Both the position numbers and the translations under genes were made by a program. 64,000 bases of DNA from NCBI GenBank assembly GCA_947650365.1, contig CANTAL010000140.1, forward strand, positions 372,001-436,000, written 5' to 3'. This stretch comes from Chamaelirium japonicum (taxonomy: Eukaryota; Streptophyta; Magnoliopsida; Liliales; Melanthiaceae). The notes below the pieces were generated by a model that saw only the letters and a program-made list of their open reading frames with translations, ran no database searches and was not told the DNA's origin. Below, piece after piece: positions 1 to 64,000 of the stretch. Each line of letters begins with the position of its first letter. Positions within the stretch are counted from its first letter, which is position 1.

Positions 1-290
1 TCGCACAATCCATTCTAATTCATTCGTACGATCCATTCTAATTCATTCGTACGATTCGTTCTAATTCATTCGCACAATCTATTCTAATTCATTCGTACGA
101 TCCATTCTAATTTATTCGCACGAACCATTCTAATTCATTCGTACGATCCATTCTAATTCATTCGCACAATCTATTATAATTCATTCGTACGATCCATTCT
201 AATTCATTTGCACGATCCATTCTAATTCATTCGTATGATACATTCTAATTCTTTCGTACGATCCGTTCTAATCTATTCTAATTCATTTGT
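1..290 (-). repeat. Satellite array, reverse orientation
   Basis: The same 23-bp satellite as the rest of the window, but reading as the reverse complement (CATTCTAATTCATTCG steps). About 12 monomers are present and the block continues beyond the left edge. The switch to forward orientation lies at a palindrome-like GTAC centre at 289-292, where a reverse unit runs directly into a forward unit. No gene is present. Confidence 0.95.
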
Positions 291-3200
291 ACGAATAAAT
301 TAGGATGGATATATTCGTGCGAACGAATTAGAATGGATCGTACGAATGAATTAGAATAGATCGTATGAATGAATTAGAATTGATCGTATGAATGAATTAG
401 AATGGATCGTACGAATGAATTAGAATGGATAGATTCGTGCGAACGAATTACAATGGATCGTACGAAGGAATTAGAATGGATCGTACGAATGAATTAGAAT
501 AGATACATTCATCCGATTGAATTAGAATGGATCGTATGAATGAATTAGAATGGATCGTACGAATGAACTAGAATGGATCGTGTGAATGAATTAGAATGGA
601 TCATACGAATGAATTAGAATGGATCGTGCGAATGAATTAGAATGGATCGTGCAAATGAATTTGAATTGATTGTACGAATGAATTAGAATAGATACATTCA
701 CACAAATGAATTAGAATGGATCATACGAATGAGTAAGAATGGATCGTACGAATGAATTAGAATGGATTGTAGGAATGAATTAGAATGGATCGTTCGAATG
801 AATTAGAATGGATCGTACGAATGAATTAGAATAGATTATGCGAATGAATTAGAATGGATCATACGAATGAATTAGAATGGATACATTCATGCGAATGAAT
901 TAGAATGGATCATATGAATGAATTAGAACGGATCGTATGAATGAATTTGAATGGATCGTACGAATAAATTAGAATAGATACATTCGTGCGAATGAATTAG
1001 AATGAATCGTACGAAGAAATTAGAATGGATCGTACAAATGAATTAGAATAGATATATTCGTGCGAATGAATTAGAATGGATCGTATGAATGAATTAGAAT
1101 GGATCGTACAAATGAATTAGAATGGATAATGCGAATGAATTAGAATGGATCGTACGAATGAATTAGAATGGATTGTATGAATGAATTAGAATGGATACAT
1201 TCATGCGAATGAATTAGAATGGATCGTCCGAATGTGTCAGAATGGATCGTACGAATGAATTAGAATGGATCGTACGAATGAATTAGAATGGATCGTACGA
1301 ATGAATTAGAATAGTTTGTGCGAATGAATTAGAATGGTTCGTATGAATGAATTAGAATGGATACATTCGTGCGAATGAATTAGAATGGATCGTATGAATG
1401 AATTAGAATGGATCGTATGAATGAATTAGAATAGATCGTACGAATAAATTAGAATGGATACATTCGTGCGAATGAATTAGTATGGATCGTACGAAGGAAT
1501 TAGAATGGATCGTACGAATGAATTAGAATACATACATTCGTGCAAATGAATTAGAATGGATCGTATGAATGAATTAGAATGTATCGTACGAATGAATTAG
1601 AATGGATTGTGCTAATGAATTAGAATCGACCGTACGAATGAATTAGAATGGATCGTACGAATGAATTACAATAGATCGTGCGAATGTAGTAGAATGGATT
1701 GTATGAATGAATTAGAATGGATACATTCGTGCAAGTGAATTAAAATGGATCATACAAATGAGTAAGAATGGATCATACGAATGATAATGGATCGTATGAA
1801 TGAATTAGAATGGATTGTACGAATGAATTAGAATGGTTCGTACGAATGAATTAGAATAGATTGTGCGAATGAATTAGAATGGATCGTACGAATGAATTAG
1901 AATGGATATATTCATGCAAATGAATTAGAATGGATCGTATGAATGAATTAGAATGTATCGTACGAATGAATTATAATGGATACATTCGTGCGAATGAATT
2001 AGAATAGATCGTACGAAGGAATTAGAATGGATCGTACGAATGAATTATAATGGAAACATTCGTGTGAATGAATTAGAATGGATCTTCTAAATGAATTAGA
2101 ATGGATCATATGAATGAATTAGAATGGATCATACGAATGAATTAGAATGGATCGTGCGAATGAACTAGAATAGATATATTCGTGCGAATGAATTAGATTA
2201 GATCGTATGAATAAATTAGAATAGATCGTACGAATGAATTAGAATGGATCGTACAAATGATTTAGAATGGATCGTACGAATATATTAGAACGGATCATTC
2301 AAATGAATTAGAATGGATCATGCGAATGAATTTGTATGGATTGTACGAATGAATTAGAATGGATACATTCATGCGAATGAATTAGAATGGATCATACGAA
2401 TGAGTAAGAATGGATCGTACGAATGAACTAGAATGGATCGTACGAATGAATTATAATGGAACATGCGAATGAATTATAATGGATCGTACGAATGAATTAG
2501 AATAGATTGTGCGAATGAATTAGAATGGATCGTACGAATGGATCATACGAATAAATTAGAATGGATACATTTGTGCGAATAAATTAGAATGGATCGTATA
2601 AATGAATTAGAATGGATCGTACGAATGATTTAGAATGGATCATACAAATGAATTAGAATGGATCGTACGAATGAATTAGAATGGATCGTACGAAGGAATT
2701 AGAATGGATCGTACAAACGAATTAGAATGGATACATTCGTGCGAATGAATTAGAATAGATCGTATGAATGAATTAGAAAGGATCGTGCGAATGAATTAGA
2801 ATGGATCGTACGAATGAGATAGAATGGATCGTATGAATGAATTAGAATGGATCGTGCGAATGAATTAGAATGGATTGTATGAATGAATTAGAATGGATAA
2901 ATTCGTGCGAATGAATTAGAATGGATCGTACGAATGTGTAAGATTGGATCGTACGAATGAATTAGAATGGATCGTACGAATGAATTAGAATGGATACATT
3001 CGTGCGAATGAATTAGAATGGATCGTATGAATGAATTAGAATGGATCGTACAAATGAATTAGAATGGATACATTCGTGTGAAAGAATTAGAATGGATCAT
3101 ACGAAGAAATTAGAATGGGTCGTACGAATGAATTAGAATGGATACATTCGTGCAAATGAATTAGAATGGATCGTATGAATGAATTAGAATGGATCGTACG

Positions 3201-5796
3201 AATGAATTAGAATGGATCGTGCGAATGAATTAGAATCGATCGTACGAATGAATTAGAATGGTTCGTACAAATGAATTAGAATGGATCATGCGAATGTGTT
3301 AGAATGGATTGTATGAATGAATTAGAATAGATATATTCGTGCGAGTGAATTAGAATGGATCGTACGAATGAGTACGAATGGATCGTATGAATGAATTAGA
3401 ATAGATCGTATGAATGAATTAGAATGGATTGTATGAATGAATTAGAATGGATCATACGAATGAATTAGAATAGATTGTGCGAATGAATTAGAATGGATCA
3501 TGCGAATGAATTAGAATGGATCGTACAAATGAATTAGAATGGATCGTATGAATGAATTAGAATGGATCGTATGAATGAATTATAATGGATACATTCGTGC
3601 GAATGAATTAGAAAAGATCGTACAAAGGAATTAGAATGGATCGTACGAATGAATTAGAATGGATACATTCGTGCGAATGAATTAGAATGGATCATATAAA
3701 TGAATTATAATGGATCGTATGAATGAAATAGAATGGATCATACGAATGAATAAGAATGGATCGTGCGAATGAATTAAAATGGATCGCACGAATGAATTAG
3801 AATGGATCATACGGATGAATTAGAATGAATCGTGTGAATGAATTAGAATGTATTATACGAATGAATTTGAATGGATACATTCGTGCGAATGAATTAGAAT
3901 GGATAGTACAAATGAGTAAGAATGGATCATACGAATGAATTAGAATGGATCGTACGAATGAATTAGAATGGATCGTGCGAAAGAATTAGAATGGATCGTA
4001 CGAATGAATTAAAATAGACTGTGCGAATGAATTAGAATGGGTCGTATGAATGAATTAGAATGGATACATTTGTGCGAATGAATTAGAATGGATCGTACGA
4101 ATGAATTAGAATGGATTAAATGAATGAATTAGAATGGATCGTACGAATCAATTATAATTGATATATTCATGCGAATGAATAAGAATGTATCGTACGAAGG
4201 AATTAGAATGGATTGTATGAATGAATTAGAATGGATACATTCGTATGAATGAATTAGAATGGATCTTACGAATGAATTAGAATGGATCGTGCGAATGAAT
4301 TGGAATGGATCGTGCGAATGAATTAGAATGGATCGTATGAATGAATTAGAAAGGATCGTGCAAATGAATTAGAATGGATTGTACGAATGAATTGGAATGG
4401 ATACATTCGTGTGAATGAATTAGAATGGATCCTACGAATGAGTAAGAATGGATCGTATGAATGAATTAGAATGGATCGTGCAAATGAATTAGAATGGATT
4501 GTACGAATGAATTAGAATAGATTGTGCGAATGAATTAGAATAGATCGTACGAATGAACTAGAATAGATACATTCGTCTGAATGAATTAGAGTGGATCGTA
4601 TGATTGAATTAGAATGGATCGTACAAAGGAATTAGAATGGATCGTAGGAATGAATTAGAATGGATACATTAGTGCGAATGAATTAGAATGGAGCGTATGA
4701 ATGAATTAGAATGAATCGTAGGAATGAATTAGAATAGATCATACGAATGAATTAGAATGGATCATACGAATGGGTTAGAATGGATCGTACGATTGAATTA
4801 GAATGGATCGTACGAATGAAGTAGAATCGATCGTATGAATGAATTAGAATGGATCGTGCGAATGAAATAGAATGGATTGTAAGAATAAATTAAAATGGAT
4901 ATATTCGTGCGAATGAATTAGAATGGATCATACGTATGAGTAAGAATGGATCGTACGAATAAATTAGAATGGATTGTACGAATGAATTAGAATAGATTGT
5001 GCGAATGAATTAAAATGGATCATATGAATGAATTAGAATGGATAGATTCGTGCGAATGAATTAGAATGAATCGTATGAATGAATTAGAATGGATCGTATA
5101 AATGAATTAGAATAGATCATACGAATGAATTAGAATGGATACATTCGTGCGAATGAATTAGAATGGATAGTACAAAGGAATTAGAATGGATCGTACGAAT
5201 GAATTGGAATGGATCGTACGAATGAATTAGAATGGATACATTCGTGCGAATGAATTAGAATGGATCGTACGAATTAATTAGAATGGATCGTGCAAATAAA
5301 TTAGAAAGGATCGTACGAATGAATTAAAATGGATCGTACGAATGAGTTAGAATGGATCGTGCAAATTAATTAGAATGGATTATACGAATGAATTAGAATG
5401 GATACATTCGTGCGATTGAATTAGAATGGATCGTACGAATGTGTAAGAATGGATCGTACGAATGAATTAGAATGGATCGTACGAATGAATTAGAATGGTT
5501 CGTACGAATGAATTAGAATAGATTGTGCGAATGAATTAGAATAGATCGTACGATGGAATTAGATTGGATCGTACGAATGAATTAGAATGGATACATTCGT
5601 GCGAATGAATTAGAATAGATGGTACGAATGAATTAGAATGGATCGTGTGAATAAATTAGAATGGATCGTACGAATGAATTAGAATAGATCGTTATAAAGA
5701 ATTAGAATGGATTGTACGAATGAATTAGAATGGATACATTCGTGTGAGTGAATTAGAATGGATCGTACGTATGGGTAAGAATGGATGATACGAATG

Positions 5797-6456
5797 AATT
5801 AGAATGGATCATACGAATGAATTAGAATGGATTGTACGAATGAATTAGAATGGATCGTACGAATGAATTCGAATAGATTGTGCGAATGAATTCGAATGGA
5901 TCGTACGAATGAATTACAATGGATACATTCGTGCAAATAAATTAGAATGGAACGTATGAATGAATTAGAATGGATCGTACGAATGAATTAGAATGGATAT
6001 ATTCGTGCGAATGAATTAGAATGGATCGTACGAATGAATTTGAATGGATACATTCGTGCGAATGAATTAGAATGGATCGTATGAAAGAATTAGAATGGAT
6101 TGATTGAATGAATTAGAATGGATCGTACGAATGAATTAGAATGGATCGTGCGAATGAATTAGGATGGATCGTACGAATGAATTAGAATAGATTGTGCGAA
6201 TGAATTAGAATGGATCGTACGAATGAATTAGAATGGATACATTCGTGCGAATGAATTACAATGGATCGTACGAAGGAATTAGAATGGATCGTACAAATGA
6301 ATTAGAATGGAAACATTCGTGCGAATGAATTAGAATGGATCGTATGAATGAATTAGAATGGATCGTGTGAATGAATTAGAATGGATCGTGTGAATGAACT
6401 AGAATGGATCATACGAATGAATTAGAATGGATCGTACGAATGAATTAGAATGGATC
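5797..6456 (+). repeat. Duplicated satellite block, copy 1
   Basis: About 660 bp that recurs nearly base for base at 7283-7942, an offset of 1486 bp. Shared rare variants include two GAATTCGAAT units, GAACGTATG, a GGATTGATTG unit, GAATTAGGATGG and a GGAAACATTCG 28-mer. One difference seen by eye is CATACG near 6411 against CATATG in the other copy. Boundaries are approximate. Confidence 0.8.
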
Positions 6457-7282
6457 GTGCGAATGAATTAGAATGGATTATACTAATGAATTTGAATAGA
6501 TACATTCGTACGAATGAATTAGAATGGATCGTACGAATGTGTAAGAACGAATCGTACGAATGAATTAGAATGGATCGTACGAATGAATTAGAATGGATCG
6601 TGCGAATGAATTAGAATAGATCGTTCGAATGAATTAGAATAAATTGTCCGAATGAATTAGAATGGATCGTACGAACGAATTAGAATGGATACATTCGTGC
6701 CAATGAATTAGAATGGATCGTATGAATGAATTAGAATAGATTATATGAATGAATTAGAATGGATCGTACGAATGAATTAGAATGGATACATTCGTATGAA
6801 TTAATAACAATAGATCGTAGGAAGGAAATAGAATGGATCGTACGAAAGAATTAGAATGGATACATTCGTGCAAATGAATTAGAATGGATCGTATGAATGA
6901 ATTAGAATGGATCGTACAAATGACTTAGAATGGATCGTGCGAATTAATTAGAATCGATCGTACGAATGAATTAGAATGGATCATACGAATGAAATAGAAT
7001 GGATCGTGTGAATGTATTAGAATGGATTGTATGAATGAATTAGAATGGATTGTACGAATGAATTAGAATAGATTGTGCGAATGAATTAGAATGGATCGTA
7101 CGAAAGAATTAGAATGTATACATTCATGCAAATTAATTAGAATATATTGTATGAATGAATTAGAATGGATCGTACGAATGAATTATAATGGATAAATTCG
7201 TGCGAATGAATTAGAATAGATCGTACGAAGGAATTAGAATGGATCGTACAAATGAATTCGAATGGATGCATTCGTGCGAAAG

Positions 7283-7942
7283 AATTAGAATGGATCATAC
7301 GAATGAATTAGAATGGATTGTACGAATGAATTAGAATGGATCGTACGAATGAATTCGAATAGATTGTGCGAATGAATTCGAATGGATCGTACGAATGAAT
7401 TACAATGGATACATTCGTGCAAATAAATTAGAATGGAACGTATGAATGAATTAGAATGGATCGTACGAATGAATTAGAATGGATATATTCGTGCGAATGA
7501 ATTAGAATGGATCGTACGAATGAATTTGAATGGATACATTCGTGCGAATGAATTAGAATGGATCGTATGAAAGAATTAGAATGGATTGATTGAATGAATT
7601 AGAATGGATCGTACGAATGAATTAGAATGGATCGTGCGAATGAATTAGGATGGATCGTACGAATGAATTAGAATAGATTGTGCGAATGAATTAGAATGGA
7701 TCGTACGAATGAATTAGAATGGATACATTCGTGCGAATGAATTACAATGGATCGTACGAAGGAATTAGAATGGATCGTACAAATGAATTAGAATGGAAAC
7801 ATTCGTGCGAATGAATTAGAATGGATCGTATGAATGAATTAGAATGGATCGTGTGAATGAATTAGAATGGATCGTGTGAATGAACTAGAATGGATCATAT
7901 GAATGAATTAGAATGGATCGTACGAATGAATTAGAATGGATC
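7283..7942 (+). repeat. Duplicated satellite block, copy 2
   Basis: Second copy of the 660-bp block at 5797-6456. The near identity, in an array whose neighbouring monomers differ at many positions, indicates a recent duplication, probably by unequal exchange. Confidence 0.8.
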
Positions 7943-10900
7943 GTGTGAATGAATTAGAATGTATTATACGAATGAAGCTGAATGGATACATTCGTGCGAA
8001 TGAATTAGAATGGATAGTACGAATGAGTAAGAATGGATCGTACGAATGAATTAGAATGGATTGTATGAATGAATTAGAATGGATCATGCAAAAGAATTAG
8101 AATGGATCATACGAATAAATTAAAATAGTTTGTGCGAATGAATTAGAATGGGTCGTATGAATGAATTAGAATGGATAAATTCGTGCGAATGAATTAGAAT
8201 GGATCATATGAATGAATTAGAATGGATTGAATGAATGAATTAGAATGGATCGTACGAATCAATTAGAATGGTTACATTCGTGCGAATGAATAAGAATGGA
8301 TCGTACGAAGAAATTAGTATGGATTGTATGAATGAATTAGAATGGATACATTCGTATGAATGAATTAGAATGGATCATACGAATGAATTATAATGGATTG
8401 TGCGAGTGAATTAGAATGGATCGTACGAATGAATTAGAATAGATTGTGTGAATGAATTAGAATGGATCGTACAAATGAATTAGAATGGATACATTCGTGC
8501 GAATGAATTAGAATGGATCGAATGAACTAATTCGAATGGATCTTATGAATGAATTAGAATGGATATATTCGTGCGAATGAATTAGAATGGATCGTATGAA
8601 GGAATTAGAATGGATAGTAGGAATGAATTAGAATGGATTCATTCATGCGAATGAATTTGAATGGATCGTATAAATGAATTAGAATGGATCGTGCGAATTA
8701 ATTAGAATGGATTGTACGAATGAATTAAAATGGATACATTCGTGCGAATGAATTAGAATGGATCGTACATATGAGTATGAATGGATCGTACGAATGAATT
8801 AGAATGGATTATACAAATGAATTAGAATAGAGTGTGCGAATGAATTAGAATGGATCATACGAATGAATTAGAATGGATAGATTCATGCGAATGAATTAGA
8901 ATGGATCGTAAGAATGAATTAGAATCGATCGTATGAATGAATTAGAATAGATCGTACGAATGAATTAGAATGGATACATTCGTGCGAATGAATTAGAATG
9001 GATAGTACGAAGGAATTAGAATGGATCGTACGAATGAATTAGAATGGATACATTCGTGCAAATTAATTAGAATGGATCATACGAATGAATTAGAATGGAT
9101 CGTGAAAATAAATTAGAATGGATCGTATGAATGAATTAGAATGGATCTTATTAATGAATTAGAATGGATCGTGCGAATGAATTAGAATGGAATGTACGAA
9201 TGAATTAGAATGGATACATTCATGCGAATGAATTAGAATGGATCATACGAATGTGTAAGAATGGATCGTGTGAATGAATTAGAATGGATCGTGCGAATGA
9301 ATTAGAATGGATTGTACGAATGAATTAGAATAGATTGTGCGAATGAATTAGATTGGATCGTACGAATAAATTAGAATGCAAACATTCGTGCGAATGAATT
9401 AGAATGGATCGCATGAATGAATTAGAATGGATCGTATGAATGAATTTGAATGGATCGTACGAATGAATTAGAATGGATACATTTGTGTGAATGAATTAGA
9501 ATGGATCGTACGAAGGAATTAGATTGGATACGAATGAATTAGAATGGATACATTCGTGCGAATGAATTAGAATAGATCGTACGAATAAATTAGAATGGAT
9601 CGTACGAATGAATTAGAATGGATCGTCCGAATGAATTTGAAAGGATCGTACGAATGAATTATAATGGATCATTATAATGAATTAGAATGGATTGTACGAA
9701 TGAATTAGAATGGATACATTCGTTCGAGTGAATCAGAATACATCGTACGTATGGGTAAGAATGGATCGTAGAATAAATTAGAATGGATCGTACGAATGAA
9801 TTAGAATGGATTGTACGAATGAATTAGAATGGATCATACGAATGAATTTGAAGAGATTGTGCGAATGAATTAGAATGGATCGTACGAATGAATTAGAATG
9901 GATACATTCGTGCAAATGAATTAGAATGGAACGTATGAACGAATTAGAATGGATCGTACGAATGAATTAGAATGGATACATTCGTGCGAATGAATTAGAA
10001 TGGATCGTACGAAGGGATTCAAATGGATCGTAAGAATGAATTTGAATGGATACATTCGTGCGAATGAATTAGAATGGATCGTATGAAAGCATTAGAATAG
10101 ATTTAATGAATGAATTAGAATGGATCGTAGGAATGAATTAGAATGGATCGTGCAAATGAATTAGAATGGATCGTACGAATAAATTAGAATAGATTGTGCG
10201 AATGAAATAGAATGGATCGTACGAATGAATTAGAATGTATATATTCGTGTGAATGAATTAGAATGGATCGTATGAATGAATTAGAATGGATCGTTTGAAT
10301 GAATTAGAATTGATCGTACGAATGAATTAGAATGGATAAATTCGTGCGAATGTACTAGAATGGATTGTATGAATGAATTAGAATGGATACATTCATGCGA
10401 GTGAATTAGAATGGATCGTACGAATGAGTAAGAATAGATCGTACGAATGAATTAGAATGGATCGTATGAATGAATTAGAATGGATTATATTAATGAATTA
10501 GAATGGATCGTACGAATGAATTAGAATAGATTGTGCGAATGAATTAGAATGGATCGTACGAATGAATTAGAATGGATACATTCGTGCAAATTAATTAGAA
10601 TGGTTCGTATGAATAAAGTAGAATTGATCGTACGAATGAATTATAGTGGATACATTCGTGCGAATGAATTAGAATAGATCATACGAAGGAATTAGAATGG
10701 ATCATAAAGATTAATTAGAACGGATCGTACGGATGAATTAGAATGGATCGTGCGAATGAATTAGAATGGATTGTACGAATGAATTTGAAAGGATACATCC
10801 GTGCGAATGAATTAGAATGGATCGTATGAATGAATTAGAATAGATTGAATGAATGAATTAGAATGGATCATACGAATGAATTAGAATGGATACATTCGTG

Positions 10901-13900
10901 CGAATGAATAAGAATGGATCGTACGAAGGAATAAGAATGGATCGTATGAATGAATTAAAATGGATACATTAGTATGATTGAATTAGAATGGATCATACGA
11001 ATGAATCAGAATTTTTCGTACGAATGAATTAGAATGGATCGTACGAATGAATTAGAATGGATCGTGCGAATGAATTAGAATGGATTGTACAAATGAATTA
11101 TAATGGATACATTCATGTGAATGAATTAGAATGGATCGTACGAATGAATTAGAATGGATCGTGCAAATGAATTAGAATAGATTGTGCGAATGAATTAGAA
11201 TGGATCATACGAATGAATTAGAATTAATCGTACGAATGAATTAGAATGGACCGTGCGAATGAATTAGAATGGATCGTATAAATGAATTAGAATAGATTGT
11301 GTGAATGAATTAGAATGGATCATACGAATTAATTACAATGGATACATTCGTGCGAATGAATTAGAATGGATCGTATGAATGAATTAGAATGGATCGTACG
11401 AATGAATTCGAATGGATACATTCGTGCGAATGAATTAGAATGGATCGTACGAAGGAATTAGAATGGATCGTACGAATGAATTAGAATGGATACATTCGTG
11501 CGAATGAATTAGAATGGATCGTATGAATGAATTAGAATGTATCGTATGAATGAATTAGAATGGATCATGCGAATGAATTAGAATGGATTGTACGAATGAA
11601 TTAGAATGGATCGTGCGAATGAATTAGAATGGATTATACGAATGAATTAGAATGGATACATTCGTGCAAATGAATTAGAATGGATTGTACGAATGAGTAA
11701 GAATGGATCGTATGAATGAATTAGAATGGATCGTACGAGTGAATTAGAATGGATCGTGCGAATGAATTAGAACAGATCATACGAATGAATTAGAATAGAT
11801 TTTGCGAATGAATTAGAATGGATAGATTCATGCGAATGAATTAGAATGTATCGTATGAATGAATTAGAATGGATCGTATGAATAAATTAGAATAGATCGT
11901 ACGAATGAATTAGAATGGATACATTCGTGCGAATTAATTAGAATAGATAGTACGAAGGAATTAGAATGGATCGTATGAATGAATTAGAATGGATACATTC
12001 GTGCGAATGAATTTGAATAGATCCTACGAATGAATTAGAATGGATCATGCGAATGAATTAGAATGGATCGTACGAATGAATTAGAATGGATCGAATTAAT
12101 GAATTAGAACGGATCGTGCGAATGAATTAGAATGGATTGTACGAATGAATTAGAATGGATACATTCGTGCGAATGAATTAGAATGTATCGTACGAATGTG
12201 TAAGAATGGATCGTACGAATGAATTAGAATGGATCGTACGAATGAATTAGAATGGATCGTGCGAATAAATTAGAATGGATCGTACGAATTAAGTAGAATA
12301 GATTGTGTGAATGAATTAGAATGGATCATACGAATGAATTAGAATATGTATATTCGTGCGAATGAATTAGAATGGATAGCTTGAATGAATTAGAATGGAT
12401 CGTGTGAATGAATTATAATGGATCGTACGAATGAACTAGAATGGATACATTCGTACGAATGAATTAGAATGGATTGTACGAAGGAATTAGATCGGATCGT
12501 ACGAATGAATTAGAATGGATACATTCGTGCGAATGAATTAGAATAGATCGTACGAATGAATTAGAATGGATCGTACGAACGAATTAGAATGGATCGTGCG
12601 AATGAATTAGAATGGATCGTACAAATTACTTAGAACATATCGTGCGAATGAATTAGAATGGATTGTACGAATGAATTAGAATAGATACATTTGTGCGAGT
12701 GAATTAGAATGGATTATACGAATGAGTAACAATGGATTGTACGAATGAATGAGAATGGATCGTACAAATGAATTAGAAAGGATTGTACGAATGAATTAGA
12801 ATGGATCGTACGAATAAATTAGAATAGATTGTGCGAATAAATTCGAATGGATCGTACGAATGAATTAGAATGGATATATTCATGCAAAGGAATTAGAATG
12901 GAACGTATGAATGAATTAGAATGGATTGTATGAATGAATTAGAATGGATACATTCGTGCGAATGAATTAGAATGGATCGTACGAAGGAATTAGAATGGAT
13001 CGTACGAATGAATTAGAATAGAGACATTCGTGCGAATGAATTAGAATGGATCGTATGAATGAATTAGAATGGATTGTTTGAATGAATTAGAATGGATCGT
13101 ACGAATGAATTAGAATGGATCGTGCAAATGAATTAGAATGGATCGTACGAATGAATTAGAATAGATTATGCTAATGAATTAGAATGGATCGTACGAATGA
13201 ATTAGAATGGATAATTCGTGTGAATGAATTAGAATGGATCATTTGAATGAATTAGAATGGATCGTTCGAATGAATTAGAATGGTTCGTACAAAGGAATCA
13301 GAATAGTTCGTACGAATGAATTAGAATGGATACATTCGTGCAAATGAATTAGAATGGATCGTATGAAGGAATTAGAATGGATCATACGAATTAATTAGAA
13401 TGGATCGTGCAGATGAATTAGAATGGATCGTGCTAATGAATTAGAATGGATCGTACATATGAATTAGAATGGATTGTACTAATGAATTAGAATGGATACA
13501 TTCGTGCAAATGAATTAGAATGGATCGTATGAATGAGTAAGAATGGATCGTACGTATGAATTAGAATGGATCGTACGAATGAATTAAAATGGATTGTGCG
13601 AATGAATTAGAATGGATCGTATGAATGAATTAGAATAGATTGTGTGAATGAATTAGAATGGATCATATGAATGAATTAGAATGGATCGTATAAATGAATT
13701 AGAATGGATCGTATGAATGAATTCGAATGGATCGTATGAATCAATTAGAATGGGTTATACGAATGAATTAGAATTGATACATTCGTGCGAATGAATTAGA
13801 ATGGATCGTACGAATGAATTAGAATGGATCGTACGAACGAATTAGAATGGATCGTACAAATGAATTAGATTGGATCGTACGAATGAATTAAAATAGATCG

Positions 13901-16549
13901 TGCGAATGAATTAGAATGGATTGTACGAATGAATTAGAATGGATAAATTCGTGCGAATGAATTAGAATGGATCGTGCGAATGTACTAGAATGGTATGAAT
14001 AAATTAGAATGGATACATTCATGCGAGTGAATTAGAATGGATCGTATGAATGAGTAACAATGGATCGTACGAATGAATTAGAATGGATCGTACGAATGAA
14101 TTAGAATGGATTATATTAATGAATTAGAATGGATCATACGAATGAATTAGAATAGATTGTGCGAATGAATTAGAATGGATCATACGAATGTATTAGAATG
14201 GATACATTCGTGCAAATAAATTAGAATGGATCGTATGAATGAAGTAGAATGGATCGTACGAATGAATTATAATGGATACATTCGTACGAATGAATTAGAA
14301 TAGATCGTACGAAAGAATTAGAATGGATCGTGCGAATGAATTAGAATGGATACATTCGTATGAATGAATTAGAATGGATCGTATGAATGAATTTGAATGG
14401 ATCGTACGAATGAATTAGAATTGGTCGTGCGAATGAATTAGAATGGATCGTACGAATGAATTAGAATGGATCATATGGATTAATTAGGATGGATCATACG
14501 GATGAATTATAATGGATCGTGCGGATAAATTAGAATGGATTGTACCAATGAATTTGAATGGATACATTCGTGCGAGTGAATTACAATGGATCGTACGAAG
14601 AATTAGATTGGATCGTACGAATGAATTAGAATGGATACATTCCTGCGAATGAATTAGAATAGATCGTACGAATGAATTAGAATGGATCGTACGAATGAAT
14701 TAGAATGGATCGTGCGAATGAATTAGAAAGGATCGTACGAATGAATTAGAATGGATCGTTATAATGAATTAGAATGGATTGTACGAATGAATTAGAATTG
14801 ATACATTCGTGCGAGTGAATCAGAATAGATCGTACGTATGGGTAAGAATGGATCGTAGAATAAATTAAAATGGATCGTACGAATGAATTAGAATGGATTA
14901 TACGAATGAATTAGAATGGATCGTACTAATGAATTAGAGAGATTGTGCGAATGAATTCGAATGGATCGTACGAATGAATTAGAATGGATACATTCGTACA
15001 AATGAATTAGATTGGAACATATGAATGAATTAGAATGGATCGTACGATTGAATTAGAATGGATACATTCGTGCGAATAAATTGGAATGGATCGTACGAAG
15101 GAATTAGAATGGATCGTAAGAATGAATTTGAATGGATACATTCGTGCGAATGAATTAGAATAGATCGTATGAAAGCATTAGAATAGATTGAATGAATGAA
15201 TTAGAATGGATCGTACGAATGAATTAGAATGGATCGTGCGAATGAATTAGAATGGATCGTACGAATGAATTAGAATGTATACATTCGTGCGAATGAATTA
15301 GAATGGATCGTTCGAATGAATTAGAATAGATCGCGCGAATGAATTAGAATGGATAAATTCATGCGAATGAATTAGAATGGATCGTGTGAATGTACTAGAA
15401 TGGATTGTATGAATGAATTGGAATGGATATATTCATGCGAGTGAATTAGAATGGATCGTACGAATGAGTAAGAATGGATTGTACGAATAAATTAGAATGG
15501 ATCGTATGAATGAATTAGAATGGATACATTCGTATGAATGAATTAGAATGGATCGTATGAATAAATTTGAATGGATCGGACGAATGAATTAGAATTGATC
15601 GTGCGAATGAATTAGAATAGATCGTACGAATGAATTAGAATGGATCATGTAGATTAATTAGAATGGATCATACGGATGAATTAGAATGGATCGTGCGAAT
15701 GAATTAGAATGGATTGTACGAATGAATTTGAATGGATCCATTCGTGCGAATGAATTAGAATGGATCGTATGAATAAATTACAATGGATCGAATGAATGAA
15801 TCAGAATGGATCATACGAATGAATTAGAATGGATACATTCGTGCGAATGAAAAAGAATGGATCATACGAAGGAATTAGAATGGATCGTATGAATGAATTA
15901 GAATAGATACATTTGTATGAATGAATTAGAATGGATCATACGAATGAATCAGAATGGATCGTACGAATGAATCAGAATGGATCGTACGAATGAATTAGAA
16001 TGGATCGTGCGAATGAATTAGAATGGATTGAATGAATGAATTAGAATGGATACATTCATGTGAATGAATTAGAATGGATCGTACGAATGAATTAGAATGG
16101 ATCGTGCGAATGAATTAGAATAAATTGTGCGAATGAATTAGAATGGATCGTACGAATGAATTAGAATTAATCGTACGAATGAATTATGATGGACCGTGCG
16201 AATGAATTAGAATGGATCGTACGAATGAATTAGAATAGATTGTGTGAATGAATTAGAAAGGATCGTACGAATGAATTACAATGGATACATTCGTGCGAAT
16301 GAATTAGAATGGATCGTATGAATGAATTAGAATGGATCGTATGAATGAATTAGAATGGATTGTACGAATGAATTAGAATGGATACATTCGTGCGAATGAA
16401 TTAGAATGGATCGTACGAAGGAATTAAAATGGATCGTACGAATGAATTAGAATGGATACATTCGTGCGAATGAATTAGAATGGATCGTACGAATGAATTA
16501 GAATGGATCGTACTATTGAATTAGAATGGATCATGCGAATGAATTAGAA

Positions 16550-19500
16550 TGGATCGTACGAATGAATTAGAATGGATCGTAGGAATGAATTAGAATGGAT
16601 CGTGCGAATGAATTAGAATGGATTATATGAATGAATTAGAATGGATACATTCGTGCAAATGAATTAGAATGGATCGTACGAATGAATTAGAATGGATCGT
16701 ACGAATGAATTAGAATGGATCGTGCGAATGAATTAGAATGGATCGTACGAATGAATTAGAATAGATTGTGCGAATGAATTAGAATGGATCATACGAATGA
16801 ATTAGAATGAATAGATTCGTGCGAATGAATTAGAATGGATCATTTGAATGAATTAGAATGGATCATATGTATGAATTAGAATAGATCGTACGAATGAATT
16901 AGAATGGATACATTCGTGTGAATTAATTAGAATGGATAGTACGAAGGAATTAGAAAGGATCGTATGAATGAATTAGAATGGATACATTCTTGCGAATGAA
17001 TTAGAATAGATCGTACGAATGAATTAGAAAGAATCATGCGAATGAATTAGAATGGATCGTACGAATGAATTAGAATGGATCGTACGAATGAATTAGAATG
17101 GATCGTGCGAATGAATTAGAATGGATTGTACGAATGAATTAGAATGGATACATTCGTGCGAATGAATTAGAATGGATCGTACGAATGTGTAAGAATGGAT
17201 CGTACGAATGAATTAGAATGGATCATACGAATGAATTAGAATGGATCGTTCGAATAAATTAGAATGGATCATACGAATTAATTAGAATAGATTGTGCGAA
17301 TGAATTAGAATGGATCGTACTAATGAATTAGAATAGATACATTCGTGCGAATGAATTAGAATGGATAGCATGAATGAATTAGAATGGATCGTGTGAATGA
17401 ATTATAATGGATCGTACGAATGAATTAGAATGGATACATTCGTGCGAACGAATTAGAATGGATCGTACGAAGGAATTAGATTGGATCGTACGAATGAATT
17501 AGAATGGATACATTCGTGCGGATGAATTAGAATAGATCGTACGAATGAATTAGAATGGATCGTACGAATGAATTTGAATGGATCGTGCGAATGAATTAGA
17601 ATGGATCGTACAAATGACTTAGAACGGATCTTGCGAACGAATTAGAATGGATTGTACAAATGAATTAGAATAGAAACATTCGTGCGAGTGAATTAGAATG
17701 GATCACACGAATGAGTAACAATGGATCGTACGAATGAATGAGAATGGATCGTACGAATGAATTAGAATGGATCGTACGAATAAACTTGAATCGATTATGC
17801 GAATGAATGAGAATGGATCGTACGAATGAATTAGAATGGATATATTCATGCAAAGGAATTAGAATGGAACGTATGAATGAATTAGAATGGATTGTACGAA
17901 TGAATTAGAATGGATACATTCGTGCGAATGAATTAGAATGGATCGTACGAAGGAATTACAATGGATCGTACGAATGAATTAGAATAGATACAATCGTGCG
18001 AATGAATTAGAATAGATCGTATGAATGAATTAGAATGGATTGTTTGAATGAATTAGAATGGATCGTACGAATGAATTAGAATAGATCGTACGAATGAATT
18101 AAAATGGATCGTACGAATCAATTACAATAGATTACGCTAATGAATTAGAATGGATCATACGAATGAATTAGAATGGATAATTCATGTGAATGAATTAGAA
18201 TGGATCATTTGAATGAATTAGAATGGATCGTTCGAATGAATTAGAATGGTTCGTACGAAGGAATCAGAATGGTTCGTACGAATGAATTAGAATGGATACA
18301 TTCGTGCGAATGAATTAGAATGGATCGTATGAAGGAATTAGAATGGATCATACGAATGAATTAGAATGGATCGTGCAGATAAATTAGAATGGATCGTGAT
18401 AATGAATTAGAATGGATCGTACGAATGAATTAGAATGGATCATGCGAATGAATTAGAATAGATTGTACTGATGAATTAGAATGGATACATTCGTGCGAAT
18501 GAATTAGAATGGATCGTATGAATGAGTAAGAATGGATCGTACGATTGAATTAGAATGGATCGAATGAATGAATTAGAATGGATCGAGCGAATGAATTAGA
18601 ATGGATCGTACGAATGAATTAGAATAGATTGTGTGAATGAATTAGAATGGATCATACGAATGAATTAGAATGGATCGTATAAATGAATTAGAATGGATCA
18701 TGTGAATGAATTCGAATGGATCGTATGAATCAATTAGTATGGGTTGTAAGAATAAATTAGAATTGATACATTCGTGCGAATGAATTAGAATGGATCGTAC
18801 GAATGTGTAAGAATGGATCGTACGAATGAATTAGAATGGATCGTACGAATGAATTAGAATGGATCATACAAATGAATTAGAATGGATCGTACGAATGAAT
18901 TAGAATAGATCGTGCGAATGAATTAGAATGGATTGTATGAATGAATTAGAATGGATACATTCGTGCGAATGAATTATAATTGATCGCATGAATGAATTAG
19001 AATGGATCGTACGAATGAATTAGAATGGATACATTCGTGCGAATGAATTAGAATGGATCGTACGAAGGAATTAGCTTGGATCATACGAATGAATTAGAAT
19101 GGATACATTCGTGCGGATGAATTAGAATAGATCGTACGAATGAATTAGAATGGATTGTACGAATGAATTAGAATTGATCGTACGAATGAATTAAAATGGA
19201 TACATTCGTGTGAGTGAATTAGAATGGATCATATGAATGAGCAAGAATGGATCGTGCGAATGAATTAGAATGGATCGTACGAATAAATTAGAATGGATCG
19301 TACGAATGAATTAGAATAGATTGTGCGAATGAATTCGAATGGATCGTACGAATGAATTAGAATGGATATATTCGTGCAAATGAATTAGACTGGAACGTAT
19401 GAATTAATTGGAATGGATCGTACGAATGAATTAGAATGGATACATTCGTGCGAATGAATTAGAATGGATCATACGAAGGAATTAGAATGGATCGTACGAA

Positions 19501-22500
19501 TGAATTAGAATAGATACATTCATGTAAATGAATTAGAATGGATCGTATGAATGAATTAGAATGGATTAATTGAATGAATTAGAATGGATCGTACGAATGA
19601 ATTAGAATGGATCGTGCAAATGAATTAGAATGGATCGTACGAATCAATTAGAATAGATTGTGCGAATGAATTAGAATGGATCGTACGAATGAATTAGAAT
19701 GGATACATTCGTGCAAATGAATTAGAATGGATCGTATGAATGAATTAGAATGGATCGTTTGAATGAATTAGAATGAATCATACGAATGAATTGGACTGGA
19801 TACATTCGTGTGAATGAATTAGAATGGATCGTGCGAATGAATTAGAATGGATCGTACGAATGAATTAGAATGGATCGTACGAAGAAATTAGAATGGATCA
19901 TGCGAATGAATTAGAATTGATTGTACTAATAAATTAGGATGGATACATTCGTGCGAATGAATTAGAATGGATCGTACGAATGAGTAAAAATGGATCGTAC
20001 GAATGAATTAGAATGGATCGTACGAATGAATTAGAATGGATCGTGCGAATGAATTAGAATGGATCGTACGAATGAATTAGAATAGATTATGTGAATGAAT
20101 TAGAATAGATTATGTGAATGAATTAGAATGGACCGTATGAATGAATTAGAATGGATCGTAGGAATCAATTAGAATGGATCATATGAATGAATTAGAATGG
20201 ATCGTATGAATGAATTAGAATGGATCATGCGAATGAATTAGAATGGATCGTATAAATGAATTAGAATGGATCGCACGAATGAATTAGAATGGATCGTACG
20301 AAGGAATTAGAATGGATCGTGCGAATGAATTAGAATGGATTGTACTAATAAATTAGAATGGATACATTCTTGTGAATAAAATAGAATGGATCGTACGAAA
20401 AAGTAAGAATGGATCGTACAAATGAATTAGAATGGATCGTGCGAATGAATTAGAATAGATTGTGTGAATGAATTAGAATGGATCGTACGAATGAATTATA
20501 ACGGATGGTGTGAATGAATTAGAATGGATCGTAGGAAAGAATTAGAATGGATCGTGCGAATGAATTAGAATGGATCATATGAATGAATTTGAATAGAGCG
20601 TACGAATGAATTAGAATGGATCGTGTAAATGAATTAGAATGGATTGTACTAATGAATTAGAATGAATACATTCGTGCGAATGAATTAGAATGGATCGTAC
20701 GAATGAGTAAGAATGGATTGTACGAATGAATTAGAATGGATCGTACGAATGAATTAGAATGGATCGTGCGAATGAATTAGAATCGATCGTACGAATGAAT
20801 TAGAATAGATTGTGTGACTGAATTTGAATGGATCGTACGAATGAATTAGAATGGATCGTATGAATGAATTAGAATGGATCGTACGAATGAATTAGAATGG
20901 ATACATTCGTGTGAACAAATTAGAATGCATCGAACGAAGGAATTAGAATGGATCGTACGAATGAATTAGAATCGATATATTCGTGCGAATGAATTAGAGT
21001 GGATCGTATGAATGAATTAGAATGGATTAAATGAATGAATTAGAATGGATCGTATGAATGAATTAGAATGGATCGTACGAATGAATTAGAATGGATCGTG
21101 CGAATGAATTAGAATGGATTGTACGAATGAATTAGAATGGATATATTCATGCGCATGAATTAGAATGGATCGTACGAATGAGTAAGAATGGATCGTACGA
21201 ATAAATTAGAATGGATCGTACGAATGAATTAGAATGAATCGTGCGAATGAATTAGAATTGATCGTCCGAATCAATTAGAATAGATTGTGCAAATGAATTA
21301 GAATGGAACGTACGAATGGATCCTACGAATGAATTAGAATGGATACATTCGTGTGAATAAATTAGAATGGACCGTATGAATGAATTAGAATGGATCGCAC
21401 GAATGAATTAGAATGGATCGTATGAATGAATTAGAATAGATCGTGTGAATAAATTAGAATGCATTGTACGAATGAATTAGAATGGATACATTCATGCGAA
21501 TGAATTAGAATGGATCGTATGAATGAATTAGAATGGATCATACGAATGACTTAGAATGGATCGTACGATGAATTAGAAAGGATCGTGCGAATGAATTAGA
21601 ATGGATCGTACGAATGATTTAGAATAGATTGTGCGAATGAATTAGAATGGGTCGTACGAATGAATTAGAATGGATCGTGCGAAGGAATTAGAATGGATCG
21701 TGCGAATGAATTAGAATGGATTGTACAAATGAATTAGAATGGATACATTCGTGCGAATGAATTAGAATGGATCGTACGAATGATTTAGAATAGATTGTGC
21801 GAATGAATTAGAATGGATCGTACGAATGAATTAGAATGGATCATACGAATGAATTAGAATGGATCGTGCGAATGAATTAGAATGGATTGTACTAATGAAT
21901 TAGAATGGATACATTCGTGCGAATGAATTAGAAAGGATCGTACGAATAAGTAAGAATGGATCGTACGAATGAATTAGATAGATCGTACGAATTAATTAGA
22001 ATGGATCGTGCGAATGAATTAGATTGGATCGTACAAATAAATTAAAATAGATTGTGTGAATGAATTAGAATAGATTGTGTGAATGAATTAGAATGGATCG
22101 TACGAATGAATTAAAATGGATCGTAGAAATGAATTAGAATGGATCATATGAATGAATTAGAATGGATCGTATGAATGAATTAGAATGGATCGTGCCAATG
22201 AATTAGACTGGATTGTATGAATGAATTAGAATGGATCGTACGAATGAATTAGAATGGATCGTACGAAGGAATTAGAATGGATCGTGCGAATGAATTAGAA
22301 TGGATTGTACTAATGAATTAGAATGGATACATTCGTGCGAATGAATTAGAATGGATCGTACGAATAAGTAAGAATGGATCGTACGAATGAATTAGAATGG
22401 ATCGTGCGAATGAATTAGAATGGATCGTACGAATGAATTAGAATAGATTATGTGAATGAATTAGAATAGATTATGTGAATGAATTAGAATGGATCGTATG

Positions 22501-25500
22501 AATGAATTAGAATGGATCGTAGGAATCAATTAGAATGGATCATATGAATGAATTAGAATGGATCGTATGAATGAATTAGAATGGATCATGCGAATGAATT
22601 AGAATGGATCGTATAAATGAATTAGAATGGATCGCACGAATGAATTAGAATGGATCGTACGAAGGAATTAGAATGGATCGTGCGAATGAATTAGAATGGA
22701 TTGTACTAATAAATTAGAATGGATACATTCTTGTGAATAAAATAGAATGGATCGTACGAAAAAGTAAGAATGGATCGTACGAATGAATTAGAATGGATCG
22801 TGCGAATGAATTAGAATAGATTGTGTGAATGAATTAGAATGGATCGTACAAATGAATTATAACGGAACGTGTGAATGAATTAGAATGGATCGTAGGAAAG
22901 AATTAGAATGGATCGTGCGAATGAATTAGAATGGATCATATGAATGAATTTGAATAGATCGTACGAATGAATTAGAATGGATCGTGTGAATGAATTAGAA
23001 TGGATTGTACTAATGAATTAGAATGAATACATTCGTGCGAATGAATTAGAATGGATTGTACTAATGAGTAAGAATGGATTGTACGAATGAATTAGAATGG
23101 ATCGTACGAATGAATTAGAATGGATCGTACGAATGAATTAGAATGGATATATTCATGCGCATGAATTAGAATGGATCGTACGAATGAGTAAGAATGGATC
23201 GTACGAATAAATTAGAATGGATCGTACGAATGAATTAGAATGAATCGTGCGAATGAATTAGAATTGATCGTCCGAATGAATTAGAATAGATTGTGCAAAT
23301 GAATTAGAATGGAACGTACGAATGGATCGTACGAATGAATTAGAATGGATACATTCGTGTGAATAAATTAGAATGGATCGTATGAATGAATTAGAATGGA
23401 TCGTACGAATGAATTAGAATGGATCGTATGAATGAATTAGAATAGATCGTGTGAATGAATTAGAATGCATTGTACGAATGAATTAGAATGGATACATTCA
23501 TGCGAATGAATTAGAATGGATCGTATGAATGAATTAGAATGGATCATACGAATGACTTAGAATGGATCGTACGATGAATTAGAAAGGATCGTGCGAATGA
23601 ATTAGAATGGATCGTACGAATGATTTAGAATAGATTGTGCGAATGAATTAGAATGGGTCGTACGAATGAATTAGAATGGATCGTGCGAAGGAATTAGAAT
23701 GGATCGTGCGAATGAATTAGAATGGATTGTACAAATGAATTAGAATGGATACATTAGTGTGAATGAATTAGAATGGATCGAACGAATGATTTAGAATAGA
23801 TTGTGCGAATAAATTAGAATGGATCGTACGAATGAATTAGAATGGATCATACGAATGAATTAGATTGGATCGTGCGAATGAATTAGAATGGATTGTACTA
23901 ATGAATTAGAATGGATACATTCGTGCGAATGAATTAGAAAGGATCGTACGAATAAGTAAGAATGGATCGTACGAATGAATTAGAATAGATCGTACGAATT
24001 AATTAGAATGGATCGTGCGAATGAATTAGAATGGATCGTACAAATGAATTAAAATAGATTGTGTGAATGAATTAGAATAGATTATGTGAATGAATTAGAA
24101 TGGATCGTACGAATGAATTAAAATGGATCGTAGGAATGAATTAGAATGGATCGTATGAATGAATTAGAATGGATCATGCCAATGAATTAGAATGGATTGT
24201 ATGAATGAATTAGAATGGATCGTACGAATGAATTAGATTGGATCGTACGAAGGAATTAGAATGGATCGTGCGAATGAATTAGAATGGATTGTACTAATGA
24301 ATTAGAAAGGATAGATTCGTGCGAATGAATTAGAATGGATCGTACGAATGAATTAGAATGGATCGTGCGAATGAATTCGAATAGATCGTACGAATGAATT
24401 AGAATGGATCGTGCGAATGAATTAGAATGGATCGTGCGAATAAATTAGAATGGATCGTGCGAATGAATTAGAATGGATCGTGTGAATGAATTAGAATGGA
24501 TACATTCATGCGAATGAATTAGAATGGATCGTACGAATGAGTAAGAATGGATCGTACTAATAAATTAGAATGGATCGTACGAATGAATTAGAATGAATCG
24601 TGCGAATGAATTAGAATGGATCGTACGACTGAATTTGAATAGATTGTGCCAATGAATTAGAATGGAACATATGAATGGATCGTACGAATGAATTAGAATG
24701 GATACATTCGTGCAAATGAATTAGAATGGATCGTATGAATGAATTAGAATGGATCATACGAATGAATTAGAATGGATCGTACGAATGAATTAGAATGGAT
24801 CGTGCGAATGAATTAGAATGGATTGTACGAATGAATTAGAATGGATACATTCGTGCGAATGAATTAGAATGGATCGTATGAATGTTTAAGAATGGATCAT
24901 ACGAATGAATTAGAATGGATCGTACGAATGAATTAGAATGGATACATTCGTGCGAATGAATTATAATGGATCGTACGAAGGAATTAGAATGGATCATACG
25001 AATGAATTAGAATAGAAACATTCAAGCAAATGAATTAGAATGGATCGTATGAATGAATTAAAATGGATCGTACGAATAAATTAGAATGGATCGTGCGAAT
25101 GTATTAGAATGGATTGTACGAATGAATTAGAATGGATACATTCGTGCGAGTAAATTAGAATGAATCGTACGAATGAGTAAGAATGGATTGTACGAATGAA
25201 TTAGAATGAATCGTACGAATGAATTAGAATGGATTATACGAATGAATTAGAATGGATCGTACGAATCAATTAGAATAGATTGTGCGAATAAATTAGAATG
25301 GATCATACGAATGAATTAGAATGGATACATTCGTGCAAATGAATTAGAATGGATCGTATGAATGAATTAGAAAGTATCGTACGAATGAATTAGAATGGAT
25401 ACATTCATTCGAATGAATTAGAATAGATTGTACGAAGGAATTAGAATGGATCGTACGAATGAATTAGAATGGATACATTCGTGCGAATGAATTAGAATGG

Positions 25501-26052
25501 ATCGTATGAATGAATTAGAATGGTTCGTACGAATGAATTAGAATGGATCATACGAATGAATTAGAATGGATCGTGCAAAAGAATTAGAATGGATCGTACG
25601 AATGAATTGCAATGGATCATACGGATGAATTAGAATGGATCGTGCGAATGAATTAGAATGGATTGTACGAATGAATTTGAATGGATATATTCATGCGAAT
25701 GAATTAGAATGGATCGTACGAATGAGTAAGAATGGATCGTACGAATGAATTAGAATGGATCATACGAATAACTTAGAATTGATCGTGCGAATGAATTAGA
25801 ATAGATCGTACGAATAAATTAAAATAGATTGTGCGAATGAATTAGAATGTATCGTATGAATGAATTAGAATGGATACATTCGTGCGAATGAATTAGAATG
25901 GATCGTATGAATGAACTAGAATTGATCGAATGAATGAATTAGAATGGATCATACTAATGAATTAGAATGGATACATTCGTTCAAATGAATAAGAATGGAT
26001 CGTACGAAGGAATAAGAATGGATCGTATGAACGAATTAAAAAGGATACATTC
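16550..26052 (+). repeat. 9.5-kb satellite segmental duplication, copy A
   Basis: This stretch has a colinear partner at about 28824-38380. Anchor variants line up at a nearly constant offset: GAATTAATT at 16920 and 29151; GAAGGAATCAG at 18258 and 30501; GGAATCAATT at 20161 and 32405; ATATATTCAT at 21141 and 33362; ACATTCAAGC at 25018 and 37281; TAACTTAG at 25769 and 38101. The offset is 12.22-12.33 kb, apart from an interval where copy A carries about 2 kb extra (the offset falls to about 10.33 kb near 24884, partner 35213) and copy B later regains a similar length. Boundaries were judged by eye. Confidence 0.75.
20040..23900 (+). repeat. Local 2.0-2.4 kb expansion inside copy A
   Basis: Two overlapping tandem offsets are visible. 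Offset 2361: GGAATCAATT at 20161 and 22522, sharing GATCGCACG, ATTCTTGTGAATAAAATAG and CGAAAAAGTAAG. Offset 2006: a deleted unit CGTACGATGAATT at 21562 and 23568, and ATTCATGCGCATG near 21144 and 23150. Copy B has the undeleted form at 33783 and GCGAATG at 33372, so the local expansion happened after the 9.5-kb duplication. Confidence 0.7.
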
Positions 26053-28823
26053 GTGCGAATGAATTAGAATGGATCGTATGAATGAATTAGAATGGATCAT
26101 ACGAATGAATTAGTATGGATCGTGCGAATGAATTAGACTGGATCGTACGAATGAATTAGAATGAATCATACGAATGAATTAGAATGGATCGTACGAATGA
26201 AATAAAATGGATCGTAGGAATGAATTAGAATGGATCGGACTGGATCATATGAATGAATTAGACTGGATCGGACGAATGAATTAGAATGGATCGTAGGAAT
26301 GAATTAGAATGGATCATATGAATGAATTAGAATGGATCGTATGAATGAATTAGAATGGATCGTGCGAACGAATTAGAATGCATCGTACGAATGAATTAGA
26401 ATGGATCGTACGAATGAATTAGAATGGATCGTACGAAGGAATTAGAATGGATCGTGCGAATGAATTAGAATGGATCGTGCGAATGAATTAGAATAGATTG
26501 TGTGAATGAATTAGAATGGATCGTATGAATGAATTAGAATGGATCTTGCGAATGAATTAGAATGGATCGTATGAATGAATTAGAATGGATCGTACGAATG
26601 AATTAGAATGGATCGGACGAATGAATTAGATTGGATCGTACGAATGAATTAGAATGGATCGTGCAAATAAATTAGAATAGATCGTGTGAATGAATTAGAA
26701 TGGATCGTACGAATGAATTAGAATGAATCGTGTGAATGAATTAGAATGGATCGTGCGAATGAATTAGAATGGATCGTATGAATGAATTAGAATGGATCGT
26801 ACGAATGAATTAGAATGGATCGTGCGAATGAATTAGAAGGGATCATACGAATGCGTAAGAATGGATCGTACGAATGAATTAGAATGGATCGTACGAAGGA
26901 CTTAGAATGGATCGTGCGAATGAATTAGAATGGATCGTACGAATGAATTAGAATAGATTGTCTGAATGAATTAGAATGGATCGTACAAATGAATTAGAAT
27001 GGATCGTATGAATGAGTTAGAATGGATCGTACGAATGAATTAGAATGGATACATTCGTGCGAATGATTTAGAATGCATCGAACAAAGGAATTAGAATAGA
27101 TCGTACGAATGAATTAGAATCGATACATTCGTGCGAATGAATTAGAATGGATCGTATGAATGAATTAGAATGGATCGTACGAATGAATTAGAATGGATCG
27201 TGTGAATGAATTAGAAAGGATCGTATGAATGAATTAGAATGGATCGTACGAATGAATTAGAATGGATCGAGCGAATGAATTAGAATGGATTATACGAATG
27301 AATTAGAATGGATACATTTATGCGAATGAATTAGAATGGATCGTACGAATGAGTAAGAATGGATCGTACGAATAAATTAGAATGGATCGTACGAATGAAT
27401 TAGAATGAATCGTGCGGATGAATTAGAATGGATCGTACTAATGAATTTGAATAGATTGTGCGAATGAATTAGAATGGAACGTACGAATAGATCGTACGAA
27501 TGAATTAGAATGGATACATTCGTGCGAATGAATTAGAATGGATCGTATGAATGAATTAGAATGGATCGTATGAATGAATTAGAATGGATCGTGCGAATGA
27601 ATTAGAATGGATTGTATGAATGAATTAGAATGGATACATTCGTGCGAATAAATTAGAATGGATCGTTTGAATGTTTAAGAATGGATCATACGAATGAATT
27701 AGAATGGATCGTACGAATGAATTAGAATGGATCGTGCGAATGAATTAGAATGGATCGTACGAATGATTTAGAATAGATTGTGCGAATGAATTAGAATGGG
27801 TCATACAAATGAATTAGAATGGATCGTACGAAGGAATTAGAATGGATCATGCGAATGAATTAGAATGGATTGTACAAATGAATTAGAATGGATACATTCG
27901 TGCGAATGAATTAGAATGGATCCTACGAATGATTTAGTATAGATTGTGCGAATGAATTAGAATGGATCGTACGAATGAATTAGAATGGAATCGTACAAAG
28001 GAATTAGAATAGATCGTGCAAATGAATTAGAATGGATTGTACTAATGAATTAGAATGGATACATTCATGCAAAGGAATTAGAATGGATCGTACGAATGAG
28101 TAAGAATGGATCGTACGAATGAATTAGAATGGATCGTACGAATGAATTAGAATGGATCGTGCGAATGAATTAGAATGGATTGTACGAATGAATTAGAATA
28201 GATTGTGTGAATAAATTAGAATGGATCGTACGAATGAATTAGAATGGATCGCATGAATGAAAATGGATCGTACTAATGAATTAGAATGGATACATTCGTG
28301 CGAACGAATTAGAATACATCGAACGAACGAATTAGAATGGATCGTACGAATGAATTAGAATCGATACATTCGTGCGAACGAATTAGAATGGATCGTATGA
28401 ATGCATTAGAATGGAACGTACGAATGAATTAGAATGGATCGTGCGAATGAATTAGAAAGGATCGTATGAATGAATTAGAATGGATCGTACGAATGAATTA
28501 GAATGGATCGTGCGAATGAATTAGAATGGATACATTCATGCGAATGAATTAGACTGGATCGTACGAATGAGTAAGAATGGATTGTACGAATAAATTAGAA
28601 TGGATCGTAGGAATGAATTAGAATGAATCGTGCGAATGATTTAGAATGGATCGTACGAATGAATTAGAATAGATTGTGCGAATGAATTAGAATGGAACGT
28701 ACGAATGGATCGTACGAATGAATTAGAATGGATACATTCGTGCGAATGAATTAGAATGGATCGTATGAATGAATTAGAATGGATGGTACGAATGAATTAG
28801 AATGGATCGTACGAATAAATTAG

Positions 28824-31800
28824 TGCGAATGAATTAGAATGGATCGTACGAATGAATTAGAATGGATCGTGCGAATGAATTAGAATGGATTATATGAATG
28901 AATTAGAATGGATACATTCGTGCAAAAGAATTAGAATGGATCGTACGAATGAATTAGAATGGATCGTACGAATGAATTAAAATGGATCGTGCGAATGAAT
29001 TAGAATGGATCGTCCGAATGAATTAGAATGAATAGATTCGTGCGAATGAATTAGAATGGATCGTTTGAATGAATTAGAATGGATCGTATGTATGAATTAG
29101 AATAGATCGTACCAATGAATTAGAATGGATACATTCGTGTGAATTAATTGGAATGGATAGTACGAAGGAATTAGAAAGGATCGTAAAAATGAATTAGAAT
29201 GGATACATTCGTGCGAATGAATTAGAATAGATCGTACGAATGAATTAGAAAGGATCATGCGAATGAATTAGAATGGATCGTACGAATGAATTAGAATGGA
29301 TCGTACGAATGAATTAGAATGGATCGTGCGAATGAATTAGAATGCATCGTGCGAATGAATTAGAATGGATTGTACGAATGAATTAGAATGGATACATTCG
29401 TGCGAATGAATTAGAATGGATTGTACGAATGTGTAAGAATGGATCGTACGAATGAATTAGAATGGATCATACGAATGAATTAGAATGGATCGTTCGAATA
29501 AATTAGAATGGATCGTACGAATTAATTAGAATAGATTGTGAGAATGAATTAGAATGGATCGTACTAATGAATTAGAATAGATACATTCGTGCGAATGAAT
29601 TAGAATGGATAGCATGAATGAATTAGAATGGATCGTGTGAATGAATTAAAATAGATCGTACGAATGAATTTGAATGGATACATTCGTGCGAATGAATTAG
29701 AATAAATCGTACGAAGGAATTAGATTGGATTGTACGAATGAATTAGAATGGATACATTCGTGCGAATGAATTAGAATAGATCGTACGAATGAGTTAGAAT
29801 GAATCGTACGAATGAATTAGAATGGATCGTGCGAATGAATTAGAATGGATCGTACAAATGACTTAGAACGGATCGTGCGAATGAATTAGAATGGATTGTA
29901 CGAATGAATTAGAATAGATACATTCGTGCGAGTGAATTAGAATGGATCATACGAATGAGTAACAATGGATCGTACGAATGAATGAGAATGGATCGTACGA
30001 ATGAATTAGAATGGATCGTACGAATAAACTAGAATAGATTATGCGAATGAATGAGAATGGATCGTACGAATGAATTAGAATGGATATATTCATGCAAAGG
30101 AATTAGAATGGAACGTATGAATGAATTAGAATGGATTCTACGAATGAATTAGAATGGATACATTCGTGCGATTGAATTAGAATGGATCGTACGAAGGAAT
30201 TAGAATGGATTGTACGAATGAATTAGAATAGATACATTCGTGCGAATGAATTAGAATAGATCGTATCAATGAATTAGAATGGATTGTTTGAATGAATTAG
30301 AATGGATCGTACGAATGAATTAGAATAGATCGTGCGAATGAATTAAAATGGATCGTACGAATGAATTACAATAGATTACGCAACTGAATTAGAATGGATC
30401 GTACGAATGAATTAGAATGGATAATTCATGTGAATGAATTAGAATGGATCATTTGAATGAATTAGAATGGATCGTTCGAATGAATTAGAATGGTTCGTAC
30501 GAAGGAATCAGAATGGTTCGTACGAATGAATTAGAATGGATACATTCGTGCGAATGAATTACAATGGATCGTATGAAGGAATTAGAATGGATCATACGAA
30601 TGAATTAGAATGGATCGTGCAGATGAATTAGAATGGATCGTGCTAATGAATTAGAATGGATCGTACGAATGAATTAGAATGGATCATGCGAATGAATTAG
30701 AATAGATTGTACTAATGAATTAGAATGGATACATTCGTGCGAATGAATTAGAATGGATCGTATGAATGAGTAAGAATGGATCGTACGAATGAATTAGAAT
30801 GGATCGAATGAATGAATTAGAATGGATCGTGCGAATGAATTAGAATGGATCGTACGAATGAATTAGAATAGATTGTGTGAATGAATTTGAATGGATCATA
30901 CGAATGAATTAGAATGGATCGTATAAATGAATTAGAAAGGATCGTGTGAATGAATTCGAATGGATCGTATGAATCAATTAGTATGGGTTGTACGAAAGAA
31001 TTAGAATTGATACATTCGTGCGAATGAATTAGAATGGATCGTACGAATGTGTAAGAACGGATCGTACGAATGAATTAGAATGGATCGTACGAACGAATTA
31101 GAATGGATCGTACAAATGAAATAGAATTGATCGTACAAATGAATTAGAATAGATCGTGCGAATGAATTAGAATAGATTGTATGAATGAATTAGAATGGAT
31201 ACATTCGTGCGAATGAATTATAATTGATCGCATCAATGAATTAGAATGGATCGTACGAATGAATTAGAATGGATACATTCGTGCGAATGAATTAGAATGG
31301 ATCGTACGAAGGAATTAGCTTGGATCGTACGAATGAATTAGAATGGATATATTCGTGCGAATGAATTAGAATAGATCAAACGAATGAATTAGAATGGATT
31401 GTACGAATGAATTAGAATAGATCGTACGAATGAATTAGAATGGATACATTCGTGTGAGTGAATTAGAATGGATCATACGAATGAGCAAGAATGGATCGTG
31501 CGAATGAATTAGAATGGATCGTACGAATGAATTAGAATGGATTGTACGAATGAATTAGAATAGATTGTACGAATGAATTCGAATGGATCGTACGAATGAA
31601 TTAGAATGGATATATTCGTGCAAATGAATTAGAATGGAACGTATGAATTAATTGGAATGGATCGTACGAATGAATCAGAATGGAAATATTCGTGCGAATG
31701 AATTAGAATAGATCATACGAAGGAATTAGAATGGATCGTACGAATGAATTAGAATAGATACATTCGTGCGAATGAATTAGAATGGATCGTATGAATGAAT

Positions 31801-34800
31801 TAGAATGGTTTAATTGAATGAATTAGAATGGATCGTACGAATGAATTAGAATAGATCGTGCAAATGAATTAGAATGGATCGTACAAATGAATTAAAATAG
31901 ATTGTGCGATTGAAATAGAATGGATCGTACGAATGAATTAGAATGGATACATTCGTGCAAATGAATTAGAATGGATCGTATGAATGAATTAGAAATGATC
32001 GTTTGAATGAATTAGAATGAATCATACGAATGAATTAGACTAGATACATTCGTGCGAATGAATTAGAATGGATCGTGCGAATGAATTAGAATGGATCGTA
32101 CGAATGAATTAGAATGGATCGTACGAAAGAATTAGAATGGATCATGCGAATGAATTAGAATGGATTGTACTAATGAATTAGAATGGGTACATTCGTGCGA
32201 ATGAATTAGAATGGATCGTACGAATGAGTAAAAATGGATCGTACGAATGAATTAGAATGAATCGTACGAATGAATTAGAATGGATCGTGCGAATGAATTA
32301 GAATGGATCGTACGAATGAATTAGAATAGATTAAGTGAATGAATTAGAATAGATTATGTGAATGAATTAGAATGGATCGTACGAATGAATTAGAATGGAT
32401 CGTAGGAATCAATTAGAATGGATCATATGAATGAATTAGAATGGATCGTATGAATGAATTAGAATGGATCGTATAAATGAATTAGAATGGATCGTACGAA
32501 TGAATTAGAATGGATCGTACGAAGGACTTAGAATGGATCGTGCGAATGAATTAGAATGGATTGTACTAATAAATTAGAATGGATACATTCTTGTGAATAA
32601 AATAGAATGGATCGAACGAATAAGTAAGAATGGATCGTACGAATGAATTAGAATGGATCGTGCGAATGAATTAGAATAGATTGTGTGAATGAATTAGAAT
32701 GGATCGTACGAATGAATTATAACGGATCGTATGAATGAATTAGAATGGATCGTAGGAAAGAATTAGAATAAATCGTGCGAATGAATTAGAATGGATCATA
32801 TGAATGAATTTGAATGGATCGTACGAATGAATTAGAATGGATCGTGTGAATGAATTAGAATGGATTGTACTAATGAATTAGAATGAATACATTCATGCGA
32901 ATGAATTAGAATGGATCGTACGAATGAGTAAGAATGGATTGTACGAATGAATTAGAATGGATCGTACGAATGAATTAGAATGGATCGTGCGAATGAATTA
33001 GAATGGATCGTACGAATGAATTAGAATAGATTGTGTGAATGAATTTGAATGGATCGTACGAACGAATTAGAATGGATCGTATGAATGAATTAGAATGGAT
33101 CGTACGAATGAATTAGAATGGATACATTCGTGCGAACAAATTAGAATGTATCGAACGATGGAATTAGAATGGATCGTACGAATGAATTAGAATCGATACA
33201 TTCGTGCGAATGAATTAGAATGGATCGTATAAATGAATTAGAATGGATCGTACGAATGAATTAGAATGGATCGTATGAATGAATTAGAATGGATCGTACG
33301 AATGAATTAGAATGGATCGTGCGAATGAATTAGAATGGATTGTACGAATGAATTAGAATGGATATATTCATGCGAATGAATTAGAATGGATCGTACGAAT
33401 GAGTAAGAATGGATCGTACTAATAAATTAGAATAGATCATACGAATGAATTAGAATGAATCGTGCGAATGAATTAGAATTGATCGTCCGAATGAATTAGA
33501 ATAGATTGTGCGAATGAATTAGAATGGAACGTACGAATGGATGGTACAAATGAATTAGAAGGGATACATTCGTGTGAATGAATTAGAATGGATCATATGA
33601 ATGAATTAGAATGGATCGTACGAATGAATTAGAATGGATCGTATGAATGAATTAGAATAGATCGTGCGAATGAATTAGAATGCATTGTACGAATGAATTA
33701 GAATGGATAGATTCGTGCGAATGAATTAGAATAGATCGTATGAATGAATTAGAATGGATCATACGAATGACTTAGAATGGATCGTACGAATGAATTAGAA
33801 AGGATCGTGCGAATGAATTAGAATGGATCGTACGAATGATTTAGAATAGATTGTGCGAATGAATTAGAATGGGTCGTACGAATGAATTAGAATGGATCGT
33901 GCGAAGGAATTAGAATGGATCGTGCGAATGAATTAGAATGGATTGTACAAATGAATTAGAATGGATACATTCGTGCGAATGAATTAGAATGGATCGTACG
34001 AATGATTTAGAATAGATTGTGCGAATGAATTAGAATGGATCGTACGAATGAATTAGAATGGATCATACGAATGAATTAGAATGGATCGTGCGAATGAATT
34101 AGAATGGATTGTACTAATGAATTAGAATGGATACATTCGTGCGAATGAATTAGAATGGATCGTACGAATAAGTAAGAATGGATCGTACGAATGAATTAGA
34201 ATAGATCGTACGAATTAATTAGAATGGATCGTGCGAATGAATTAGAATGGATCGTACGAATGAATTAAAATAGATTGTGTGAATGAATTATAATAGATTG
34301 TGTGAATGAATTAGAATGGATCGTATGAATGAATTAAAATGGATCGTAGGAATGAATTAGAATGGATCATATGAATGAATTAGAATGGATCGTATGAATG
34401 AATTAGAATGGATCGTGCCAATGAATTAGAATGGATTGTATGCATGAATTTGAATGGATCGAACGAATGAATTAGAGTGGATCGTACGAAGGAATTAGAA
34501 TGGATCGTGCGAATGAATTAGAATGGATTGTACTAATGAATTAGAATGGATACATTCGTGCGAATGAATTAGAATGGATCGTACGAATGAGTAAGAATGG
34601 ATCGTACGAATGAATTAGAATGGATCGTACGAATGAATTAGAATCGATCGTACGTATGAATTAGAATGGATCGTACGAATGAATTAGAATGGATCGTACG
34701 AATGAATTAGAATGGATCGTGCGAATGAATTAGAATGGATCGTGCGAATGAATTAGAATGGATCGTGCGAATGAATTAGAATGGATCGTGCGAATGAATT

Positions 34801-37800
34801 AGAATGGATTGTACGAATGAATTAGAATGGATACATTCATGCGAATGAATTAGAATGGATCGTACGAATGAGTAAGAATGGATCGTACGATAAATTAGAA
34901 TGGATCGTACGAATGAATTAGAATGAATCGTGCGAATGAATTAGAATGGATCGTACGACTGAATTAGAATAGATTGTGCGAATGAATTAGAATGGAACAT
35001 ATGAATGGATCGTACGAATGAATTAGAATGGATACATTCGTGCAAATGAATTAGAATGGATCGTATGAATGAATTAGAATGGATCATACGAAGGAATTAG
35101 AATGGATCGTACGAATGAATTAGAATGGATCGTGCGAATGAATTAGAATGGATTGTACGAATGAATTAGAATGGATACATTCGTGTGAATGAATTAGAAT
35201 GGATCGTATGAATGTTTAAGAATGGATCATACGAATGAATTAGAATGGATCGTACGAATGAATTAGAGTGGATCGTGTGAATGAATTAGAATGGATCGTA
35301 CGAATGATTTAGAATAGATTGTGCGAATGAATTAGAATGGGTCGTACGAATTAATTAGAATGGATACATTCGTGCGAATGAATTAGAATAGATCATATGA
35401 ATGAATTAGAATGGATCGTACGAATGAATTAGAATGGATACATTCGTACGAATGAATTAGAATGGATCATATGAAGGAATTAGAATGGATCATACGAATT
35501 AATTAGAATGGATACATTCGAGCAAATGAATTAGAATGGATCGTATGAATGAATTAAAATGGATCGTACAAAAGAATTAGAATGGATCATGGGAATGAAT
35601 TAGAATCGATCGTATGAATGAATTAGAATGGATCGTACGAATGAATTAGAATGGATCGTGCGAATGTATTAGAATGGATTGTACGAATGAATTAGAATGG
35701 ATACATTCGTGCGAGTGATTTAGAATGGATCGTACGAATGAGTAAGAATGGATTGTACGAATGAATTAGAAAGAATCATATGAATGAATTAGAATGGATT
35801 GCACGAATGAATTAGAATGGATCGTACAAATCAATTAGAATAGATTGTGCAAATGAATTAGAATGGATCGTACGAATGAATTAGAGTGGATACATTCGTG
35901 CAAATGAATTAGAATGGATCGTATGAATGAATTAGAATGGATCGTACGAATGAATTAGAATGGATACATTCGTTCGAATGAATTAGAATAGATTGTACGA
36001 ACGAATTAGAATGGATCGTACGAATGAATTAGAATGGATACATTCGTGCGAATGAATTAGAATGGATCGTACGAATGAATTAGAATGGATCGTACGAATG
36101 AATTAGAATGGATCATACGATTGAATTAGAATGGATCGTACGAAAGAATTAGAATGGATCGTACGAATGAATTACAATGGATCATACGGATGAATTAGAA
36201 TGGATCGTGCGAATGAATTAGAATGGATTGTACGAATGAATTTGAATGGATACATTCATGCGAATGAATTAGAATGGATCTTATGAATGAGTAAGAATGG
36301 ATTGTACGAATGAATTAGAATGGATCGTACGAATACCTTAGAATTGATCGTGCGAATGAATTAGAATGGATCGTACGAATGAATTAAAATAGATTGTGTG
36401 AATGAATTAGAATAGATCGTACGAATGAATTAGAATGGATACATTCGTGCGAATAAATTAGAATGGATCGTATGAATAAATTAGAATGGATCGAATGAAT
36501 GAATTAGAATGGATTATACGAATGAATTAGAATGGATATATTCGTTCAAATGAATAAGAATGGATCGTACGAAGGAGTTAGAATGGATCGTATGAATGAA
36601 TTAGAAAGGATACATTCGTGCGAATGAATTAGAATGGATCGTATGAATGAATTAGAATGGATCATATGAATGAATTAGAATGGATCATGCGAATGACTTA
36701 GAATGGATCGTACGAATAAATTAGAATGGATCGTACGAATGAATTAGAATGGATCGTACGAATGAAATAGAATGGATCGTGCGAATGAATTAGAATGGAT
36801 TGTACGAATGAATTAGAATGGATACATTCGTGTGAATGAATTAGAATGGATCGTACGAATGAGTAAGAATGAATCGTACGAATGAATTAGAATGGATTAT
36901 GCGAATGAATTAGAATGGATCGTACGAATGAATTAGAATAGATTGTGCGAATGAATTAGAATGGATCGTACGAATGAATTAGCATGGATACTTTCGTGCA
37001 AATGAATTAGAATGGATCGTACGAATGAATTAGAATGGATCGTGCGAATATATTAGAATGGATCGTACGAATGATTTAGAATAGATTGTGCGAATGAATT
37101 AGAATGGGTCGTACGAATTAATTAGAAAGGATACATTCGTGCGAATGAATTAGAATGGATCATATGAATGAATTAGAATGGATCGTACTAATGAATTAGA
37201 ATGGATACATTCGTGCGAATGAATTATAATGGATCGTACGAAGGAATTAGAATGGATCATACGAATGAATTAGAATAGAAACATTCAAGCAAATGAATTA
37301 GAATGGATCATATGAATGAATTAAAATGGAACGTACGAATAAATTAGAATGGATCGTGGGAATGAATTAGAATCGATCTTACGAATGAATTAGAATGGAT
37401 CGTACGAATGAATTAGAATGGACCGTGCGAATGTATTAGAATGGATTGTACGAATGAATTAGAATGGATACATTCGTGCGAGTAAATTAGAATGGATCGT
37501 ACGAATGAGTAAGAATGGATTGTACGAATGAATTAGAATGAATCGTACGAATGAATTAGAAAGGATTGTACGAATGAATTAGAATGGATCGTACGAATCA
37601 ATTAGAATAGATTGTGCGAATGAATTAGAATGGATCGTACGAATGAATTAGAATGGATACATTCGTGCAAATGAATTAGAATGGATCGTATGAATGAATT
37701 AAAATGGATCGTACGAATGAATTAGAATGGATACATTCATTCGAATGAATTAGAATAGATTGTACAAAGGAATTAGAATGGATCGTACGAATGAATTAGA

Positions 37801-38380
37801 ATAGATACATTCGTGCGAATGAATTAGAAAGGATCGTATGAATGAATTAGAATGGATCGTACGAATGAATTAGAATGGATCATACGAATGAATTAGAATG
37901 GATCGTGCAAAAGAATTAGAATGGATCGTACGAATGAATTACAATGGATCATACGGATGAATTAGAATGGATCGTGCGAATGAATTAGAATGGATTGTAC
38001 GAATGAATTTGAATGGATTCATTCGTGCGAATGAATTAGAATGGATCGTACGAATGAGTAAGAATGGATCGTACGAATGAATTAGAATGGATCATACGAA
38101 TAACTTAGAATTGATCGTGCGAATGAATTAGAATAGATCGTACGAATGAATTAAAATAGATTGTGCGAATGAATTAGAATGGATCGTATGAATGAATTAG
38201 AATGGATACATTCGTGCGAATAAATTAGAATGGATCGTATGAATGAACTAGAATTGATCGAATGAATGAATTAGAATAGATCATACTAATGAATTAGAAT
38301 GGATACATTCGTTCAAATGAATAAGAATGGATCGTACGAAGGAATAAGAATGGATCGTATGAATGAATTAGAAAGGATAC
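28824..38380 (+). repeat. 9.5-kb satellite segmental duplication, copy B
   Basis: Partner of about 16550-26052. Its left edge coincides with a broken monomer near 28815-28835, where AATAAATTAG runs straight into TGCGAATG and the AATGGATCG part is missing. Its right edge coincides with the switch to satellite family 2. Copy B contains its own extra expansion at 35400-37300. Confidence 0.75.
35400..37300 (+). repeat. Local ~1.77-kb expansion inside copy B
   Basis: The unit with ACATTCGAGC at 35514 and the unit with ACATTCAAGC at 37281 start similar series of variants (ATTAAAATGG, a GTGGGAATG or ATGGGAATG unit, then AATCGATC), an offset of 1767 bp. Copy A has only one such series (25018). It is an independent expansion that restores the overall 12.2-kb register between the copies. 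Confidence 0.65.
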
Positions 38381-40105
38381 CTTCGTGAAATGAATTAATA
38401 GCTTGTACGAATAAATTAGAATAGATCGTATGAATGAATTAGAATGGATCGTGCGAATAAATTAGAATGGACCGTAAGAATAAAATAGAATAGATACATT
38501 TGTACGAATTAATTTTATAGCTTATACGAATGAATTAGAATGGATCGTGTGAATGACTTAGAATAGATCGTTCGAATGAATTAGAATGGGTCGTTCGAAT
38601 GAATTAGAATGTATCGTACGAATGAATTAGAATGGATACATTCGTACGAATGAATTAGAATAGCTCGTACGAATGAATTAGAATGAATCGTGTGAATGAA
38701 TTAGAATGGATCGTACGAATGAATTAGAATGAATCATGCGAAAGAATTAAAATGGATCGTACGAATGAACTAGAATGTATCGTACGAATGAATTAGAATG
38801 TGTCGTACGAATGAATTAGAATGGATACAATCATACGAATGAATTAGAATAGCTCGTACGAATGAATTAGAATTGATCGTGCGAATGAATTAGAATGGAT
38901 CGTACGAATGAATTAGAATGGATCGTACGAATGAATTTGAATGGATCATGCAAATGAATTAAAATGGATCATACGAATGAATTAGAATGGATATATTCGT
39001 ACGAATGAATTAGAATAGCTCGTACAAATGAATTTGAATAGATCGTGGGAACGAATTAGAATGGATCATGCGAATGAATTAGAATGGATCATACGAATAA
39101 ATTAGAATGGATACATTTGTACGAATGAATTAGAATAGCTCGTGCGAATGAATTAGAATAGATCGTGCAAATGAATTAGAATGGATCGTACGAATCAATT
39201 AGAATGGATCATGCAAATGATTTAGAATGGATCGTACGAATAAATTAGAATGGATACATTCATACGAATGAATTAGAATAGCTCATACGAATGAATTATA
39301 ATGGATCATGGAAATGAATTAGAATGGATCGTACGAATGAATTAGAATGGATCGTGCGATTGAATTAGAATGGATCATCCGAATGAATTAGAATGGATCG
39401 TACGAATGAATTAGAATAGATTTTGTAAATTAATTAGAATGGATCGTACGAATGAATTAGAATAGATACATTCGTACAAATGAATTAGAATAGGTCGTAC
39501 GAATAAATTAGAATAGATCGTGCGAATGAATTAGAATGGATCGTACGAATAAATTAGAATGGATCATGCGAATGAATTAGAATGGATCATCCGAATGAAT
39601 TAGAATGGATACATTCTTACGAATGAATTGGAATCGCTCGTACGAATGAATTAGAATCGCTCGTGCGAATGAATTAGAATGGATCGTACGAATGAATTAG
39701 AATGTTTCGTGCGAATGAATTAGAATGGATCTTACGAATGAATTAGAATGGATAGATTTGTACGACTGAATTAGAATAGCTCGTATGAATGAATTAGAAT
39801 AGATCGTGCAAATGAATTAGATTGGATCGTACAAATGAATTAGAATGGATCGTGCGAATGAATTTGAATGGATCGTACGAATGAATTAGAATGGATATAT
39901 TCGTACGAATGAATTAGAATAGCTCATATAAATGAATTAGAATAGATCGTGGGAAAGAATTAGTATGGATCGTACGAATGAATTTGAATGGATCGTGCGA
40001 ATGAATTAGAATGGATCGTACGAATGAATTAGAATGGATACATTCATAAGAGTAGCTCGTACGAATGAATTAGAATAGTTCGTGTGAATGAATTAGAATG
40101 GATCG
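38381..40105 (+). repeat. Satellite array, family 2, left part
   Basis: From here the 28-bp unit ends CATTCGTAC instead of CATTCGTGC and is followed by monomers containing AGCTCGTAC, which are absent from family 1. The switch is marked by a defective unit at about 38380-38407 (CTTCGTGAAATG, then TTAATAGCTTG). The landmark ACATTCATAAGAGTAG at 40040-40055 ties this stretch to the 3.2-kb higher-order repeat right of the retroelement. The array stops at 40105, where the LTR begins. Confidence 0.9.
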
Positions 40106-40244
40106 TGTTGGGGGTAGCTGAAATCCGTCCAGGAGTTGGAACCCTTATCCGTATGAGCTCGATCGAACGGCTATCAGGAGCGAGATCCATATTGGGATGC
40201 ACGGGGACCTGGCATCTGAGTGCATTACATCTACAACTCGGTGA

Positions 40245-40460
40245 ATCGCAAGGAGCTCGCCCCAGCTCGCAAAGGAGCTCGCCCCCCAGCTCGAAAAAAA
40301 GAGCTCGCCCCCTAGCTCGCAAAAGAGCTCACCTCCCAGCTCGCAAGGAGCTCGCCCCCTAGCTCGCAAGGAGCTTGCCCCTAGCTCGCCAGGAGCCCGC
40401 CTCCTAGCTCGCCAAGAGCTCACCCCTAGCTCTGCGCACTCGCCACCAGCTCGCCCTTAC
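40245..40460 (+). repeat. AGCTCGC minisatellite in 5' LTR
   Basis: Degenerate tandem repeat with a period of about 20-25 bp, built from AGCTCGC and GGAGCTCGCCCC blocks. A second small cluster lies at about 40670-40735. The copy number differs between the two LTRs, which accounts for much of their length difference. Overlapping open frames on both strands are produced by the repeat. Confidence 0.85.
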
Positions 40461-40546
40461 CTATGGATCTCATAGACCCCAGGATTCCAAGGGATGGGGA
40501 ACTCGAGCAGGGGCGCGCCTTCGTCCCTCAGCTCGCAAGGAGCTCG

Positions 40547-40565
40547 CCCCCCCCCCCCCCCCCCC
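40547..40565 (+). repeat. C19 homopolymer in 5' LTR
   Basis: Nineteen consecutive C residues after AGCTCG. The matching tract in the 3' LTR (51957-51975) has the same length. Such tracts are prone to sequencing and assembly error, so the exact length is uncertain. Confidence 0.9.
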
Positions 40566-41108
40566 AGCTCACCAAATCATCTTAACAGGGAGCGAGATCA
40601 ACATTGGGCTGAATGGACCTTTGTGCTTCTTGGTACAATACATCTAAGCTCGGTAAATTGCTTAGACAAAGAGCTCGTTCAGAAGCTCGCCCAAGCTCGC
40701 TCAGGAGCTCGCCCAGGAGCTCGCCCAAGCTCGCCGAGACTCCCCTGTTTATCGAAGAGGTCGCTCCCGTGAGGTCCGACTCTTGATAGATATGGAGGAG
40801 AAGACGGAGCAACAGAGGGCGAGCTCGCCTTTGCTTCCCCCCTGAGGTCGCCCACAATAGAGCAGCATAAAGGGCTGCCAGGTGTCGAAACCTTACTGAA
40901 GCTACATGGACAATTACAGTCCATGGAAGCCCGCCTGAGTCGGTTAGATGCTCTCCCCCACTCAAACCGCCTGGCAGGCTAGACGACAAAGAATGTCAGG
41001 GGCACGAGTTCCAAAGACCGTCAGAGACCCACGCGAGCCAGAACGTGGGGGCCTAGAAGGTGCTAGAAAGAACCTCCACGTGTTGGGCAACGGTAGGTCG
41101 CCAATGTC

Positions 41109-41116
41109 TATAAATA
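41109..41116 (+). promoter_or_regulatory. TATA box of 5' LTR promoter
   Basis: TATAAATA lies about 200 bp before the LTR end and is conserved in the 3' LTR (52531-52538). By position it would drive the genomic RNA, with a start some 25-35 bp downstream; the start site is inferred. Confidence 0.7.
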
Positions 41117-41311
41117 CCCACCCCCAGGCTCCAAAGTACAGGTTGGAAACCCTCACCACTACCATTTTTGCTTACGTCCACACTCCATCAATCACTTGAG
41201 ACTGACTTGAGCGTCGGAGGGTCTGCGCTCCGTAGGGAGCCAGTCGTTCTTACGCCTTTCTTTGTTTTACAGGGAGACCGCGCGGACCAGCGAAAAATAT
41301 CCCCCAACATT

Positions 41312-41328
41312 TGGCGCCGTCTGTGGGA
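41312..41328 (+). promoter_or_regulatory. tRNA primer-binding site, element 1
   Basis: TGGCGCCGTCTGTGGGA begins two bases (TT) after the LTR terminus CCAACA. The leading TGG complements the CCA end of a tRNA. The identical 17-mer is found at the same place in element 2 (63534-63550). I do not assign the tRNA with confidence. Between it and gag lies a 71-base leader (41329-41399) with no other feature seen. Confidence 0.9.
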
Positions 41329-41399
41329 TCTTTCGACTGGTTCCTACGAGAACGCCCACGACCACACGGTTGAACACCGGGGGCTCTTATCACCTAAAG

Positions 41400-42911
41400 A
41401 TGGCTCCGGAGGCAAGGGGACGCAGGCGAACGAGGACCCGCGCGGGGTTTGTCCGCAGCGAACCTCCTGCTGAGGCCCCCCAGCCCCCTGTCCCGCTCAG
41501 TGACCAGCTCCTGTTGGAGATGTTGGCCACCCAGCGGGCCATGATGGAGGAACAGACGTGGCTGCGTCAGGTCCCGATGGCGAGCCAGCGATCTGGACCA
41601 GCGAGGGTGGCATCTCCGGTGCGACCACCAACTTCAACATCGCGCCTGCCCACGGCCATTCCGGCTCGGCAGGCTTCCCACCGGGAACCCCCGGTCGAGA
41701 GAACGGCCGTGCGCGGGGTGCCGGAAACCCCGCTTACGAGATTGCAAAGGCTGGTGACCCAGCGGTCAAGCAACAAGGCAACCTCACGAGCAACCATCCC
41801 CCGACGTCGTGACAGAAGCGCCGATTCAGATGAATCTGAGGCAAGATCTCTGGAGAGAGACCGCGACCCGCGCCATCACCGACGGGAGAAGGAGCCCGCG
41901 GTGGCTTTGCCACATTGGGTTTGCGAGGCACCCGCCTCTCATCGACCCGCTATCATACCAAGAGAGCCCACAAATCGACAACGAGAAGGTCACTCCGAAG
42001 GAACCCCCTCAGGTCGCCACGAGAGAGGACCCCGACGGAGCGTACATGACCGTATAGGGCCTGTACAGCCGCCTTTGGAAGCTTTCCCCGGGCACTGGCA
42101 GCGACCTGGTGCGCCTGTAGATCTGTTGGAGGATCTTGTCGCTTATGGGGGGAGCTCGCCCTTAACGAGTGAGGTGCACTAAGGAGGTTTCCCTCACCAT
42201 TGGACCCCGCCCAAGTTTGTACTGTTCGATGGGTCGCAAGATCCTGTCGACCATCTCTTGGCTTATCGGAAGCTGTTATTTTTCTGGGACCAAGACCATG
42301 TCTTGTGCCGGGCTTTCCCGAGTAGCTTGACGGGCTCGGCGCTAAACTGGTTCCATAAATTGCCATCGGGCACCATTCCAGACTTCCCTACTCTCTCTAG
42401 ATTGTTTTTGGAGCAGTACCGCTGCAACAGGCAACCCCCTAAGAGGATTGAGTCTCTCTTCACCTTGGCCATGGGAGCCCACGAAACCCTTTGAAGCTTC
42501 ACGACGCGTTTTCAAAGCGCCTACCTCGCTCTGGAAGACGCGGTCAGCCAAGATCGCACGACGGTGAGCGCTTTCCGAAACGCCCTCCCCGAGGGAAGTA
42601 AACTTCATGACGCACTGGTAATCAAAGATCCCCGCACGATGGTCGAGCTCCTCGCCCTGGTCCAGCAACACATCAAGCTTGAAAATGCGGTGTTATACCG
42701 GAAGGACGGCAAACTGGTGCCTGCCTCCGGGACCCGGGGAGCGGGATTTCACTGTGCTAACCCACTCCCCAGGGCAAGTCTTTCACCAGATCCGGAATGA
42801 ACCCTTTTTTCAGTATCCACCACCCCTGCAGGTCGGGGAGCCCGGCTCTACCGACACTACGCGGCGGTGCGCCTTTCATCGTAGTCCCGGGCATCACACC
42901 AACAGATGCCG
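41400..42911 (+). pseudogene. gag: gag (capsid and nucleocapsid), broken
   Basis: Encodes the structural protein that would package the element RNA in virus-like particles. The ATG at 41400, in an AAGATGG context just after the leader, is preferred to the in-frame ATG at 41262, which lies inside the LTR. The first 260 residues are rich in Pro, Arg and Glu and look disordered. After an in-frame TAA at 42180-42182, the same frame gives the conserved retrotransposon gag region (FVLFDGSQDPVDHLLAYRKL, then CRAFPSSLTGSALNWFHKLP). A TGA at 42492-42494 interrupts it, and the frame remains readable to 42797. The nucleocapsid zinc finger (C-x2-H-x4-H-x4-C at about 42868-42909: CAFHRSPGHHTNRC) is in the +1 frame, so an indel lies between about 42740 and 42866. 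The family is certain from the gag and zinc-finger pattern; the gene is non-functional. Confidence 0.85.
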
Positions 42912-43740
42912 GGCTCTGAAGAACCACCTGGAGGACTTGGTCGCCCAAGGCCATTTGGATCAGTTCATCTCGCCCCCAAGGAGATTCGAGGTGATACCGG
43001 CACGGGCCCCTCGGGAGGGAGACCGCCCGGGGCCCGCTGAGCCCGCTCTGCCTCCACCTCCCCCGGGAGGGCCGGCGGTCTGTCACACTATCAGCGGGCG
43101 CCTGAACAGCCCGAGATCCAGCAACGAGGTTCGTCGGCAAGTTAGAGAGATGGAGCGGGCTCAGAAGGTATTCTCCGTTTCTCTAACCCCTGTATTGCTC
43201 CAAACACCAAGGGTAGAAGCCCGAGACTTCATCTGGTTCTCGGAGGAGGACATGGCTGGGGTTGTTACCCCCCATAATGATCCCCTCGTCATACGCCTTA
43301 TGATGGCGAACATCGAGGTAAGGTTGGTCCTGGTTGACCCAGGAAGTGCCGTAGACATCCTGTTCTTATCGGTCTTCCAGCGAATGGGATTGAGACAAAT
43401 TGATTTGTCTCCCTCAACGGGCTCGCTCAGCGGTTTCACCGGCGAGGTCGCTAAGGTGGCAGGGGAGATAACCCTCACCGTAACGGCGGGCTCGGAGGTA
43501 CGTCAAGTCCGCTTCGCGGTGGTGGATGGGCAGTCCGCTTTCAATGCCATCCTAGGGCGACCTTGGTTGAGGCAGATGAAAGCGATGTCCTCGCCTAATC
43601 ACCAGGACCTCAAGTTCCCCACCGATAAAGGGGTCGTGGTAATTCGAGGAGACCAGGTCGCTGCTACCAGGTGCGAGCAGGACGTCTTTCATCTCATAGA
43701 TTTGGAGGTCGCTGAGGCCAAGAGGCCCGCGCCCTCCTAG
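42912..43740 (+). pseudogene. Aspartic protease segment of gag-pol, broken at its end
   Basis: The frame runs on from the zinc finger without interruption. A Pro-rich linker (about 43020-43090) precedes a retropepsin-like domain: active-site region LVDPGSAVDILF with the Asp at 43336-43338, and the C-terminal ILGRPWL motif near 43549-43569. The usual active-site triplet is D-T/S-G; here it is D-P-G, which may be a lineage variant or a loss. The domain would cleave the gag-pol polyprotein. A TAG at 43738-43740 ends the open frame, yet the next codons continue into the RT region in the same frame, so it is a nonsense mutation and not a natural end. Confidence 0.8.
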
Positions 43741-44733
43741 CAATTAGCGCCCACCTCAAGCGGGCTCCCTCAAAGCCTGAGAGAGGTCTCCTCGCTTAAA
43801 TCCCCTACTTCACCCCCGGGTGGGAGCGGTGTAGATCTTAAGCTCGAGGAGAAAGGTCGCCTGTCGGGATCCCAGAGAGGAAGTTTTCCCGTTGCCGAGC
43901 CGCTGCAAGAAGTCAACATCGGTGGCGAGGACGGACCGAGGATCGTCCATCTCGGGACCTCGCTAACCAAGGGCGAGGTCCTAGCCATAACCAACGTACT
44001 CAGGGAATACCGTGACGTATTCGCCTGGAGCTTCGCGGACATGCCAGGGATTGACCCGGTGGTCGCCTGTCATCGTCTGCACAGCATGAAAGAATTCCCG
44101 CCGGTCAAGCAAAAAGCACGGCATATACCGGCTGCAAAGTCCACTGCAGTGGCGGCGGAGATAGACAAGCTAGAGCGAGCTGGCTTTATACATGAGGCGC
44201 ACTTCCCCGAGTGGATCTCCAATATCATGGCAGTACCCAAGAAGAGTGGGGCGGTCATAGTGTGCATCAACTTCTCCGACCTTAACAAAGCATGCCCGAA
44301 GGACGGATTCCCCCTTCCGTGAATAGGCGCGCTGGTCGATGCAGCTGTCGGGTTTCGGGCCTTATCCTTCATGGACAGATATTCGGGGTATAACCAGATA
44401 CCTCTCCACGTCGAAGATCAGGAGATGACCGCCTTCTATTCTGGGGCGGGCTACCAGAAGCTTTTCTGCTATCGGGTAATGCCGTTTGGACTGAAGAACG
44501 CTGGAGCGACCTACCAAAGGTTAGTCACTCAAATGTTTAAAAGTCAGATCGGCAGAAATGTCGAGGTTTATGTGGACGACCTTTTGGTAAAAAGTGGAGA
44601 GCGAGGTGAGCATATTGCCGACCTCCGCGAAGTCTTTGGAGTTTTGAGAAAATTCCAAATGAGGCTAAACCCGGCTAAGTGCGCATTCGGAGTGACCTCT
44701 GGGAAATTCCTAGGGTACCTGGTCACCCACAGA
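43741..44733 (+). pseudogene. pol: Reverse transcriptase segment of pol, broken
   Basis: In frame with the protease. A linker of about 100 residues leads to the RT domain: a segment with the WISNIMAVPKKSG motif (44212-44250), then CINFSDLNKACPKD, SFMDRYSGYNQI (about 44368-44403), YRVMPFGLKNAGATYQR, and the catalytic YVDD at 44569-44580. These are RT blocks of a Ty3/gypsy element and match the Tat style closely. A TGA at 44320-44322 sits where related proteins have Arg in the PLPRID context, consistent with a CGA-to-TGA change. The frame ends at a TGA at 44734-44736 because one base has been lost at 44734-44735; the protein resumes in another frame at 44736. The domain would copy the element RNA into cDNA. 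Confidence 0.88.
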
Positions 44734-44735
44734 TG

Positions 44736-47201
44736 ATCGAGGCCGACCCTGGGCAAATCCGAGCACTTGTCGAAATGCCCGCACCAAGAACCCGGCAGGA
44801 GGTCCAGATATTGAGCGGGCGAATCACCGTACTAAATCGGTTCATCTCCAAATCCTCAGATAATTGTCGACCTCTTTTCGAGCTACTTCGAAAAGAAGCG
44901 AGCATTTGTTGGGATGAAAAGTGTGAACGCGCCTTTCAAAAAATCAAGGACTATCTGGCGAGCCCGCCAATCCTAGCGGCACCAAAAGATGGCGCCGAGC
45001 TTGGCGTATATCTTGCAGTCACGGAGAATGCGGTAAGCGGGGTCCTTGTTGTAGAAGAAGCAAAGATAGAGCGGCCTGTCTACTTTGTAAGCCACACCAT
45101 GCTTCCTGCCGAGCTCCGGTATCGACCAATCGAGAAGGTCACATTGGCCTTGGTCCTTACCGCGAGAAAACTTCACCCCTACTTCTCGGCGCACACTGTC
45201 AAGGTCATCACGGAGCACCCTTTGAAGAGCGCACTCTCCAGACCCTCGGTAGCCGGTAGGCTCTATCGATGGTCCACCGAGCTCGCCGTCTATGGTTTGG
45301 AGTATGTCCCTCGAGTTGCTGTCAAAGGGCAGGTTCTCGCGGATTTCTTGGCGGACTTCCCCATAGAAGAACTGGTCCAGTACCAGGAGGATGAGCCAAC
45401 TGAGGCACACCCTGGGAAAGCGAGGTTCTTGGGTAGTCAAAGCGAGCTTCCTCCGACTAAGCATTCAGAGATAGCGGGCTGGGAACTATTTGTCGATGGA
45501 TCCTCCAACGCTTCGGGGGCCGGAATCGGGGTTGCACTAATCGCCCAGGCGATACTCCTCGAAAAATCGGTCCGGCTGGATTTTGCTGCCACCAACAACA
45601 AAGCAGAGTACGAGGCACTGCTTGCCGGACTAGAGCTCGCTCAAGAAGTAGGCGCCAAACGGTTGAAGGTCTTCAGCGACTCCCAGCTGATCATTTGTCA
45701 AATCAAAGAAGATTATGCCTCCCGGGATACGCGAATGGCGAGCTACGTGGATCTGGTGAAAGGCAAGGCCGCGGGGTTCGAAAAAATCTCCTTCGAGCAA
45801 ATTCCGCGAGCCGATAACAGGCGAGCTGCCGCACTGGCAAATGCCGCCTCCCTGCTGGGAGGATCGGAAGCTCGCCAGATTTTCATCGAAGTCCAAAGTC
45901 AGTCTCGGCTCCAAGAAGCAGAGCCCGCTGTTAACCAAGTATCGGCCGATGTGTCACCATGCGGATGGACCGCGCCTATTATTCGTTTTCTCCTGAAGGG
46001 CGAGCTCCCGGAGGATAGAGAAGAAGCTCGGCGAATGGAGAAGTGCGCTGGTCGCTATCTCATTCGCTGGGATCGTCTTTTTAGGAAATCCTTCGGCGGG
46101 CCAAATCTTCATTGTATTGAGCACCCCGAAACCGAAGAAGTTTTAAATTGCATTCACTCTGGCGAGCTGGGGAACCATGCCGGCGGGCGGTCTCTGGCTG
46201 CGAAAGTCCGGAGGCAAGGATATTGGTGGCCCACTATGGAGCAAGACGCTTTGAAGGTCGCTCAAAGCTGCATCCAATGCCAGAAGCACGCCACGACAAA
46301 TCATATGCCCGCAGAAGAGCTGCATCCTCTGGCGAGCCCCTGGCCTTTTCAGCAATGGGGACTGGACATTGTGGGACCTTTCCCCGTATCAGCCCGGCAA
46401 AAGAAATTCATCTTAGTGGCTATGGACTACTTCACCAAATGGGTGGAAGCGGTCCCGCTAGCTAAGATAGGTGAAAAGCAGGTGAAAGACTTCCTTTGGA
46501 AGAATATTTTCTGTCGTTTCGGTCTGCCCCGAATACTTATCACCGACAACGGCCGACAGTTCGACAATCGCTTGATCAAAAACTTTTGTGCTGAGTATGG
46601 AGTCGACCTAAGGTTTTCCTCTCCGAGGTACCCTCAAAGCAACGGGCAGGCAGAAGCTACAAATCGTGTAATCCTAGACAACCTCAAGAAAAGGTTGGAC
46701 GGAAAGAAGGGATTGTGGGAGCAGGAGCTCGAAGGTGTGCTATGGGCTTACCGAACCACTCCACGTCGCTCAACTAACGAGTCACCTTTCAGTCTCACCT
46801 ACGGGTGTGAAGCCGTATTGCCCGTAGAAGCCAAGCTGCCTACTGAAAGAAAGTTCGCGGCAGATGAGGTCGACAATGACGCTCTGCTCGCCGACTCCCT
46901 CAACCAGCTCGAAGAACGACGAGAACGCGCCAACCTGCATCTCACCGGATACAGACAGGAAATGAAGCGCGCATACGACAAAAGAGTCCGCCATCGAGCA
47001 TTCAAAGCCGGTGACATGGTAATGAGAAAGGTGTTCGCGAACACGCAGGAGCCTAACGTAGGGAAGCTCGCGGTGAACTGGGAAGGCCCCTACATAGTAC
47101 GCGAAGCATGAGGCTCGGGGGCTTACCAGTTGATAACCGCTGAAGGCGACCTGTTAGAGCGACCTTGGAATGCTTTGCACCTCCGAAAATTTTATGCATA
47201 A
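44736..47201 (+). pseudogene. pol: RNase H, second RNase H and integrase of pol
   Basis: The longest open stretch of the element (stop at 47109). After the RT thumb comes an RNase H-like region at about 44930-45350 that lacks the usual acidic residues (YLAV and ITEH where D-containing motifs are expected). A second, cellular-type RNase H follows (about 45475-45870): FVDGSS (Asp at 45495), AEYEALLAGL, FSDSQL. Its fourth acidic position, within NRRAAALANAA (codon 45828), reads Ala. The integrase has an HHCC zinc site (H at 46155 and 46176, C at 46269 and 46278) and a DD35E core (D at 46365 and 46545, E at 46653). A TGA at 47109-47111 interrupts a tail that is otherwise readable to TAA at 47199-47201. 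Dual RNase H is a hallmark of the Tat group. Confidence 0.9.
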
Positions 47202-47324
47202 GACAAGTGGTTTTTTATAAATCATTTTCTAAGGAAGTTATGAATGTAAAATGGCGGTTTCACCAAAGAATTCAGCCCGGAAGCTCGGCGTAGCAAGAGC
47301 ATGCATAATCTATGGAAAAGTACA

Positions 47325-47700
47325 GTCCACCGTTGTGCGGACTTAAAGCAAGACCGGGATCCCCAGAGGCCGCCAGTAGGCGACCTTGAGATTCACGGGG
47401 TAGTCCGCCGTTGTGCGGACTTAAAGCAAGACCGGGATCCTCAGAGGCCGCCAGTAGGCGACCTTGAGATTCCCGGGGTAGTCCGCCGCTGTGCGGACTT
47501 AAAGCAAGACCGGGATCCTCAGAGGCCGCCAGTAGGCGACCTTGAGATTCCCGGGGCAGTCCGCCGTTGTGCAGACTTAAAGCAAGACTGGAATCCTCAG
47601 AGGCCGCAAATGAGCAACCTTGAGATTTCCAGGGTAGTCCGCTGTTTAGAGGACTCAAAACCTAACCAGGATCCTTTGCGTTCACCTGCCATGAACGGAA
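47325..47700 (+). repeat. 78-bp tandem repeat after pol
   Basis: Four copies with an exact 78-bp period (TGTGCGG, CTGTGCGG or TGTGCAG landmarks at 47333, 47411, 47489 and 47567) and a fifth, decayed one from 47645. Because 78 is divisible by three, the array is open in frames on both strands, with 26-residue repeats, but nothing else suggests a protein. Tandem repeats between pol and the 3' LTR are common in Tat-group elements. The 123 bases before it (47202-47324) hold nothing I recognise. Confidence 0.9.
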
Positions 47701-48169
47701 GCATCCTAGCGTGAATTAGGGAAACTTGAGAAGGGTGACCACCCTTTCAGGTAGCCCGAACTTCCCTTGGTAACCCCTCTAAGGGCATGTCCAGTGAACA
47801 GGACCTTCGGGGGAAGTTAACCGGGCAGGGGGCAGCTAGCACTTATTAGTTTTCTTCAAAAATAAAAATGATTTAAGTCTCTGAGTGTAGGGAAATTTTT
47901 GAAGTTATTTGGTTCGCTTATTTTTTTCCGGGCTCAGAGATTATATTGAGTTTTAGTGAGCATGCCGAATTTTTCGTTTGCATACATTTTAAAATAAAGT
48001 GGTTGAATCGAATTAGTTACCTTGCCCGGGGTATGACCCTCAAGGCCGCTGCGAAAGGTTTTGAAGCAGACTTATGAGCAACACAGAGAAAGAAATAAAT
48101 ACAGAGGCGGGCTCAAGAAGATGAAGATTTCATTGATCAAAACAAAAAATAGTTACAAAATTTGCGAGC
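47701..48169. other. A+T-rich spacer between repeats and antisense gene
   Basis: No gene or repeat is seen. AATAAA-like sequences occur on the plus strand near 47861 and 47993. The stretch lies just beyond the stop of the antisense gene and would hold the 3' end of its transcript. No confident polyadenylation signal for the minus strand was found. Confidence 0.5.
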
Positions 48170-50654
48170 TTAAGGCTTGTTGGTCTCCGCCCCGCTGTCA
48201 TCTCCTCGGCGCCGTTTCTTCGACCTCTCGGTCTTGTATTTTTCCACAGTGGCCAGGGCGCCTTTCTTGAGGAGATCATCCAGCTGAGCTTGGAGGCGAC
48301 CTTGTTGAGCCCGAAGGCCTTCGGCGTGCGTCTCCTTCAGAGCGGCGATCTCTGTCTTCAGAGCAGCGACCTCGCCTTGAAGTTGAGCCGCCTCCTTCTT
48401 AGCAGTCTCTCTGGCGGTCACGGCCTCGTCCCGCTCCGCCATGGCGTTTTGGAGGTCGGCGGAGGTCTTGAGCTAGGCCATCTCCAGCTCGGCCATGCCC
48501 GACACGAGGGTCGCGACCCTCTGCCGAAGCTCCTTCGCCTCTTTCAGCGCCACGGCGTGCGTAGCCCGCTGGAGCTCGTGAATGTGCTCGTCCACCTTGC
48601 GCTCGAACCCCCGAAGGGAATCGTCGAACAAGGCGGCCAGCGCTTTCCCGGCCCTAGCGACCTCCGTGGCCAATGCCTGGCTCTGTTTTTCTGCCTGTAT
48701 AAGGAAGATGAAAAAGTTAGCAAAAAATAACATTTTTGCATAGGGGTAGAGAAAGCGAGAGATACCTCGGCCAGGCGTTCGCTTATGGAAGCGAAGGGGG
48801 CTCGGGCGAAGACGTTGCGGCCCAGCAGCTGCCGCATGTAGTAGGGCGCCCTCCCCTCTTCCGCAGAGGAGCCTGCGCTGGGACCAGCCGGAGCTTCGGT
48901 AGGAGGTGGCACGCCGAGAGAAGGAGTGGGGGCTGGCACCTCTCCCGGGCGAGCTCCGGCTGCTGGCAGGCTTGGAGGGTCCGCCCTGGCCTCTTTGGCC
49001 TCCGACTCCAAGCTGGAGGACTCGGAGTCGGAGCCAATGTCCACAAAGCTGGGGGACCTGTAGACCAGGTCCCCCAGGCCCTCCTGGGAGCCCGTTCCCT
49101 CCATCCCCCTGCAGGAGGCGAGGCCAGAGGGACGAGTGCTGGAGCTGCTGGCGGCGTAGAGGTCGCAGCGGTGGTAGTAGTTTCGCCCTGCTGGACCCCT
49201 ACCCCGGCGGCAGGAGAGGGAAGCTCCTGCCCGCTCGGTCCCACCCCTTGTGCGGGAGCTGGTGGAGCTGGGAGCTTCTCCACTTGGGCAGGGGTGGCAG
49301 GTTCCGTCCGGGAAGGTTGAGGGGCAGGCTCTTCCTCCTCGGAGTCCGATGCCTCCTCCTCGGAGTCCATCCAATTGGGCTCCGAGTCCAAGCTCGCCTC
49401 CTCCAGTTCTTTTCGCCGCAGCTCCGCCTGGGCGCTTGAAGGTGCGGGCCTCACGCGCTTGGCCTTCTTCTTCCCGCCGCCTTCCATTTCCGGCATCATC
49501 ACTGCCACACGGAGAGGGACTGTCAGATCGCCAGGGAAGTGGCCTATGAGTATTCAAGCCATCCCGGATTCGACCTCCGCCATGGATAGCAGGAGTTCGA
49601 TGTTCAGATCGTCGGGCTCGAGGAATTGAAGCTTGCGATGGATAGTTGGGATCAGGGCGGATGGCTGACCTGTGCCGGCGTCCGGGCGAGGAGGTTGCGG
49701 AGGCACGGAGGCCGCTTCCTGGCGGAGTATCTCCATTGTGTCGGGGTCGTTGAGGCGGATGGGCGAGGCCCGCCTCCGGACCACCTTCTTGCGGGGGTTA
49801 CCCCCCGAGCTCCCTGCCCCCTTGCTGGTCCCTTCGGAGGGAGGAGGGGCATCCTTCTTCTTCCGGACGACCTTCTGCTTGGGCAGGATCGAGCCGGTCT
49901 TCCCGTCCTTCAGCTGGAAGGCGAAGTCCGGGGCGGTGATCTTCTCCGGAGTTCGCCCACCGAGGTAGTGGAGGAACGCCTCGTCCAGAGATCGCTCCCG
50001 ATCGGGCGCGATGCACTTCTTCTTCCCCGCCCGGAAGAAGGAGATCTCCCGGAAGACCGCCGTCGTGGGAACCCCGGGGTAAGCCGGGACTCCGCTGTGC
50101 CGCCCGCGCCAGTCGCCAACCGCCACGAAAGGATAGTCCTTCTAATGGCGATCCTTGTTCTCGATGGCGGAGAAGGGGAGCACCTCGCCAGGCCGCCCGG
50201 CGAGGTAGAAGTAGCCGCAGCCCGCGGTGCTGAAGACCGGCCCGGGTTTGAGGAGCCACTTCTTGAGCAAGTAGCTCAATGGGATCCTCACCTTCAGGGC
50301 GGTCTCCAGCTGGGACAGCCCATAGAGTATCCCCCAGGAGTTTCCTGAGAGTTGGGCAGGACAAAGCCCCGTCAACTCCAGGAGCTCCCCAGCGAGATGA
50401 CTCAGGAGGAACCGTAGCCCGGACCACAGCAGCCCGACAAAAGCTACTGTGCCCTAGGGCGGCCTCCCCGTGAGTGGCATCTCGGTGACGAGGATCTCCC
50501 GAGGGAGATCGATCGCTGCCCGGATACTGTCCCCGACGGGCACCCCGACGGGGTTTTGCAGCCAGACCACCGCTTTCTCAGCGGCGGGCTCAGAAGCTTG
50601 GGTGGCGGCGGCAGCAGCAGCAACAGTAGCAGCGACATCGGCAGCGGAGGCCAT
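48170..50654 (-). pseudogene. Antisense gene of Tat-like element (gypsy-type 'transposase 28'-like), broken, one intron
   Basis: Read on the minus strand from ATG at 50654. One frame covers 50654 to about 49110, interrupted by TAG at 50454-50456, TAG at 50142-50144 and TGA at 49554-49556. The protein then continues in a second frame from about 49108 (indel or unrecognised intron) to 48766, and after a 71-bp intron (48695-48765) in a third frame to TAA at 48170, with TAG at 48473. Content in order: Ala-rich N-terminus; a conserved globular part with TGLCPAQLSGNSWGILYGL (about 50375-50320); a part with DWRGRHSGVP; a Lys-rich basic stretch; a long acidic and Pro-rich stretch; and a heptad-rich C-terminal coiled coil ending in a KKRRR signal-like cluster. 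The globular part resembles the plant 'putative gypsy-type transposon' family (Pfam Transposase_28, PF04195, from memory). Its function is not known; I assign none. Confidence 0.7.
48695..48765 (-). other. Intron of the antisense gene (71 bp, GT-AG)
   Basis: On the minus strand the exon ends ...GCCGAG, followed by GTATCTCTC; the intron is T-rich and ends CTTATACAG before GCAGAAAAACAG. Removing it joins the two frames in phase 0, linking ISERLAE to AEKQSQALATE at the start of the coiled coil. Both flanking frames are open, and the intron is much richer in A+T than the exons, as plant introns are. Confidence 0.75.
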
Positions 50655-50753
50655 GAGGGAAAGAGGAAGAGCGAGCTAATGCGAAATCAGGGGAGAAGGG
50701 AGAGCTGTTTCTTGTTTGCGCAGAAGGGAAATAACCCCCCCCCCCCCGTCTCC

Positions 50754-50761
50754 TATTTATA
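50754..50761 (-). promoter_or_regulatory. TATA box of the antisense gene
   Basis: TATAAATA on the minus strand, 100 bp upstream of the ATG at 50654, a normal spacing for a plant promoter with a short leader. The leader contains a C13 tract on the plus strand (about 50735-50747). With the start codon and the intron, this indicates a separate minus-strand transcription unit inside the element. Confidence 0.6.
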
Positions 50762-50762
50762 G

Positions 50763-51070
50763 GCAGGCGAGAGGCGGGTGAATCGGGCCGCAGTTAATGC
50801 CCGAGCGCGCCCGACGAGGCGACGTGACGGTTGTTGAAGCGACAGCTCGCTTCTTTCCAGTAACGAAGCGCCACGTGGGCCACGCGTGGAAAAGGCTGCG
50901 CCGGCATCGAAGCTGTCCTTTACTGACAGAAAGAGGAGCAAATTAGAGCACGACATGTGTACCACGCTGATCGAGATCTCATGATGAGATTCATTGTATC
51001 AGTTTCATATCTCGAGTCTCGGGCCGCATTTAAGATGAAACGACCGTCGGAGATTTGGAGCGATACCCAA
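50763..51070. other. Spacer upstream of the antisense promoter
   Basis: About 300 bp of unique sequence with no gene seen. It would hold upstream control sequences of the antisense gene, but I cannot point to any. Confidence 0.4.
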
Positions 51071-51460
51071 GTCACAAGATCGCCCATGGCAGGTCCCCGT
51101 AGCTCGCCCGAAGTAGACCCTGACCGCGTGTGGCAAGCTCGCACCGGAAGGAGATCGCTCGTGGCTGATGCTCCCGAAGCGCCCGGCGTTTGTGAAATAC
51201 TGGGTGTCAAAACTCTCGGCGAAGATCGCCCATGGCAGGTCCCCGCAGCTCGCCCGAAGTAGACCCTGACCGCGTGTGGCAAGCTCGCACCGGAAGGAGA
51301 TCGCTCGTGGCTGATGCTCCCGAACCGCTCGGCGTTTATGAAATACTGGGTGTCAAAACTCTCGGCGCAGATCACCCACGGCAGGTGCCCGCAGCTCACA
51401 GGATGGAGGACGCCAATGAATGGTGCTCTCAGTCCGCCCGGCGTGGGCAATAAGACTCCT
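51071..51460 (+). repeat. ~146-bp tandem repeat next to the PPT
   Basis: About 2.5 copies. The landmark CGCCCATGGC or CACCCACGGC occurs at 51081, 51228 and 51373, giving periods of 147 and 145 bp; the last copy is cut short. Each copy contains AGCTCGCCC blocks like those of the LTR minisatellite. Seen from the antisense gene it lies 300-700 bp upstream of its TATA box. Confidence 0.85.
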
Positions 51461-51494
51461 GAGCAAGCGTCAAAGTTTCCTTGGTGGCTCCCTC

Positions 51495-51506
51495 AGGAGG
51501 GGGTAA
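51495..51506 (+). promoter_or_regulatory. Polypurine tract of element 1
   Basis: AGGAGGGGG followed by TAA directly before the TGTTGG start of the 3' LTR. This is the expected place and composition for the primer of plus-strand DNA synthesis. Confidence 0.85.
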
Positions 51507-52656
51507 TGTTGGTGGTAGCTGAAATCCGTCCAGAAGTTGGAACCCTTATCCGTATGAGCTCGATCGAACGGCTATCAGGAGCGAGATCCACATTGGGATG
51601 CACGGGGACCTGGTATCTGAGTGCATTACATCTACAGCTCGGTGAATCGCAAGGAGCTCGCCCCAGCTCGCAAAGGAGCTCGCCCCCCAGCTCGCAAAAG
51701 AGCTCGCCCCCCAGCTCGCAAAAGAGCTCGCCTCCCAGCTCACATGGAGCTCGCAAGAAGCTCGCCCCCTAGCTCGCAAGGAGCTCGCCCCTAGCTCGCC
51801 AGGAGCCCGCCTCCAAGCTCGCCAAGAGCTCACCCCTAGCTCTGCGCGCTCGCCACCAGCTCGCCCTTGCCTATGGATCTCATAGACCCCAGGATTCCAA
51901 GGGATGGGGAACTCACGCAGGGGCGCGCCTTCGTCCCCCAGCTCGCAAGGAGCTCGCCCCCCCCCCCCCCCCCCCAAGCTCACCAAATCATCTTAACAGG
52001 GAGCGAGATCCACATTGGGCTGAATGGACCTTTGTGCTTCTTGGTACAATACATCTAAGCTCGGTAAATTGCTTAGACAAAGAGCTCGTTCAGAAGCTAG
52101 CCCAAGCTCGCTCAGGAGCTCGCCCAAGCTCGCCCAGGAGCTCGCCCCAAGCTCGCCGAGACTCCCCTGTTTATCGAAGAGGTCGCTCCCGCGAGGTCCG
52201 ACTCTTGATAGATATGGAGGAGAAGACGGAGCAACGGAGGGCGAGCTCGCCTTTGCTTCCCCCCTGAGGTCGCCCACAATAGAGCAACATAAAGGGCTGC
52301 CAGGTGTCGAAACCTCACTGAAGCTACGTGGACAATTGCAGTCCACGGAAGCCCGCCTGAGTCGGTTAGATGCTCTCCCCCACTCAAACCGCCTGGCAGG
52401 CTAGACGATAAAGAATGTCAGGGGCACGAGTTCCAAAGACCGTCAGAGACCCACGCGAGCCAGAACGTGGGGGCCTAGAAGTCGCTGGAAAGAACCTCCA
52501 CGTGTTGGGCAACGGTAGGTCGCCAATGTCTATAAATACCCCCCCCAGGCTCCAAAGTACAGGTTGGAAACCCTCACCATTATCATTTTTTCTTACGTCC
52601 ACACTCCATCAATCACTTGAGACTGACTTGAGCGTCGGAGGGTCTGCGTTCCGTAG
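51507..52656 (+). repeat. 3' LTR of element 1, lacking its last 74 bp
   Basis: Starts TGTTGG and follows the 5' LTR to CCGTAG (52651-52656, partner 41230-41235), then passes directly into satellite. The final 74 bp, including the CCAACA terminus, are missing. TATA box at 52531-52538, C19 run at 51957-51975, and AGCTCGC minisatellite at about 51652-51860 with more copies than in the 5' LTR. Confidence 0.93.
52531..52538 (+). promoter_or_regulatory. TATA box of 3' LTR
   Basis: TATAAATA, same position as 41109-41116 in the 5' LTR. It could in principle drive read-out transcription into the neighbouring satellite. Confidence 0.6.
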
Positions 52657-55600
52657 AATGGATAGTACGAATGAATTAGAAAGGATACATTCGTACGAAT
52701 GAACTAGAATAACTCGTACGAATGAATTAGAATGGATCGTTCGAATGAATTAGAATGGATCGTACGAATGAATTAGAATTGATCGTGCGAATGAATTTGA
52801 ATGGATTGTACGAATGAATTAGAATGGATACATTCGTACGAATAAACTAGAATAGATCGTGAGAATGAATTAGAATAGATCGTACGAATGAATTAGAATG
52901 GATCATGTGAATGAATTAGAATGGATCTTACAAATGAATTAGAATGGATACATTCGTGCTAATGAATTAGAATAGCTCGTACGAATAAATAAGAATAGAT
53001 CGTGCGAATGAATTAGAATGGATCATACGAATGAATTAGAATGGATCGTGTGAATGAATTAGAATAGATCGTACGAATGAATCAGAATGGATACATTCGT
53101 ACGAATGAATTAGAATAGCTCGTACGAATGAATTAGAATAGATCGTGCGAATTAATTAGAATGGATCGTACGAATGAATTATAATGGATCGTGTGAATGA
53201 ATTAGAATGGATCGTAGGAATGAATTAGAATGGATACATTCGTACGAATGAATTATAATAGTTCGTACGAATGAATTAGAATAGATCGTGCAAATAATTT
53301 ATAATGGATCGTACGATTGAATTATAATGGATCGTACGAATGAATTAGAATGCATACATTAGTACGAATAAATTAGAATAGCTCGTACGAATGAATTAGA
53401 ATGGATCGTGCGAATAAATAGAATGGATCGTAGGAATGAATTAGAATGAATCGTGCGAATGAATTAGAATGGATCGTATGAATGAATTAGAATGGATACA
53501 TTCGTACGAATGAATTAGAATAGCTCGTACGAATAAATTAGAATAGATCGTATGAATGAATTAGAATGGATCGTTCGAATAAATTAGAATGGACCGTAAG
53601 AATGAATTAGAATAGATACATTCGTATGAATGAATTCTATAGCTAATACGAATGAATTAGAATGGATCGTGCAAATGAATTAGACTAGATCGTTCGAATG
53701 AATTAGAATGGATCGTTCGAATGAATTAGAATGTATCGTACGAATGAATTAGAATGGATACATTTGTACGAATGAATTAAAATAGCTCGTACGAATGAAT
53801 TAGAATGGATCGTGCGAATGAATTAGAATGGATCGTACGAGTGAATTAGAATGGATCATACGAATGAATTTGAATAGATCGTGCGAATGAATTAGAATGG
53901 ATCATACGAATGAAATAGAATGTATCGTACGAATGAATTAGAATGTGTCGTACGAATGAATTAGAATGGATACATTCGTACGAATGAATTAGAATAGCTC
54001 GTACGAATGAATTAGAATAGATCGTGTGAATAAATTAGAATGGATCGTATGAATGAATTAGAATGGATCGTACGAATGAATTTGAATGGATCGTGCAAAT
54101 GAATTAAAATGGGTCATACGAATGAATTAGAATGGATATATTCGTACGAATGAATTAGAATAGCTCATACAAATGAATTTGAATAGATCGTGTGAATGAA
54201 TTAGAATGGATCGTACGAACGAATTAGAATGGATCGTGCGAATGAATTAAAATGGATCGTACGAATAAATTAGAATGGATATATTTGTACGAATGAATTA
54301 GAATAGCTCGTGCGAATGAAGTAGAATAGATCGTGCAAATGAATTAGAATGGATCGTACGAATCAATTAAAATGGATCATGCAAATGAATTAGAATGGAT
54401 CGTACTAACAAATTATAATGGATACATTCATACGAATGAATTAGAATAGCTCATACGAATGAATTATAACGGATCATGGAAATGAATTAGAATGGATCGT
54501 GCGATTGAATTAGAATAGATCATGCGAATGAATTAGAATGGATCGTACGAATGAATTAGAATGGATACATTTGTACGAATGAATTAGAATAGGTCGTACG
54601 AATAAATTAGAATAGATCGTGCGAATGAATTAGAATGAATCGTACGAATGAATTAGAATAGATCGTGCGAATGAATTACAATGGATCATACGAATGAATT
54701 ACAATGGATACATTCGTACGAAAGAATTGGAATAGCTCGTACGAATGAATTAGAATCGATCGTGCGAATGAATTAGAATGGATCTTACGAATGAATTAGA
54801 ATGGATCGTGCGATAGAATTAGAATGGATCTTACGAATGAATTAGAATGGATACATTCGTACGAATGAATTAGAATAGCTCGTACGAATGAATTAGAATA
54901 GATCTTGTAAATGAATTAGATTGGATTGTACAAATGAATTAGAATGGATCGTGCGAATGAATTTGAATGGATCGTACGAATGAATTAGAATGGATATATT
55001 CATACGGATGAATTAGAATAGCTCATACAAATGAATTAGAATAGATCGTGCGAAAAAATTAGTATGGATCGTACGAATGAATTATAATGGATCGTGCGAA
55101 TGAATTAGAATGGATCGTACGAATGAATTAGAATTGATACATTCATAAGAGTAGCTCGTACGAATGAATTAGAATAGATCGTGTGAATGAATTAGAATGG
55201 ATCGTGTGAATAAATTAGAATGGATCGTACGAATGAATTAGAATTGGTACATTCGTACGAATGAATTAGAATAGCTCATACGAATGAATTAGAATAGATC
55301 GTGCAAATGAATTAGAATGGATCACACGAATGAATTAGAATGGATCCTGCAAATGAAGTAGAATAGATCGTATAAATGAAGTAGAATGGGTCGTACGAAT
55401 GATTTAGAATGGATCGTAGGAATGAATTATAATAGCTCGTACGAATGAATTAGACATTCATACGAATGAATTAGAATAGATCGTATGAATGATTAGAATA
55501 GATCGTGCGAATGAATTAGAATGGACCGAACGAATGAATTAGAATAGATCGTGCGAATGTATTAGAATGGATCGTACGAATGAATTAGAATGGATCGTAC

Positions 55601-57801
55601 GAATGAATTTGAATAGATCGTCCGAATGAATTAGAATGGATCGTACGAATGAATTAAAATGGATCGTGCGAATGAATTAGAATGGATCGTACAAATGAAT
55701 TAGAATGGATACATTCGACGAATGAATTAGAATAGATCATGCGAATGAATTAGAATGGATCTATGAATGAATTAGAATGAATCATCCAAATGAATTAGAA
55801 TGGATCGTACGAATGAATTAGAAAGGATACATTCGTACGAATGAATTAGAATAACTCGTACGAATGAATTAGAATGGATCTTTCGAAAGAATTAGAATGG
55901 ATCATACGAATGAATTAGAATTGATCGTGCGAATGAATTACAATGGATCGTACGAATGAATTAGAATGGATACATTCGTACGAATAAATTAGAATAGATC
56001 GTGAGAATGAATTAGAATAGATCGTACGAATGAATTAGAATGGATCATGCGAATGAATTAGGATGGATCTTACAAAATGAATTAGAATGGATACATTCGT
56101 ACTAATGAATTACAATAGCTTGTACGAATGAATCAGAATAGATCATGCGAATGAATTAGAATGGATCATACGAATGAATTAGAATGGATCGTGTGAATGA
56201 ATTAGAATAGATCGTACGAATGAATCAGAATGGATACATTCGTACGAATGAATTAAAATAGCTCGTATGAATGAATTCGAATAGATCGTGCGAATGAATT
56301 AGAATGGATCGTGCAAATGAATTAGAATGGATCATACGAATGAATTAGAATGGATTGTGCGAATGTATTAGAATGCATCGTACAAATGAATTAGAATAGA
56401 TACATTCGTATGGATGAATTAGAATAGCTCGTATGAATGAATTAGAATAGATCGGGCGAATAAATTTGAATGGATCGTACAAATGAATTAGAATGAATCG
56501 TATGAACGAATTAGAATAGCTCATACGAATGAATTGAAATGGATCGTACGAATGAATTAGAATAGATTAATTCATACGAATGAATTAGAATGGATCGTGC
56601 GAATGAATTAGAATGGATCGTACGAATGAATTATAATAGATCATGAGAATGAATTTGAATGGATCTTGCGAATGAATTAGAATGGATCGTGCGAATGAAT
56701 TAGAATGGATCATATGAATAAATTAGAATTGCTGAATTAGAATAGATCGTGCGAATGAATTAGAATGGATCGTACGAATAAATTAGAATGGATCATGTGA
56801 ATGAATTAGAATGGATCGTACGAAGGAATTAGAATGGATACATTCGTACGAATGAATTAGAATAGCTTATATGAATGAAATAAAGTGGATTGTGCGAATA
56901 AATTAGAATGGATCACACGAATGAATTAAAATGAATCGTGCAATGAATTAGAATGGATCGTACGAATGAATTAGAATGGATACATTCGTAAGAATGAATT
57001 ATAATGGATCGTACGAGTGAATTAGAATGGATACATTTGTAAGAATGAATTAGAATGGATCGTACGAATAAATTAGAATGGATACATTCGTACGAGTGAA
57101 TTAGAATAGCTTGTACGAATAAAGTAGAATAGATCATGCGAATAAATTAGAATGGATCATACGAATTAATTAGAATGGATCGTGCTAATGAATTAGAATG
57201 GATCGAACGAATGAATTAGAATAGCTTGTACGAATGAATTAGAATAGATCGTGCGAATGAATAAAAAGGGATCGTACGAATGAATTAGAATAGATCGTGC
57301 GAATAAATTAGAATGGATCGTACGATTGAATTAGAATGGATCGTACGAATGAATTAGAATAGATCTTGCGAATGTATTAGAATGGATCATACAAATGAAT
57401 TAGAATAGATACATTCGTACAAATAAATAAGAATAGATCGTGTGAATGAATTAGAATGGATCGTACGAATTAAATAGAATGGATCGTGTGAATGAATTAG
57501 AATGGATCGTACAAATGAATTAGAATGGATACATTCGAACGAATGAATTAGAATAGCTCGTATGAATGAATTAGAATGGATCCTGCGAATGAATTAGAAT
57601 GGATCGTACGAATGAATTAGAATGGATGCATTCGTACGAATGAATTAGAATAGCTCGTACGAATGAATTTGAATAGATCGTGTGAATGAATTAGAATGAA
57701 TCGTACGAATTAATTAGAATGGATCGTACGAATGAATTAGAATGGATACATTCGTACGAATGAATTAGAATAGCTCATACGAATGAATTAGAGTAGATCG
57801 T
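52657..57801 (+). repeat. Satellite array, family 2, middle part
   Basis: Forward 23/28-bp monomers with CATTCGTAC and AGCTCGTAC types. A higher-order repeat is marked by GAAAGGATAC at 52679 and 55821 (then 59238 and 62426), by ACATTCATAAGAG near 55139, and by a truncated unit ATTAGACATTCATACG near 55452. Within a period, 28-mers recur every five or six monomers. The left border is the microhomology junction with the truncated LTR. Confidence 0.92.
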
Positions 57802-57990
57802 ACGATCCATTCTAATTCATTCGCACGATCCATTCTAATTCATTCGTATGATCCATTCTAGTTTATTCGCACGATCTATTCTAATTTATTCGTATGAGCT
57901 ATCCTAATTCATTCGTATGAATGTGTCCATTCTAATTCATTCGAACGATCCATTCTAATTCGTTCGTACGATCCATTCTAATTTATTCGT
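57802..57990 (-). repeat. Inverted satellite block (189 bp)
   Basis: Eight or so monomers in reverse orientation within the forward array. Both borders fall at CGTACG centres: GATCGTACGATC at 57796-57807 on the left and ATTCGTACGATTT at about 57986-57998 on the right. The higher-order period that contains it is about 230-275 bp longer than its neighbours, so the block looks inserted and not simply flipped. Confidence 0.85.
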
Positions 57991-60900
57991 ACGATTTAAT
58001 TAGAATGGATCGTGCGAATGAATTAGAATGGATCGTACGAATGAATTAGAATAGCTCGTGCGAATGAATTAGAATGAATCGTACTAATTAATTAGAATGG
58101 ATCATGCGAATGAATTAGAATGGGTCGTACGAATGAATTAGAATGGATACATTCATACGAATGAATTAGAATAGCTCGTACGGATGAATTAGAAAAGATC
58201 GTGCAAATGAATTAGAATAGATAATGCGAATGAATTAGAATGGATCGTGTGAATGAACTAAAATGGATATATTCGTATGAATGAATTAGAATAGCTCATA
58301 CGAATGAATTAGAATAGATCGTGCAAATGAATTAGAATGGATCGTACGAATGAATTAGAAAGGATTGTGCGAATGAATTAGAATGGATCGTACGAATGAA
58401 TTAGAATGGATACATTCGTACGAATAAATTAGAATAGCTCATACGAATGAATTAGAATAGATCGTGCTAATGAATTAGAATGGATCGTACGAATGAATTA
58501 GAATGGATCGTGCGAATGAATTAGAATGGATCGTACGAATGAATTAGAATGGATACATTCATAAGAGTAGCTCGTACGAATGAATTAGAATAGATCGTGT
58601 GAATCAATTAGAATGGATCTTGTGAATAAATTAGAATGGATCGTATGAATGAATTCGAATTGATACATTCGTACGAATGAATTAGAATAGCTCATATGAA
58701 TGAATTAGAATAGATCGTGCGAATGAATAAGAATGGATCACACGAATGAATTAGAATGGATCATGCAAATGAAGTAGAATAGATCGTACAAATAAAGTAG
58801 AATGGGTCGTACGAATGATTTAGAATGGATCGTACGAATGAATTAGAATAGTTCGTACGAATGAATTAGACATTCATACGAATGAATTAGAATAGCTCGT
58901 ACGAATGATTAGAATAGATCGTGCGAATGAATTAGAATGGATCGAACAAATAAATTAGAATAGATCGTGCGAATGAATTAGAATGGATCATACGAATGAA
59001 TTAGAATGGATCGTACGAATGAATTTGAATAGATCGTCCGAATGAATTAGAATGGATCGTACGAATGAATTAGAATGGATCGTGCGAATGAATTAGAATA
59101 GATCGTACGAATAAATTAGAATGGATACATTCGACGAATGAATTAGAATTGATCATGCGAATGAATTAGAATGCATCATATGAATGAATTAGAATGAATC
59201 GTGCGAATGAATTAGAATGGATCATACGAATGAATTAGAAAGGATATATTTGTACGAATGAATTAGAATAACTCGTACGAATGAATTAGAATGGATCGTT
59301 CGAATGAATTAGAATGGATCGTACGAATGAATTAGAATTGATCGTGCGAATGAATTAGAATGGATTGTAGGAATGAATTAGAATGGACACATTCATACGA
59401 ATAAATTAGAATAGATCGTGAGAATGAATTAGAATAGATCGTACGAATGAATTAGAATGGATCATGCGAATGAATTAGAATGGATCTTACAAATGAATTA
59501 GAATGGATACATTCGTGCTAATGAATTAGAATAGCTAATACGAATAAATAAGAATAGATCGTGCGAATGAATTAGAATGGATCATACGAATGAATTAGAA
59601 TGGATCATGTGAATGAATTAGAATAGATCGTACGAATGAATCAGAATGGATACATTCGTACGAATGAATTAGAATAGCTCGTACGAATGAATTAGAATGG
59701 ATCGTACGAATGAATTAGAATGGATCGTGCAAATAAATTAGAACGGATCGTACGAATGAATTAGAACGGATACATTCGTACGAATGAATTATAATAGTTC
59801 GTACGAATGAATTAGAATAGATCGTGCAAATAATTTATAATGGATCGTACGATTGAATTATAATGGATCGTACGAATGAATTAGAATGCATACATTAGTA
59901 CGAATGAATTAGAATAGCTCGTACGAATGAATTAGAATGGATCGTGCGAATCAATAGAATGGATCGTAGGAATGAATTAGAATGAATCGTGCGAATGAAT
60001 TAGAATGGATCGTACGAATGAATAAGAATGGATACATTCGTACGAATGAATTAGAATAGCTCGTACAAATAAATTAGAATAGATCGTATGAATGAATTAG
60101 AATGGATCGTGCGAATAAATTAGAATGGACCGTAAGAATGAATGAGAATAGATACATTCATATGAATGAATTCTATAGCTCATACGAATGAATTAGAATG
60201 GATCGTGCGAATGAATTAGAATAGATCCTTCGAATGAATTAAAATAGATCGTTCAAATGAATTAGAATGTATCGTACGAATGAATTAGAATGGATACATT
60301 TGTACGAATGAATTAGAATAGCTCGTATGAATGAATTAGGATTGATCGTTCGAACGAATTAGAATAGATCGTACGAGTGAATTAGAATGGAACGTACGAA
60401 TGAATTTGAATAGATCGTGCGAATGAATTAGAATGGATCGAACGAATAAATTAGAATGTATCGTACGAATGAATTAGAATGTGTCGTAAGAATGAATTAG
60501 AATAAATGCATTCGTACGAATGAATTAGAATAGCTCGTACGAATGAATTAGAATAGATCGTGCGAATGAATTAGAATGGATCGTATGAATGAATTAGAAT
60601 GGATCGTACGAATGAATTTGAATGGATCGTGCAACTGAATTAAAATGGATCATACGAATAAATTAGATTGGATATATTCGTACGAATGAATTAGAATAGC
60701 TCGTACAAATGAATTTGAATAGATCGTGTGAATGAATTAGAATGGATCGTACGAACGAATTAGAATGGATCGTGCGAATGGATTAGAATGGATCGTACGA
60801 ATAAATTAGAATGGATACATTTGTACGAATGAATTAGAATAGCTCGTGCGAATGAATTATAATGGATCATGCAAATGAATTAGAATGGATCGTACGAATC

Positions 60901-62841
60901 AATTAGAATGGATCATGCAAATGAATTAGAAAGGATCGTACTAATAAATTAGAATGGATACATTCATAATAATGAATTAGAATAGCTCATACGAATGAAT
61001 TATAATGGATCATGGAAATGAATTAGAATGGATCGTACGAATGAATTAGAATGGATCGTGCGATTGAATTAGAATGGATCATGCGAATGAATTAGAATGG
61101 ATCGTACGAATGAATTAGAATGGATTGTGCAAATTAATTAGAATGGATCGTACGAATGAATTAGAATGGATACATTCGTACGAATGAACTAGAATAGGTC
61201 GTACGAATAAATTAAAATAGATCGTGCGAATGAATTAGAATGAATCGTAGGAATGAATTAGAATGGATCGTGCGAATGAATTAGAATGGATCATACGAAT
61301 GAATTAGAATTGATACATTCGTACGAATGAATTGGAATAGCTCGTACGAATGAATTAGAATCGATCGTGCGAATGAATTAGAATGGATCTTACGAATGAA
61401 TTAGAATGGATCGTGCGAATGAATTAGAATGGATCTTACGAATGAATTAGAATGGATACATTCGTACGAATGAATTAGAATAGCTCGTACGAATGAATTA
61501 GAATAGATCGTGCAAATGAATTAGATTGGATCGTACAAATGAATTAGAATGGATCGTGCGAATGAATTTGAATGGATCGTACGAATGAATTAGAATGGAT
61601 ATATTCATACGAATGAATTAGAATAGCTCATACAAATGAATTAGAATAGATCATGCGAAAGAATTAGTATGGATCGTACGAATGAATTAGAATGGATCGT
61701 GTGAATGAATTAGAATGGATCAGACGAATGAATTAGAATGGATACATTCATAAGAGTAGCTCGTACGAATGAATTAGAATAGATCGTGTGAATGAATTAG
61801 AATGGATCGTGTGAATAAATTAGAATGGATTGTACGAATGAATTAGAATTGGTACATTCGTACGAATGAATTAGAATAGCTCATACGAATGAATTAGAAT
61901 AGATCGTGCGAATGAATTAGAATGGATCACATGAATGAATTAGAATGGATCGTGCAAATGAAGTAGAATAGATCGTATAAACGAAGTAGAATGGGTCGTA
62001 CGAATGATTTAGAATGGATCGTACGAATGAATTAGAATAGCTCGTACGAATGAATTAGACATTCATACGAATGAATTATAATAGCTCGTACGAATGATTA
62101 GAATAGATCGTGCGAATGAATTAGAATGGATCAAATGAATGAATTAGAATAGATCGTGCGAATGAATTAGAATGGATCGTACGAATGAATTAGAATGGAT
62201 CGTACGAATGAATTTGAATAGATCGTCCGAATGAATTAGAATGGATCGTACGAATGAATTAAAATGGATCATGCGAATGAATTAGAATGGATCGTACGAA
62301 TGAATTAGAATGGATACATTCGACGAATGAATTAGAAAAGATCATGCGAATGAATTAGAATGGATCTATGAATGAATTAGAATGAATCGTGCAAATGAAT
62401 TAGAATGGATCGTACGAATGAATTAGAAAGGATACATTCGTACGAATGAATTAGAATAACTCGTACGAATAAATTAGAATGGATCTTTCGAATGAATTAG
62501 AATGGATCGTACGAATGAATTAGAATTGATCGTGCGAATGAATTACAATGGATCGTACGAATGAATTAGAATGGATACATTCGTACGAATAAATTAGAAT
62601 AAATCGTGAGAATGAATTAGAATAGATCGTACGAATGAATTAGAATGGATCATGCGAATGAATTAGAATGGATCTTACGAATGAATTAGAATGGATACAT
62701 TCGTACTAATGAATTAGAATAGCTCGTACGAGTGAATAAGAATAGATCGTGCGAATGAATTAGAATGGATCATACGAATGAATTAGAATGGATCGTGTGA
62801 ATGAATTAGAATAGATCGTACGAATGAATCAGAATGGATAC
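57991..62841 (+). repeat. Satellite array, family 2, right part
   Basis: Continues the 3.2-kb higher-order repeat: ACATTCATAAGAG near 58555 and 61744, GAAAGGAT at 59238 and 62426, ATTAGACATTCATACG near 58868 and 62055, TGAATTCTAT at 60167 (partner 53631). It ends at GGATAC, where element 2 starts inside what would be a 28-bp unit. Confidence 0.92.
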
Positions 62842-62874
62842 TGTGGGTGCAAATTTTGGCAAGAAGTCTGCAAA

Positions 62875-63090
62875 CAGCGGGACCCACCGGCCCTGCCTGG
62901 TGGGCCCCCGAGTACCACAGCGGGACCCACCGGCCCTGCCCGGTGGGCCCATGAAGGCCCCCGAGTACCACAGCGGGACCCACCGGCCCTGCCTGGTGGG
63001 CCCCCAAAGACAACAGCGGGACCCACCGGCCCTGCTTGGTGGGCCCCCTAAAACGGTAGCGGAGCCCACCAGCCTTACCTGGAGGATCCT
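62875..63090 (+). repeat. Hairpin-forming tandem repeat in LTR of element 2
   Basis: Five units starting at 62875, 62918, 62971, 63014 and about 63057 (periods 43, 53, 43, 43; the last decayed). Each holds an imperfect inverted repeat, GGGACCCACCGG against CCTGGTGGGCCC, around a 5-base loop; 11 of 12 positions pair if one G-T pair is allowed. It sits just upstream of the TATA box, so it may act in the promoter. Open frames across it on both strands are repeat artefacts. Confidence 0.88.
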
Positions 63091-63133
63091 AAGATACGAC
63101 AGCAGAAAACCGCCATTTACCACCAGAGAATCC

Positions 63134-63141
63134 TATAAATA
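63134..63141 (+). promoter_or_regulatory. TATA box of element 2 LTR
   Basis: TATAAATA (then GCAGAG), about 390 bp before the LTR end, the only good TATA match in this LTR. Confidence 0.65.
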
Positions 63142-63533
63142 GCAGAGACTTCGAATGTAAATGGATCTGGAGATCAGTGCCATCACTTGATTTCTGATTT
63201 CAAAAACTAGAGCTCTGGGATTTCCAACTTCCCATCCTTCCCCTCTCTTTGATCTTCATCTTCTCTTTGAAGAGGTAAAGGGTGACTTCAGTGATACTGG
63301 CCTGTCGAGATCACTTCGATACAAGTGTTAGTGAATTCGGGTTGCTCCCTATAGCACGGAGACGTAGGCTTCGGCTGAACTCCGAGATCACATCTCTCGT
63401 GTCCAATTTTCTCTGTTTACATATCAAAGGTTTCAACTTCAATCAATAGATCGAACTACGATCTTCCATTTCAACTTCTATTGACTGGTGAGGCGAGGTC
63501 TTCGGGTCGGCACGAAGATTTTCCCCCACAGTT

Positions 63534-63550
63534 TGGCGCCGTCTGTGGGA
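63534..63550 (+). promoter_or_regulatory. tRNA primer-binding site, element 2
   Basis: TGGCGCCGTCTGTGGGA, identical to 41312-41328, three bases after the LTR terminus CCCACA. Two elements with unrelated LTRs thus use the same primer. Confidence 0.9.
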
Positions 63551-63584
63551 TCCGAGCAAAAAGTCCAGCTCTCCGCTACTACTT

Positions 63585-63652
63585 GATCGGTTGAGCATAC
63601 AACCGATCTTGATAGCCAAACTTCCTCGCCCCCTCAGTTGATCAGACAACTG
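63585..63652 (+). promoter_or_regulatory. Two leader stem-loops of element 2
   Basis: First: GATCGGTTG (63585-63593), loop AGCATA, CAACCGATC (63600-63608), nine perfect pairs. Second: CAGTTG (63635-63640), loop ATCAGA, CAACTG (63647-63652), seven pairs with the flanking T-A. They lie between PBS and gag, where LTR elements carry packaging and dimerisation signals. That role is inferred from position only. Confidence 0.5.
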
Positions 63653-63692
63653 ATCGGACGTCGGCACTCTAGTTGCACCTTTCGCTCTCTGA

Positions 63693-64000
63693 ATGGCGAG
63701 GACAAAACACTAGGGTCAACCAGAAGGAAGTAACACTCAACAACAAGCTCGTCCTGAGACTCGATCAATGAGTCAAAGGCTCAACTTCGGACAGCCCCTT
63801 GCTGTTCCTGAGATGGGGGTTCGTTCAGGGAGTGGGAGATCTGTCGATCGACCTATCGCCCACCCTGCACGCCAGTCAATTGGGCAAACAACCCCCGCTC
63901 CTGCTGAAGACCCTCCATCGACCTACCAAATCTCTGCGGTCGACTTCCAACTGCTCCAATTGGCGAAGCAAAACTCCACCCTCACCGCCGAGAGGGATGC
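63693..64000 (+). pseudogene. gag: gag of element 2, 5' part with early stop
   Basis: ATG at 63693 opens MARTKH and meets TAG at 63711-63713. The same frame then stays open for 95 codons to the window edge (GQPEGSNTQQQARPETRS, later STYQISAVDFQLLQLAKQ), rich in Gln, Arg, Pro and Ser like the disordered N-terminus of Tat-group gag proteins. The position after PBS and leader supports gag. The stop may be a CAG-to-TAG change. A downstream in-frame ATG at 63768 exists but would skip the N-terminus. Partial; 3' part not seen. Confidence 0.65.

What the first reader, a model, noticed from the sequence alone, without database searches (positions are those of the whole stretch)
1..62841. Satellite with 23-bp and 28-bp monomers and layered higher-order structure
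About 50 kb of array is built from two monomer lengths that differ by a 5-bp ACATT insertion. The 28-mers recur every few monomers, blocks of monomers recur at 1.5-5 kb, and one block recurs at 12.2 kb. I do not recognise this satellite; its length, uniform orientation and hierarchy resemble centromeric or knob-type heterochromatin, but location cannot be judged here.
Basis: partly seen in the sequence, partly recalled or inferred. Interest (0 to 1): 0.75.

Follow-up and report, generated by a model that had tools for sequence, protein, structure and literature searches.

The report
Known Chionographis centromere satellite, transposon-interrupted
This stretch most likely consists of a repeat already published as the centromere DNA of the plant Chionographis japonica, whose chromosomes carry centromeres along their whole length; here it is interrupted by jumping genes, and the repeat itself is not new.

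Summary
The array is real: 2,121 monomers, 1,742 exactly 23 bp and 318 exactly 28 bp, with recurring blocks longer than monomer-order shuffles give. It is very probably not unknown. It fits the text description of Chio1/Chio2, the CENH3-associated satellite of holocentric Chionographis japonica: 23/28-bp monomers, a 5-bp plus one-substitution difference (first array only), three dyads in the 23-mer, an 8-bp hairpin between neighbours, the 9-mer TTCGTACGA, mixed orientation, higher-order repeats. The published letters themselves could not be compared. Corrections to the finding: bases 1-~290 are inverted, and 40106-52656 is a broken Tat-clade retrotransposon; a probable second LTR starts at 62842, so the array is interrupted there. 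Local detail: two subfamilies meet near 38.4 kb; the retrotransposon lost 74 bp of its 3' LTR and about 590 bp of satellite with it; CpG columns diverge more than other columns on average; the hairpin arms show little sign of compensatory change. Species and CENH3 occupancy could not be tested. Already known; low interest.

The parts
1..290 (-). Satellite array in reverse orientation, 12 monomers, cut by the window edge
   Evidence: best other match in the window is reverse-strand, 26664-26395 at 91.9%
287..294 (.). Head-to-head orientation switch inside the near-palindromic core (TTGTACGA here, consensus TCGTACGA)
   Evidence: read directly from the sequence; one junction only
291..38399 (+). 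Chio-type satellite, subfamily I (28-class with G at the variable core position in 235 of 258); 23-mers and 28-mers mixed, blocks recurring at 1.5-5 kb and 12.2 kb
16993..22724 (+). Block that recurs 12.2 kb downstream at 29237-34951 (two aligned pieces, 96.5% and 95.2%)
   Evidence: shuffle control
38400..40105 (+). Satellite subfamily II (28-class with A at that position in 70 of 72; AGCT/AACT-type 23-mers), both pieces counted together
   Evidence: log-odds switch near 38.4 kb; counts
40106..52656 (+). Ty3/gypsy LTR retrotransposon, Tat clade (Ogre/Retand type), inserted in the array; reverse transcriptase region broken; 3' LTR truncated
   Evidence: LTR pair; RNase H, second RNase H, integrase; RT; frames
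40106..41309 (+). 5' LTR (TGTTGG...CCCAACA), followed by a primer-binding-site-like TTTGGCGCCG
   Evidence: read directly
44323..44736 (+). Reverse transcriptase piece; preceded by an in-frame stop and followed by a change of frame
   Evidence: Pfam RVT_1, E 6.5e-24; frames
44679..47111 (+). Open frame with RT-associated RNase H, second RNase H (RVT_3), integrase zinc-binding and integrase core domains
   Evidence: Pfam
51507..52656 (+). 3' LTR lacking its last 74 bp; joined to satellite at a shared TAG
   Evidence: 97.1% identical to the 5' LTR over 1,126 aligned sites
52657..62841 (+). Satellite subfamily II continued; units recurring at about 3.1-3.4 and 6.5-6.6 kb
62842..63530 (+). Probable 5' LTR (TGTGGG...CCCACA) of a second retrotransposon, followed by a primer-binding-site-like GTTTGGCGCCG; runs off the window
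   Evidence: read directly; no second LTR copy in the window to confirm it

Best explanation
The array is part of a Chio1/Chio2 satellite block of Chionographis japonica or a close relative: DNA on which CENH3 nucleosomes and kinetochores assemble in the few megabase-sized centromere units of its holocentric chromosomes. Shown here: the sequence anatomy. Taken from the papers: CENH3 enrichment and chromosomal position. [quoted passage not shown] Also inferred: the array grew by amplification of multi-monomer blocks (unequal exchange or conversion), collected CpG-type transitions, and was hit by LTR retrotransposons, one of which was later trimmed by a deletion that also took neighbouring satellite.
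For: Published text: 23-bp Chio1 and 28-bp Chio2; Chio1 has a 5-bp deletion and a 1-bp substitution relative to Chio2; three dyads in Chio1; an 8-bp dyad forming a hairpin between neighbouring monomers; higher-order cluster CL73; mixed forward and reverse arrays. A later paper (passages): the 23-bp Chio monomer holds the 9-mer TTCGTACGA. Window: first-array consensus GGATCGTACGAATGAATTAGAAT and GGATACATTCGTGCGAATGAATTAGAAT, exactly 5 bp plus one substitution; three perfect palindromes of at least 4 bp in the 23-mer (GATC, TCGTACGA, AATT), and the 9-mer on the reverse strand; a 23-mer dimer folds as DNA into the 8-bp hairpin between monomers, -6.8 kcal/mol, z -3.28, 1 of 200 shuffles as good; inverted segment; higher-order blocks. 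The inserted element has RNase H, second RNase H, then integrase, the order reported for Ogre/Retand elements of angiosperms (passages), so the host is probably a flowering plant.
Against: No letter-by-letter comparison with the published monomers was possible: they stand in a figure and a supplement that I could not read, six fragments of the consensus found no paper, and the own-genome search did not complete. Second-array 28-mers lack the substitution. The paper's four dyads of Chio2 were not reproduced: one perfect palindrome (first array) or two (second array), plus near-dyads. Of two real 141-bp stretches folded, one was clearly more stable than shuffles (z -3.10) and one only weakly (z -1.84, 8 of 200 as good); single 28-mers gave z -1.5 and -1.4.
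Confidence: 0.93

Rival explanations
1. A different, undescribed satellite of another plant that by coincidence has 23- and 28-bp monomers.
For: The published monomer letters could not be read, and six fragments of the consensus were in no paper of the library.
Against: Both lengths, the 5-bp plus one-substitution relation, the 9-mer, three dyads in the 23-mer, the 8-bp hairpin between monomers, mixed orientation and higher-order repeats all agree.
Confidence: 0.05
2. A Chio satellite of a sister species (for example another Chionographis), not of C. japonica itself. This overlaps with the best explanation, which allows a close relative.
For: The window bears no species label; second-array 28-mers lack the published substitution.
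Against: Nothing tested here tells species apart. Chamaelirium luteum is unlikely: its centromeric satellite is a 60-bp repeat, in arrays said to hold no retrotransposons.
Confidence: 0.15
3. A block of the same satellite that is not CENH3-bound and is kept only by amplification. This overlaps with the best explanation as to identity.
For: LTR insertions, CpG-rich divergence and longest blocks only about 95-96% identical suggest a stretch not recently homogenised; Chio1 and CENH3 signals overlap only about 65%.
Against: The paper reports that CENH3-enriched sites coincide with Chio arrays, and a uniform spread of LTR elements in (peri)centromeric and intercentromeric regions.
Confidence: 0.25
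4. Assembly artefact: recurring blocks, the inversion or the truncated LTR made by misassembly of repeats.
For: Satellite arrays are hard to assemble, and no reads were available.
Against: The longest recurring blocks differ at several percent, so they are not one stretch used twice; the LTR breakpoint shows a 3-bp microhomology, as a real deletion would.
Confidence: 0.04

Closest known systems
Chio1/Chio2 centromeric satellite of Chionographis japonica (Kuo et al. 2023, PMC10264360)
   Same: 23- and 28-bp monomers, 5-bp plus one-substitution relation, 8-bp hairpin-forming dyad, mixed orientation, higher-order repeats
   Different: second-array 28-mers lack the substitution; published letters not compared directly
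Chama 60-bp centromeric satellite of Chamaelirium luteum (Kuo et al. 2025, PMC12722358)
   Same: shares the 9-mer TTCGTACGA with the 23-mer
   Different: 60-bp monomer; arrays reported as consistently oriented and not interspersed with retrotransposons
Ogre/Retand clades of Tat Ty3/gypsy retrotransposons (PMC6317226; passages read)
   Same: second RNase H between the first RNase H and integrase
   Different: this copy has a broken RT region and a truncated 3' LTR

Membership tests
Chio1/Chio2 satellite | monomers of 23 and 28 bp, intermingled | tested here: met
   1,742 of 2,121 monomers exactly 23 bp, 318 exactly 28 bp
Chio1/Chio2 satellite | Chio1 = Chio2 minus 5 bp with one substitution | tested here: met
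   exact in the first-array consensus; in the second array 5 bp only, no substitution
Chio1/Chio2 satellite | 23-mer holds TTCGTACGA | tested here: met
   present on the reverse strand of the 23-mer consensus; stated
Chio1/Chio2 satellite | three dyads in Chio1, an 8-bp dyad pairing between neighbouring monomers | tested here: met
   GATC, TCGTACGA, AATT (the paper's own criterion for a dyad is not known); dimer hairpin of 8 bp
Chio1/Chio2 satellite | four dyads in Chio2 | tested here: inconclusive
   one (first array) or two (second array) perfect palindromes plus near-dyads; the paper's criterion is not known
Chio1/Chio2 satellite | mixture of forward and reverse arrays | tested here: met
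   1-~290 reversed, the rest forward; one switch only
Chio1/Chio2 satellite | higher-order repeat forms | tested here: met
   recurring blocks beyond shuffles
Chio1/Chio2 satellite | CENH3 enrichment; about 16% of the genome | not testable with these tools
   no ChIP data; own-genome search unanswered
Chio1/Chio2 satellite | letters of the published consensus | not testable with these tools
   in a figure and a supplement, neither readable; no text copy found
Tat (Ogre/Retand) LTR retrotransposon | second RNase H between the first RNase H and integrase | tested here: met
   RT_RNaseH_2 78-176, RVT_3 273-390, rve 556-652 of one frame
Tat (Ogre/Retand) LTR retrotransposon | paired LTRs with target-site duplication | tested here: inconclusive
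   LTRs 97.1% identical; the 3' LTR end is missing, so no duplication can be seen

The most novel reading that the evidence does not exclude
The self-complementary core TCGTACGA is less a conserved centromere hairpin than a recombination seam: the one orientation switch in the window falls inside it, its CpGs decay freely, and its arms show little sign of compensatory change. The frequent forward/reverse alternation of Chio arrays would then come from recombination at this palindrome.
Probability: 0.2. Interest if true: 0.4.

Novelty: already known. Interest (0 to 1): 0.2.

Why it matters
It ties an anonymous window to one of the few holocentromeres built from large satellite blocks, and takes a supposed unknown satellite off the list. 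[quoted passage not shown] In this one window, sequence constraint lends it little support.

Tried and rejected
Hairpin under selection: over the whole 8-mer, arm complementarity is 0.7467 and 0.7662 within monomers and 0.7469 and 0.7663 between adjacent monomers, against 0.7451 (sd 0.0016) and 0.7657 (sd 0.0025) in random pairs. Pair by pair on distinct monomers, 8 tests: one lies above its shuffles (outermost pair, second array, 0.929 against 0.921, sd 0.003, where neither of 2 double mutants is complementary), one below (innermost pair, second array, 0.535 against 0.563, sd 0.013), the rest within 2 sd. At pair 5-8, double mutants are often complementary (0.71 of 34 and 0.58 of 12), but G-to-A and C-to-T are the main changes at those columns, so that is expected. 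A perfect TCGTACGA survives in 0.333 of 1,410 and 0.314 of 369 23-class monomers. The shuffles do not allow for relatedness. Not supported, not excluded.

28-mers as a nucleosome-scale ruler: the commonest nearest spacings are 74, 189, 166, 97 and 143 bp in the first array but 143 and 120 bp in the second; no common register, dropped.

A first log-odds search for the subfamily boundary used a faulty pseudocount and gave 40035; the corrected run gave 38399. My note put the LTR start at 40107; reading the bases gives 40106. A search for papers with both monomer lengths as words found none.

Full report
What is there. The window holds about 50.3 kb of satellite in two pieces, 1-40105 and about 52657-62841. 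A string decomposition with a 23-bp and a 28-bp unit gave 2,121 monomers: 1,742 of exactly 23 bp, 318 of exactly 28 bp and 61 of other lengths. The first-array consensus is GGATCGTACGAATGAATTAGAAT for the 23-mer and GGATACATTCGTGCGAATGAATTAGAAT for the 28-mer: an ACATT insertion plus one substitution. In the second array the 28-mer has the insertion alone.

Orientation. It is not: bases 1 to about 290 are reversed; their best other matches in the window (seven shown besides itself) are reverse-strand copies between 26.3 and 34.8 kb. The switch falls inside TTGTACGA at 287-294, a one-base variant of the self-complementary core TCGTACGA. With one junction this shows no trend.

Hierarchy. Blocks of at least 300 bp and 90% identity number 540 in the first array and 27 in the second, the longest 3,348 and 1,804 bp. 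Five monomer-order shuffles of each gave 66-158 and 0-2 blocks, the longest 716 and 354 bp, so in the first array only the longer blocks are safe evidence. The 12.2-kb recurrence is real (16993-20340 with 29237-32584 at 96.5%; 19989-22724 with 32210-34951 at 95.2%) and shows also as the top monomer lag, 520. The second array recurs at about 3.1-3.4 and 6.5-6.6 kb (top lag 280). In the first array no two 28-class monomers are adjacent (0 of 267 spacings, about 43 expected), and spacings of 3, 7 and 8 monomers exceed the geometric expectation (75, 33 and 49 against 30.1, 15.0 and 12.6); the second array has one adjacent pair.

Two subfamilies. A corrected log-odds scan puts a switch near 38.4 kb: mean score -2.23 per monomer before, +2.63 after, +2.69 in the second array. 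Split there, 235 of 258 28-class monomers of subfamily I have G at the variable core position and 70 of 72 of subfamily II have A; AGCT/AACT-type 23-mers number 0 of 1,348 in I and 65 of 431 in II. Mean pair identity between I and II (0.842) is like that within each (0.859, 0.835), so they are variants of one satellite. The scan was trained on parts of the same two arrays, so the split is descriptive.

The interruption. 40106-52656 is an LTR retrotransposon. Its 5' LTR (40106-41309) and 3' LTR (51507-52656) are 97.1% identical over 1,126 aligned sites (25 transitions, 8 transversions, 26 gap columns); K2P 0.030, or 1.15 million years at 1.3e-8 per site per year and 2.14 million at 7e-9 (both rates recalled). 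One frame (44679-47111) holds an RT-associated RNase H, a second RNase H (RVT_3) and integrase domains. Two RNase H domains are reported as unique to the Tat lineage, and this position as that of Ogre and Retand elements of angiosperms (PMC6317226, passages). The reverse transcriptase lies in 44323-44736 (RVT_1, E 6.5e-24, matching only the profile's later part, 68-203 of 205), after an in-frame stop and before a change of frame, so this copy is probably inactive. The stretch before the stop gave no Pfam match. The 3' LTR lacks its last 74 bp. Array copies that match the two flanks lie 591 bp apart in two places (flank ends at 55205 and 55796, and at 61810 and 62401, 94-97% identical) and about as far in a third, where the upstream flank matches at only 88% (58619 and 59213). 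So about 590 bp of satellite are missing too (or that plus whole repeat units), and the join shares TAG. The simplest reading is insertion into a ready-made array, then one microhomology deletion. A probable second LTR begins at 62842 (to 63530, then GTTTGGCGCCG); whether satellite goes on beyond cannot be seen.

What it is. Chionographis japonica has holocentromeres made of a few megabase-sized units of Chio1 and Chio2, 23 and 28 bp (PMC10264360: abstract; sections 8, 14, 29 and 47; passages). [quoted passage not shown] A second paper says that the 23-bp Chio monomer shares TTCGTACGA with the Chama satellite (PMC12722358: abstract, passages, sections 8 and 33). The window meets the length, indel, 9-mer, three-dyad, hairpin, orientation and hierarchy tests. 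It does not clearly show four dyads in the 28-mer, and the second-array 28-mer lacks the substitution. The published letters could not be compared: figures and supplements are not open to me, and a text search for six fragments found no paper. A search on the names Chio1 and Chio2 listed four papers: these two, a review (listing only) and an unrelated one on snow flies.

How it works. The papers show CENH3 on Chio arrays; that this stretch is bound is inference. The sequence suggests growth by block amplification and decay by CpG transitions: in 23-class monomers the four CpG columns differ from the consensus at 0.179 (first array) and 0.153 (second), the other 19 columns at 0.061 and 0.095; 855 of 1,007 and 171 of 226 changes in CpG columns are C-to-T or G-to-A. 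Against a pure CpG story, two non-CpG columns are as variable (column 0: 0.166 and 0.425; column 7: 0.262 and 0.390); without them the others average 0.043 and 0.058. Cytosine methylation was not measured. The 8-bp hairpin forms in the folded dimer, but its arms are no more complementary within or between neighbouring monomers than in random pairs (single-pair results in Tried and rejected), so constraint lends it little support here.

Verdict. An already known satellite with high probability. Interest 0.2.

Noticed in passing
47246-47713: A 78-bp tandem repeat, about 4-5 copies, downstream of the integrase frame inside the retrotransposon.
   Followed up: no
48473-50577: Five overlapping minus-strand open frames of 195-417 aa between integrase and 3' LTR; the three scanned gave no Pfam match. 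Possibly the antisense extra ORF of some Tat elements (recalled trait).
   Followed up: partly
51076-51367: A 146-bp direct duplication (97%) just before the 3' LTR.
   Followed up: no
40246-40735 and 51647-52157: GC-rich short repeats built on AGCTCGCC within both LTRs.
   Followed up: no
62874-63082: GC-rich tandem repeats (43- and 53-bp units) inside the probable second LTR.
   Followed up: no
290-40106: Adjacent monomers are slightly less alike than random pairs (0.8517 against 0.8583, sd 0.0008), perhaps a by-product of higher-order units; not seen in the second array (0.8348 against 0.8341).
   Followed up: partly
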